Of a DNA stretch of 64,000 bases, positions 1 to 64,000 are shown one piece after another; position 1 is the stretch's first letter; the number at the start of each line of letters is the position of its first letter. Made by a program: the position numbers and the translations under genes. The DNA is taken from NCBI RefSeq assembly GCF_027744825.2, contig NC_071338.1:30671501-30735500 (forward strand), written 5' to 3'. Source of the stretch: Synchiropus splendidus (lineage: Eukaryota; Chordata; Actinopteri; Syngnathiformes; Callionymidae). Under the pieces are notes generated by a model, which saw only the letters and a program-made list of their open reading frames with translations, ran no database searches and was not told the origin of the DNA.

Positions 1-2034
1 GTCATCTGAGCCGTGCTGTTCTCAGAAATCCTTTTCTTCTCTGAATGATAAAAAAGTGGAGAGAACCCAGCGGGGACCTTCACATCGATGACAATGACAG
101 ATCTGCGCAGTCGGTTTTTCTCTTCCCTGATTCTAAATATGGGCTCACTCTTTTACATTCATCTCATGGGCGACTGTGGAGGAAGTGGGTTACTAGTCCG
201 CGTGGAGCCAGTCCAAGTCGACTCTCAGGCCTCTGGCGAGTTCCTTGGACTTCAGGTGTGAAACTCCACGTTCTCCTGAAAGTCAAAGACCAGAGCATGA
301 AATCATCACTGGGAAAGTTTTGGAGGATGACAGAAGATGGAACAGAACTCTGGACTAAATACATGCAAGCGATGGAAGAAATGAAATATCTCCATGATGG
401 TGGTAGAAGATAAGTTGGAGGTCACGCTCAGAACAGGCACCTGTCATCATTGTTTCAGCTTGAAACCTCGAAACATTTTCTTCCTGCAAGATCTTCATAA
501 CAAGCTGCAAAATGAAAATGTGAGCCAGTCATATGTTGTCACTCTGTTTTCTGTTCTGGCTCTCCAAGGGAATAAAACTGACCACAGTGATTCAGGTCGA
601 TATTCTCAACTCTGGTTGCATCACATCAAAAACAAGGTCCAAAAGGTGAATTTTTATTCTGGCAAAATAACGTACTAAATCTGTTTGTATGCTTTTGCAC
701 GCTAGAATATGTGCAAACATGACGTGTGCATCTTGTGAATCTCGGAAAATAAACCAAACAAATTTAATTACAACGCTATTTTCTTACCATTTTGTCTCTC
801 TATATTTCTCAAATACATTCACCACATGGAGTCATTGATATGCAATTGAGCGGATGGTGTCATACTGATCACGTTTGGGTCACCTCCGTTCCTGAGGAGA
901 AGGATGGAGGATCCGATCTGGAGGAGTGAGGTCGGCCATCTTGTCTGCCATTAGGCACGTCTCGCTGAACCTTGACATTTGTTAACATTGTTTTCAGGTT
1001 CAAGTGCTTCCTCTCGGAGCGTGACTTCTGACTCCTGCGCCATGACCGGACACCTATGACTCAAAGCGACACATGGAGGTGCAGAAGTCTTGATCTGGGG
1101 TGTTGCCATGTCAGAGAGGATGAATCGACTCCTCCATCTCCAACGTGTTTTAAAAATATTGTTGCACTGTTGAAACACAGAGGAACCTCCAGAGGTGTAA
1201 AAAGCAGCTAATCTTCCTGGAGCACTGAGGGACGAGTCTCACCGCCGGAGCGGAAAGGTCAGCGGGTCCTGTTTGCTTGACGTGACTATCCATAATGCAT
1301 GGTCGCTATCGTTTACTTGAGGGACTCCCCGCGCCACTCATAGCTCCCCACGCTGGGTGTGACAGGAGAAGCAGGACCAAGTGTCAGGTCAGTCCTTGAG
1401 AAAACCTTTTACACACTCTCAGAGACACACGTGAAGCCCACCCCCATGAAGCACACAGATCCACGGCTACTGGAAAAACAGTCTACATTTAAACCATCGT
1501 TTCCTATTAAAGACAAGAATCCTGCAGGAGCAGTTTCGCCTCAATAATGTCGCGCATGATGCCTTGAACCGACTCGTAATTTCGGCACTGCACAACAGAC
1601 GGCCAGGAAATTCCTCAGAGGATCAATCCTGGACTGCAGGACCGGTCATATGGTCGGTTCAGGGGTTGCCTCTGCGTGTCACCTCCCAGACTCTCGTGTG
1701 TCTAGCATGGGCATATGTGCCGTGACGTGTCCACAGACCGCGACACCTGCCGACAAAGACATCAAGTCCTGGTCCTCCCGCCTCCACAGGCCGCCTCCCG
1801 AGCCCCCAGGGGTCCCTTTCAGCAGTCTGCCGAACTGGCTGGTCATCAGTGGTCAAGCTTTGTTGGGGACATGTTCTGTGACAAGCTGTGACCTGCTCAG
1901 TTGTGTCCGGGCCACATGCTTCTCTGTGTTCCTCTCGCCTCTCATGCAGTCAGTCAGAGAGCAACAGACGCTGGTGCGGCCTGAGTTGAGGTCTGAACCG
2001 AAGCTTCGTACCTCTGACTTGTTGCTGCTGAGGA
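1..2034. other. No recognisable gene or repeat
   Basis: The stretch has only short unrelated open frames on both strands. None shows a domain signature, codon continuity or plausible splice structure that I recognise. I see no tRNA, no microsatellite and no copy of the repeats found elsewhere in the window. Confidence 0.6.
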
Positions 2035-2400
2035 ACAGCATCATCACCATCACCACGACCTTTTTTCCAATGTGTATGTTTGTCACCAACTTCTTTAACA
2101 TCATCATCATTCACATCATCTTTTGTTCTCATTACCTTTACTGTGTTCATCACTTTCTTTACCATCATCATCATCATCACCGTCACCATTTTGGTCCATT
2201 ACTTTCCTCATCATATTCAGCATCACTTTTATTTACATTGTCATCATCATCTTCAACATCACCTTCTGATTTTTTTTTTTCACTATTACCTTCATGTTCA
2301 CCTCAACTTTATCATCACCATCATCATCCTCATCTTTGTCGTCGTCCCACACTTAGTCATCCATTTGATCTGGACCACAACCACAAACCTTGTATGAGAA
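2035..2400. repeat. TCA/CAT-rich low-complexity tract
   Basis: The plus strand is almost devoid of G and consists of degenerate TCA/CAT trinucleotides and pyrimidine runs for over 300 bases. It produces an artificial His/Ser/Phe-rich open frame on the plus strand and a Met/Val/Asp-rich frame on the minus strand. Both are composition artefacts. It is probably an old, decayed trinucleotide satellite. Confidence 0.85.
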
Positions 2401-2546
2401 AGCAATAATACTGCTTTTGTTGTCATTTTTGTTGGCTTTTTGTTGTCATGACAAAATAATAATAAGCTTTAAGGTGTTTCCATTAATTTGTCCAATCCCT
2501 GTAAACATTGGCCTTTTGCTCCATTTTTGTAACAACAAGCTCCGAA

Positions 2547-2558
2547 GGATAGACAATA
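2547..2558. repeat. Target-site duplication, left copy (LINE at 2559-3335)
   Basis: The 12-bp sequence GGATAGACAATA occurs directly before the CCTTCACC tail of the LINE and again at 3336-3347. This fixes both ends of the insertion. Confidence 0.85.
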
Positions 2559-3335
2559 CCTTCACCTTCACCTTCACCTTCTTCTGCCACTTATCCGGGG
2601 TCGGGTCGCGGAGGCAGCATTCGGAGCAAGGAAGCCCAAACTTCGCGATCCGCACAAACCTCCTCCAGCTCTTCCCGGGGGATCCCGAGGCGTTCCCAGG
2701 CCAGACCGGAGTCATCATCTCTCCAGCAAGTCCTGGGTCTTCCCCGGGGTCTCCTCCCGGTAGGACATGCCCGGAACACCTCCCCAGGGAGGCGTCCAGG
2801 GGGCATCCGGATCAGATGCCCGAGCCACCTCAGCTGGTTCCTCTCCATGTGGAGGAGCAGCGGCTCCACCCCGAGCTCCTCCCGGATGACCCAACTCCTC
2901 ACCCTATCTCTAAGGGTGCGCCCAGCCACCCTGCGGAGGAAACTCATCTCAGCCGCTTGTATCCACGATCTCATCCTTTGGTCATGACTGACAGCTCGTG
3001 ACCATAGGTGAGGGTGGGAACGTAGATCGATCGGTAAATCCAGAGCTTCGTCTTGTGACTCAGCTCCCTCTTCAAGACGACGGTCCGATACAGCGACCGC
3101 ATCACTGCTGCTGCTGCACCAACCCGTCTATCAATCTCACACTCCCCTTTCCCCTCACTCCAGAACAAGACCCAGAGATTCTTAAACTCCACCACTTGGG
3201 GCAAGAACTCTCCACCGACCCTGAGAGAGCAAACCACCTTATTCCGGTCGAGAACCATGGCCTCAGGCTTGGAGGTACTGATCCTCATCCTGAATCTGGA
3301 TTGTATGTTTCACAACATTAACTTGTTATTATAGT
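2559..3335 (-). mobile_element. 5'-truncated non-LTR retrotransposon insertion
   Basis: This is a LINE fragment in minus orientation. Its 3' end is a GGTGAA-type repeat at 2559-2580, its body runs to about 3289, and its 5' end is truncated. It is flanked by perfect 12-bp duplications (2547-2558 and 3336-3347). Three further copies of the same family lie at 12617, 25004 and 44662, with a probable older relative at 10247. The last 46 bp (3290-3335) are not LINE sequence but include an inverted copy of the flanking genome. The C-terminal RWLGH..RMP and RPRGRPR motifs resemble those at the end of ORF2 in RTE/L2-like fish LINEs. I cannot assign the clade from this fragment. Confidence 0.85.
2591..3288 (-). 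pseudogene. LINE ORF2 C-terminal fragment, frameshifted
   Basis: This is the C-terminal end of a retrotransposon polyprotein (reverse-transcriptase family). It reads downstream of the RT catalytic core, so no active site is present. The upstream part (3288 to about 2971) reads RISTSKPEAM and YGHEL, then a frameshift or small deletion moves the reading into a second frame. That frame runs 2974-2591 and carries QAAEMSFLRRVAG, RWLGHLIRM and GRRPRGRPRT before ending in LLRMLPPRPDPG. The sister copy at 12691-13134 reads continuously across the break (YGHELWVVTERMRS), which shows the frame change is a lesion here. It is non-functional. Confidence 0.8.
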
Positions 3336-3387
3336 GGATAGACAATATTAACAAGTTAATGTTGTGAAACATACAATCCAGATTCAG
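3290..3387. repeat. 39-bp perfect inverted repeat at a LINE 5' junction
   Basis: The arms at 3290-3328 and 3349-3387 are exact reverse complements, separated by 20 bp. The left arm starts where LINE homology stops (about 3289) and lies inside the insertion. The right arm lies in the target DNA one base beyond the 12-bp target duplication (3336-3347). The insertion therefore carries an inverted copy of its own flank at the 5' junction. Confidence 0.9.
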
Positions 3388-5412
3388 TCACTGTCTCTCA
3401 TCCACGATGAAGCGTCGGCCACTTGGCATTGATCCGTCAGCCGTTCTCTCCGACCATAGGAGTTTGATAACAGCGGTGTGTCTCCGGTGGCGAAGATCAT
3501 TAGCTCCCCTGATACAGACTCAGACTTACAGACGGACGGGCAGCTGAGAGCGGGCTCCTCCCCGCCTCCTTTAATTACAATGTGCAGCCCGACGTGAAAA
3601 GATGTCAGAGAATCAGGGAAGCAAATCCTGTCCTAATGAATGGAAACAGATGGGCGAGACGGCGGACCGGGCCCAGACGTGGAGTGGCACAGAGGAAGCG
3701 GGCACCAGCGCCAGACAGGAGAGGCAGAAGGAACCGATGTGTGGTTTATTCATGTTTACAAAAATAAATAAATTAGTCATGATAATAATAAAAATGAACA
3801 TTCAATAAAACAATTTAAAATAAAATAAAATAAAATAAAAAGTCATGAATCAGAAGGCCGAGGTCACTGTGGGGTCATTTCTGGATTCTTCATCCCTGTT
3901 TTCAAATGAAAGTGTAAAGACACTGATGTTCAAGCTGAGGACAAGAGTCTGTTCCGTCAAACAAGCACCTTTTTTATCTGACTGGTCTAATAACCCAACA
4001 TGTTTTGTAGGGAGGATCCAATTATGCTGCCAAAGGTGAGCTGGAGAAGCAGTCTGGGCAGTGAAGAGTGAGTGAAGCCTCCCTGAGCATTAGGAATTAG
4101 ATTTAGCTGAGTGAGTGCAGGGATTATGGCGCAGGATGAAATGGACTACATGTTTGGACAAGGATATAGATCCATACAAGTCAGAGCTGCATGCTCAAGT
4201 CCAGAGCAGGAACGTCCAGGACAACAGGGGGTTCCACTTTAAATGGGAGAAACTTTCGTAAATTCATGAAGCAGAGAAGATCTTAGATTAACCTCAGATT
4301 ACGCTGTTTGCGAATGTGTTCTTCTCGGAATGACGCAGTCTTGGCATCTCCTTCCATCGTCGTCCGCTCTCCTCTTGGAATGTCTATGCAAACCTCCTTG
4401 AACCACTTGGGAATGATGTCCACATCTTCGTCTCCTCGAGCAGCTAAGACAGACACGAGAAAACTTGGGGAAGAAACCCTGCAGGAAGTGTCCAGGTATG
4501 CCTGCAGCTACCTGGACTCAAAACTTCACACATCGTGGACTGAGAATGATGGTGTCAGATTTCAGTAGTTGCTTATATGCCCTCATTTTGAACCCACCTC
4601 ATTCCCTCCAGGATCTGGACAAGCAAGAGCTCAGGGCCCAACACTGAACAAACCTGAGCGAAGAATTTAAAACAAGATCAAGAGCAAGATTTCACGTTGC
4701 TCTCGAGGAGCCAGAAAGCACGTAGAGGATTTTCTAAATGCTTGTTGTAATTATCGCTATATTCATAACGCCGACAAAATGAGGACGGAGCGCTGCAGGA
4801 CCAGCAAACCTGAAGACTCTCCAAAGTGCATTAACAAAAACAACTCTGCTTGATCACGACTCCGGCGAGTCTAAAGAAAACAGAAGGAAACTGAGGCGAA
4901 TGAATCAACTGGGTCTTAAATTCCAGATAATTCGATGTGTTAACGCAAACAAACAAAGCTTTTGAGGATTTACGATTTGTCTGATTCATGTGTCTGACCA
5001 GCAGCCAGAAATAATAAAGGGGTGTCACTGCTTTCTTTGCCATCTGCTGCACAGTGTAATATACGCCGAAGGAACTTTACAGGGAGAATAATTTTCTACT
5101 TTGGTTCATAACTTATTTGAAGGTGACAACCAAATTTCGGGGCGAGAAATCTCTCTTGCTTTCCAGCTCGGGGGGGGAAAGGCTGAAAAACCCTGGCTTC
5201 TCCGGGAAGGGCTTAACCTCTTTGACACCTCTTTTTTGGGTGAGAAATGTCTATCAGACTTCTTTGTGACACGTTGTTATTGATTTAAGAAAATATGTTA
5301 GCATGTTAGCTAACTAGCATATTTGTAATCTGTTCACTTCCTGTTTTATTTTGTTAGTTCCCTTGCAGTTTTGGCCTTATTACTTTCTTTTCTAGAAACC
5401 AACTGTCAATAG
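3388..5412. other. Single-copy-looking DNA with an AAAAT tract
   Basis: Apart from a short AAAAT pentanucleotide tract at about 3813-3840, I see no gene or shared repeat. The short open frames have no recognisable features. Confidence 0.55.
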
Positions 5413-5608
5413 TAGTGATGGGCTTCTGAGGCTTCATGAAACATTGTCCTAATTTTAAGAGGCCGCTAGATGGCAATCTCTGCTATAAAACCTTTGCATT
5501 TAAACCACCATTTCTATGAAACCTCACCTTATTTTCACCCAAAAAGCGCTGACTATTTAGCTCTGAAAATGAGGACACTGTTTCATGAAGCCTCATCAGC
5601 CCATCACA
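5413..5608. mobile_element. hAT-like MITE, near full length
   Basis: This is a short non-coding palindromic element. It starts TAGTGATGGGC and GAGGCTTCATGAAAC and ends TGTTTCATGAAGCCTCATC and GCCCATCAC, so the arms are inverted repeats. Its ends match the TAGTGATGGG terminus of the hAT copy at 33412-34123. The left arm holds a CTCF-like stretch (CCGCTAGATGGCAA, near 5463). Target duplications are not clean. Confidence 0.8.
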
Positions 5609-5616
5609 AGTCTTCA

Positions 5617-5708
5617 GGGAACAGTGTTGTCATTTTGAGAGTCCACTAGGTGGCGATCTCTGCTATAACATTTGGATTTCAAAAACCATCTTTTTGAAAT
5701 TCAGTCTT
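5617..5708. mobile_element. hAT-like MITE, partial
   Basis: A half copy follows the preceding MITE directly. It carries the AACAGTGTTGTCATTTT block and CCACTAGGTGGCGA (5643-5656), a 13/14 match to the CTCF core, but has no right terminus. Confidence 0.65.
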
Positions 5709-5730
5709 GAAGGTGAAAATAGTTTCAGAC

Positions 5731-7321
5731 CACTATTTGTATTGACATATGACTAGAATAAATCAAAGTAATCCCCAGTGAGCTCGAGCCTCTCTTAAGG
5801 AGTGAGGAGTCCCTGAACGCATCACCAAAGAATCACATGTCCTGGCTGGGTACCAGCCTTTCTAATACACTCCCTTGGATGTTAGTTGTTTTCAGCTCCA
5901 GTCAAACTTACTCTTTGGGAATTCAAGTTTACTATTTCTCTTTGTGTTGGTACTTTCAATTGCGTGCTTGAGTTCAGCTACGTCACATGTGGTGCATTGC
6001 TCCCAGCAAGTCACCTGAGTTCAGTGGTCCAGAGGAGACGTAGAAGTTCCAGGTAACTTTTGGAGCTTTCAAAACACTATGCCAGAGCTAATCCACCTGC
6101 TGTGCGAGCGTTTGTGTGCAGGTTATCGTGAATATAACTGTCTCAGACACGGCTTTAGGAGGGATTCTTACGTTTAATGCTGTTAACCACCGCGTGAGTC
6201 CTAATCCTCACCAACTGCACATGAGGGAGTTTGAGAGTAGGTGCGAAATGGAGGAGCAGATGGTGCTCGAACCACGGCGACGGCATGCAAAACAAATACG
6301 CTGTGAAAAGACTGTTGGATATAGCTGACTGCAAACCTACTGGCTTCATACTGGTACGTATTTGTTCCAATACCGATTCTCTCTGGGTGCACTTCCTGGA
6401 TCAGGTCTCGGAATGAAAACAAAAGAGCGCTAGAAGGGACCAGAGAGCACTCACTGTAGTGAATCCCACCAGGCCCTGGTGTAGTTGTCCCTGCAAACTT
6501 GTGAGTTCTGGTTATGAGATTTGAGGCCATGCAGTGCATGACATGAGTACGAGTCCTATGATGACAAACAACCCCATTATTCCATGAAGAGTTTAGTTTA
6601 CAAGCAAGACCCTGGAACGAATCTCGCCTGGGTTCACCGATCATTATGCGAACTCTGAAGCTGGTGTCTTCTCAGTACGGTTCCTGTGTTATTTCCTCAG
6701 AAAAAGTATGTCTTCATTCATTTCTCCTTGTCTGAATCAAATGAAAACAACGACAAAATGAACTGGGTTCTAGGTTTACAAACAGTTTCTGAACCATATA
6801 AGTTCATAAACTGAAGTCCGACTGAACACATTCTACTTCTACTCCAGAAACATGAAGAAAGATATTCCACTTTCGATGTCGATGTGTCTGAAATGTGCCG
6901 CCTAATGGGGAAAGGCAGGAACAGCATTTTAAAGGCCAAATGGCAACAATATTGTAGCGTGTCTGTGCAGTTTGGTCAAAGGATCATCACAGACACTACC
7001 GTCACGTTCTTCTCTTCGTTTTGCTTGAGAGTTGGTTGACACAGTTTTGAGTTTACGAAAGTGTGGTGCTAAATGGCCTTGACCGAAAATGAAAAACACC
7101 AACATCTGCAATGTCATGAAAAAGTTCGTCCTCACACTGGCAGTGACTGCGGTTGGATTAAAAGGCCTGACGCAAACAATTCAAGGTCCATAGCTTCTCC
7201 ATGCGAAGGTTCAAACAGTACACATCCAGATGTAACTGTCGATGTTATTTCTATATCCTTTATTTGTCCCATAGTGGGGAAGTTTTATCATAAATTCTTA
7301 TCCGATATTAAGATGTGCATC

Positions 7322-7324
<3 letters not shown>
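5731..7324. other. No recognisable gene
   Basis: There are several overlapping open frames of 60-147 codons on both strands near 6116-6644. None has recognisable motifs, and the opposite-strand frames are equally long, which argues for chance. No shared repeat was seen. Confidence 0.5.

Positions 7325-7393
<69 letters not shown>
7325..7393. repeat. (TA)n microsatellite
   Basis: This is an uninterrupted alternating TA dinucleotide tract of about 69 bp. It yields artificial Ile-Tyr repeat proteins in two frames. Confidence 0.98.
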
Positions 7394-7396
<3 letters not shown>

Positions 7397-7974
7397 CAGG
7401 ATCCTTCTTTAACCATTTCATTAAAGTAAAAATACTCCAGTCGCCTATAGAACTATTTGCACTCTGCCGGTTCTTAATATAGACAAGGACATTTGCAATG
7501 ATTTCATAAAGCGTTGTAGCCTTCAGAGGGAGCAGGGAAACACCTATCAAAAGGAAAAATGTAAAACGTTCTTAATGAAGTCTCCTGGATCCCAGATGTG
7601 CACCTCCTGTATCATAATCTCATTAACCACCTTCCTTCCTCTGATGCTCGGTGGTGATCACAGTGACGTCTGTGCCGTGATTAAAAGTCCTTTTCACGCT
7701 GTAAAAGACAAGTTCCTCCCGTCACGTAACGCCTTTGATTTCACACGGCTTTGGAAACGTGACTGTATATGTACAACTCCGTCTTGCTCTCGATATTAAA
7801 TCCAAACAAAGCCATCTATTTCCCCGTCCGCTGTCTGACCAACAGACTTCCCTGGACACACGCGGCCGAGCCTGACTCATCGATGCACGAACAAGACGGC
7901 CACCAAATAAGGAGGGAGAGGCTTGTGTGGCTGGAGATTGAGGCTTCAGTCAGTCACCTCCGACCAGCGCTGGT

Positions 7975-8180
7975 CAGTAATTTGTTTCCATCCTGTTAAT
8001 TAAAACGCAGCCTGAACGCTGTCGAGCTTCTGACTCAGTGAAAAGCTAATTGGCTTGTTAGAAAAACACGCCATTTAGGAAATATTTCGCCGAATTTGTT
8101 ATCCTTCATTAGCAAGAGCGGCAATGTTGTATATGGTAATGTGTTTTTATTATAAAAACAGAGCGACGCAGGATGAATTT
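7975..8180. other. Candidate conserved non-coding element
   Basis: This is a single-copy stretch with several TTAATTAA/CTAATTGG-type homeodomain-like cores, no open frame and no repeat homology within the window. The candidacy is compositional only, as I have no conservation data. Confidence 0.2.
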
Positions 8181-8359
8181 TTAAAATGCATCATTCCTTT
8201 CTGTCTCCAGCAAAAGTCACAACTCTTTTTGTTACTGTTTGTTTCGCTTCAGTTCCCCCAGCGATGGCTACATGAATTCAAGAACTTGTAGAACTTTGTT
8301 TTGTTTTCGGCCGAATTTCATTCTAAATATTTGCCAGTGGAGAGCTACATTTCACTTCT

Positions 8360-8551
8360 GATGAGCTGATGAGGCTTCATGAAACAGTGTCCCCATTTTC
8401 CGAGCTCCGAATGTTGCGCTCCTGGTTCAAAATGATGTGATGTTTCACTGAAATGCTTGGTCAAATCCAAAGATTTTAGATCAGTGAGTGCCCTCAAGTG
8501 GGCTCTGAAAGTGAGGACAGTGTTTCATGAAGCCTCATCTGCACATCACTA
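8360..8551. mobile_element. hAT-like MITE, full length but for the left TAGT
   Basis: The left arm GATGAGCTGATGAGGCTTCA and the right arm TTCATGAAGCCTCATCT followed by CATCACTA bracket about 190 bp of non-coding sequence. The flanks TCACTTCT (8352-8359) and CCACTTCT (8552-8559) agree at 7 of 8 positions, the 8-bp duplication expected of hAT elements. Confidence 0.8.
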
Positions 8552-8559
8552 CCACTTCT

Positions 8560-10246
8560 GTGCTATTTTTGTCTTTTTGATCTTTTTCTATTTGAAAATC
8601 AGGGTATAGTTCATAGCAAAATATTTATAAATCCTTAGCTTTCCTCCGCATGTATTCAACCACTGATCAAATGAAGCACTGACTCTGAGTCTCAGTAATC
8701 CCATCATAGCTGTAAGAATCATATAAAAAGGTCAAAGCCTTATTTAAACCCATGGAAATCTTGAAAAGAATCAGCTGTTCTGTCTAAGACGTAACACCTC
8801 TGACACTCCATCCGTCCGTCCGCCCGCCGCAGAAATCTAATTTGTCGCCAGTATCTTGTCAAGATAACAAGCTTGGAGCTGTCAGCGGCTTCTGCAGCCT
8901 GAGAGCTCTCACTCTGTAACCCTCGCAGGACATCAGTGTTTCAGGACTCTTCTTATTGATTGACAACTACCAAGCGTACGGGAAAGAGAGAGAGAGGGAG
9001 AGGGAGCTGATGCACAGAAAAAGACTGAGTTACACTCTTTGTTAAGAGAGAGCGAACATTCACATTTACTAAAGTAAATATCAGCTATTCCAGGCTACGA
9101 TAATCATCAAACGCCAGTGCTTCTGGCCTCTGGTGCTCATCTCTGGAAGAGAAATGTCAAAGAAATCCGAGTGCTCGCGGGGCATGTAGCGGCATCTGTC
9201 TATAATTGGATGGCAGAGCAACGTCTTGGCTGGTTCTGGAGAAATTTGGGGTTGACAAGAGGTCACTGCGAAGAACTTGCTGCTGGACAGCCGCAGCGTA
9301 ACTGATGTCTTCTTCAGATTCCTGCTAAATTGGGGCTCAGCTGTGAGGGGCGCGGGCACAATGTCATCAGATCATTCCTCATCTGTCCAGGCGGCTTCTA
9401 TTTACAGCGATGTGCCACGCAAACATTTAACAGCATCAATATGTTTTCCTTGTTCCCATTCATCCACCACCTGCTGACTGGCTACAACCCTCCAGAAAAC
9501 TCTGTCCAGGCTGTCGTGGGTCTGCCCTCCTGTTTGGCCGGTTCAACTTCCGTCATCTCCTGGATGGGAGATCTCCTCACCCCCCCATCAACCGGCCTCT
9601 GTCACAATCACTTCTTGTCTGCTTCCGTCCTCCCACAATCGTCACGTGATTATTCCTGGACTTCTTTTCTCAATTTGTTCTCTGGATTTTGTCCCGAGAC
9701 TCTAGAGCAGATTTAAGCCGACAAATTTCACGATATCGCTTGGGAACATCTCTGCATCTCCGGCCCAGAGATAAATTGGATAAAGACCTTATGTCCTTTA
9801 AAGACCCGCTATCTCACCAGCCTCCCACAGATAAGCAGTTGGAGCTCAGCAGCAACTAAATAGTGTTTTTGTCCGGGTTTCGGTGCTCAATCTCCAAAGT
9901 GCTGACTGCTCCCCATCTGAGTTAAAGTAATGGTCGGCTGGATGTGACTTCACAAACATCCTTCACTCAGATCAATCTTTGTATCTAACTAGAGGCAACA
10001 AGAGCAAAATCATATTTCCGCGAGACGTCAAAACTCTTTCAGGGTTGTGAGACGAATTACATCTTAAGTTGAATACAGCACAGAAACATCATCTAGAGTG
10101 TGGACCAAACAATGTGATGAATCGTTGGGGGCACTAGTTTGTATTGTAATGATATTGAAACTATCTTCATGTGAATTGTAAGACATTGGTTACTTGCTCA
10201 ATTGAGAAGGTGCACTGACACTCTCCTGACTGATGAATACATAACT
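8560..10246. other. No recognisable gene
   Basis: This region contains a short GAGAGG purine run near 8985-9005 and unremarkable open frames on both strands at 9081-9716. I recognise nothing coding and no shared repeat. Confidence 0.5.
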
Positions 10247-10535
10247 ATCCATCCATCCTCATTGGCTATTTTGACGTGTTCAGCAGCTTCAAAAGGCCAC
10301 GCCAAAAGCCTTTCTCGGGGGCCACATCCACCAGCCACCAGCTCTGACTGAGGGATCCCGAGATGCTCGCAAGCCAGTGAAGCGATATATTCCCTCCACC
10401 TGGTCCTGGGTCGACCCCTAGGTCTCCACCCAGCTGTTTGTGCCTAAAACACCTCCATAGGGAGGTGTCCATGGGACTCATCCTAGTGAGATGCCCGCAC
10501 CTCCTCATCTGGCTCCTCTGAACGCGGAGAAGCAG
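10247..10535 (-). pseudogene. Old LINE ORF2 C-terminal relic
   Basis: The minus-strand frame near 10508-10266 and its neighbours retain a degraded version of the family seen at 2559 and 12617. It keeps the block order of a GHLTRM-like motif, a region with AGGTCTCCACCC on the plus strand, and the AACACCTCC.TAGGGAGG block. It has many substitutions and frame breaks, so it is an older copy. No target duplication was found. Confidence 0.55.
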
Positions 10536-11391
10536 CAGATAAGAAATTCACTTAAAAACATCAACAGAGAATGTGAAGGGAAAATAGCAGTGCACTTATT
10601 CAGAAGGACCCGAAGGTCTTTCCTCTGGTGTTCCTCTCAACAAAGTAAAGCGAGATCACAATGATGCATTATTGAGTTTCATTAAAATAAAGAGCAGACT
10701 TTCATTAAGGGAAGTGGCAGCGCTGCTTTCTGCTCCAGAAAAACGCACACTTGCTTTTGTTCTCCTGAAAAATAGGTGTTTTTATTTTATTAAAAACTCA
10801 ATAACTTTTGTTTTGTGGCTAGACAAGTGGTGTGAGGAAACAATTGTTCTCAGGGAAAGGTCAACCAGGAGAGAAGATTCATGAAGTTCTGTAGTGCAAG
10901 CCAAACCTGGGGCTCCCCCTAGGTGGACCTCCTCAGAGATCTCCATCACGGTGGAATCTAGTCACTGCGCATTGTGGCAATGGATGGAAGTCAGGAGCTC
11001 TGAGGACTAGTCTCAACTGGGTGAAGAACACCTCTGAAAAATGTCCTGGTCAGCAGATGCTTCCATCCGACGTGTTGTCGCAAAGTCAATGGGGATCTCA
11101 GACAAGTATTTTGTGGCCAAGACAGGACAGTGCCACAGATTTTAGGGCAAAACGCTACTCTCAGAAAAGGAACAGTAATTACTGTTACTGCCTGATAGGT
11201 ACTCTAGGAACCACAGTCTTCATTGAAAGCAATGAAAGGATTTTGGCAGGTTGAAGACCAGACTCTGCAAACAGGATGAGCTGTCTGATGGTAGCCAGGT
11301 GGAGTTACAGTAGTACACACGACAGGATCCTGGTCCAGACCTTGGGCTGCTGTCTGGGTGGTCATTTACTGCCCATGTCATTTAGGTTAGT

Positions 11392-11638
11392 ATTGCTGTT
11401 CTCCAATATATCCACCAGGGGGAGCAGCCCAGAGTTTATGACAACAACAAAGTCCAAAACCAACACGTATTGATGTAGCTCTTGCACAAAAGAGGAAAAC
11501 AGAGGCAGCGTTGTCGGAGGCAGTGGTCAGTGACGCGATTAAATATATCGCCACTAGGGGACTTCGAATTTCCACTATTGTTGTGTCTTCTTTGTGTCTC
11601 ATTCGAGCTACGTATCGGGTAGTAACAGCTCAATACCG
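11392..11638. repeat. Dispersed repeat family H, copy 1
   Basis: This copy is about 250 bp and clearly homologous to 22421-22672. Shared blocks include CCAATATATCCACC, GGGGGAGCAGCCCAGAG, TATGACAACAACAAA, CAAAACCAACA and GAGCTACGTATC. It begins GCTGTT and ends AACAGC, a short terminal inversion. It may be a non-autonomous DNA transposon. The second copy holds a short peptide frame (MSTVEEAL) somewhat like fish PIF/Harbinger N-termini, but this assignment is weak. Confidence 0.6.
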
Positions 11639-12604
11639 TACTTCTTCTTCTCTACAGAATAGAGTCCTAAGAAACGTGGGGGATATTAAACAATCTACTA
11701 TGCAACCTGAATCGTAATATTATATTTGTAAAATTGAATGAATCTATGAGTGGGAAAAGTGGATTTAATTCAATCATAAAGCTGAGAGCTCCTTCTCACC
11801 GGGACAGGAAACAAGTGAAATAGCTTAGATTTGCGTTACAGTGCATGTAAAGGCTCATGCTGTTATAAGTCACGGAGTTGAGTGCAATTCTCGGTGATGG
11901 TGCTGTACGTGCGTGAACAGCTTGTTCAGTGATTACCCACCGTGAAGAGGTGACAGGTTTACATGTAAATAAATGAGGATTGTCGCCAAACTCAACCTGC
12001 AAATTCATTCTATCGCGGCCTCTTTTCCTCCAGATCTCTGGCACCAAGAGTGATAAAACCAAGATTGGCTTTGCTCCCTGCAAATCCGAGTAACACCAGG
12101 CTGCCTCAGTTTGGGAGATTTTCTAATAACAATGGTCTTACTGGGCCTTATTGAGAGCACAAAAGGTCTTCACCACACATGAAAAGCAACCTCCGCCTCA
12201 TCCCAGTTATTTGTAACCCCCCGCTGCCCCTTCTGCCATGATAATTATTGACCGCTGTCGCAGACGGCCAGCGGATGGGTCAGTAAAGAGCGGCTGAAGA
12301 GATTAAGTAGAAATGAAAAAGGGCTTGACGGGACAGTTCAGGAGGCGGTCTGTTTTCCAGGTGATATTTCTGGCTCATGTTGTCAATAAAAGTTCCCTGT
12401 GATGAAATAATAGTGATGAGTTTCTTCCAGAATTCGAATCTGTTCCTTGAATATTTGGTGTAAAATCACGGTTCAATTTATTATTGTGAGGAATATACCA
12501 TGTGCATCAAAGGAAAACCATTTTCCTTCCAAGCCGAGCTTGCTAGCTTCCGAAACAGAGTCTTTTTTATGGTTGGACTATTGTCGGTCTAACTCAGCAG
12601 TGAT

Positions 12605-12616
12605 CTTCATGAAACA
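12605..12616. repeat. Target-site duplication of the LINE inside the MITE
   Basis: CTTCATGAAACA at 12605-12616 is repeated at 13154-13165. The duplicated sequence is itself part of the MITE terminal repeat, which proves that the LINE landed in a pre-existing MITE. Confidence 0.85.
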
Positions 12617-13153
12617 CCTTCTTCACCTTCACCTTCTTCTGCCGCTTCTCCGGGGTCGGGTCGCGGAGGCAGCATTCGGAGCAGGGAAGCCTAAACTTCC
12701 CGATCTGCACAAACCTCCTCCAGCTCTTCCCGGGGGATCCCGAGGCGTTCCCAGGCCAGACCGGAGACATCATCTCTCCAGCGAGTCCTAGGTCTTCCCC
12801 GGGGTCTCCTCCCGGTAGGACATGCCCAGAACACCTCCCCAGGGAGGCGTCCAGGGGGCATCCGGATCAGATGCCCGAGCCACCTCAGCTGGTTCCTCTC
12901 CATGTGGAGGAGCAGCGGCTCCACCCCGAGCTCCTCCCGGATGACCGAACTCCTCACCCTATCTCTAAGGGTGCGCCCAGCCACCCTGCGGAGGAAACTC
13001 ATCTCAGCCGCTTGTATCTGCGATCTCATCCTTTCGGTCACTACCCAAAGCTCGTGACCATAGGTGAGGGTGGGAACGTAGATCGATCGGTAAATCGAGA
13101 GCTTCGTCTTGTGACTCATCTCTCTCTTCACCACGACGGTCCGATACAGAGAG
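12617..13153 (-). mobile_element. 5'-truncated LINE inserted in a MITE
   Basis: This belongs to the same family as 2559-3335 and is also in minus orientation, with the AAGGTGAAGAAGG-type 3' tail at the left. The 12-bp duplications on both sides are perfect. Identity to the 2559 copy is high by eye over the shared part. Confidence 0.85.
12691..13134 (-). pseudogene. LINE ORF2 C-terminal fragment
   Basis: This 147-codon frame encodes the C-terminus downstream of the reverse-transcriptase core. It shows YGHELWVVTERMRSQ, the QAAEMSFLRRVAG block, RWLGHLIRMPPGRLPGEVF, GRRPRGRPRTRWRDDV and LAWERLGIPREELEEVC. It stops at CADREV because a Trp codon (TGG in the 2559 copy) reads TAG. Otherwise it is the best-preserved copy in the window and useful as the family reference. 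It is 5' truncated, with no start of its own and no catalytic domain. Confidence 0.8.
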
Positions 13154-13250
13154 CTTCATGAAACAGTGTCCTAATTTTCAGAGCTCAGTAGGTGGCACTC
13201 CCTAAAAATGTTGTGAGGTTTCAGTGAAAAGATTTTACAGCAGACAGCGC

Positions 13251-14888
13251 CCTCTCTGGCAATAGAATACCGTAAAAAATGTCAATTTTTTTTCAGCAAT
13301 TTAATCACGACATCTAGCAATGGGTACTGAATTTGATACCTTTTGTTGGTACTGACCGAATTCCGTCAGCATTACAGAGTACCGACTCATGTAAAATTCA
13401 AAAGTGTCACTTGCCAGTTGGCCATATTTGATGCCTTAGGAATGAGAATATGGTGACAAGCCATTGTGTTAGCCTTCACTCTGGTCCTGATTCTACACTG
13501 GAATCCACATTTTTTCCCTCTGGAACTGACATCCCATCAAACACATTCAGCTTTGCCATGAGTTGGCTTTTTTTCCAGAGTTGATCCGACTTTCTGGGCA
13601 TCGTACAGCGACCCCAGAAACTGGATTTGCTTTGTGTTTTTTGATTCTAATTTGAATGTCAAGAAAGGCAAATAACACGTAAGCCTGGAAAGCCGTGGTT
13701 TGGAAATTCCACCCGTGTACTGTAGAACACCCAAATTCCACAGCACCTTTGGCGGCCACAGTTCTTGGAAGACTGAATCGCAAACTCAGGTGACCGTTGC
13801 CACCCCCCTCCCTCTGGAACTCTCTTCCAGAATGCTCAATGTGACCGAGCCAACCGGATCCATAAAAATGGGCCATAAAAACTCACCTTGGTTTACGGCT
13901 TTCAATTTTTACATCTGTTTATTTTTGGATATCTGGCTTTTGTCGCGCAAATTTGTGTCGAGGATGAGTCAGAGCTGCTCTGATTCATCCCCTCTCTCGA
14001 CGACCGAGAGGCTCGCCGGGGGCGTTGGACTGAAATACATGGAGAAACAAAAAGGAAGTGGAGTAAATATCGGACTGGGGCCCACAGATGCTGAGCTACA
14101 GACGGATATACATTATTAAAATGAAAATAGAACCCACTTAAAACAACACACAACTTTTCAGCCGCGCTCCATCCGGCAGAATTTTTCGCCGATGACTAAT
14201 TCATGTGTTTGTGTTCACTCAGTGGTAGACTGTGTATAAATGCATCTGTGTTCCACAAATAGCCATATTAAGTTATTTACTGCATCACATTATTCAGTTC
14301 TGTGTTTGTATTGTACAGCTGTTCGTTGTGGTCTAAATGCTAGCGCAGATTCCATGGCAAGCTCAGGGAGTTTCCCTCCGCGAGTCTGTCACCCCCCACT
14401 CAGTTATCAGAGCCGACACTTGGCAGCCCACTTTCCCGCGCAGAGAATCTGCCCACTCCCAGGCAGCGGGGCCAACGTCAGACTCCATCATTCCCACGTT
14501 CACGATGACCTTGGCATCAGCATGTGCGGCATTAACTGACGCATGGCTTTAAGAGCAAGAGGGAGAAAATATAACTGTAAATCAATTCAAGTTTCAACAT
14601 CGGCCCCGTGTGACAAGCATTACAAAAACAAAGTCACCTTCAATCCGCGGAGAGGGTTCCATTACTTCCTTAAGAGGCTATTGACATTCTCTTTGCTTCT
14701 CGACATGCTTGCTGGCATTGCAAGTTTTGAATTGGCCTTTACAGAACTCCAAGGCTGAAATATGTTTTTCATCGACCGGTTTTGATAGGCAGTCATTGGA
14801 TATCTCTTGAGGACTGGGATGGGTTTCTATTGTTTATTGCTCCAGTTCTGTCTCATCTAGAAGGTCAAAGGTCCGAAATGAATGAAGT
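13251..14888. other. No recognisable gene
   Basis: The open frames at 13537-14153 overlap on both strands and lack recognisable motifs. I see no shared repeat. Confidence 0.5.
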
Positions 14889-14889
14889 T

Positions 14890-15167
14890 TGAGGGGCGGA
14901 ACTGGTGGAGCGTTACAAACTATGGCACTCTACAGGGGCAGAACCAGCAAATGTTTGGGGTGCGCTCCACCCCATAAAACCCCACCCTTGCCCTCCTTTG
15001 CCAAAAAAAAAAAAAAAGGTGTCGCTTTTTTTCATTTCATGTACTATAGCTCATGCCACCTCCCCAAAACGTGCTGTGCTTAGTACCGCCACTGCTTGTG
15101 GGTGGCCAGTGGTGTGGCCAGAAAGATGCCATGGCCACTGTTGGCCTCAGAGCAGCTCCGCCCCTGG
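14890..15167. mobile_element. Probable hAT-type non-autonomous relic
   Basis: The left end AGGGGCGGAACTGG and the right end AGCTCCGCCCCTG are inverted relatives of the CAGGGGCGGA terminus common in vertebrate hAT elements. The interior has CCACCCCATAAAACCCCACC, a poly-A of about 15 and GTGGCCAGTGGTGTGGCCA. No convincing 8-bp duplication was found, so the ends are approximate. Confidence 0.5.
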
Positions 15168-15404
15168 TTTTATTGGAATAGAACATCTGAAGGGGGACTC
15201 AAGATTATCAGACTGTTCTGATTTTGCTCTGTCCCAACCAGGATAGTCAACACCCGCTTATTGTAACTCTTATCCAATGAGAGGATCCATACGTCCAGGT
15301 GTGTTAAGAGTGAATTCATCCTCGGGGCAGAAAATTCTACATGTTAACCATGTTCAATATTTGCGAAGAAAAATCCTCATCTGTGGGCAGAGCCGATTGC
15401 TCCC

Positions 15405-16104
15405 CGTCATGTTGCCTAAGAAGTGACTCAGGTGCAGACGACTGCAGGCTTACAGAAGGCACGGACAACAATATTAAATTAATACATTTAATACAAAAAT
15501 TCACAGTAAATACAGGAGACAAAACACAAACCAGGAAATACACAGAGGGACTATGGAAAAATCTGCAACAAAAGAGAGGTGAATTAGATTCAACCTTCAA
15601 AAACAGGGAGAACACAAACACGCTCACATATAAACTCACGAGGTCCAGATCAACTAAAAGCGCGACGTGGAGGAGAAACACTCAAACTCACACGAAGGGA
15701 AAAATCTACACAATCGATAAATGAAACGGTGAGTTTAACAACACTCACACGCCGTCTGGCTAAAGAATTGAGTTGAAAACAGAAGCGGAGCAAGCGAAAC
15801 TCAGGAAGCGGCTGAAAACAAATTCAAGCGCACGCAAGAAATCTAGAAAATTCAGATGAACAAAGAGGAATGTTAGTCTCAGGAGATTTACCGAATGACA
15901 CGAAGTGACCATCTAGCAGCCAGCAGTCTGGAGCTCGCCAGGTGATATCCACAGGGGTTGATGACGGGATGAGCTCCAGCTGCGCTGCCATTAAGCTGGA
16001 TGAGAGGAAGGAAAAGGAAGCTACCGGGGTTTACAAGATAAAAGCACAGAGAAGATGCGGAACAGACAATACACAGTGAGACACTGCCGACTTGAACTGT
16101 GACA
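15405..16104 (-). mobile_element. LTR-like relic, copy 1 (uninterrupted)
   Basis: About 700 bp is homologous to the LTR-like element at 32884-34332. Read on the minus strand it starts TGTCAC and ends near CATGAC(G). Shared blocks on the plus strand are TTGCCTAAGAAGTGA, ACAGAAGGCACGGACAA, AAGGTCCAGATCAACTAAAA-like and AGATTTACCGAATGACACG. The last block is the empty site for the hAT insertion seen in the other copy. There is no internal gag or pol coding and no clean target duplication. Confidence 0.65.
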
Positions 16105-17164
16105 TGTAGGCATGTAGCCAATCAAGAAGCAAACAAGGAAAAAACAAGGAGGCAAAGGAGGATGTCTTGAGGTTTATTGAATTGATGGCACTGAAAACTA
16201 CAGTCATTAGAAATGAATCTCTCTTTGGTTTGAGCCTCACTTGGAACGTTCCTTGTGATGTCCGGGTGGTGAGCTTTAGTTCCCTGAGCAGCGGATGTAT
16301 TCCTGAGCTGTTTCTTTCAGTATTCTTGGGGTTAAAAAAAACAAAACAAAAAACACCATCACCTGATCCGATGAGATGTGATGTGATGCTTGCACTTCAT
16401 TTGATCACGTGAGACAAGATATCTGGCGTCGTGATTGATGCTGTGGCAGACTCGTCACGATTACTACGTCTGGGAGATTTATTATCTTCATATGTGGGGT
16501 CATGAACACATTTTGAAAATCTTTATGTCTGTGGCCCTCTTCAATTAAAAGCAAACTGGCTTTTTCAGTGCCATGGACAGGACTCTGAAGCAACAGAAGG
16601 TTGCGTCACCTCACTAGAAAGTGAGCAATTGGTTGACAGCCGCGTATATTCTAAAGTTTGCAAGTATCACAATTAATACTAGTACACACAGTATAATATA
16701 AATAGTAACAGGCTGCTGATGAAAGTGTAGAACTGGCAGATAGTGGGGCTGCTCATTCCAGGATCTTGTCCAAATCTGAAATAATTATTGGTCTTCTACT
16801 GTTGAAATAAACACTACTACCTCAAATGTCTTGCCAAATTTACCTTCAGACGAATTCCCTTGATCATGGGACATTAGAACATCTCCAAAAGAGAACAGCA
16901 AATCATTAAAATAGAGAGTTAAAGTCTAATTAACTGTGTATAAATAGAAATAAAGGTTTGACAATGAGCCCTGAGTGAAAACACAGGAAACAGTCAGTAA
17001 ACAGTGACAAGGAACAAAAAAGAAAAAGAAAGAAACTAAATTAAAAGAAGAAACTTGCATAAAAACTAAAGGAGCTAGCAATGCTCAAAGTCCAGGCTTC
17101 TTCAAGAACCGGTTAAACAAGAAAGTATTTGTTTTCTTTTATCCTCACTCCCATAGCGTAATAT
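16105..17164. other. No recognisable gene
   Basis: The stretch is AT-rich, with A-rich runs near 16332-16356 and 16990-17060. I see no conserved frame and no shared repeat. Confidence 0.5.
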
Positions 17165-17618
17165 AATGAGGTGGTGTCTTGCGTCCTATTCTGACGCCAA
17201 AGGCAGCCTTCGTCGTTGCATGTTGTCACATAGGTGTTCCAATGGAAACAGAGTTCCAAAGTTCTCTTCACTGAAATATAGTGGATGTTAGCTGCTATAT
17301 AGAACCACTGATGTGGCTCTCCTCCTTCCTGATGGTGCCGTCAGGAAGGCACTGCAACCAGAAGTCACTGTAAGTCACCGTCGCTGGAAGTCACTCTCCC
17401 TGGAAGTCACAGTCATTTGAGAGGCTTCAAATGGAGACTGACTTGTTGTTACATGTACAATAAAAGGAGCGCAATACCATGGCCTTCCAACCTCCCTCTC
17501 TCTTTCAGGTGACAGGCTGCTCGCGGCATCAGGATATACTGCTGAATGTGGGCCTTGTGCTTCAGGTGAACGTGCAACCTTCGGCGTCAGTATACGACGC
17601 AAAAGTCCACTTTCCCAA

Positions 17619-17620
17619 TA
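17619..17620. repeat. TA target duplication, left (right at 18316-18317)
   Basis: TA dinucleotides flank the terminal CAGTGGT..ACCACTG inversion exactly, as expected for Tc1/mariner-type integration. Confidence 0.75.
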
Positions 17621-18315
17621 CAGTGGTACCTTGGTTCTCGACCACAATCCATTCCAGACAGCCGTTCAAGAAGTGAATTGTTCGAAATCTGATTTTTTTC
17701 CCATGACAATGAATGGAAAAAGAAGTAATGCGTTCCAAGCCTTAAAACAGGCTTCTGTAGGAGTGAATGTAGAGTGTGTGCTGCAGGTGGCTGTTCCTCT
17801 ATGTGTGTGGCCGCTGCATGTGGGAGGGGTTGCCGAGTGAGTGACGTCTCTCCAGAAGTGAAGAGGTGCCCGGTGCGTGTCCAGCTCTGAATGTGCGCTT
17901 CTGTGCAGTTTGGCTGTGACAAAGTCATAAACCAAGTCACGCTCTGTCCCAGACTGGCCTCATCCCTGTCCCAGCTCCAGCCCACAACAGGACATCAAAC
18001 CCTGGAGTGAGCGCTCCAGCACCTCCCCTGTGACCCTCTACCACGGTCCAGTGTGGAGACAGGAAAGGTTTTACACCTCAATATGAAGAAAAAACAGTCA
18101 GTAAATGGAGCTAACGGGACACGTCTGCGTACAGAGGCTGCGTTATACACAATAACAAAGTGCGTTTCGGGTGAGCTGATCGGTCCGCGCACGTTGTGGT
18201 TTTTCCGGCTTATTTCAGGGGTGTTCGAGTTCTGGATTTTCGTTCAAAATCCAAAGCAAAAAATCTAGAAATTTTTGTTCGAATTCCGATTTGTTTGAAA
18301 ACTGAAGCACCACTG
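17621..18315. mobile_element. Mariner-type non-autonomous element, copy 1
   Basis: This 695-bp element starts CAGTGGTACCTTGGTTCTCG and ends TGAAAACTGAAGCACCACTG. The ends are imperfect inverted repeats flanked by TA. Sub-terminal GTTCGAAAT/GTTCGAATT motifs are also mirrored. No transposase is encoded; the open frames of up to 132 codons are chance frames, conserved in the second copy at 36158 only because the copies are similar. It sits inside a family G repeat. Confidence 0.8.
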
Positions 18316-18639
18316 TATTGATGTATTACACCATGCGAGTAAGGACTAGAATAGAAAAAACAGAAGATAACATTGCGAAAAGACAGAGAATCATAACAAT
18401 GTAGACTTTCCGAGAATATTGAACATCAATGCGAAATATAATAAACATCATGTTTTACTAATGGTTAGTTTTCAAGTTTCTATCATCACAAATTAGTACT
18501 CAGAGAGCTGAGCGTCAGCATTGCTAGTAACTAGCCTTGAACAAAGCGGAATGTGATGTACAGCCACTGGATTCTATCCCACAAGATCGGCTTTGAACAG
18601 TAACATGCATATTATTAAAGTCTGAGATATGAGCCTCAC

Positions 18640-18990
18640 TTAACGTCCCATTTTTCTTCCGAGCAAACGGGCCCAGCGTTGACACGGCAGCAACAGCTCC
18701 CCAGTGCCCGAGCCTCTGCGCCGCGATCGGCCAGCAATCTGTTTTAAGTGAACTGTTTGTGCTATTTTAATGGCCCCGAAACCACAAAGCAATATCGTAA
18801 AGCATTATTATACCTTTAAATCACCGGCGAGAAAGCCATCAGAGTGCATGAGAATTCCATTCATCATCTTCTCAGGGAGTTGCCGGAGTTAAAGAGCGGA
18901 GGGTCGAGCTCAGAGCCGCAGGATAGAAACTTCTATCTGAGTTCTTTTCTTAAATATCCATTGATTTATCAGCGGAGGTAATTGGCTTGA
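18640..18990. other. Candidate conserved non-coding element
   Basis: This is single-copy, GC-mixed sequence without a frame. It contains TTTTAATGGCCCCGAAACC and several TTTAAAT/CATTATTATACC AT cores next to GC-rich blocks. The candidacy is based on appearance only. Confidence 0.2.
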
Positions 18991-19396
18991 AGCACATGTG
19001 GACGGCTGACTTTGGAGAAGTGGCCGACTTACCTCTGAAGTGGCTGATCAAAAACTGGGTCTTTGGCTGTGCAGAGGATGCTGGCCGCGAGAGGAAGGCG
19101 GTGACAGGAGCACTGGGGGGGTGAGGAGGGAGTGCTTGCTCTCACTGGGATTAGTCGAGTTTGTATGGTCCTGATGTTGGGTGCCATGAATCTGCTGGAT
19201 CCAGCTGATGGATGAACCTTAACTGTATCATTGGACTGTCCAGTAATGCAGTGGAATTGAGTTGCAAGATCCAAGACCCAGGAGAGAAAACCCTGTGCCT
19301 CCACTTGTCACATTCTCACAAAACACTGGCACATCCACATGGTCCTGGCTCTTTTCCTCTTTGCCCACAAGATACACACACCACAGGAGTTGAATG

Positions 19397-19397
<1 letters not shown>

Positions 19398-19428
<31 letters not shown>
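19398..19428. repeat. (CA)n microsatellite
   Basis: An uninterrupted ACACAC tract of about 30 bp lies directly before a TGGGGAC-type repeat. Confidence 0.95.
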
Positions 19429-19429
<1 letters not shown>

Positions 19430-19905
19430 AACATAGTTGTTTTTTTCTGTCCTAGTGGGGACATTGGGAGGTTTCTCATCGCCATAACCCATTTGCCAGA
19501 ACCAACCAACTTCTGATGCCAGGGAAGTAGTTTTGGAGTTTTTTTTTATCTCTGACTTTAACGTGGGCAACAAAAAGAGAAGGTAAAGTTCTGTGGAGGT
19601 GTTCAGCTGTTGCAACACACACTTGTATGTGTTTCCTTGTGCGGACATTGAGAGGTTTCTCATTGCCATAACCCTTTCCCCAGACTCTCCCCCTGAACCT
19701 AACCATCCAAAACACATGGCTAACCTTCACCAGGACTCTGAACCAAACTTAAACCTACCTACCTGACCCAGTTAATTTGAAGTCTTCATCCTCAAATTGA
19801 GGGTCAAATTGGGGTCCAGCTAAATGACCCCACAATGTCATACGGTCCTCCCAAGGATAGTGTATGGCCCAGAATTGGTCCCCCACAGTAGGATAAGCAA
19901 GCCCT
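19430..19905. repeat. TGGGGAC teleost-type repeat, two tandem partial copies
   Basis: GTGGGGACATTGGGAGGTTT (19454 on) and TGCGGACATTGAGAGGTTTC (19640 on) begin two diverged units. The second continues through CCTAACCATCCAAAACACATG, GACCCAGTTAATTTGAAGTC and TGGTCCCCACAG. Related copies are at 28030-28250, 37010-37215 and 58470-58600. It has no coding capacity. Confidence 0.75.
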
Positions 19906-20455
19906 CACACGTTTCTTTTAGCAGGGATTTATAGGTAGCTAGACTTAGGAGCAACTAGCAGAGTCCCACCCGAGTTATCAGTGAAACCTCAAAGTGGATT
20001 CTAAAGTGGGCCGGGAGCCAGTGAAGACAAACAAGCACTAAAGTGATCAGTCTGTTAGAGCCAGTTGGAAGCCTCGCAGCTGAGTTCTGAACCAGCAGGG
20101 GGCGTGAGAGAGATTTCTCGACGGTGGTCCAGGCGGGAGAATATGAACATATGAATTTGTTTTTCTAAGTCGGCATGTGGGAGCATAGGACAAATTCTAA
20201 GACACTTTGTCAGACGTCAAAACGACGTGGTATATATGTCGGGCCTGTGGTAGGTGCTGTAATACTGACATCAAAAAAAGTTCTGGATGACAGAAAATGC
20301 TTCGTCTTTGCTCAGGGAACGTGACACCACGTCACGCTGAATAAGTCCATAACCCATTTACCTGAAGTACTACTCTTCCTCTACAACAGGGTTCAGCAGT
20401 TTTTTTCTTATTTAAGGTTTACTGGACCATTTATGCTACATACAGTGTGTAGATA
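19906..20455. other. Non-coding, contains one strong CTCF-like motif
   Basis: There is no gene or shared repeat. CCAGCAGGGGGCGTG at 20092-20106 matches the CTCF core in forward orientation at 13 of 14 positions. Confidence 0.45.
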
Positions 20456-20993
20456 CACTGCCTGGCCAAAAAAAAAAAGTCGCCACCTGGATCCTGGATC
20501 TGGGGTTCCTGCAGTTGGTCAGGTCCAGGTTCAGCAACATTATGTGCTCAAAGAATGAGGTCAGCTGACTACCTGAATATACTGTAAGTCCAGCTTATTC
20601 CATCAATGGATTTTTTCTTCCTGATATTCCAAGATGACAATGCCAGGATTCATCGGGCTCAAATTGTGAAAGACTGGTTCAGGGAGCATGAGACATCATT
20701 GTCACACATGGCTCGGCCACCACAGAGTCCAGACCTGAACCCCATTGAGGATCTTTGGGATGTGCTGGAGAAGGCTTTGAGCAGCGTTCAGACTCTACCA
20801 TCAACACTGCAAGATCTTGGTGAAAAATCAATGCAACACTGGATGGAAATAAATCTGGTGACATTGCAGAAGCTTAGCGAAACAATGCCACAGCGAATGC
20901 GCGCCGCAATCAAAGCTAAAGGCGCTCCAACAAAATATTAGAGTCTATGACCCTTTTTTTTGGTGGCGACCTTTTTTTTATGGCCAGGCAGTG
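20456..20993 (+). mobile_element. Internally deleted Tc1/mariner transposon
   Basis: The left end CACTGCCTGGCCAAAAAAAA (20456) and the right end TATGGCCAGGCAGTG (to 20993) are inverted repeats that continue into GTCGCCACC / GGTGGCGAC. Each is followed by TA (20454-20455 and 20994-20995). At 538 bp it is about one third of the usual Tc1-type length. The 5' half of the transposase gene, including the first catalytic Asp and the DNA-binding domain, is missing. Confidence 0.92.
20606..20941 (+). pseudogene. Tc1/mariner transposase C-terminal fragment
   Basis: This is the C-terminal part of a DDE transposase, which cuts and joins the element's ends in the nucleus. Within the 112-codon frame, QDDNARIH (residues 9-16) holds the second catalytic Asp (D11). 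[19 protein letters not shown] (38-56) holds the catalytic Glu (E48). I count 36 residues between D11 and E48, rather than 34 as in classic Tc1, which is the spacing of the DD36E (Incomer-type) group. The frame ends naturally in APTKY and a stop. The methionine used as start is internal; the true N-terminus and first Asp are deleted. It is inactive on its own but could still mark a mobile family. Confidence 0.9.
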
Positions 20994-20995
20994 TA

Positions 20996-22420
20996 GTTCT
21001 GAGTTCCAGTTTGTTTACTCTGCTAAGCCATCAGTTGCAATGCTTTCATTCGTTTTCACAGAGTCCTTTGTTGAAAGGCTTACCAGTGACTTCCATCTCT
21101 GACTGTGGGTTTGTTTAAGTTCGTGGAGAATCTCTTTCTTCCCTCTTTGTTTCCTTTCCCGTTTTCTCTCCGGTGTGCTGCTTTCAAATGCCGACATAAA
21201 TGTGGCATCTCATCACAGAAAGGTAACACTTTCCCGCGTGCCTCACAGGCGCCAGTGAACCTGAACAGGAGAGGAGCACTTCTGAGACAGAGACGAGTCA
21301 TTTTCTGGATTTATAAGCATAAAAAAATCGGACAGTCAAGGTGCCGACCTGGCCCATAAAATAAGTTGCACATTGTGGAACCCTATTCTATTCATACGGT
21401 CACAGTTTAGTTTGTGTTTGTTTATGTTTGTTGGGTGTGAGTGTCTTCATCATCAGCAGGAGATGCAAACAGTGTGAGGACAGACCAAGATGCTTGAGCT
21501 GGTGCTGCATTTTTGCTGTGGAGGGGCAGAGTCTAGGGAACTTTAGTTTATCAAGAAAGTAAACATTCTTGTTGTTGTGAGCGTTGTTCCATTTGGCAGT
21601 GCTTCTGCTGCCGTTTCCTGGACCGGAGAGTTGAACCATCTGGGTCCATTAAGTCCCTCACTCTGGACCGGTGCTGTTTGCTTCCACGCTTTAGAAGAGG
21701 CATCATAGGCAACGTCTCGCTCCGAGACGTTGAGGAGACGCGATGGAGAGTCATCCAGCCTCATGCAGCCACTCAATAACCGGGCCAGCGCTAACTCGCT
21801 GCCAGCCCCTCTTTAATTGCCCCTTCTTCAGTGAATGATTCAGGTTTTCGCCGTTAATGAGGTGTTGAATTTCACGGCGGGAAGCAAAACGCAGGCAATT
21901 AATAGACAGATGCACCTCTGCCCAGCACTTAGCACCGAGACATGTTAACAAGTGAACAATGACGTGAAGGTGTTTTTATTGTGTCGCGTTTTGTTTCATC
22001 GCCAAGACGCTTTAACAAAACACCTCACGACGTGATGGTTTCGTAAGAGATTCGGCTTGACTAGAGATGTTTTATCTGCTGAACATTGCCGAGTGTCAGT
22101 GCTGAGAATCTATTGGGCGGAAAATTAGATCGTATTCTGCAAGTTAAACAGATGCAGCCTTGTTAGCGTCTTTGAATTAGCTGCTTTAAAGCACAGCTTT
22201 GGACTGTCAGAGCAAAGGACGGACCCAGTAATGCCAGGCAGAAGGTTCTGCAAAGCAAACCTTTGATATTTGATGAGCTATTTAACACAGGACTCAAAAT
22301 CACCTCCTTTGATCTAAGTCCATTAAACATCATTCATGCTCCTTTTATGTACAAAAATGTGCACGTCCTTTTTATACAGCGTTTCCGTCTGTGATCACAT
22401 ACTTGCGTTGTTTATGTAGC
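20996..22420. other. Non-coding; 21775-22060 a candidate conserved element
   Basis: No shared repeat and no recognisable gene. The segment at 21775-22060 has CTTTAATTGCC, CCGTTAATGAGG and GGCAATTAATAGACAG homeodomain-like cores in single-copy sequence, which is suggestive but untested. Confidence 0.3.
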
Positions 22421-22672
22421 TGTTCACCAATATATCCACCGGGGGGAGCAGCCCAGAGTAAAACCTTTATGACAACAACAAACGTCAAAACCAACATGTC
22501 GACTGTGGAAGAAGCACTGATCATGTACCTCATGCACAAAAAGAAGAAACAGAGTTAGCGTCGAGGCGGTGGTCGTGACTGGAATAAATCACCAATGGAG
22601 GACGGAGAATTTCCACCATTCTCATGTCTTCTTCGTGTCTCATTAGAGCTACGTATCAGGTAGTAACAGCAA
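22421..22672. repeat. Dispersed repeat family H, copy 2
   Basis: Homologous to 11392-11638 over its length. It keeps an ATG frame MSTVEEALIMYLMHKKKKQS followed by a stop (from 22497), which copy 1 has lost. An N-terminal transposase remnant is possible, but the peptide is too short to name. Confidence 0.6.
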
Positions 22673-23942
22673 CACTTCCCCCCAATGGTTTCAGGTGGTA
22701 CTGCTCCACTTGGTCTGTATCTGTGAGCTGTGTGGAAACAGAAGACCAGATCCAGATCCATCCATAAGTTGAGGGTAAGAGCACCCTATGCTTGAGTCGT
22801 AGGTGCCCGTTTCCACATTTGTGAATCACCATCAATAGTATTTATTAAGTCAAAATTCATGAGAATTTTTAGTGACATATGATTGACAAGTCTGAGGTTT
22901 AGTAGGAGGAAAGTAAACTGGAAAAAATGGAACATAAAAATATTGCATAATATTCATTTCAAAACACAGGAAAACCAGTGTTAAAAGAAAAGCTTACGTT
23001 GTTTTTGCCTCAATAAATGATTAGATTCAAGGAAAGTTTATGCTTTCAAACACTAAAAATGATCATTAAATACAGTAGGTAATAGTATATAAATGGCAAC
23101 AATCTTCACTAAATAAATTGGACAAATAAATGAGTAAATAGGTGAAAAGAAACAGTAAACTTCCAGTAAAATGTAAGATGAAAAAACACTTTTTTAACAG
23201 AACAAAACCATTCATTCATACTTATATTAAATGCATATCTGTGACACATTTGATCATTTAAAAACTAGAGACGGACGGACGGATGGAACGATTGTGTACA
23301 TTTACATTTTAGTTGAAGTAGCAGCTGAACGAAAAAAAACAAACAAACGAAACATGTTGAGTGAGTTAATTTAAACACTGTAGCAGAGATCGCTTCTTCA
23401 GTAGCAGTGTTTGTTATTAAACCCCTAATAGACTTGTGATGAATGCTGCAGATTAACTTGAATATCGAGTCATCGGGCGCCGCGCGTCTCCACTCCTAAT
23501 TGGACGGGTCTTAATTTCTCTGACAAAGAGCCGGCGATAATGCTGCGAGGCGTCACACGGGTGAGTGAGCCACAGGATAATGGATCCAGTTCTACCAGCG
23601 AACACAAAAAGCCCGGCCGAGCGGCGTCCTGCGATAAAAGCCGGAGCCGAGCTGAAAGGGAACACGGATCGGACGCATTAGCTCCGTTTCACACACGGAA
23701 TTCAATGTGAAACCACATTCAGTCGAACAAAGCATCTGGGGCAGTACATTAGTTTGGATGCCACGAGCGAGTCGCCAAAACATTATGACCACCACTACTG
23801 CGGCTTGTGTGTGCGGGGTTTCAGTTTGAATTTGATAATGAAGCGTGTGGATGTATGACAAAATGACTTTGTTACACTATATTACAGCAATTTATGTTGG
23901 GAGCTTTATGGAACATGGGCTTTAGGTTACTGTCTGCTCATC
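22673..23942. other. No recognisable gene
   Basis: AT-rich sequence with a short GGAC tetranucleotide run near 23272-23286. No shared repeat or convincing frame. Confidence 0.5.
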
Positions 23943-24040
23943 TGTAGAGCTAAGTAGGTGGCGCTCTTGGTTGAAAAATGATGTGAGGATGTTCAAATCC
24001 AAAGAAGACAGTGCCATCTAGTGGTTTGGAGTTCTCAGAA
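23943..24040. mobile_element. hAT-like MITE, internal fragment
   Basis: The fragment retains AAGTAGGTGGCGCTCTTGG, AAATGATGTGAGG and GTGCCATCTAGTGG. The last (24011-24024) is a 14/14 reverse-orientation match to the CTCF core. Both termini are lost. Confidence 0.65.
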
Positions 24041-24184
24041 ACGAATATCTGCTCTTTCCAGATGATGAAATCATATGTTACATATGAACATATGTTACCG
24101 TGGGTCCTTGTTCATGAGTGAATACACAGTATATTTATTGTTATACTGTATAAAAATACACTCCGTAAGAATACACAGTATTTT

Positions 24185-24234
<50 letters not shown>

Positions 24235-24400
24235 CAACGGCCGTATACTATGTGGATGTACAATGTAATTGAAAAAAAATGTTTATCTATTAATCTATTT
24301 TTTTATTTTTAATAATTGTGTTTATTATCATTTATTTATTGAAATATTGTATATATATCTATATATCTATATCTATATCTATATATATAGAGATATATAT
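24185..24400. repeat. CA/TA microsatellite cluster
   Basis: A (CA)n tract runs straight into (TA)n at about 24185-24232. A second TATATC/TA-rich tract follows at 24347-24400. The intervening sequence is AT-rich. Confidence 0.9.
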
Positions 24401-25003
24401 AGTCCATGCTGCGTGTCTCCTCACACACCCGACTGCATCCTCACTGGGAAGTGCACGGAGTGGGAGATCCGTAATGAGGTGAGATCATGTAGAAAATATA
24501 GCGATGTTATCTTACATTACTGTGTAATTAAGGGAAATTCAACAATGTTCCTGACAATCAAGATAACTTAATTAGGAGTGCACTCAGAGTCACTGTCGTC
24601 ATGATTGCTTGGATTTAATTATATTTGGTGCGACTTCATTTCACTTCACTCTGTCTTCTTATTTGCCGCCAAAGGTGCCGTCTGAATTTCCCGATTCATT
24701 TTTTTCTACACACAAGACGGCAATAAAGTTGCTTCTTTCTTTGTATTTTACTGAACTGAACTGTGGCATCAGTTTCCTCAGAGAGAGGTTCTTGTTTTCT
24801 TTGTTTGCCTCACAGCATCACAGCTCATCCTGGCTTCCAAACATCCAGTCTTCCAAATCTGACTGAGGTCCAGGCCCTGTTGTCCACTCACTTCCACTCT
24901 TGGCCAGGCCTCCTTGTTGGACTGAGGAACCAAGAAGGATGTTGATGTCAGCCAGGAGACTCGTGTCGTCAGACTCATTGATGCCATAAGTTTTCTTCAA
25001 ACT

Positions 25004-25247
25004 TCACCTTCACCTTCTTCTGCCGCTTATCCGGGGTCGGGTCGTGGAGGCAGCATTCAGAGCAAGGAAGCCCAAACTTCCTGATCCGCACAAACCTCCT
25101 CCAGCTCTTCCCGGGGGATCCCGAGGCGTTCCCAGGCCAGACCGGCGACATCATCTCTCCAGCGAGTCCTGGGTCTTCCCCGGGGTCTCCTCCCGGTAGA
25201 ACATGCCCAGAACACCTCCCCAGGGAGGCGTCCAAGGGGCATCTGGA
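25004..25247 (-). mobile_element. 5'-truncated LINE fragment
   Basis: This is the third copy of the 2559/12617 family, in minus orientation, retaining only the last 240 bp or so (RLPGEVFWAC, RRPRGRPRTRWRDDV, LAWERLGIPREELEEVC). Possible 7-bp duplications TCAAACT occur at 24997-25003 and 25248-25254. They are short, so the ends are less certain than in the other copies. Confidence 0.75.
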
Positions 25248-25254
25248 TCAAACT

Positions 25255-28029
25255 AACCGGCTGTAATGGTGGGTCTCATTAGATCTGTCATTGTGAGTGG
25301 CTCTGCAGGAGGACTGAGGTTCTGGACCTCCTTGCCATCTCCAGAATACTCTACAAGGAGGAGTGCAGTTCAATAAATGTGTGGATTGACGCCAGGTGCT
25401 ATGGTTTCCTTCCACACATCATATGCCTCTGGCATCTGAACTTGAATAGAGAGTCAGGTAGAGTCAAGTTCCTGCTCCCTAGAGTTTCGTGTATCTGTGG
25501 TTCGTGGATCTCTATCCCTTCTACGCGCCTTCTCATACCTCACTACTGTTGTTTGACTAACTGAACTCAGCCAGTTTCCTTTAAACACACAGCACCCCTC
25601 AATCTATATTTGACCTTCAGTCTGCAAGCAACACATCTGCATTTCCTCTCACCTTGACATCCGTGAGTTTATCGAGGTCTACAAATGCTGACTTGGCTTG
25701 ACTGAGCTGTCACTCTAGAGTGTGACTTGGGTAACAAGTAAAGCAACGCAGTTAAAGTAAACCATGTGATAACTCGGAATGGGCGTCGAAACCAGCCGCC
25801 GGATGCAGCTGATCACAGTTATAGAGGAGTTTCGTCCTTCTTGCTTCTTTGTTTTTTTCTCCAAGTTTCTCGACAGCTGTTCTTCACTGTTTGCATCCAC
25901 TTGTGAGTTGCCTCACTCTGCTCCTCACTCGATCCGTCACGTTATCCTCGTTCAAACCCGCCTCAAATTCCCTCAATAGCCCGCTGTTAGAGGCGCTGCT
26001 CCGACACTCAGCCCACGAAACGCTCATTTGAATAACCCCCATCATTCCCAGCCCTCGCTGTCTAATAACTCAGTAATGGCGGAGCTGGTCTACAGAGCCC
26101 CGAGCTATCAGCCTTTACAGCTCTAATTGTTTTTCTTCTTCTTTGCTGTAACGTACAAGACGGCCGTTGAACGAATACAAATTGGTCACAGAAGGAAGCA
26201 GCGTTGAGCAACGATCCAAGACTAATCTCACTCATTCTCTGAGGACAGAGGAGTCAAAAGACGGGGTTAATAACTTCCCATAGTGAGGACGACAAGAAGA
26301 AGAATGGAAATAAAGCTGCGGTTTAATCACCGGTTGTTCATGTCAGTGTAATTCGGGACGAGTCTTTCACACCTCCATCAGCTCACAGAACTCTTGAATG
26401 TGAGGGAATAGCATTCAGTTTATTTACATAGATCAGGGTAGACATTTTATTCTGCACCAATGGAGGCTCAGTGTTTGACGTGAGATTACAAGGAGGTGTG
26501 GGTTATGTTGTTTTCTGGACCTCTGGTTAGTTCCTCTCATTTCAAACCACAGTGAAGCACAATAAATGTGAACAATAGAGAAGGTGGAATTTCCAGTGAA
26601 AGGCTTGGTCATCTACATGGTGCACTGGGTGTTGAGCCTACTCTTCAAGAATGGAGGGTAAAGAACCAGGAACACGGAGTTCTCATCAAACACAAGACCT
26701 GAAAAGGTTATGGAATGGATGGCAACAAGGGTTAACTGCCTTCATGGCATCATCGACAATAAACAATTCCAGGAGTGAGTTTAAAGTGTCAGCAACATCA
26801 ACATTGACCAATACATTTTGCTTCCTATATACTGCCACAAAATACATTGTGATTCTGATGAGGTTTTCATGAGTGGGTCAAACGCAGCTGCCATCTTGTG
26901 ACCTCACTGGAGGGACCAAACACGGGTGCTGTGCACCGAAGCAGTCGAAGTAGCAACAAGTTCAGCCAATAATGAGGGATTTGTCAACAGAAGAGCAGGT
27001 TGCTATTCAACAAGGACTTGACTCAGACTCGATCGTGAGAGGATGAAGTGTCTGAGCAGATAAGAGACAGACAGCAACACTGAACGCTATTGTTAATGGA
27101 ATGTAAAACTCTCTTCAGAAGGGTCAGCAGGACAAAACATTGGGTCAACAGTGGGACTGACTGGGTCTTTTATCGGCAAGTATTGGCGCCTCCTAACCCA
27201 CTCGCTACTATGGCTTGTTTACGTTTGCAGCCGGTTTCCAAGCATGTTCTTTCGGGTCGAAATCATCCTGCCAAGCAGCCAAAAGCAAATGGTTGCCACT
27301 CGCCCCTTATTCTTTCAACTTGAAATGCTCATTTACCTTGTAGCGTCACACACATGCGTGGCAGATACCCTTCACTGAAACGGTTCCTCTGTCAGTGGTT
27401 TGGCACAGGTTTTGGTACTTGGTCCGCGTCTCTCCCCTTCTCTAGTTTAAGACACTGTTGGTGTGATAACCTGACTCACCCTATGCCCCTGAAACCCAAG
27501 GGTGGCAGCATGCAGCTCCTTCAACTCCACATTCTTTGCGACGTATTCCAGACTCCCCAAGGCTTGAAAGAGGGTAATGGCACTGCCTCTGCCATCCTTC
27601 AGCTATCGTCATGCTGCTGCCTGATTTCCTGAGGGCTTTAGCTTGAACTCTTTCATTTCCTCTGTTCCTGGCCGCCTCAGGAATTCAGTCAATTAGTCAA
27701 CAATGAAATTATCTTCAGACCTCACACACGCACAGGCGGTGGACAGTGACTCGTGTGTGACAGACCTACAAGAGAAGCAAAAAGTCGGCTGACATCTGAA
27801 GAGCAGGTTTGACTTCTTGCTTTCACAGATAACCACACCATTTTGGTCGACATTTTGCAGAAGGTCAGAGTTTAATTACCGTCCCTTCAGCCAGTCTCAG
27901 TGTGAGTCAAGCTGCTGGCTACACAACTCCGTGATCTTATTCACCAGGAAGTCTTTCTGAGAATATTTGTGCGGCTGCCAATGGAAAAATCGCATTCCCT
28001 TCACTTTCAAATCCTGGATAACTCCCGTT
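25255..28029. other. Long stretch without recognisable gene or repeat
   Basis: Open frames of 60-92 codons occur on both strands (for example 27090-27632) without recognisable motifs, splice structure or strand bias. No copy of the window's repeat families was seen. Confidence 0.5.
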
Positions 28030-28250
28030 TCTGTGTGTGGTTCTTCAATAGCTATACTTGTGGGGACCAATTTTTGGAAACACACCCAGCTGTGGGGACC
28101 TTTTGCTGTTCTCCACAAGTTCAGGCCTCAATTTTAGAGTGAAAAACTTAAAAATAACAGGGTCATTATACAGAAATGAAGTTAAGTTTGGTTTAGGTCC
28201 TGGTTAAGGTTAGCCATTTGTTCTGGATGGTTCGGTTTAGGGTGAGAGGC
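28030..28250. repeat. TGGGGAC teleost-type repeat
   Basis: CTTGTGGGGACCAATTTTTG and CTGTGGGGACCTTTT, followed by the TAAGGTTAGCCATTTGTTCTG region (reverse complement of the 19.7-kb unit), show a rearranged copy. Confidence 0.7.
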
Positions 28251-29275
28251 TGGGGATTGCGAACTTTGTCCAGATAATAAGTGTTGTTCATGTTTTTTTG
28301 CAGCAGAAGAAGACAGATCTGATTTAAAAATATACACATGGAATGATAGTCAAAAACATTTAATGAAAAAAAAAGTGCTTTAGTTACAAAGCAGAAAAGA
28401 AGAAAGAGCGGAATAAAGATGTAAAGCAGGCATCCTTTCTTTTGACTAGATATGAATGGAGGAGAGACGGAGTTGAAATGGAACATGGAGGGAATATGAG
28501 CAGGCGTTAGACTGAAATATAAAAGGCTAATGTGTCCTCCTCGAGATAAAACCAGCGGAACAAAAGCCTTTAAAAAGCGGTCGTCCGCCACACAAAGAGT
28601 TCTGCTTTCAATGAAAATGCAATATAGAAGATGCAACGTAGTGTCACTTGAAATGGATTTCCATTAGTAGGCAGCTCCCTTGGTCTCAAAGTTGGGGTTC
28701 GGTCTCCGCGTCGGAAGAAAGGACACTCGCATTCAGCGCTTGTGCTTGAACCTGAAATCTACACTCTTAAATCCACTTTAAAGGCCGCGGCTCCCGCCAC
28801 CACCTTCCACTTTGGATAACAGGATTTGCCTCAATAAGAGCTGCTTTATCATGACTCAAGCTGTATTACTGAGAGATTAGAGCGTCGAGGGGCGAAGCCA
28901 CAAGATCTCCTGCTGGGCCAGCAAGCGTCTTGGCTTGTTTTGCTTTGTGTCAGCAGTTTTTGCTGTGAACAAAGGGGTTGTTGCGTGGCTTTTCTGGAGT
29001 GAGAGACTGAACGATTGCAGTTAGCAGTGTGTTCTGAAGCAGGACGTGCCGGTGAGCCAGTTGAGAGTGAGCTGAGAGGCGAGTGAAGAAGGTTGTTCCG
29101 GAATATTTTGGAAAGGCTTGGTCCAGGGAGGTGCTTCAGAGGAGTGACGCGAGCAAGAAGGTTTGATCTAGTGCCTACAGAAGGCCACTCAATACAGCAG
29201 TGAAAGTGGTGGAGTGGCTTTCAGCTATTTCTACCCAGTGAAGACAATAAAATACTGAAACTGATTTTGGGTGCT
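28251..29275. other. No recognisable gene
   Basis: The minus-strand frame at 28193-28636 is Leu/Phe-rich and overlaps the preceding repeat. I regard it as chance. No further repeat was recognised. Confidence 0.45.
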
Positions 29276-29966
29276 GACACAACAGATTCTCACCACCACA
29301 AAGTCAAATATCGACTATTGTCAAATGGACTTTTGCGTCCCAGACTCATGCATGTTCTTCTTGTGGCAGCTGAGGTAACTATGACTGCAGACGAAGATGG
29401 TGGTGGAGTTCTACACAGCCATCATCATGTCCATCCTCGCCTTCTCTATTACCATGTGGTACAGCAGCGCCACCTCAGGGTACAAGGGCAGACTGCAGCG
29501 CATTGTGCGTTCTGCTCAGAAGGTGATGGGTTGCAGCCTGCCACGTGTCTCTAGGACCCAGAGACGTGCAGGTGGGATCAGAGCCGACCCTTCTCACCCT
29601 GGACATAGACTGTTTGTTCCTCTTCCCTCTGGCAGGAGGCTACGGTCCATCCAGACCAGAACCTCCCGTCACAGGAACAGCTTCTTCCCCTCGGCCGTCA
29701 GACTGTTGAATTTGTGAACAATCGTTCTCGTTTATGGTTTATTAATTTATTAGCTACTTCTATTGTTATTATTATGTGCCATTCACAATATTGTTCTTGT
29801 GCGCACCATTTTTGTATTCATTTTAAAATTTTTATTTTTTGTTTATTTATGATTATTATTGTTATTATTTCGTTTTGTTCATTATTGCACAATGTACCAA
29901 GGCACTTTCCAAGTTGATGGGATCCTCACTGACCTTGGCAATAAAGCTGATTCTCATTCTGATTGT
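29276..29966 (+). mobile_element. Non-LTR retrotransposon 3' end
   Basis: A LINE fragment of a different family from that at 2559. It has a C-terminal frame (29397-29717), a T/A-rich 3' UTR and a terminal GGCAATAAAGCTGATTCTCA segment with ATTCTG-like repeats ending near 29966. The left boundary is approximate. Confidence 0.8.
29397..29717 (+). pseudogene. LINE ORF2 C-terminal fragment (second family)
   Basis: This is the C-terminus of a fish LINE reverse-transcriptase polyprotein, downstream of the catalytic core. Recognisable blocks in order are FYTAIIMSILAFSITMWY, RLQRIVRSAQKVMGC, RADPSHPGHRLFVPLPSGRR and SRHRNSFFPSAVRLLN, then a stop. Compared with the usual block order, the segment between MGCSLP and RAGGI looks shortened, consistent with a small in-frame deletion. 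The nominal start methionine is internal. It is non-functional without the RT and endonuclease domains. I am confident of the LINE origin but not of the clade. Confidence 0.82.
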
Positions 29967-30054
29967 ATGTTGACAGACAAGACTTTCAATTGAATCACAT
30001 ATTTCCTCTCTCACGGAATATCCTTATGCAGTAGGCAGATCACGGTGTAAAATT

Positions 30055-30166
30055 GTTGGCTGACATGTACAGGTTATTGCTTGGTTGGACCATTGACTGT
30101 TGAGGATTTGATTCTGGATTTGGTGCGGAACTACATGAAAACAATAACCTGTACATGTCAGCCAAC
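30055..30166. repeat. 25-bp perfect inverted repeat with 62-bp loop
   Basis: The arms 30055-30079 and 30142-30166 (left arm begins GTTGGCTGACATGTAC) are exact reverse complements. No transposon-like flanking duplication is visible, and no other copy occurs in the window. Confidence 0.9.
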
Positions 30167-32259
30167 CACGTGCGTTGTTCGGCAGACCAGGAAGTGAAAC
30201 TGTGAAACAGCATAGTGACCATAATCTGTGCTACCAAGCAATGATCACAGTGTGCTGTCGTGTGGTAGAAAGCGGCATCAAATCCTTCGTTTCAAGTTCC
30301 ATCTGCGCTCAAGTTCCTCCATTAAAACAATTGAAAACACGATCATGGCTGCTGGGTGTGACAACCCCATTCCGAGGTAGCTAGGACTCATTCCACAAGT
30401 AGTTGGTACCTACACAGGAAGTGTTGACAAATGGCATCACAGGAAAAGCCCCATCCAGACTGCAGTCAATCTTATTCTGCCGGTCATCTATCAGCTCATG
30501 GAGATCAAATTTCAAACTTGAATCTCAACTTAAAAGCTACCCAAGTACGTCCTTGAAGGTCTTAGCATGACTAAAGAGCGCGAATCAGTTCAACGAACAC
30601 AAAGTCAGTTTTACCATGTTGGCTTTTGAAGGCTTACCACAGCAGCGTTGGTTCATTTTTCAAACAAGAAGAGCCCAACTTCGGAACATCAGCGCGGCAG
30701 AGAGGTATCTCTGTTGCCGCTGCACACTGATTCTATTGCATCACAACCATTCTCACAATAAAGAGCTCCCTCTGTCTTTGTTGTTTCCCCGACGAGCTCT
30801 GCTTCTGTGTTTCTCCCCCTGGGCCCCAACATCTCTTGCTCTTCACCTACCGAGTCTTTTGCAAACACTCAGTGCTCGGCTTTGATGATGCCACCACAAA
30901 CGGCTGTGCTGCCAAAGCACTTATTCTGATTTCTCTGTGGTTGGGCAAAGCCATGTTTTGACATCTCCAGACTGTAAGTGGATGATAAAACCGCACGCTC
31001 ACAACCTTGGCAGGAAGCGCCGTCGCCATCCCGACCTTCGCAGCCCTGCAACTCAGAAGCAGATGCCGGAAATTCTGGTCACATCCTCGCTATCAAAGCC
31101 AATCATCTGTTCTGACTGACGTATCGTCGGTACGGGAGCGTCAATGTGCAGATTCTGAGTGATGCAAGAAGGCTGAAAGACTGATGGGCTGCTCTCCTGC
31201 TGTGGTTAAAGATGCGTAAACAACATCGATCATCGTCAGTGTCGTTTGCAGATGTACTTTTCCCTCCAAAAAGTATTTATGATTTGAAATATAATTTTTG
31301 CCTTGCGATCTTTTGCCCAGTGGAGGAGTTTAGAATGTTGGAGGGCTGCTTCTGAAGACTGGATTCATCTGAAGATAGACGTGAACCAAAAGGCAAGAAT
31401 TTACTTTACAGGCTCCGACTACTGTAGAGTCCGAATGACAGGCCTCCAGCTTTGGAGGTGAACGAGAGAATAGGACTGAAGATACAATCCTGAGCAGTGG
31501 CTGGACTTCCAAAGAGAGTCTCAGAGCACCAGTGCTTTCTTTCTTTGGGTTTTGTCTGCCAAATAATGTCCAAGCGGGATCCATGGAAATCGTTGAATGT
31601 TGGTTGGCTGGATCTTCCCAAACTTATGTTGGAGGACTCTCTGCCTCTACTGCAAACACGGCAAACATTCAAAGGGGTGATACATGCATCATCAGCTAAG
31701 CACTGCCTAACACAGCAGGCGAGAGGCAGGAATACACCCTGATCAAAAAACAAAATGAGAATTCGAAGCATCCCTTTTCAAGTTCAAACGCATTTCACTG
31801 AGCTATGAAGAGAAATGATCCGTGGGTCACTCCTTAATCCACCCATCTCCGTGGGAAGAAAAGTATTTCATGCACTCTGTGCAGTTCGTCTGCAAATGTA
31901 ACTTGACTCACACTGCTAAATTTAGCAAGCTACGTTCACCCGACCGGCTGATGGAACACAATGAGGTGGAAGAAATGGAAAATCTCGCCAAGATTGGCTG
32001 AGCATGGACCAGAGATGCAACAATTCAGGTGTAAATTAGCCTTAAAGTCCACAAGGACAGCATCAGGACCGACCCTCAGTTGAGACAGAGAGAGCCTCAG
32101 GATCAGGACTCGATCGCAGCGTGTAACCTTCACCAGATGAACGCGCACTCAATTATTTATCCTCTCTGACAACACGGAGTGAACACTGTCAAGCTGTGGG
32201 ATTCAAACTTCACATTATATTCATGTCATCACTAGTACATTCTTCCTTCAGCAAAAAAG
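30167..32259. other. No recognisable gene
   Basis: Frames at 31330-31771 on both strands have no recognisable domain. No shared repeat was seen. Confidence 0.5.
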
Positions 32260-32453
32260 ATTGATTGGTTGATGAGGTTTCATGAAACAGTGTCCTCATT
32301 TTCAGGGGCCACCAATGGCACTGTCTGCTGCAAAATGTTTAGACTTGAACTAATTCCATGAAATGTTGCATCATTTCTAAACCAAGAGAAAATGAGGACA
32401 CTGTTTCATCAACCCTGCGATACCGTTTCATGACGCCTCATCTACTCATCACT
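32260..32453. mobile_element. hAT-like MITE, near full length
   Basis: GATGAGGTTTCATGAAACAG and TGTCCTCATTTTCAGGGGCC at the left mirror GAAAATGAGGACACTGTTTC and CGCCTCATCTACTCATCACT at the right. A short internal duplication of the TTTCATGA arm lies near 32425. Confidence 0.78.
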
Positions 32454-33403
32454 CGTCCCAATCCTAGTGCAGGTCTCTGGGGCCAGTACAGTAGATCCAT
32501 ACTGTGCTTCCCAGATGGTACTGCAGCCTGTTCTATGGGAGCTCACGGTCAGTCATGGCAGGCAGTTTTTGTTTTTCTGTCCACTGAATAAACAAATCTT
32601 TGTCATTCTCCTCTAACACATTGTAAAGTCCTTACTGACTTGAGTCTTGTAGCTAGAGGGGCACCTGGGCATCTTGTGGATGCCCTAAATTGAAACACAT
32701 GAGCAATCGAACGCCCGGTTTTCCGCCCTAGATTTCCAATCATTAGTGCCAGTATAGTGTCTCAAATTGTAATGGCATCACACTGGTTTCCGTGTAAAGA
32801 GTGTTTCTCCCATGAAATTCCGCTGAATTAGATTCAGATTCTTGTGCCTTTGTGTACCTGCCACTTTGCCATTGAGGGCAACATGTCATAATTGCCTAAG
32901 AAGTGACCCAGGTGCAGATGACTGCAGGCTGACAGAAGGCACGGACAAGAGATTAAAATTGATAAATTTCATACAAAAATTCACAATAAATACAGATGAT
33001 GAAGACAGGAACTGAAGGCGCCGGAGTCAAAACATGAACCGGGAAATACACAGAGGGACTGGGGGAAAATCTGCAACGAAAGAGAGGTGAATCAATGTCA
33101 ACCTTCAAAACTAGGGAGAACACAAAAACACTCGGATACAAACTCACAAGGTCCAGATCAACTAAAAGCACTACGTGGAGGAGAAACACTCAAACTCACA
33201 CGAAGGGAAAAAGATTAAGACAACGTCGAATGAGAAGTGAGCTTAAAACACTCACACGCGGTCAAACTTACAAATTTAAGGAGATGGGAACAGAAGCGGA
33301 GCAAGGAGGAGAAAACTGAACTAAGGAAGCGGCTGAAGAGAAATTGAAGCGCGCACAAAAATCTAGAAAATTCAGAGGAACAAAGAGGAATGTTAGTCTC
33401 AGC

Positions 33404-33411
33404 AGATTTAC
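33404..33411. repeat. 8-bp target duplication of the hAT copy
   Basis: AGATTTAC at 33404-33411 recurs at 34124-34131. The uninterrupted relative at about 15886-15898 has a single AGATTTAC followed by CGAATGACACG, so the pre-insertion site is visible. Confidence 0.95.
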
Positions 33412-34123
33412 TAGTGATGGGTCCAGCGACACTGAGGCGTCGATGCGTGCGCCGAGCTTCCAGGGCAAACCCTGTGTCGGTGCGCGTACCGCTTTAAGAA
33501 AGTCACGTGACCACTACGGGAACCGTGTCGACACAGCGGTCCCGCGCCAAACTGTGTTTATAAGGAAGCGCATCTGTCAACAGGACACGTTGCACGTACG
33601 GAAGACCCGCTCTTATACTGGAAGTCCATGGAGGCAACGTTCCCTCACCTATTTATATTGGCCACACAGGTGTTGTGCACACCGGCCTCTTCAGTGCCTT
33701 GTGAGAGGATCTTCTCAAAGGCGGGGGAAATTGCCTCAAAAAAAAGAAATAGACTGAACAACAAAACGCTGGAGAAACTATATTTTTTGAATAAAAATCT
33801 TTAATTACAATGAGTCCATTGTCATTCACAACACTTTTACTTAGGTATTCAGACAGATGTTCACTTAATTTATCGACAGCGTCTCGAATATCAAAGATTT
33901 TTTTTTTAATGAAATTACGTATATGTAAAAATAATGTGAATGCAAATGCCTAATCAATGGAATTGGATAAAATTGGTTTGACAGATCAGTGTCAGATGAC
34001 CCCGTCAAATGTTTCCTGCAAGTCCACCAGGTGTCAGTATTCAGCAACACAGTGTCAATACAGTGTCAATACAGTGTGTCACTGTGTCGAAACGATACAG
34101 GATGCCTCATCTACCCATCACTA
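33412..34123 (+). mobile_element. hAT transposon, internally deleted (712 bp)
   Basis: The ends TAGTGATGGG and CCCATCACTA are perfect 10-bp terminal inverted repeats, enclosed by perfect 8-bp duplications. The interior retains the 3' end of a transposase gene (33562-33804). A TCAATACAGTG duplication lies near 34050-34080. The ends match those of the MITE family, making this the only coding relative in the window. Confidence 0.95.
33562..33804 (+). pseudogene. hAT transposase C-terminal (dimerisation) fragment
   Basis: About 80 codons remain of the 3' end of a hAT transposase, the DNA-cutting enzyme of the element. The frame contains DPLLYWKSMEATFPHLF, then LATQVLCTPASSVPCERIFS and KAGEIASKKRNRL, and ends NKTLEKLYFLNKNL before TAA at 33802-33804. 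This is the classic order of the hAT C-terminal dimerisation region (DPL.YW, PASSVP.ERIFS, RNRL). The rest of the gene, including the catalytic core, is deleted. The reading frame itself is unbroken, which suggests a fairly recent insertion. The start is the limit of similarity I can argue, not a real initiation codon. Confidence 0.9.
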
Positions 34124-34439
34124 AGATTTACCGAATGACACGATGTGACCATCTAGCAGCCAGCAGTCTGGAGCTCGCCAGGTGACATCCACAGGGGTTG
34201 ATGACGAGATGAGCTCCAGCTGCGCTGCCATGAAGCTGGATGACAGACAAGAAAAGGAAACGACAGGGGGTTAACAAAATAAAAGCATGTGGAACAGCCA
34301 AAGAATAAGAGCTCAGAGTGCAGAACGTGACACGGCATATCTGTTTTCGGGTGAAATCCCGGAGTTATCCACATGTCGCGGCATGGAACATCACTGTTAC
34401 CGATGTCTGGAGCTGAGAACGGAAAGAAGAAAAAGAAAA

Positions 34440-34741
34440 CGCTTGCTTGTCGTCCTTCGACAGAAATTGGGACGCCCTGTTTGAAACTCTACCTGAAGAA
34501 ATAAGACTGACCAAGTCCACACCTTCTTTAAAAGATTTCCATGTGACGTCCACTTTCTATTTTTGTTATGTTACAGTCATACTACATTACATTCTATTTA
34601 GCTTCTTAATATATGGGCGTAGTTTTTATCTGTATCATGCTGTTCTCACTGTTCAATTTATTAATGCGTCTATCTACACCACTGTGTTTCTTAATGTCTG
34701 AAACGTGCTATATCAACAAAGGTTTTTATTATTATTATTAC
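34440..34741 (+). mobile_element. LINE 3' end with TTA tail
   Basis: The segment encodes WDALFETLPEEIRLTKSTPS (near 34460-34530), like the NSLPEEIR..S..FK end of L2/Rex-like ORF2. A 3' UTR follows, ending ACGTGCTATATCAACAAAGG and a TTATTATTATTA tail, the typical decay of the GTGCTATATAAATAAAG end of fish LINEs. Only the last 30 or so codons remain. Confidence 0.7.
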
Positions 34742-34789
34742 CAAGGGGTTCAATTCTGTCTCTCCAGTTTCTTGTTTTTAGAGTCAGGG

Positions 34790-35010
34790 GACGTTGCTTT
34801 AGTGGCTGGAAACCAGCAGCAACTTGAAAGTACCGCGACAAGGGGGGGCGGCTCTGTGGTTGGCATGAAGCTGGACTCTCTGCTGACCGTGGCAGAGTTG
34901 AGGACTCTGGACATACTGCTGGATATTATGGACAACGCCAGCCACGCCAGTAATGGACACTTTTTCAATGTGCAATACCCGTGTCTCTGGTGCAATAACC
35001 TATTTTAATC
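34790..35010 (+). mobile_element. Probable LINE C-terminal fragment (third type)
   Basis: The frame 34613-35008 includes KLDSLLTVAELRTLDILLDI followed by MDNASHASNGHFF, then GGTGCAATAACC, then an A/T-rich tail. The LDxLLTxAELRTLDxLLDIxDNASHP-like pattern is one I associate with fish LINE C-termini. Boundaries and family are uncertain. Confidence 0.5.
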
Positions 35011-36155
35011 TAGTTTAATTTTTATTTATTTTATTTTGTTTTTTTTATTATTATTTTTATATATTTTTTAATATATTTTTTTTATTCTCTGTGTGATGGT
35101 TTGGTTTGAAAGTGTCTTCAAAGGTTATAAAAAGAGGGCAGAACACCCAGAAATATTTCACCTGATTGGTTTCATTGGAACTAAGAAGAAGAAGTCGGCC
35201 ACATTTGAGAACATCTGAGAACCTGCCTTTATCACGGATATCTCCAAGAGACTGATAGACATGTTTATGTCCCCGGGGGACGCTTACGTTGCACTTCCAA
35301 GGTCGTCTGCGAGCAAAGCAGAGAAGCAACAAGCCCTGACAGCATCAGCGGGCCAACGGAACTCTGGGGTGCGTGTGGCCATTAAAAATGGATGGATCGA
35401 TAGATACGAATATGAGCACGTCTGACCGCCTTTGCTGATCCAGGCATCCAGGGAGGAGGTCGGAGTTGGGCCGAGGCGGAGACAAGAGGATGGAATGTGA
35501 AGGGAGAGGGGCGAGCGGTCCAGAGGGGTTCACTAAGTTGAAAAAAAGAAATCAGTCTAATTCCGCAGAGCAAAACGTCTCATCGTCAGACCTAAATCAG
35601 ATTTGGCACATTTAGTGATGAGCTTTTACGATTCCATAAAAGGAATGGATATATTAAGGTAATGACTTTACAACTCAGTCTATTGCTTTAATCGTATTTT
35701 ATCTCCTCCAAGTCCCTTCTATTTGTGCCCACATCATTACTGCGTTTACAAATCTCGTAAAACTGGAGCTTTCCATTACTTAGAGTATGCAGCCCGAGTG
35801 ACCCGCAGTGGCATCGCCAGGTGAGGAAAAGAAACGCACTTCATTCAAACGTTTCCTCTCGCACCAGTCTTCATAAGGGCTTCATTTGAGGGAAAATCAG
35901 GTTCAAATCCTAAAAAACACTGAACTAGAAACTAGCTTCCAACTTGGCGTCCCTCTAGTCTGGAGACGTATTTTGTTACTGGAACTGATGGAAACTTAAT
36001 GCCCTGACTGCAACATGTTCTCTGAATTACAACTGTATTTTATGTTTTCATGTTTTTATCTTTTATCGAGTTCACTGTTAATCTTCGATGTTTATACACA
36101 CAGGGCACTTTCTCTTTTCTCCTCGGTCCCTCTGACACAGCTGTCCATCAGCTAA
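35011..36155. other. T-rich tract, otherwise nothing recognised
   Basis: 35011-35095 is a degenerate TTTTA/TTATT run. The rest has no recognisable gene; possible LINE-related debris near 35100-35340 could not be confirmed. Confidence 0.4.
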
Positions 36156-36157
36156 TA

Positions 36158-36865
36158 CACTGGTACCTTGGTTCTCCACCACAATCCGTTCCAGACGGCC
36201 GTTCGAGAAGCGAATTGTTCGGAATCCGAATCGATTTTACCCATTACAATGAATGGAAAAAGAACTAATGCGTTCCAAGCCTTAAAATAGTCTTTTGTAG
36301 GAGTGAATGTAGAGTGTCTGCTGCAGGTGCACTGTTCCTCTATGTGTGTGGCCGCTGCATGTGGGAGGGGTTGCCGAGTGAGTGACGTCTCTCCAGAAGT
36401 GAAGAGGTGCCCGGTGCGTGTCCAGCTCTGAATGTGCGCTTCTGTGCAGTTTGGCTGTGACAAAGTCATAAACCAAGTCACGCTCTGTCCCAGACTGGCC
36501 TCATCCCTGTCCCAGCTCCAGCCCACAACAGGACATCAAACCCTGGAGTGAGCGCTCCAGCACCTCCCCTGTGACACTCTACCACGGTCCAGAGACAGGA
36601 AAGGTTTTACACCTCAATATGAAGAAAAAACAGTCAGTAAATGGAGCTAACGGGACACGTCTGCATACAGAGGCTGCGTTATACACAATAACAAAGCGTG
36701 TCGTGGCTCAGCTGATCGGTCCGCGCACGTCGAGTTCTGAATTTTCGTTTGAAATCCGAAGCAAAAAAATCTAGAAATTTTTGTTCGAATTCCGATTTTG
36801 TTCGAAAACGAAAGGACAAGCGTTTCGAAAATTTTTTTTTTTTTTTTTTCAGAAGCCCTATGGTG
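36158..36865. mobile_element. Mariner-type non-autonomous element, copy 2
   Basis: This copy is close to 17621-18315 along its length. It starts CACTGGTACCTTGGTTCTCC after a TA (36156-36157), with GTTCGAAAA sub-terminal motifs near 36800. Its right end is altered by an 18-base T run at about 36832-36849 and meets the next MITE at 36866. Relative to copy 1 it lacks about 6 bp near GTGTGGAGACAGG and a block near 36730. Confidence 0.78.
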
Positions 36866-36965
36866 TACTGATGGGCTGATGAGGCTTCATGAAACAGTGT
36901 GCTCATTTTAAGAGCCCACAAGATGGCACTCTCTGCTATGAATTCTTATTATTTGAAGAAGCATT
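36866..36965. mobile_element. hAT-like MITE, left half
   Basis: TACTGATGGGCTGATGAGGC starts the unit, and CCACAAGATGGCAC (36926-36939), a 13/14 CTCF-core match, follows. There is no right arm. Confidence 0.7.
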
Positions 36966-37009
36966 TCAATTTAACCTCCCTTTGTGTTCTGAAAATGACA
37001 TTTTTACTT

Positions 37010-37215
37010 TGCTTAACCATCTTGGTTAAGGTTTGTCACACCATCTTTGTGGGGTCCGGTCACTGCCATGACCCTAAACCTGATCACCCAAAACAAACGG
37101 CTAACTGAGACTCAAACTTAAATCCAATTATGACCCAGTTATTTTGACATCTTTATCCTCAAACAGAGGCTTGGCTACAGCCAAATGGTCCCCACAGAGG
37201 CATAAGGTGAATATA
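37010..37215. repeat. TGGGGAC teleost-type repeat
   Basis: Contains TTTGTGGGGTCCGGTCACTG, TGATCACCCAAAACAAACGG and TGGTCCCCACAGAGGCATAAG in the same order as the 19.6-kb unit. Confidence 0.72.
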
Positions 37216-38225
37216 CAGTAAGTATGAATAGACCAGCTACACACACACGGACAACATATGCACACTCAAATAAAAAATCTCATTTTTATTTGACAGATTC
37301 TGATGTGCTTTCTCCAAAACTGTCCTGCAGCCAACATGATGCTCTGACTGTAACAGACATGACTGTGTCACACTTTCAGAATGTTTCAGATGGTGTTTGG
37401 TTGTCTGGTCCGGCGCTCCACTCTCACTCGAGCTGGGCAGGGAAATGAGCATCTGAAGTAGCGTCAAATATCCGCGTGTAAACCAGCAGACTCACTTCAA
37501 AAGCACCACAAAGATTATTAACGCAACTCTTCTCTCAATGGAGAAAATGTGCTGAGAAAGTGGAAGTTGAACTTTGAGACATGAATAAATGAATAAAACA
37601 GGTGCAGGCAACGCTTCGTCTCCAAGTAAAACTTGATGTACAATGTAATTTCAAGAGAACATATATGAATTTTCGAGCAGACTCTCAACTAAAACAGTTA
37701 TTTAACATTTTTATTGCCTCATACATATTCCTCGCGCCGCTCATGAATATAGCTCCTCGCATTAACAGTCAGTAAAATAAATTAACATTTTTAACCGACG
37801 GTCCGGCGAGACCCGGAGATTCACAGCTGTAAAGAAAAGAGCAATTCCTCATCAGTCCTATTATTCTCTTAACCGCCGTCTCAAAAGCTGTACTCGCGTG
37901 GCTGCGCTGAACTTTGACCTGCTGGGTCAGTAAATGGAGGGATTATCCAGTAGGTTAACGAGAGTTTAGCATTTCATGACAGAGGTCAAGACACGTTAGT
38001 GGAGATCATCAACGTCCTTTAATAGGCCGTCATCACGGGTCTTGACAAAGACGCTGACGCGGGGATTATTGCTGCTCATATGAGTCCAAATAAAGGGGCG
38101 TCAAACGTCCAGACAGAAACCAGTGGTTTCCCATGATCAAACCGCTGTTCGTGTTGAATGTCGACATATAGTTGTTTCACTGGAGAAGAAATTCTGATTA
38201 GCGGAGAGGTCACACGCCTTTGATG
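37216..38225. other. Non-coding, candidate conserved elements
   Basis: No gene or shared repeat. 37680-38100 is single-copy with several ATTAAC/CATATGAG cores and the run AAACGCTGACG-like GGGGATTATTGCTGC. Significance unknown. Confidence 0.25.
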
Positions 38226-38500
38226 TCACTTGGTACGTACAGTATAGCGCGGTATTTGACTCTCCAGTTGCTGAAAGACACTGTCATTGGAGGCAGTGAA
38301 ATGGTAGTATACAGACTGAAAGGAGCGCCATCCCATGGCTAAGCCAAACAACAACCTCTGTTTTAGGGGATGCAGCGACCACGGCATCAGGATATGATGT
38401 CGACGGCAGAACATGTGCTTCAATTGAAAGCCCAATGCATCAACATGCACCACTGAATGCCGATTTCTGCATCAACATGGGATGAAAAAGTCGCTAGAAG
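38226..38500. repeat. Repeat family G, diverged copy
   Basis: GGAGCGCCATCCCATGGC, CGGCATCAGGATATGATG and ATGTGCTTCAATTGAAAGCC follow the same order as 17470-17600. The end TCTGCATCAACATGGGATGA with AAAAGTCGCTA recurs at 39440-39475. Confidence 0.55.
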
Positions 38501-38524
38501 AAAGTTGTTTTTTTTTACCAAAAT

Positions 38525-38533
38525 AGTTTCATT
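38525..38533. repeat. Target-site duplication of the RTE-like insert
   Basis: AGTTTCATT at 38525-38533 is repeated at 38784-38792. The uninterrupted relative CCAAAATAGTTTCATTTTCC lies at 40291-40310. Confidence 0.85.
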
Positions 38534-38783
38534 TTACAATATCATGTACAGAGGAGAGAGAGAGCCAGTACATTGGTAGATGGAGATGTTGAGGTTGGAA
38601 CAGCCAGGCAGAAGGTGGAGAGGAAGGCCACAGAGGAGATTGATGGAGGTGGTGAAGGAGGACATGAGGTTTGTAGGTTTGAGAGAAGAGGAAGCAGAGG
38701 ACAGGGTGAGATGGAGGAAGATGATCCACTGTGGCCACCTCTGAAGGGAGAAGACGAAAGGAAAACAAGAAAGAAGAGGAAGA
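38534..38783 (+). mobile_element. RTE-like LINE fragment, copy 1
   Basis: This is a 250-bp, 5'-truncated insertion. In the best frame it encodes ELPGRRWRGRP-, MEVVKEDMRFVGLREEEAED- and WRKMIRCGDP-like blocks. That order is typical of the C-terminus of RTE/BovB-like ORF2 proteins. It has a 9-bp target duplication, with the empty site preserved at 40298-40306. Sister copies are 44102-44324 and 49470-49804. Confidence 0.85.
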
Positions 38784-39169
38784 AGTTTCATTCCCAGTAT
38801 CAAGAATTGAAGTGCTTTCATTGGAACAAACTATCAGCTTGGTGTTCGTCTTCATTTCGCCTCCCTTCATTGGCCTTGGTCAAGACTTAGTGAAGCTTAT
38901 ATTACTGTGGAAGCACATATATATCTGATTCTAGTCATTGATAAAATGTCCATTACGCCTGATAAATGTACTAATAATGCATCATAGATAAGGCTAAAAG
39001 TGAAGCTGTACCCAGGTTAAGTGTTATACACAGTGAATAGGAGAGGAAAAGAATCACTTTAAAACCAAATATGTAGTGGAATTGGTGTGCATATGTTAAA
39101 AGTCAAATATATACACATAGATACATATCAGATACAGATACACATATAGACATAAATACATGAATAAAT

Positions 39170-39475
39170 AAATGTTTAAAAAACATCCTCTCAGAACTTT
39201 ACAGAGACTTTGGTTGATCTCCACTTCAACTGTCAAACCTGAGGACAGGTCCTAGAACTTGTGATGGAAAAGGGCAAAGATATTGTGTAGGATTTTGTTC
39301 AGTCCACAAGTCAGTGTAAAAAAAAAAAAAAAACAAAAAAAAACAACAAACAAACAATAAATGAATACAAATATCAAATAAGCATAAGGGTGGTTTTATC
39401 TATCAGGCGCAGAATTTCACTTTCAAATAAGCTGGTGACTGATTCTGCATCAACATAGGACGAAAAAAGTCGCTA
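39170..39475. repeat. Repeat family K, copy 1
   Basis: Shares CTCAGAACTTTACAGAGACT, CCACTTCAACTGTCAAA and AAAAGGGCAAAGATATTGTG with 42290-42515. It is interrupted by an A-rich run at 39319-39358. Its right part resembles the end of family G. Confidence 0.65.
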
Positions 39476-39741
39476 TTTGACATTTTTATTTGACATGTTG
39501 GGACTGAGAATGTGCTTAACCTCCGCGGTCCTTGGAGTTGGTCATGACAGCTTCTTATCCAAATGGAACCTCAACCAGCATTCAGCCACTAGCTACTAGC
39601 CACTAGCCACTCAACAACTAATATGAATGTATTGGGAGGAAATCTGAGGATAACAAAGTGTCATTACAAGCAAGCAAACTACCCCCAAAGGTACAGATTC
39701 ATATCATAGCCAGACTCTTCCTCATGACTGGACCGCTACCG

Positions 39742-39894
39742 AGTGACTGTGCTGAGGAAGCTCCATGAACAGTCTTCTCATTTTCAGAGCTCAGTCGGTG
39801 GTGCTCTTGTTGTAAAAATTATGTGCGGTTTCATTGAAATAGTGGGCTCTGGAAATGAGGCAACTGTTTCATGAAGCCCCATCAGCCCATCATT
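39742..39894. mobile_element. hAT-like MITE, decayed
   Basis: TGAGGAAGCTCCATGAACAG at the left and CTGTTTCATGAAGCCCCATC with AGCCCATCAT at the right. The left arm contains TCAGTCGGTGGTGC. Confidence 0.68.
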
Positions 39895-40000
39895 TCCGGT
39901 ACTGTCTTGCCTTAAACCCGATGCTGTCGTTTATGGCCCTTACCAAGACTCCCAAACCTTTCAGATGGATCTGCTGCTGTTTTTCTCTCACGGTCCTGAG

Positions 40001-40036
40001 TATTGATGGGATGATGAGGCTTCATGAAACAGTGCC
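40001..40036. mobile_element. hAT-like MITE terminus only
   Basis: TATTGATGGGATGATGAGGC followed by TTCATGAAACAGTG. The rest of the element is absent. Confidence 0.6.
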
Positions 40037-40290
40037 TGATATCTGGATATGACAGCCACTATGAGCCCCCAGCACAAACACTGTAATAACAAACCAGTTC
40101 AAATATGAGCGTAATTGTGGGTGCAACATGGGCCCAATAAAGACAAGTCGTGCATAATATGCTATCAGAGTCATTTGGTCATGTTGTATTTGAGACCACC
40201 TAATATGAGACCCAGACCTGCGCATGAAGAGACCAAGACTTTGGTGAGCCCACAAACAATTGGAGACCAGTTATTTCCAGTATTTCTTTT

Positions 40291-40400
40291 CCAAAATAGT
40301 TTCATTTTCCAGTACCAAGAATTGAAGCGCTTTCATTGGAACCAACTATCAGTGTGGTCTTGGTCTTGGTTTCACCCCACTTCATTGGTCTTGGTCACGA
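40291..40400. repeat. Old repeat, uninterrupted copy of the 38.5-38.9 kb target
   Basis: AAGAATTGAAGCGCTTTCAT, TGGAACCAACTATCAGTGTG and TTCATTGGTCTTGGTCACGA match 38793-38890. That second copy is split by the RTE-like insert. Confidence 0.7.
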
Positions 40401-41760
40401 CTCGGTATCACCCCCCTCAAAGGTTAGGTCTCTGTTCTGTCGGCTCTAGTCTCCGTCTCAATGCAGCGCTACTCCACACTTACCAGACTAACTAGCCAAG
40501 AGTGGGCAAGTACTTCGACATAATGTGAGAGGCCAAAGGGACAGAAGAAAAGTGAAACGGAAGTTTTGTGACATGAAGATAACACATTTTTTCAGACATT
40601 CTCAAGATATTCTTCAAGTTTTTTAAGAGGGGGAAAAAACACCTGATCAATATGATTTAAAAAAAATTATGACAAGGTATTTTCTTCATCTATTTACATC
40701 ATTTTGTTTTGTTATATAAAAAAAAAAATACTCAGCTTGGTCTGCTTGTTTTATGAAGTCGTGGAATGAGCTCCTTGGGCGACGTATGAGTGAGTTTCTT
40801 TGTGTTTTGGAAATGTAGGGAAATGTATTTGCTGGGGTCTTCTGGTAAGAAGTGAAGAAGCTATTAAATATTACTCATTTACTGGACTAAATGGGGATAT
40901 TTGAAGCGAGACCTGAACCGCTCACAAATGCTCCAGGTTTTTCACGCCAGCACCCTGGACAGGCAGAGGAAGGAGACATTGAATGTGTCTCGGGCTTAAG
41001 AACTGTCCGACGACCAAGCCTCGTGTTCCGACTGCTATCGCATTTAACTCTTTCCTCCCAGACCCTCCGAGCCTCTTTATTCTTCCCATCTCAAGTCAAC
41101 TCATTTAGTGGGGAAGATAAAGCGGCCGACGACTAATGAAGGCCGCGGACGCTTAATGACCAATCAAAACGCAGTCTGCGGAGATAGTCGGCAGTTAATT
41201 GCTCACGAGTCTGAGAGAGGATACGCTGTCGGGATTGGCCAGACGGAGATAAAAACGGGGACAGTTCCAGATGAGGATGTCGATGAGGGACGGGGGATTT
41301 GCCCGGGCTGGAGCACTGTTCTCAACTGGCTGGCCATGACAAGAAAGTTCGCTGCCGAGTCATTTTTACCGTTGAACGGACTGTTTTGGCTGAATAAAAC
41401 CTGTCAGGATTCATGTGCCAGGACTTATAGACACTATACTGAGTCTGTTTTGTACATTTTATAAGGTATATTTGCCATATTTGCCAGTTACTTACTAGAA
41501 CAGACAACCCTTGTTTCAGGAGTTTGACTTTCACTTGCTAGAGAAGATGGTAAACTGACAAGTTGGCCACATATCCCAGGTACCTTCATGCATATCATGT
41601 GTATTTTCCTCTCATATTCATCCCACTGTTGTACTGCCTGAAGACTCACTCAAATATAAGGGACTCATCGACTCAATAAATATGAAAAATAGATGGTTGT
41701 AGCAGTTCTAAAATGTCACTTCACCGCTGCAAATAAACAACCCAGAACAACAACTTTATT
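40401..41760. other. Non-coding; 41040-41290 a candidate conserved element
   Basis: No gene or shared repeat. 41040-41290 mixes CGACTAATGAAGGC, CGCTTAATGACCAATCAAAA (a CCAAT-box-like ATTGG/CCAAT) and GGCAGTTAATTGCTC cores. Untested. Confidence 0.3.
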
Positions 41761-42010
41761 ATTATCCCTGCTTTCATAAGACCTCGTAATGAATTCATAA
41801 GGCTTCATGGAAGATGTTATGAATGCTAGTGACCATGTTTGTTACCTTGTGTCAAGGTTATAGAGCATTATAAGTTGTAGATTTGATTTTCTTGTGTGAA
41901 ACTCAAGAACCCTCAACCCTAACCTGACCACCACCTTTTGCTCTGACCTCAAGAGGGCCACATGAATACAGGCAAAGGGCCACTGTCTCCCTATAAACCA
42001 GCCATATGGG
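41761..42010. repeat. Repeat family M, copy 1
   Basis: TTATAAGTTGTAGA, GTGTGAAACTCAAGAACC, TTTTGCTCTGACCTCA and GAGGGCCACATGAATACAG are shared with 44864-45002. Confidence 0.68.
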
Positions 42011-42289
42011 AAGAAAGCATTTTTGATAATGTGCTTTTGACATACAACATGAGTGAGTAAAAATATTTTGTCGGGAAGGGTGTTTTCTTGGACATGGGAG
42101 AAGTGTAGATATGAGACATATGAGAGAATGTACAGCTTTTTTCCTGCTGAATTTTAATGTACATCATTTTATTTATTTATTTTCTTTTATTTGTTACCCT
42201 GTACCTAACCACACTGTTTTATGTTGTCACAAATACCACTATTGAGAAGCTTATAATTCTGCATATGTAAAAAAAAAAACAAATACATT

Positions 42290-42515
42290 AATATATAAAT
42301 GTTCCTGCTCTCAGAACTACAGAGACTTAGTTTGAACGCCACTTCAACTGTCAAAGCTGAGGCCAGGTTCTAGAACCTGTAATGGAAAAGGGCAAAGATA
42401 TTGTGTAGGATTTTGTTCAGTCCACAAGTCTGTCTTTGTGGTTTTGTCTGTCAGGCATGGAATGAAAAGTGGAGACAGAATTTCACTCTCAAAGACGCTG
42501 AAGACTGATTGATGG
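42290..42515. repeat. Repeat family K, copy 2
   Basis: Uninterrupted relative of 39170-39475, including CTCAGAACTACAGAGACTTA and GGATTTTGTTCAGTCCACAA. Confidence 0.68.
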
Positions 42516-44086
42516 ATTGCCTTTATTGACCCCATGTCAGCAGCATACTGACATTAAAATCAAACATTGAAGACGCCGCAGAAACAACACAGTAGAAACA
42601 AACACACCAGAAAAATAAGCATCATCGGTAAGTCAGGACGATCCTCAGCTGTGAGAGCTGGGATGAAAGAAACACAGGTGCCAGGAAATGGGGACCTACT
42701 GTACAAAATAACTTCTCTCTTTTTACTCTAAAAAAAAAAAAGCTAAATCTGTCGGAGCAGATCAATGTTTATTATTTAACCCCATTTGAGCCCAGGACAA
42801 CTTGATCTCTGCACCCAAGACCTGTGAGGATACCTGGAGTGGGCACAGTGTGAGTGTCAACACCGCTCCTCGCGTCCGTGCTGAACCTCTCCACCGTGGG
42901 ACGTGGGTCGATGGCTGTTCCCCCACGAGAGCAGGAGGAAGTTTCTGGTGAGTCTGAGCCTTGTTACTCCAATTTCACTGGCTGGATTGATTGATAACAT
43001 GTTTGTTACTGTCACGTTTCTACTAATAAGGAACCCTGTGTCGCAGACAGGATCGGGTTTCCAGGTTTTTCCAGCTCTGATTTCTTCTCAACATCCTCAC
43101 ACCGAGTGAGAGACCAGCTTAATGAGATCACTGGCATCCAATTCAACGAGGGTCAACGCTCATTCCGCACAATTGGCTTTTAATTGGTCTCAAATCTAAT
43201 CTATTTCTTGGTGTCGGCCTGGCTGCTCATTTTGCGGCGGGGTGACGTTGATTCCCCGGGTGTGTTCTGCTTGCTGTGTTATTACACGGCGTGAAATGAT
43301 TGAGGATGTCGCCCCGGATTTCGCCTCCTCGCCTGTTAGAGTGTGGTGCTCCTCAGACTAATCACGGCCGCCCGCGCTCACTGATGAACGCCGTCTTTTC
43401 TGTGAGGAAAATCGCAACAAACCAATTCCTGAGATCATCCGTGCCGATGTTTCCGCTCCCGAAATCCGAGGTTGATGCGATGTCAGCCGGAAGATTCCGG
43501 GCCACAAAGAGAATAAGCAATGTGTCGGAAGCCAAGCGCGGCGCACCGCTGCTCACAGTCGGCTCTTCGGTGCAGAGGCTTGATGCAGCAGCTGCCGGAG
43601 TCGGGATCCGAGATCTTATTTCTCTAAACGGGCAAATATTAAAAAGGCATAACATATCTGCTATTCATCAAGCCCGCGCGTTTGTGCCGAGGCTGTTTTT
43701 CTCTTCTGTTCCGCGTCAGCGGAGGCTTGGATCTGACTGGTGTGACCGGCGATGTCTCTCGCCTCCATCAAGCCGTCACTTCTCATTTGCTGTTTGTGCT
43801 GACTCCATCCTGGCTAGCAATCAGTGAAGAAGACATCCATTACTCGCAGCCCTGACAGCTTCCCACCGACTCCCCCCGGACCGTAACGATGGCTGACAGA
43901 ACACAGGTTTACTACTTAGCCAAATTTGGCCCCTCTGCTCTCTGCAGGCAGGCCACTTTTCAAACATCCTTGAAAGGTGCGCAAGGACTACAGGAGGGGG
44001 GCTGGTGCACAGGAGGCCAGTGATTGTACCCAGCTGGGTGCTTTCACGTGCAACTGCTGCTCTGTAGCGACAGAAATAGGATCACT
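42516..44086. other. Non-coding; 43100-43830 a candidate conserved element
   Basis: There is no shared repeat. 43120-43330 has CAGCTTAATGAGATCACTGG, ACAATTGGCTTTTAATTGG and related AT cores. The GC-rich part (43300-43830) gives a 175-codon open frame with opposite-strand frames of similar size and no recognisable domain, so I do not call it a gene. Confidence 0.35.
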
Positions 44087-44101
44087 ATTCCTCATTTATC
44101 T
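44087..44101. repeat. 15-bp target duplication of RTE-like copy 2
   Basis: ATTCCTCATTTATCT at 44087-44101 is repeated exactly at 44325-44339. Confidence 0.93.
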
Positions 44102-44324
44102 ATGAATTGACTGAGATGGTTTGGACATGTACAGAGGGGAGAGAGAGACGGTACATTGGTAGATGGAGATGTTGAGATGTTGGAACTGCCAGGCAGAAGG
44201 TGGAGAGGAAGGCCACAGAGGAGATTGATGGAGGTGGTGAAGGAGGACATGAGGTTTGTAGGTTTGAGAGAAGAGGAAGCAGAGGACAGGGTGAGATGGG
44301 AGAAGCAAGCAAGAAAAGGAGAAG
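44102..44324 (+). mobile_element. RTE-like LINE fragment, copy 2
   Basis: A 223-bp insertion reads RWFGHVQR-like, then ELPGRRWRGRPQRRLMEVV, then EDMRFVGLREEEAEDRVRW. Perfect 15-bp flanking duplications define it. It is 5' truncated like its sister copies. Confidence 0.88.
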
Positions 44325-44479
44325 ATTCCTCATTTATCTGTGATACCCCTGAGCCAAACTATGAATGCGTCATATGATACTGGATCTGCCTGTTCTCCTT
44401 GACACGATGCGACCACATGAGGTCCAAAAACAGCCATTAAGTCCATCGCACTGGAGTGGGCATCTCTCACTCAATGGAA

Positions 44480-44661
44480 AAACTATGTTGGGGTTGGTGT
44501 GCCCCTGCTGTTAGGCACTGACCGGCTTTATATGGCAAAGTAGAAATGCATATAAACACACCAACCTGTGTATGCCGTGGAAGGTAGAACGTGCTTAAAT
44601 TAAAAACCTAATGTGTCAACATGCAACGCTGAAGGCTGCCTTCAGCGTCAGTATAGGACAC
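44480..44661. repeat. Repeat family G, right end
   Basis: The sequence ends in AAGGCTGCCTTCAGCGTCAG and TATAGGAC, the family G terminus. It is interrupted there by the LINE at 44662-44787. Confidence 0.55.
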
Positions 44662-44787
44662 CTTCACCTTCATGTCTCTGGTCTGGCCTGGGAACACCTC
44701 GGGATCCCCTGTGAAGAGCTGGAAATTTGGGCTTCCTTGCTCCCAATGCTGCCTCCGCGACCCGACCCCAGATAAGCATCAGAAGAG
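44662..44787 (+). mobile_element. LINE micro-insertion in family G
   Basis: A very short 3' fragment of the 2559-type LINE on the plus strand: CTGGTCTGGCCTGGGAACAC, TGGGCTTCCTTGCTCCCAAT and GCCTCCGCGACCCGACCCC. It is flanked by GTATAGGACAC (44651-44661 and 44788-44798). A CCTTCACCTTC stretch at its 5' end looks like an inverted piece of the 3' tail. Confidence 0.75.
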
Positions 44788-44863
44788 GTATAGGACACAA
44801 AAAAACAATTCCAAAAATGTCACGTATATATTACTATATTACGTATATATACTATATTATTAT

Positions 44864-45002
44864 AAGTTGTAGACTTACTTTTTTATGTGAAACTCAAGAA
44901 CCTTCAACCCTAACCGAACCACAGTGTTTTGCTCTGACCTCATGAGGGCCACATGAATACAGATAAAGGACCACAGTCTCCCTATAAACCAATATATGGC
45001 CT
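44864..45002. repeat. Repeat family M, copy 2
   Basis: Homologous to 41869-42006 through CAAGAACCTTCAACCCTAAC and TCTCCCTATAAACCA. Confidence 0.68.
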
Positions 45003-48000
45003 TGTTCTAGCTGTCTTTTTTGTCGCTCATGCTTTTCTGCAGTGTATTCAGAATTTTTCCATTGTGGATGCAGAAATCTATTTCTCTCCAATGCTGTTGA
45101 CACGTAAGCCTTTCAATTGATATCATACGTTTCCCTTCCTGTGGCATTTCCTGAAGTGCAAAAAGGATGGATGGAGTTTGGATGAGGATCACGGTTGATG
45201 ATCATGAGCTTCATCTTTACGGTTCTGGTGGTGCTACTTTGTCCCTTGCGTGACCATGAGCTTGACTCGCGGCCCGAAAATGTATCATCCAGTGTGAAAT
45301 CAAATTGTGATCGGAACCTTGAAGAGCGCCACCACATGTCTTAAAACCTCATGGGGCTGCTATGTTTGGCCATGAAATACCCGTTTCTTGACCCGAATAC
45401 CCAACATATTTTGTTCAAATCATTGCAGCCTGGAGCTAAAAACTGACACTAGTTTAATACAAGCTAATATGCTAAGGTCCCGTCATGTTGCTCCAGAACC
45501 ATAAATGATCGCCACTTTCACTGCGATTAAAAAAATAAAAATTGTGCGCTTTTGACGGCAACAATAAAAAACAATAAATAGGAAAGAAAAATGAAGTAAA
45601 TTTTGACTCAATCTTCCCTTCGATCCCAAGACTTGCAGAATCATCACCCCAAACCTCATCCTCCGCTCCAGAGCCATCACCTCATAAAGAGCCGTCTGGT
45701 TCCCATTGGTGCTGTGAATCCATTAGAGCACCTGCTCATCACGGTGCACGAGGCGAACCGTCGATGGGACCGGAAACATGAACATGACAAGTACCTGACC
45801 CACCTCCGGAGTGAGGCCATAATTCTCATGCCGCTGCCTGCACACAGACACGCCAGGGGGCGCTGAAGTCCCTCCCTCCTCATTTGGCAGGAGCAAACTG
45901 TCCACAAAAGGCGCGGAGCTGGAAGCCACTTCTTTAAATTACCTTACAGACAAGACAATAAAGTCACGGGAGGATGAGTGTCCTTAATTCTTCCTTGGCC
46001 GGGAGAAGTTTTCGCTGGCTGATTTACACTTCATCTTATGCTAATTAGCCGTATAAAGTGTCCTCCTCATTAAGTGAATAGCGCCACATGGCAAATTTAT
46101 GTGCGCGTTTTAGCTTCCATTTCAAGAGCAGCTTGACAAGGATGCATTGTTGGTGGCAACTGTACAATGCTGTTTTCTACCTGTGGTGCCGCTGAGTGTG
46201 AACGTCATCCTGCTTTTACTAAAATAACTGCCTATTTAAATGAGTTGACTTCATATTTGTGTCTGTGCTCGTGAAGCCAGTAACACTCAGCAATATTTTT
46301 ATCCGAAATTTACTCACAGAATTAAAACAGATCTGCTCTTTAATCCATGAGTCATGCTCACAACACACTGCTTTTGAATCCTGAATCAACCCTTGACATT
46401 CAAACAGCAGACGTACAGTATTAAAAACTAGTCTCACCAGAATCCATTCTTTTACCCACGAGTTCAATGGCAATTCTCACATCAAACTCGAGGGAAAGTG
46501 AGTCAGACTGACACCCATCTAATGAGTCCTACCCACTGAAAGCAGACACGACTCACTCAGACTGTTGACCAGGTTTAGCTTCCTCAATAAAACTGCACAC
46601 AACAGCATGAGCATGTTCTAGTAAGAAGCATAATATTGAGGCACTGAATGGCAAGATAGATCCACTTCCTGTACAAACAGGAAGTAGCATCTTCATGCCC
46701 CCCTTCATCATGCAGCCCAGTCTTGCTGTTCTCCATCTCTATGATTCTTGGTCCAACACTGCATCCCCATCTGTCCTCCCCAACTCAACCCTCATTTCTG
46801 ATCAGGTCCCGTCCAGTCTGCCGCCCCGGGATCTTTATCTCTGACTCTTCTCACTTTTACAACGATGACTCTCTGACCCATATGCCACACCACTCTCTCA
46901 GCTGTCAGAGGCAAGTCTCAGAGTCTCAGCTATTCCGTTTAATAGTACGTACAGTTGCATGCTGGAAGGTGCTAACTGGCTTCGTCTGTTGTCAAACACC
47001 TCAGACGTACATTCAAATAACTACGGTACGACTTTGTTAACACTCTTTCAGACAGTTAGTGGTGCTCAAAAAGCAGCTGGGAATGTGTAAAGAAAAAATA
47101 ATTGGCTCATTCTGTTTTCCATACTTGTTGTCAGGACTCGGGAGGATTTGCAGTAGAGAGGATGTTGGAGAGCAACTGTGGAGGATGCAAAACAGCCAGG
47201 ACTAGAGATGTACGACTGGACTTTTCAAATCACTTTCCCAACACAGGAAGGTAAACACCCGCCCACTTCACTCTTATCTTATAAGAAAATCCTTATGTTT
47301 AGAGAGATTGTGTGCGTAAAATTGGCTCTGAAAACAGTTGACAATTTTCAGCGTTGATGACCAAATATCTCAACGTAACGGGAGAGCTGATTGCTCCCGA
47401 CCTGAACTGTCAAGTGGAAAAGAATGTAGCCAGTCCATAAGCCATCTACCAGAGAAACAAGTAAGAAAATGGTATGTTCCTCCAGGGGAGCCACAGGAGC
47501 TTCAGTTCTGTGAGCAGGGACGTGTTCTTGTCATTCAGTTACCATCATCACTTTTTCAAAATAAAAAAAAAATAACTCCACCCGACGCTCTTTCCATTGG
47601 GTGGTGGTTTCCACTTGTTGTGATGCTTCCACTTGGCTGTATCACGTGTGATCTAGTCATTGAAAAGTCCAACAGAACCAGGTGCAAGTCAAATTTACTA
47701 AAGAAAAAAAGAAAGAAGATTGGAAAAACTGAATAAAATAAATATAAAACCATGTCTAAAACATCATTAAATAAAAATCTTCTATTTTTATTCTATCTAT
47801 TTTATTTAAATTCCAAAGAAGATATAAGTAAAATATAAATTAAAGTATGACCATGTTCCAAAATGTTCCAATTTATTTTCAGAACTGCTTCAACAATTGC
47901 TTTCGTGAACAGTTTTTACTGTGTCTTGTCAAGAACTTCTCCATAGCTGGTCACTATCACAGATGTCAAGTCAATTCAGTGACACACTACTGCCACCATA

Positions 48001-49458
48001 CATGACTAAAAAACGGAGAGTCTCGCGGACCTGAGCTCGCGGTCCAACCATGGACCTCGGCCCTATGGTTAAGAATCACCAAAATAGTGATTTGAAATCT
48101 GTTAGAACTTCCTGTTGAACTGGAATTATCTGGCCGTGTGTATGATTCAGCTGGAGGGAGCCAAGGGACTCACTCACAAATGTAACATTTCTGAAAACAC
48201 ATTTGCCCGAATCGTTTTATCTGTACAATGACTTGAGTCGTAATGGTTATTTAGGTATCTGAGACTCGGACGGTCTGTGTGAAAGATTTACTTGATCCCC
48301 TTTCTGCCATCGGTACGTCCTGGTATCCATGTCTCAGAAGTGTTCTGCTGGTCATGAAGAGCAGCAGTGATTCTCTCAAACACACCACACATGCTTTGCC
48401 CTGCGATGTTTTAATTTGATGAAACACACATCTCAATTGCCAGGGGAACTCGAGGATTACGAAACTGACAGGGGGAGACAGAAAGAATCCAGAGACATTC
48501 AGCAAAAGACGTCTGTGAGCTCATAAATAGACGTGACAGCTCAGCACAGTGACGAGTCAACCGTAATTGGTGGAATCGGTTTTATGAAACACCCCGAAGC
48601 GGGCGTAAACAGAGCGTGTCTCTGCGCCGACATGACAGGGAAATGTTCTCCGTTTAAAAGGAGGCACCGGACTGAGTTACAGCCCCAAATGGGGAGCGAC
48701 GATTGCGAGTTGCTGAGTTGCCCTCTGCCCCGGCACACCTGTCTGCGCCATGAGAAACTCTGAAATACGGCCATGAAAATTAACGACAGCTCACGACAAT
48801 AAAAGAGCGTTATACCGTTAAAAACTCAATTTTCGCTTCACGTTCGCTTTGGAGTTTTTTAGGGAATTTTACGGTCGAATCCCGGCAGCTATTACGGGTT
48901 GGCAGCGATATAAAGTGGAGTTGGTCACGTTTCCGTCTCCTTGGTGGCTTGTTTCAGGGGAAACTGTTTTTGAAAAGAGGAGTGGTGTTCACTTAGTGGC
49001 CCCATGAATGTGATTCCATAAAAGAGAGACGGCTTTGACGATGGCACAGAAGCGCCCGGACATTTACTTTTATTCATCTTATCCAGATGCCGTCTTTCCT
49101 CTGGATCCACATGAAACCAACGTGGGGTTTTTTTGAAGATGACCTGGCGTGACGGTTTTAAACTTAACAACACAAGCGGTTTTATTGTGAAATCACAAAT
49201 GTGCAAGCAGAATGTCGACATCACCCGTCACTTTGTTTTTGATGAAGAGTGTGAAGGAACTTGCAAATTATAGGAGCTGCATAACTGATTCGCCAAAGTC
49301 GACCCGCCAAAGAATAATGAACAGAACAGGGACGACTCGCTGGATCAGGAGTCGAACCAGAACAAGTCAAAGCTGCTAATACTGGTTCTCATGAATAATG
49401 AAGACGCGTAGAGATCTTTCAGAGAAGGACATGAGTTTCAGGAGTCTGTTTCTTGTTC
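45003..49458. other. No recognisable gene; one strong CTCF-like motif
   Basis: Many short frames occur on both strands, with nothing recognisable. CGCCAGGGGGCGCTG at 45851-45865 is a strong forward CTCF-core-like site in single-copy sequence. A-rich and TTTTA-rich runs lie at 47561-47575 and 47740-47830. No shared repeat was identified. Confidence 0.45.
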
Positions 49459-49469
49459 TGTTTTAAATC
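49459..49469. repeat. Target duplication of RTE-like copy 3
   Basis: TGTTTTAAATC at 49459-49469 is repeated at 49805-49815. Confidence 0.85.
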
Positions 49470-49804
49470 TTCTTTTCCTTTCGGCTTCTCCCTTCAGGGT
49501 CGCCACAGCGGATCATCTTCCTCCATCTCCCCCTGTCCTCTGCTTCCTCTTCTCTCAAACCTACAAACCTCATGTCCTCCTTCACCACCTCCATCAATCT
49601 CCTCTTTGGCCTTCCTCTCCACCTTCTGCCTGGCAGTTCCAACCTCAACATCTTCATCTACCAATGTACTGGCTCTCTCTCTCTCCTCTGTACATGTCCA
49701 AACCATCTCCATCCAGCCTCTCTGACTTGGTCTCCTAAACACCTGAGCACATGTGCTGTCCCTCTGATCTACTAGTTCCTGCATTCCTCCATGATTTAAA
49801 ATCA
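49470..49804 (-). mobile_element. RTE-like LINE fragment, copy 3
   Basis: This is the longest of the three copies, in minus orientation. It encodes RPSQRGWMEMVWTCTEE-, ELPGRRWRGRPKRRLMEVV- and EDRGRWRKMIRCGDPEGRSR-like blocks in shifting frames, so it is frame-broken. It is 5' truncated, with 11-bp duplications. Confidence 0.85.
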
Positions 49805-49815
49805 TGTTTTAAATC

Positions 49816-50544
49816 AGAATGGTTATGTTTCCTCCGCTACAAGACAGATGGAGAGATAGACCTGATGATAGACCTGATGCTGGAAGCCTGACCAATGAAT
49901 CAAGGTCACCAGTTTTCACTTTAGGGATAGCTGCAAGTCACATAACAGTTCCAAATTAGAAGACAGAAGTACAGTACTCAGTCTCCTTGAAGTCCATGTG
50001 ATCCCACAAAAGTAAGAAACCATGGCCCTTCATGGGCGAAAAGTCTCCCAGTGACCCGTAAGGACAAGATTAAAAAGCCTCATGAGGGAAAGTTTGGGGA
50101 AAGTGTTTTGTGTATGTGATAAAGGAGGATACGATGAGAATAGGTTCAGGTCAGGGAGTCTGACTTGCTGGGGCAACCTGTGACAGGAAATGCAGAAAAA
50201 CAAAGACAATCTGAATAAATCTGACTTTGGTCCATATTTAAAGTGTGTGTTTAACGGTTATGACTTGTGAAAGTCCAAACCTCACCAAAGGACCAAGGAG
50301 ACATCAGAATTTGAGTTCGCCCGACTGGCACTGAAAACTATGTCAGCTGATACTTGAAAGGTCCTTGTGAGTCCAAGATCATCCACTTTGTCAAGAAGGT
50401 TCTGAACTCACATGTGAACATGAACAAACCAACTGGCCTTCAGATTTTAGTCCCGTGGTTTTGTGGATTTGGGCCTGGACTTCACAAGCTATGTGTTTTA
50501 GAATCACAGCAAATGTGTGATATTCTAACTGAGACCATCCAACC
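49816..50544. other. No recognisable gene
   Basis: Short frames only. No shared repeat recognised. Confidence 0.5.
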
Positions 50545-50830
50545 TTACCATGGTGTAATATATTGACGCTGGGAAAGTGGACTTTTGCGTCCTATAGTGA
50601 CGCCAAAGGCAGCCTTCCGCATTGTTTGTAGGTTTTTCAATGGAGTAGGAAACGTGTAGCGTTCAAGACCAAGGGTGGGGATTACGCGTCGTAGGCGGAG
50701 AAACACAACGTTCGGAAGCTCTCCTCACTGAATTAGAATGGATGGCAGTTGCTTTATATAAGACCCCTTATGTGGCAGATCAGTCACCATGACTGAAACA
50801 CACACATTTCAGTAACAACTGATGTGCTGT
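50545..50830. repeat. Repeat family G, left end with intact outer flank
   Basis: CCATGGTGTAATATATTGAC then GCTGGGAAAGTGG, CTTTTGCGTCCTATAGTGAC and GCCAAAGGCAGCCTTC. The first block is the empty-site relative of the 17619-18317 insertion in the other copy. Confidence 0.6.
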
Positions 50831-52574
50831 TACGTACAGAACGAAATGGAGTGAAGAAAACATCAACCAACACAGCAGCTAATGAGTAATATTTCGAATC
50901 TAAAGAGGTCTTGGTCACACTTCAGATTAGGGAACATTTATTACCCTAAATATATTACTTATTCAGGTGTGTATTTGCAGCATATTAGTCAGTAATTCAT
51001 CATGATAAAGTATTGATCACTGTTTTTTTCAGACTGACAAGGTTGGTCACAGAAAATTCACTGTAATAACTCCATAACTCCAAAGTATTAATGGTAAATA
51101 AACACTTTTGGCTAATCTGTTAAAGTTAGTTCACATGTCGAAAGTGTTGCCGAGATCTCATTACGTCTATCATAACAATATTCGTCACAACAAACAAGCT
51201 GAAGCAGGAATCACTGAACTGCCTGTGTTGAGCAGCGGCGGACACGTCTCTAAAATCATCTCACAGTCCGAGCAAATGTCTCCCAGGTCAGAATCATAGA
51301 TAGCAGAGCGTGAAGTGGAAGTGAAAGTGAAACGTGGAGAGGATCTCGGAGCGGCGTCCGCTGACCTTTTCTGCCCGCAGAAGAAAGCTGATGTTTGTGT
51401 TGGCTGATGAGACGTCAGCCGCAGCTCTGACCTCACTTCCACTTGTGGATCAGGTCTTTACCCGCTCGCACGGCCACTTCTCTGCGTCATGATGATCCTT
51501 CTGTAAAATACAAAACATTAGGCCCACCTGTTGAAAGACATGTGGGCGTGCGTCTATTTTTAGCTGAGCTTTTCTGAAACATAAAAAACTGATCTAGTTA
51601 AACGAAAATAAAGCTGAAGGAGCCAGAACACCCCAATAAAAATAACCCATTGTCACAATGATCTATTCTTGTGAACGCAATGACTTTTTAATGTAAAGAA
51701 ATGTGATCCTACAACTGTCTAGAAATGCTGAGTACCATGTCATACTTTCAGACTTGCTTCTCCGGAGCTGGAAGCACCGATAGCTGTGGCGCATTATGAA
51801 TTAATAAGTGTAAAAATGGGATACAACTGGAGAAGATATTAAACAATATAGCTGTGTTTGTGTGGGATGAGCGGGATAGAATGATATTAGCATCCATATT
51901 GCCACACAACAATCACAATAATGACACTGAATACTCAATAAATAAAAAGCAGATCAATATGTACAAACCTGAGAATAAAATAAATAAAAACGAATCTTTA
52001 TCTACAAAATAAAACACGAAAAGAAGGGTACTCTCCGGGGGGCGCCCTTTAAAGTCTCCAGCGAGCGTGTTTTATTCCAGTTTTCTGTGACTCAAAAAGT
52101 GCCGCAGCCGTTTGATGAGCATTGGCATGACTCGGCTTGCAAATCAGACATGAATAAATCATTTGTTTGTAGATTCCCAACAGAAGCGGCATGAATGATG
52201 ATGAGCGTGACATTGTCAAAGTTGTGGATAGAAAAATTGTAATTCTCCCTTCCTGTCAGATATAATGATGCCGATCATCGGATGTGCGTCGCTCATCTTG
52301 AAGCGTCGCGTTTGTCCGTTTGATGTGAATTAGTAAGAGGGTCAATGTTGCAGAGTTTAACATCTGCGGGAGTTTTAATGGGATATTTGATGAGGCAGAC
52401 CTTTTTTTTGGCAGAGAGGAAGTCATTGCACGGGCGATGGCAAGCTCCTTTAAAGGAGCCCATTGCCGGCACCCTGACCTATGTGGTCCACAGAGTTGGG
52501 GCTGGGCATCAATGTGCCCATCATTGACTGGGACCCACTCCCAACTGGACCTAAGTTTGCTCTAGTCAATAACC
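50831..52574. other. No recognisable gene
   Basis: AT-rich sequence with short frames. 52080-52380 is a single-copy stretch with mixed composition that could be conserved non-coding DNA, without direct support. Confidence 0.4.
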
Positions 52575-52742
52575 AGTGATAGATAAATGAGGCTTCATGA
52601 AACAGTGTCCTCATTTTCAGAGCTCAGTCGGAGGCGCTGTCGGTTTCGAAATGATGTGAGGTTTCATTTGAAATGACTGTTCTAATCGAAAGATTTTAGA
52701 GCAGAGAGTGCCATCTAGTGTCCTGAAAATGAGGACACTTGG
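52575..52742. mobile_element. hAT-like MITE
   Basis: GAGGCTTCATGAAACAGTGT and CCTCATTTTCAGAGCTCAG at the left mirror CTGAAAATGAGGACAC at the right. GTGCCATCTAGTG (52709-52721) is a partial reverse CTCF match. The right terminus is missing after GGACACTTGG. Confidence 0.75.
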
Positions 52743-53126
52743 TCAGTATCAATGGCAACATGGACTGAAAAGCAGTATTAGGAATTTGATAAACCCTGGC
52801 ACATATCTCGCGCTAATACATTCTGACTCCTGAAGAATGAGCTTACCATTGTCTTCAAGTGGTCTTCTGCCTTTCTTGTCAACGTAGGCAGCACATCACA
52901 CTGAAGAACGACAGAGGTTGGGGGTAGGTTTTAAGCCATGTGGTTGTGCTGCTTTCACTGAAGCTATTCAAGTTATTGTTCTCGTAAAAGCTGCCCAAAC
53001 ATACACTCGAATGTCGAGGATCTGGAGGTCAACAATATGTCATTAAATTGCTCAGTCAAAGGTCACAGTATGTTTAAAGGCACCATTAGTTTGGTTGCAA
53101 TGTGTTAGCATTAGCAAGTGAGCTGC

Positions 53127-53308
53127 AGTGATGGGCTGATGAGGCTTCGTGAAACAGTGTCATCTTCAGCGCTCAGGAGGTGGCACTCTATGTTAAAAAA
53201 TGATTTGAGATTGAATTGAAATGGTTGTTCAAATCTACAGATTTTAGATCAGAGAGCGCCATCTAGTGGCCACTGAGGATGAGGACACTGTCTCATGAAG
53301 CCTCATCT
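53127..53308. mobile_element. hAT-like MITE, near full length
   Basis: AGTGATGGGCTGATGAGGCT at the left, TCTCATGAAGCCTCATCT at the right. GCGCCATCTAGTGG at 53256-53269 is a 14/14 reverse-orientation CTCF-core match. Confidence 0.8.
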
Positions 53309-54205
53309 TATTTTATTAACATGTCCTTGAACGCTTTATGTTCACACATCACGTCATAAAGTCCCACTAGGTTTTTAAAGCTGATTTGGCATTTCACCAA
53401 AAGCATTTTCCCAATACAACACTGTATTTCATGCCGACTTATTATCCTTAATTTTATGACAAATACATGAATAAAAAGCTCCATTTACGCCCACACACTG
53501 GTGTGCTCTTGTTCTTGTACATCCACTTGTTTCTTCCTTTCTTCTCCTCCTCTCCCCAGTCGGGATTATTTACCAGTACATCCATCCGACTCAAGCAGCA
53601 CAGCTACTCTGCCGCGGGAACGCCTGCAGCGAGGCAGCAATCAATGCGCGGCGTCATCCTCAACCACCTGCACCCCAGGGAGGCCAGGCACAGAGTGAGG
53701 AAGCAAGAGGGGGGAGCGAAGGAAGGTTTGCGGGAGAAAAGGAAACTCCGATGGAGACGTGGAAATGAGGAGGAGACGCTGAGACCTCGGGGACTCACAG
53801 GAGTTGAGGGATAAGCAGAAGAGAGACCCTGGCAGCAAGTCTCTAACCCGCCGCGATGGACCCACCAACTGAAGGAGATGAACGGAAGGAGGGAAGGGAT
53901 TCGGGGAGGATGCAGAAAATGGTAAATGAACAAAAGCGCTGGTGTAACTTTATATCTCACCGTGGGAATACTAAAGAAAGGGACGGGGGGGAAAGTGATT
54001 TCACCTCCAGAGCACAGCGAAATGGAAGCAGCTGGAACGGATGACGAAAGAAAGTAGGAAATGAAAGAAAAGCCCCCATAGAGTGAATTTTGTCGCGACG
54101 CTGCCGCTTTCTTTCAGAGGAATCTGGGCGACAGAGACTTTGTTGTCTGCAACCCCCTGCTAGCAACAAACTATTACGTAACGCAGAGAGAGAAGCTGTC
54201 CTTCC

Positions 54206-54237
<32 letters not shown>

Positions 54238-54387
54238 GTGACTGTGTCTGTTACGAGTTGCAACATGGTGCGCGATGCAACAACAGACAACGCTTTGTCT
54301 TTTTACGGTTCAATTAAAACTGAAAAAAAAAAACATTTTACAATAGAAATGTGTTGTGTGTGCGGTATCATGAAACAGTATTGCAGT
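53309..54387. other. Purine-rich segment with CAT microsatellite, no identified gene
   Basis: 53650-54080 is strongly purine-rich on the plus strand. A 115-codon frame (53467-53814) there has a Lys/Arg/Glu bias caused by composition. A (CAT)n tract occupies about 54208-54237. An untranslated first exon is conceivable but there is no direct support. Confidence 0.35.
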
Positions 54388-54530
54388 CTCCATGAAACAG
54401 TGGCCTAATCCTCAGAGGCCATTAGATGCTCTTGGTTTAGAAATGATGCGAGGTTTCATTGAATTAGTTGTTCAAGTCCATTTTACAGCAGAGAACCAGG
54501 ACACTGGTTCATGAAGCCTCATTAACCATT
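54388..54530. mobile_element. hAT-like MITE, decayed
   Basis: CATGAAACAGTGGCCTAATC at the left and GGACACTGGTTCATGAAGCC at the right. The motif arms are eroded. Confidence 0.68.
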
Positions 54531-54565
54531 CAATGCTGTGTCATGAAACATCAGCTACCTATCAT

Positions 54566-54680
54566 GATGAGGCTTCATGAAACAGTGTCCACTTATTCAG
54601 TGCCCACTCTGTGGCACTCACTGCTCTAAAACACAGCCATTTCAGTGAAACCTCAGATCATTCTTAACCCAAAACATTCC
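54566..54680. mobile_element. hAT-like MITE, left half
   Basis: ATGAGGCTTCATGAAACAGT, TGTCCACTTATTCAGTGCCC, then AACCTCAGATCATTCTTAAC. No right terminus. Confidence 0.65.
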
Positions 54681-54738
54681 ATTTTTATCTCCTCATGTGT
54701 TTTCTATTTTGTCTTTTGCTTCAGTGCCAGAGCTCTGA

Positions 54739-55212
54739 CTTTTCCTCAGACCATACCTGACCAACTTCTGCAGTGTTATGAGACTCGGAGGGAGATGGTA
54801 CCCTGTATCTAGCCCGGTATATAGTTTTTATGTTAGAAAACAGCATTATCCCTGTGGAAGATGTCAGCTCTCTGGATCTGAGTCAGCTGACCATCTCATG
54901 GAGTGCAAGGAGTCAAATAAGAAACAAACCAATGATCATTCCCTTGACAAGGTCTCAGGGGTGGTGGAGCCAATCCCAGCTACCTGGGGTATCTTCAAGT
55001 CAGAATCCTTCTGCATCTTCAAGGTAACTGGAAACCAGAGGTCCCATGAAGATCGAAAATGTGCTTATATAGTGGGAAGAAATCAGAGTGCTAGAATGAA
55101 ACGATGGTGGGGAGATTGTACAAATGTCACACAGAAAGTTGCTCTAGTTGGTTGTGAGCCTTATGAGCTCTACTGTACATGCAATGCCTCACCAGTTGAT
55201 GACTCTTCATGA
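54739..55212 (+). CDS. Unidentified ORF, truncated by a MITE
   Basis: The frame is open from just after an in-frame stop at 54736-54738; the first ATG is 54778 (144 codons). I do not recognise the product. It is Cys- and Trp-rich, with three N-glycosylation sequons (NQSA, NVTQ, NASP) in the C-terminal half and blocks such as PCGRC, MKRWWGDC and CEPYELYCTC, reminiscent of an extracellular or glycoprotein domain. No signal peptide or membrane segment is visible. A pyrimidine tract ending CTTTTGCTTCAG lies just upstream (to 54724), but the in-frame stop follows within a few codons. The last five codons and the stop come from the MITE beginning at 55195, so the original frame was cut. It may be an old exon, a retroelement fragment or chance. 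Confidence 0.3.
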   Translation, partial: LFLRPYLTNFCSVMRLGGRWYPVSSPVYSFYVRKQHYPCGRCQLSGSESADHLMECKESNKKQTNDHSLDKVSGVVEPIPATWGIFKSESFCIFKVTGNQRSHEDRKCAYIVGRNQSARMKRWWGDCTNVTQKVALVGCEPYELYCTCNASPVDDSS

Positions 55213-55361
55213 AACAGTGTCCTCATTTTCAGAGCCCACTAGATGGCACCCTCTGCTTTGAAATCCTTGGATCTGATCAACCATTTTAATGAAACCTCAC
55301 ATCATTTTTATACCAGGAGCGCCACCTGCAGCGCCCTAAAAATGAGAACAGCCCATCACTA
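55195..55361. mobile_element. hAT-like MITE, near full length
   Basis: CTTCATGAAACAGTGTCCTC at the left and AGCCCATCACTA at the right. CCACTAGATGGCAC at 55236-55249 is a 14/14 forward CTCF-core match. GAGCGCCACCTGCAG follows in the right arm. The flanking 8-mers CCTCACCA and CTTTACCA agree at 6 of 8. Confidence 0.75.
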
Positions 55362-56820
55362 CTTTACCATCGCTCACCAAGCCAGACGGATATATACACA
55401 AACTGTTGCGTCTTCATCACCGACTGCTGTTCCAAACATCATTTTAATGAACGCAACACTCTTTCCACGTCGTTATTTTTTATGTCCTAATTACAGCGAG
55501 ATGAAATTAACAAAGTGCGTAATGATCACTTGCCGTAATTGCCATTTTATATAAAAAAAATAGCTATCGCTACGCTTGAAAACTGCACGTGTTTACTACC
55601 TGGCTGCAACTTTAACTGAGTGAAGAGGGAGGAATTTGCGCAGGTGTGTAAATAAAGACTTTTTTAAGAGCCATAAGAAGCACAGCCAGTGTGACGGCGA
55701 CGATGACAGGAGGGGAACTAAAAGTCTGCACGTGTCAGGATAAACACCCGGGAATCGCTGTGATGAGGATGATGATGATGATGCTCCCTCTTCTGATGAA
55801 AATAGTTCTAAACAGCAGCAGAACGAGCTCGCCACCTGCGTGTCTGCGAGCGTGGCATAAATGAGTTTCCATCTCCGCTCTGACGGGCCTGGATGGATGG
55901 GGCGCGCGGCGTCGGGATAAAGAGGCAGATCCATTTGCGCCTGGTAAAAGAGAGGAGCACACGGGTGGCCAATCTTTTCGGCTACTTTCATCCTCCCATT
56001 CTTCCCACTTTTCCGTCCTGCGCCGCCTCTTGAGCCCACTCACTCGCCGACCTTGCTATTATCAATGAAAGACTCCTTGATACGAATCTAGAGTACAGGC
56101 AGGATCCAACTGGAGTTCATAAGTAGTGATTTTAGAGCAGATAGCGCCACCTTCTGAGCTCTGAAATTGAGGGGCCGCGAGGCTATGTTTCATTCCATTC
56201 CTGGGTTGATGACAGTCAGCAGCAAGGCTTCCTGAAATGACATGAAGTGCTCGCGCGTAGTTGGACAGTGACAAGAGTTCAACTCTGTCTGATGGAGTCT
56301 GGAGTGTTGACAGAGCCCAGAGAGGATTGAGTTCACCGAGTGTGTTTGGTTAACACAAGTGTGTTTTCAGCAGTCAGTGGACTCTGTTAGTTTGTTCACG
56401 GAGACCGGTCCGCACAGTGATGTAAAATCAATGAGACAGGGAACAATGTTTGGACGGGGGTCTGTTTCCACTCTGCTCAAGAGGAGAAGCCGCTGTTGAC
56501 ACTTATGGATGAATATCTACTGATTAGTTAGAAGCCTTCATGTCCCATCCACCGTTGATCCACAGCAAGTGAGGAGTCAGACTTTGAGTTGTAGGTTGAA
56601 ATCCAGGGAGTCGCTTGCCTCTCACCCAAGCAGTAAGAGGGGTCTGGCTACAGACCTCTTCTCTAAGGACCCTCGTTCTCTTCTGTCAGGCCCCTACTGG
56701 CAAACCTCTCCACTCAGGTCCCTTCATCACGGGAAATGACTCAATAGCTGCACTTCGATCAGAAACGTTTCTCCATATTGGACAAAGAGAACTGTAAGTG
56801 ACTGACTACTCCGTTCTTAA
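55362..56820. other. Non-coding with a small MITE fragment
   Basis: A MITE fragment (TTTTAGAGCAGATAGCGCCA) lies at 56128-56195. A minus-strand frame of 147 codons (56039-55596) is unrecognised. No other repeat. Confidence 0.4.
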
Positions 56821-57443
56821 TGTTATGTGCTTGTTGTGTGCTTTTATTTTGTTATTTCCGGTCTGTGGTTTCCTTTTCCTTTGTTCCCCCCAGGTTCATG
56901 GCAGCGCAGCTGGAGCTCATCTAATGAGCAAGCCTCGCTGATTTCTACACTTGGGTTCCAGTCTGTGCTGCCAGATGGTTGTTCCACGTCTTCCGGTAGA
57001 GGCCTCCTTGAAATTCATTTCTGCCGCTTCCTTGTTTGTTCTTCTAGTTGTGCACTGTCTTCTAGTTGTGCACTGTGCGAGACCTTTTCTTACTCGTGTC
57101 TTATTTTCTCTTGTTGGCTTTTTCTTCCTCGCGTGCGTGTTTGAGTGTTCCACCACCAAGCGTTTTTTGTTGTTGTTGGATTTTGGTTTTGGTTGTCCCT
57201 GTCAGTTGGCCTTATAGTAATTCGCCTCTTTTCTGTTCTCAGGTTTTCCCCCGCCCTTGAGTGTTTCCCTCGCTCCACGTTTTCGATAGCTACGTCCTTC
57301 GTTCTTCGTCTCCTGTCTGTGCCCAGTTATTTTTAGTTTGTTGTTGATTAAATGTTGTAAAACTTAGCCTTGTCTGTGTCGAGTCATCTGTGGGCCAGTT
57401 ACTATCTAGCACTTGGGTCTGTTCAACTGAGCCAACTATGACA
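56821..57443 (+). mobile_element. LTR-like relic, copy 3
   Basis: Starts TGTTAT and ends ATGACA. It shares TGGCAGCGCAGCTGGAGCTC with the (inverted) LTR-like relics at 15405 and 32884, and GCACTTGGGTC near its end with the solo LTR at 60823. No target duplication and no internal region. Confidence 0.6.
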
Positions 57444-58469
57444 GAAATTAGAATAACCGTGTTCATGTGGTACTGTTATAATAGATCGTATGTGACTCAT
57501 GTGCCACGTTGTTAGAGTTTCGTGTTTACGAGAGCGTATACTTGTGTTGGCAGGGAACAATGGCGTTAGCAGAACGCTAGCTTCTTTATTATGTCGTGCT
57601 GACAATAAACAACTGTCTTAAACTACACAAACTTTCGACTGATGTTGAGTGTCTTGTTACCAAGTTAGACAGCATTGTGTCTGGGCATTTATCTGAGTAG
57701 AGAAAAGTTTGTTAGGTAGAGTTGGCTAGAGTTTGCTAACAATCTAACAAACGTTTTAAGAGTGAGCTTTGCAGTGCAATTTCGAAGTCAGGTTTTCAAT
57801 TAATGCGCAGTCTACATTTCGCTTTTCATTCAGACATGATTTTATTGTTTCTCCAAACAGATGCATCCATCATTCTATCATTTCGAGCGGCTCACAATTT
57901 GCAGCAGAACTCTGTCGTACATGCTGCAAGCTGCATCCTCCGGATGTAATCCAAGTCCAGAGTCACCTGAAAATTAACCTCAAAAATGCAATTTCCTTTG
58001 AAGGTGAAGGTGAGCGCGTATTTGTATATATGCAATTTAACTATTCGTATGTGTGTGGAACTATGTTGTCTTCCAGGAGAGCCAAACGCAGTTTTGCTTT
58101 TCAGTCTATGAGCCAGTTTCGAGTGAATATAGAACACAACACATCTGACAACACGTGTCATTGTTGTTGTGCCAGACAGTCATGAATCGGGACTTGTTTA
58201 AAACACAGACGGAGAGTTTTACCAGATCAGAACAGCAGGAGAACCAACAGTTGTGTGATTAAGTTCGTGTGAGTAAGATAGAATTAAGTACTGTACATCT
58301 TCCACATGTATTTTTCATGTATATTCTATAAAAGTTGCCTGATGGAGGTCTGAGGACGATGGGGCCTGAGAGACGAGGTAGATGTCTGCGGGATTGGCAG
58401 CTGAGAGGCGAGGTCTGCAGCCAGACTCTTATGTAAGCAGCGGGGATTGAGTCTTTCTGACTTTGTGTG
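57444..58469. other. No recognisable gene
   Basis: A plus-strand frame of 138 codons (57769-58185) has no recognisable motif and is matched by an opposite-strand frame. No shared repeat. Confidence 0.45.
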
Positions 58470-58600
58470 TACCTGGTCTATCCTCACTTGTGGGGACCAA
58501 TTCTCCAAAACTCCTCCATGTGAAGACCTTGTGTCTTCATGGAGACCATTTGGTAAAATATTAAAACTTCAAAATAACTAGGTCATTATTATAATGTTTT
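58470..58600. repeat. TGGGGAC teleost-type repeat, partial
   Basis: CACTTGTGGGGACCAATTCT and CATGGAGACCATTTGGTAAA, in the order seen at 28.05 kb. Confidence 0.65.
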
Positions 58601-60817
58601 TTTTTATGTTTTATTTTACTTATGTACTGCATGAGATGTATAAGTGTCTCACACATTCATGAGGGAGATTGGAAAATATAAAATCAATGTTTATGCCACC
58701 CCATTAAAATCAGAATTTTGGGACTTACAAAGACATTTTTGGATTCACTCATTCAGTTTTTTGTTTCTTTTCATTCACTCAATAAGTTTTTTATTTATTT
58801 ATTAGTTTTTATTTTTTATTATTTTATTATTATTTATATTTTTTTTCCCCCAACAAAAATATTCAAATAACAAATCCATATAATATTGAACGTTTCCAAA
58901 AAAATCAAAATCAAGACATACTTTACAAAATTCACACCTTTGGATTTGAGACTTCATAGGCTTCATTGTTTCCCTATTTATATCAAAAATAATTTTTTTG
59001 TTTTGCGTATCGGATTAAAACTAAATTATTCTACACATCTACTCGACAATTTATTTCCATTCATTGTGATCTGATCTCAGTAAATGCCTCTTGTAACACG
59101 GACAGTCTGGTTGTTGCTACACTCATTTCTACAATAACACGAGTCAAACTCCTAGCTGTCGATTCTTGCGGGACGTCTCCATGATAACCAGTGCTTCCCT
59201 TTACCCCAACATCTAAGGGTCACGACCTCACTCTGTGCTCTACACACCCACAGCACTTCCCAGAGCGGCGTACAACAGCCGCTAGCCCGCAAGCTAATTA
59301 ATCCAACCTGCCGCCGAGCGCTTCATCAGCGGCGGTCAGCCGCCGCGGCAGCAGGGTCAGTGCTCCTCAAACAGGCTGCTGAAGCGTGAAGAAAGCAGAC
59401 TCATCTGCTGCCTCATGCGTTGCTCACACACACGAACACAGAGCCAGGCAGACCGAACCTTCAGCGATGACTCAGGTAGTTGTAGAAATGAAACACTGTC
59501 TTATTTTCACCCGTCATACAAATTGTCGAACATGTCATTACCCTGAGTCGCCTGGCGGCCAGTCGAAGGCATTTACCGACTATAGAAGAAGAACACTGAC
59601 GGTTAAATATCTGAAATATTCTGATAATTAGCAAGCGTCGGAGCGGAGGGAAGCTGTTGTTGTCATTTCACCCCTGAAGGGATTGATTTGTCTTGTTTGA
59701 CACAGAACACATGAACATATTTTCGCTCTCTGTTTTGCTGTGGGCGATACACAAAGATTCATTTTTAGAAAGCAGGAGCGAGTTCAGGGTCTCCACCACA
59801 TGTAAAGTGGCGTGAAAAAGATCTCTTTTTAAAGATGAACTCTCACCCGACCAAAGGTAAATAGAGTGGAAACAGATAACGCACAACACATAGTGGAGGT
59901 GGACTCATTTTTTCCTGTTTTTTTTTTTTTTTTTTTCACTGTGTTATTTGTGGAAAAATCCTGAAAGAAACATCACAATGACTGAAGTCTTTTACAGAAC
60001 TCAAGTCGCGCATTCTGGACGTTTGAAGAGACGGACCACGTGAGGATGGCTGCAGATTGGAGGCAGATTTACTTCTCATGATTAAAAACTATTGAACGGT
60101 CCCCTCTGATTATCTATTACTTCTTAAATGGCTGCGTTCCATTTCCATTTTAATTTTTTTTTTTTTACTCTGCCAGAGTTTCAAAAAATCCTGTTGATTT
60201 TCAGGCTCATTTGAATCCACACAGGGATGCTGCTGGGAAAACTGCTCCGGGTCCCTTTCTTCCGGCTGGTGCCAATGATGTCACAGACAGTTGTAATCGG
60301 ATTGAAAAAACAAAATTGTAAATGAATGCTGATCTCACTGAAAATATTATTACATATTATATTATATAAAATATATAATATAATAACAGCGATCAGTGGT
60401 TCCATTAAATGCATTTACACGTCCTGTGTCCAGACTTTCAGACTCTATGACAAATGGTGATGATCTGAAGCTCCATGCCTCCACACAAGTCATGGCTGCA
60501 GCACCGGGGGGCTGTGGGCTATTGTCAAATGAAACACCTGGTCCCAACTCAGGTCAGATGTTCCTGGGAAACTGGACTCTTTAAATGTGTCAAAGGTCTC
60601 ATGCTATTGGCTGAACTGTTGACGTGTGCAGATGCTGACAGACCAGATTTGGTGAGGTTGGATGGTCTGGACGTTCATTCCAAAGGTGAAGCGCAGAAGA
60701 CTTTCCTGCATGTTTCCATCTGAATATTTTGACATTTTGAGAGAATTCAGTGAAAATGCGCAAAAAAGAAAACGCCACTTCATGCCTGTTTCCATTTATT
60801 ATTATGGGATTATTGAG
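58601..60817. other. A/T-rich tracts, no recognisable gene
   Basis: Long T-rich runs occur at 58780-58850, 59918-59937 and 60153-60166, and a TATAATA-rich run at 60345-60380. No shared repeat or recognised frame. Confidence 0.5.
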
Positions 60818-61340
60818 AGGAGTGTCATGTCCGCACTTTGTTCATTTTTGTATTCTTCCTTGACTTGTCTCGTGCTTTTATTTTCTGATCGCCGGTTGTT
60901 CTCATCGCTTCACGGGCGACACAGCGTTCATTTCATCATCAAGTCTCCCAAGGATATGCACCCGTCAACGCCAGCTCTCTTCGCCAGATGGTTGCTTCGC
61001 ACTACGTGACGGTAAACTCTTCCAAGACTTCCAAGCTGTCGTTCCATTCCCTGACTTTTCTAAATGCTGTGCGCGCTCAAATTCCTCGCTCGAATATTCA
61101 TCGCTCCGTTTGTGTTTCTCCCCTTTGCTATTCAGCCCACGTGTGAGCAGTTTTCCAGTCACACTTTTCATTCCTCTTTGACGTAGTTATTTCCTCGTGT
61201 GTGTGTGTTTTTCCTTCACCGACCGCTTTACATATATTGAGCCTCGTGATCTTAACAAACTAGGACAATCGTCTCCCGTGCCTACTGTCGACCAGCACTT
61301 CTTGCACTTGGGTCCCTCCTTGAGAAACTATGACAAGGAG
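60818..61340 (+). mobile_element. Solo LTR with 5-bp target duplication
   Basis: The element 60823-61335 (513 bp) starts TGTCAT and ends ATGACA, a perfect 6-bp terminal inversion with TG..CA ends. It is flanked by AGGAG on both sides (60818-60822 and 61336-61340). It shares GTGCTTTTATTTTCTGAT and GCACTTGGGTCCCTCC with the other LTR-like relics. No internal retrotransposon sequence remains, consistent with LTR-LTR recombination. Confidence 0.85.
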
Positions 61341-63189
61341 AGTGCGCCCTGAGATGTTGTCATCTTTGCTGTTTCCCATCCAGAATAGCATTAGGCTACA
61401 CTCACATGGAGCCGCACATTTTCCTATCCGATAACTTTCATTGACAGTTTCCGAAAAACACTCAAACAAAGCCGTTTCTGCCGGATCCACTGTTCACAGA
61501 CCATGTGGTTCAGCTTTTACTACAAGTCAGAAACATGAGTCAGAGAGAGTGGACGGGGATGAGGGATTTTGGCAGCTTTGTGGTCACCTGTTCCTGCTCC
61601 ATCGACACCACAGGGAGTGATCAGCTTGAATTTAGATGCCATAGGTTTGAGAAAATAAACATTTGCTCCACATATCTAACTCGTGTTTGTGACTGGCTTC
61701 TCTGAAGAGTGTGAGCTGCTAGCTTGTCCGACGCTTGTTCGTTTCCACAGTCTCTGCTGCTTATGATGACAGAGTTGCGTAAGATTTTGTGTTGGTATCG
61801 CCAATAACCTGAACAGTTGCAGAATGTACACTCCTTTGTTGTGCGACAGTATTGTTTCAGGGGGACAACTGAGGCAGACGGGGTGTGATAACATCGTGTA
61901 TAGCAAAATTATGATCACAATTTCAAAATCATTGCAAATAAAATAGTAAATACATAGTTGTATTGGGTTGGAGTGACATAAAGAAAGTGTTAGCCCAAGA
62001 GTTGACCCCTGAGGAACCCCATGTGAGATCCTTCATCCGTTATTCATGCCAGTCCAATTTAGATTCATGCGGTTGGTTCGAATCAGTTTACCAGCGAGTC
62101 ACAGGACAATATGAACTTGTTGTCAGCGTGGGAATCTGAAACCTGTAATGAGACCGGTGGTTTTGGTGCAGCAGCTACACAAGTTTTAAACCAACAAACG
62201 TGCATTTCTTTTCTGTTGTTCTGTTGAGGAGCTGAGAGCGCGTTACTTGGCATTCAGTGGAGTGGATCTGCGATGACAGGTTGCACACACGCAGGCTGAC
62301 AAGGCATTATACAGCTCTGGTGCTCGGCCCGCGATGTGAAACCATTAGGCAGGATTTCTGCCTCCTGCTGAATGCAGGTGGGATTCAGGACCTACTTATT
62401 ACAGCCCAGATGTGGCTGTAATCCATCACTGTCTCCGCAGCCCCATCGCACTCGGGAGTATTGTCTGGAGCGCTGCCCCCTGGTGTGCGTGTCCGAGATT
62501 GTTCTTGTAAGAGTCTATATCTGATCCCTATTTGTGCGCGCTTCATTACCCTCCTGCTCCGTCTCAGCACGCGAAGAGTCTATGCAATATTAATTAACAT
62601 CATTATGACCATCTCCCGAGTGCGCCGCATATTAATGACGAGTCTTCCGCACCTTTGGTCCTCCTTTTTTTTTTGAAGTCATGAATCATTAATGTGTGTG
62701 TTGTGAGCGTCAGCGAATCGGTCCTGACTGGGCCAATTTCAGCGCTGCAGATGGTGCACTCGTTATTTGCGCTTCTCATTATTTACTCATTAAATGTGTC
62801 ACTCTTGTCTGCTTAATGGTTTGTTTGGGTTCTTTTTTTTTTTTTTTTTTAACTGTTAAAGTGGCTCTGTAAGTGTCGCAAACGCTGACTCAGCAAAGTG
62901 CAGTATAAACATTGGCTTCAGTGAAAAGTGTCCAAGAAGTGTTTTGTATTTGGATGAGAAAAGGGGATTTTATTTGATCCCAGTTCATTTGACAAGGGTC
63001 CAGGTTTTCATATTCCCTTCCTGAAACATAGGTTTTTTTAAACCCTGCTTAATAAACAGATTTAGTAACACAGCTCAACAAAACGCAGGTAAATACTTTA
63101 CGAACTAACTAAACACTTCATGGTCCATCTCCCAGGTGGTTAGGCTACAAGATCTACATTACTTTCAGGGCTGCTAGGACAGGGATTGG
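61341..63189. other. Non-coding; 62300-62830 a candidate conserved element with CTCF-like site
   Basis: 62300-62830 is single-copy and combines TATTAATTAACATCATTATG, GCATATTAATGACGAG and AATCATTAATG cores with GC blocks. GCGCTGCCCCCTGGTG at 62470-62485 is a reverse-orientation CTCF-core match (13/14). A 20-base T run lies at about 62831-62850. Confidence 0.35.
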
Positions 63190-63319
63190 TACTGATGGCC
63201 TATGAGGCTTCATGAAACAGCATCAATTTCAATGAAATTTCACATGATTTTCAATCCATGAGCGCCACCTACTGAGCTCCAAGGGCAGTGTTTCATAACA
63301 CCTCATGATCCCATCCCTA
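63190..63319. mobile_element. hAT-like MITE, shortened
   Basis: TACTGATGGCCTATGAGGCT at the left, TTTCATAACACCTCATG and CCCATCCCTA at the right. The interior is reduced to about 130 bp, and GCGCCACCTACTG remains. Confidence 0.75.
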
Positions 63320-63423
63320 GCTCCAGGCCCCTCCTCCAATTGTGGAAGAGCATTGTGACCCTTGGAATTGCTCTTGGTCGAACCTTTTTCTCTCAACCCC
63401 AGTGGTGGCACAATACCCCCAGC

Positions 63424-63595
63424 TAGTGATGAGCTGATGAGGTTTCATGAAACAGTGTCCTCATTTTCAGAGCTTGGTAGGTGGCGCACTAAGTATAAAA
63501 GTGATTATTAAAATAATTGTTTACATGCAAATAGAGAGCAGAGCTGCCCTCTGGTAGACAAATGAGGTCAGTGTTTCATGAAGCTTCACCACTGA
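63424..63595. mobile_element. hAT-like MITE, near full length
   Basis: TAGTGATGAGCTGATGAGGT at the left, CAGTGTTTCATGAAGCTTCA at the right, GGTAGGTGGCGCA in the left arm. Confidence 0.78.
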
Positions 63596-63834
63596 AGCAC
63601 ATCGCGAGCTACTTTGGAAGAAAGAGCAAAATCACGGATGCTGGCTGCCAAAAGTAAAGAATGTCTAGGAGCTTTCTAAGTTTACTGATGCCTTGCTAGT
63701 GAGTGGTTGTACTTGAATCGTTGGGTCCGACCGAGGATACTACGGAGGGATGATGTTTGATACCGTTGACCGGCAGCAACCCCGGCAGCAACCCCTGCTT
63801 CTTGTTTTGGGTAGGGGTTCCCGCGCCGGTGAGG

Positions 63835-63987
63835 CAGTGATGTGCTCATGCGGCTTCATGGACCAGTGTCCTCATTCGGAGCTCAGTAGGTGGCGCTTGA
63901 AAATTAAAAGGCTTTCGAGCAGAGCGCACCATCTAGTGGCTTTTGAAATGAAGACACCGTTCCATGAAGCCTCATCATCCCATCATC
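63835..63987. mobile_element. hAT-like MITE, near full length
   Basis: AGTGATGTGCTCATGCGGCT at the left, TTCCATGAAGCCTCATCATC and CCCATCAT at the right. TCAGTAGGTGGCGC (63883-63896, forward) and GCACCATCTAGTGG (63926-63939, reverse) are opposed CTCF-like motifs. Confidence 0.78.
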
Positions 63988-64000
63988 ATGGACAGGGTCC

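Follow-up and report, generated by a model that had tools for sequence, protein, structure and literature searches.

The 64,000-nucleotide stretch of Synchiropus splendidus DNA analysed here (the window) contains many related, palindromic elements, the arms of which resemble the core of the CTCF binding motif. This raises the question of whether a transposon family has seeded CTCF sites through the genome, as rodent B2 SINEs did in mammals, and whether the motif has then been kept while the elements around it decayed.

The repeat family and its copies in the window

A family profile, based on window sequence together with sampled host DNA, matches 19 stretches in the window: 13 belong to subfamily A, two to subfamily B, and four are too short for assignment (Table 1). 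One short stretch adjoining a B copy is probably its tail, giving about 18 elements, in agreement with the number of scattered copies of one palindromic MITE reported in the initial annotation. Allowing up to one mismatch, the 14-bp core occurs 16 times in the window, whereas 100 dinucleotide shuffles gave an expectation of 0.53 (maximum 3), and intersecting the core list with the copy list places 12 of the 16 inside family copies, the remaining four being at 11412, 20092, 34024, and 62473. All seven core coordinates given beforehand, i.e., the three exact cores in Table 1 and the one-mismatch cores starting at 5643, 13185, 63883, and 63926, were right. With a CTCF matrix drawn up for this analysis rather than taken from a database (maximum 27.7 bits), on which all bit scores and matrix p values below rest, 13 of the 19 window sites above the p < 1e-5 score also fall inside copies. 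Ten open reading frames had no match in Pfam, and a homologue search with one of them returned none.

Table 1. Stretches of the window matched by the family profile, with the cores and CTCF matrix sites they contain.
Feature	Position	Strand	Evidence
Subfamily A copy, near full length	5414..5607	-	Profile; matrix site 5460-5478 (+)
Partial copy, too short for assignment	5611..5699	-	Profile; one-mismatch core 5643-5656 (+)
Subfamily A copy, near full length	8359..8550	+	Profile; one-mismatch core 8488-8501 (-)
Subfamily A copy, partial	13153..13255	+	Profile; one-mismatch core 13185-13198 (+)
Subfamily A copy, partial	23920..24025	+	Profile; exact core 24011-24024 (-)
Subfamily B copy	32261..32416	-	Profile
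Short terminal stretch adjoining B copy 32261..32416, probably its outer end	32419..32453	+	Profile
Subfamily A copy, partial	36867..36984	-	Profile; one-mismatch core 36916-36929 (+)
Subfamily A copy	39748..39893	+	Profile
Short fragment	40002..40042	-	Profile
Subfamily A copy	52575..52739	+	Profile; one-mismatch core 52708-52721 (-)
Subfamily A copy	53127..53308	+	Profile; exact core 53256-53269 (-), 24.2 bits, best matrix site of the window; weaker convergent site 53170-53188 (+)
Subfamily B copy	54388..54533	+	Profile
Subfamily A copy, partial	54565..54672	-	Profile
Subfamily A copy	55195..55350	-	Profile; exact core 55236-55249 (+)
Fragment	56114..56192	+	Profile; matrix site 56142-56160 (-)
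Subfamily A copy	63193..63318	-	Profile; one-mismatch core 63262-63275 (-)
Subfamily A copy	63425..63597	+	Profile; one-mismatch core 63544-63557 (-)
Subfamily A copy	63836..63986	+	Profile; one-mismatch cores 63883-63896 (+) and 63926-63939 (-), convergent

Rebuilt from the host genome, the element is approximately 197 bp long, starting with TAGTGATGGG and ending with CCCATCACTA, termini that we take to resemble Ac-type ends. The inverted arms of subfamily A have the same base at 59 of 62 positions, with the mismatched positions confined to the core region, and a single strand of the element folds back on itself. In 21 two-ended copies, the 8-bp flanks at the predicted boundary match with an identity of 0.49 (z 5.1), and along the same diagonal a boundary shifted outward by one base gives 6 bp and one shifted inward by one base gives 10 bp; this target-site duplication signal is statistical, the individual duplications having decayed. 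An 8-bp target-site duplication is a hallmark of hAT elements. The length, the near-identical inverted arms, and the 8-bp duplication signal thus point to a hAT-type MITE, an assignment based on termini and duplications: the terminal inverted repeats are of hAT type, and the element is short, non-coding, and present in high copy number.

Across all fetched host DNA there were 132 matched stretches, 99 of them long enough for subfamily sorting, which gave 55 A copies (16.5% diverged) and 44 B copies (9.4% diverged). By its divergence, A would be the older and ancestral subfamily, and B the younger. The core lies about 50 bp inward from the tip of each arm, and because the arms are inverted the two cores of a copy converge, with a median core-to-core distance of 67 bp in A (28 copies) and 69 bp in B (25 copies). 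The internal pair had been described as both convergent and unusual; the first holds, whereas the second does not, since inverted arms give convergence automatically.

Strength and genomic spread of the CTCF-like core

Construction of a family consensus and its scanning with a CTCF matrix, as had been proposed, revealed a strong CTCF-like core, especially in subfamily B. The two consensus arms score 14.2 and 17.8 bits in A and 21.8 and 23.1 bits in B, with best matrix p values of 4.8e-6 and 5.6e-7 for A and of 2.7e-8 and 8.0e-9 (the right arm) for B. Among sampled copies, the exact core is retained in 1 of 37 left arms and 10 of 33 right arms of A, and in 21 of 33 left arms and 17 of 32 right arms of B; of the copies with two readable arms among 92 sampled, 10 of 24 in B and 0 of 23 in A have two exact cores.

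The family core holds a CpG, as do most of the consensus arms. Transposable element copies are often methylated, and methylation of the core CpG can block CTCF. No clear pattern of CpG decay emerged at the cores, with a genome CpG observed/expected ratio of 0.60 and the CG of the A left core intact in 25 of 40.

We searched the genome (582.7 Mb in 96 contigs), where the window occupies C5:30671501-30735500, for exact words of the family, which yields counts that are lower bounds. The terminus 20-mer occurs at least 2,776 times (reversed control, 0) and the left-arm 13-mer at least 1,492 times (reversed control, 4). Exact matches to CCASYAGRKGGCRS number 12,593, of which 6,572 (52%) are the family word CCACYAGATGGCRC, and convergent pairs of the word, 50–80 bp apart, are found at 598 places; the pair pattern is its own reverse complement, hence 598 is the number of places. 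A control for the core count with the reversed pattern (88 matches) was discarded as unfairly low because, in our reading of the pattern, its reverse always contains CpG. What looked like a succession of plus-strand cores along contig C1 beyond 3.0 Mb was likewise rejected as an effect of the listing, as loci L035 and L039 have minus-strand cores missing from it.

In the window together with 25 ten-kb loci, the family word lies inside copies in 11 of 11 cases, and exact cores do so in 16 of 20. The copies cover 7,668 bp of these 314 kb and hold 38 of the 66 matrix sites at p < 1e-5, most copy-bearing loci being those that flank the window; just 3 of 16 such sites are in copies in 15 spaced loci, so the share of matrix sites that the family contributes is uneven across the genome. 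What stands of the proposal that the family seeded CTCF sites in the manner of B2 SINEs is therefore the spread of a CTCF-core-like word: the consensus carries a strong core and the copies a large portion of the exact cores in the genome, with the likeness to B2 reaching as far as motif spread only.

Conservation of the core and of the arms

The initial annotation also held that the motif outlasts the decaying arms. For the decay tests we dropped seven copies chosen by their motif, leaving 48 A and 44 B copies, and omitted the terminal columns because 40 loci had been selected by exact terminus; the copy sample is non-random in this respect, and also because one locus was taken at a listed site and nine are neighbours of the window. 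Non-CpG columns of the A core show higher conservation than the remaining inner columns (0.867 vs. 0.811, p = 0.0018), the left core ranking 1st and the right 9th of 112 windows by conservation, and core transversions are fewer (0.067 vs. 0.111). The A arm outside the core is, however, nearly as conserved (0.840, p = 0.10 for core against arm; spacer, 0.791), and in B the core has no significant advantage (0.927 vs. 0.915, p = 0.27). Identity is weakly correlated with matrix information in A (rho 0.33, p = 0.052), and does not follow it in B (rho -0.16).

Change on terminal branches was compared with half of the inner columns withheld, 60 times. For core, arm, and spacer this change was 0.096, 0.112, and 0.145 in A and 0.053, 0.062, and 0.065 in B. 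The A core changed less than the spacer (p = 0.0001) and less than the rest of the inner columns taken together (p = 0.0023), the corresponding values for B being p = 0.12 and p = 0.14, but core against arm is significant in neither subfamily (A, p = 0.09; B, p = 0.24); the A arm itself varies less than the spacer (p = 0.0017). Nearest-neighbour difference ratios on held-out columns were 0.77 for A and 0.96 for B, and the held-out terminal-branch ratio for A was 0.73.

A first tree test had put core, arm, and spacer at near-equal change on terminal branches (A 0.101, 0.100, and 0.119; B 0.060, 0.053, and 0.053), but was biased to equality because its tree was built on non-core columns, and the first nearest-neighbour comparison had the same selection bias. 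Rare-state counts, with no deficit in the core, carried a bias of their own, since singletons are commoner in columns that have undergone few changes. Replacement of the first tree test by held-out columns weakened the conclusion of equal decay for A.

A score-retention simulation compared the number of high-scoring arms with expectation, giving 32 of 62 against 9.8 in A and 56 of 64 against 47.3 in B, an expectation that is probably too low because shared subfamily differences enter the divergence used and the count covers ungapped arms only. In essence, what varies less in the old subfamily A is the entire arm, with possible weak extra conservation of the core beyond it, and the younger B, despite its better motif, has no significant core effect. 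Persistence of the motif beyond its arms is favoured by the A core against all other inner columns and by the simulation; the comparisons of core with arm, and of the B core with all other columns, do not bear it out, and preferential retention of the motif after insertion is not established.

Origin and possible role of the convergent cores

MER20 is a hAT-Charlie element. A published account gives it as a human DNA transposon bound by CTCF (PMC7786948), and we liken the present family, also a DNA transposon, to it by description. In lamprey, 489 of 586 copies of the hAT-Tip100 repeat 274 are at CTCF ChIP peaks, and hAT-Charlie repeats also have CTCF peaks (PMC5504073), a parallel in which hAT DNA transposons spread CTCF core motifs in a fish-like vertebrate genome. 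The lamprey motifs are reported to be without CpG, whereas most consensus arms here have one, and occupancy was measured in lamprey while the copies here carry candidate sites. The zebrafish HATN9_DR, by its name a non-autonomous hAT, supplies 647 footprint-inferred CTCF-bound sites (PMC9341505) and is again likened by description. For the mouse B2 SINE, a CTCF motif at over 10,000 places is cited, most bound copies having a long M1+M2 motif (PMC3368268); repeats have driven CTCF motifs to thousands of places in both cases, but B2 is a retroposon, not a DNA transposon, and its binding was shown.

That repeats spread CTCF sites is already known (PMC3368268), DNA transposons included (PMC7786948). 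As far as our literature searches show, the MITE family itself, its inverted core pair, and the size of its contribution to one genome's exact cores are new: the terminal 19-mer retrieved 0 papers in PubMed Central, and further searches listed no paper on this MITE family, judged by title and abstract start. As it multiplied, the family may have distributed thousands of candidate CTCF docking sites. If even part of the family were bound, one DNA transposon, not a retroposon, would have supplied much of the CTCF cores of a vertebrate-like genome, with every intact copy adding one inverted pair of sites.

On balance we lean toward a non-autonomous hAT-type MITE with a CTCF-core-like segment in each arm, the copies of which would deliver candidate CTCF sites and then mostly drift. 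The element is presumably mobilised by a transposase encoded elsewhere, and the segment would be kept in replicating lineages as part of an arm needed for transposition. The two cores of an intact copy converge across about 69 bp, and newly landed copies would supply ready-made CTCF-like sites; given the motif strength and the published lamprey and zebrafish hAT families, CTCF probably binds some of the young B copies in which neither core is broken, and such a convergent pair could block loop extrusion by cohesin from both sides. After landing most copies would drift, any selection on the motif being inseparable from that on the surrounding arm. The lower change of the A core than of all other inner columns and the arm scores above simulation count against drift and would fit selection on the motif.

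We consider it unlikely that the segment merely serves transposase recognition or arm structure, resembling the CTCF core only incidentally, with the copies unbound by CTCF in chromatin. The segment does belong to a long inverted arm, which in A varies less than the spacer, the GC-rich, CpG-bearing arms may be methylated, and the A left arm has GTGGC, a motif put forward earlier as the subterminal repeat of Hermes and hobo, both hAT elements (PMC10368747). The Hermes site is, however, re-assigned to AAGT in the same report, and the B word contains ATGGC, not GTGGC. The strength of the motif match, which is greatest in the B right arm, also argues against coincidence, as do the two other hAT groups published as CTCF-bound (PMC5504073, PMC9341505).

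Less probable still are copies acting as host insulators, in which host selection retains the CTCF core as the rest of the element decays. The conservation of the A core, its deficit of transversions, the held-out comparison with all other columns, and the excess of high-scoring arms are what such selection would leave; the A arm is nearly as conserved, though, the better motif of B has no significant core effect, identity follows matrix information weakly or not at all, and the simulated expectation is probably too low.

A slimmer chance again is that the transposon recruits host CTCF for itself, with the arm sites helping the ends to meet or keeping the element accessible, and that element-level selection improved both cores from A to B. 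Within the two 19-base sites, seven of the eight A-to-B consensus changes raise the score on the CTCF matrix, against just 23 of the 114 single changes that are possible there. The eight changes are not independent because the arms probably exchange sequence. The explanation we find hardest to credit is that another zinc-finger factor is the true binder, e.g., YY1. The B arms share AGATGGCG with the YY1 core consensus AAnATGGCGGC, which overlaps their AGATGGCGC, but the A left arm has GGTGG instead of ATGG, and the match to CTCF extends over all 14 bases of its core.

With weak cores in A, strong cores in B, and many copies of each, the family offers a natural dose series for the effect of CTCF sites on loops, and the same series suits the question of whether a transposon gains by binding a host architectural protein.

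Regional distribution of the MITE family

The palindromic hAT-type MITE family looks to be distributed in regional clusters, on contigs C1 and C5 of the host genome. Among the 100 places listed in a genome pattern count for its left-arm 13-mer, most lie on C1 before 12.1 Mb, with few on the same contig from 12.1 to 42 Mb, and family copies were absent from 13 of the 15 spaced 10-kb loci sampled on C1–C3. The window, on C5, holds 19 profile-matched stretches of the family in 64 kb. On C1, an identical core, CCACTAGATGGCAC, occurs three times on the same strand (3608379, 3608549, and 3608715; spacing about 168 bp), perhaps as a tandem array of the MITE.

CTCF-like sites outside the family

Two strong non-family sites in the window have near-identical flanks (TATCCACC–GGGGGAGCAG), and may represent another repeat family bearing a CTCF core.

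Positions of individual features in the window
Feature	Position	Basis or size
Strong CTCF-like site, non-family	11409–11427	CTCF-matrix match
Strong CTCF-like site, non-family	22433–22451	CTCF-matrix match
Longest open frame	1560–2405	282 codons
(TA)n tract, perfect	7325–7393	34.5 units

Other features of the window

For the longest open frame, a Pfam search gave no match and a homologue search (E 0.001) found none. The window also carries a perfect (TA)n tract.
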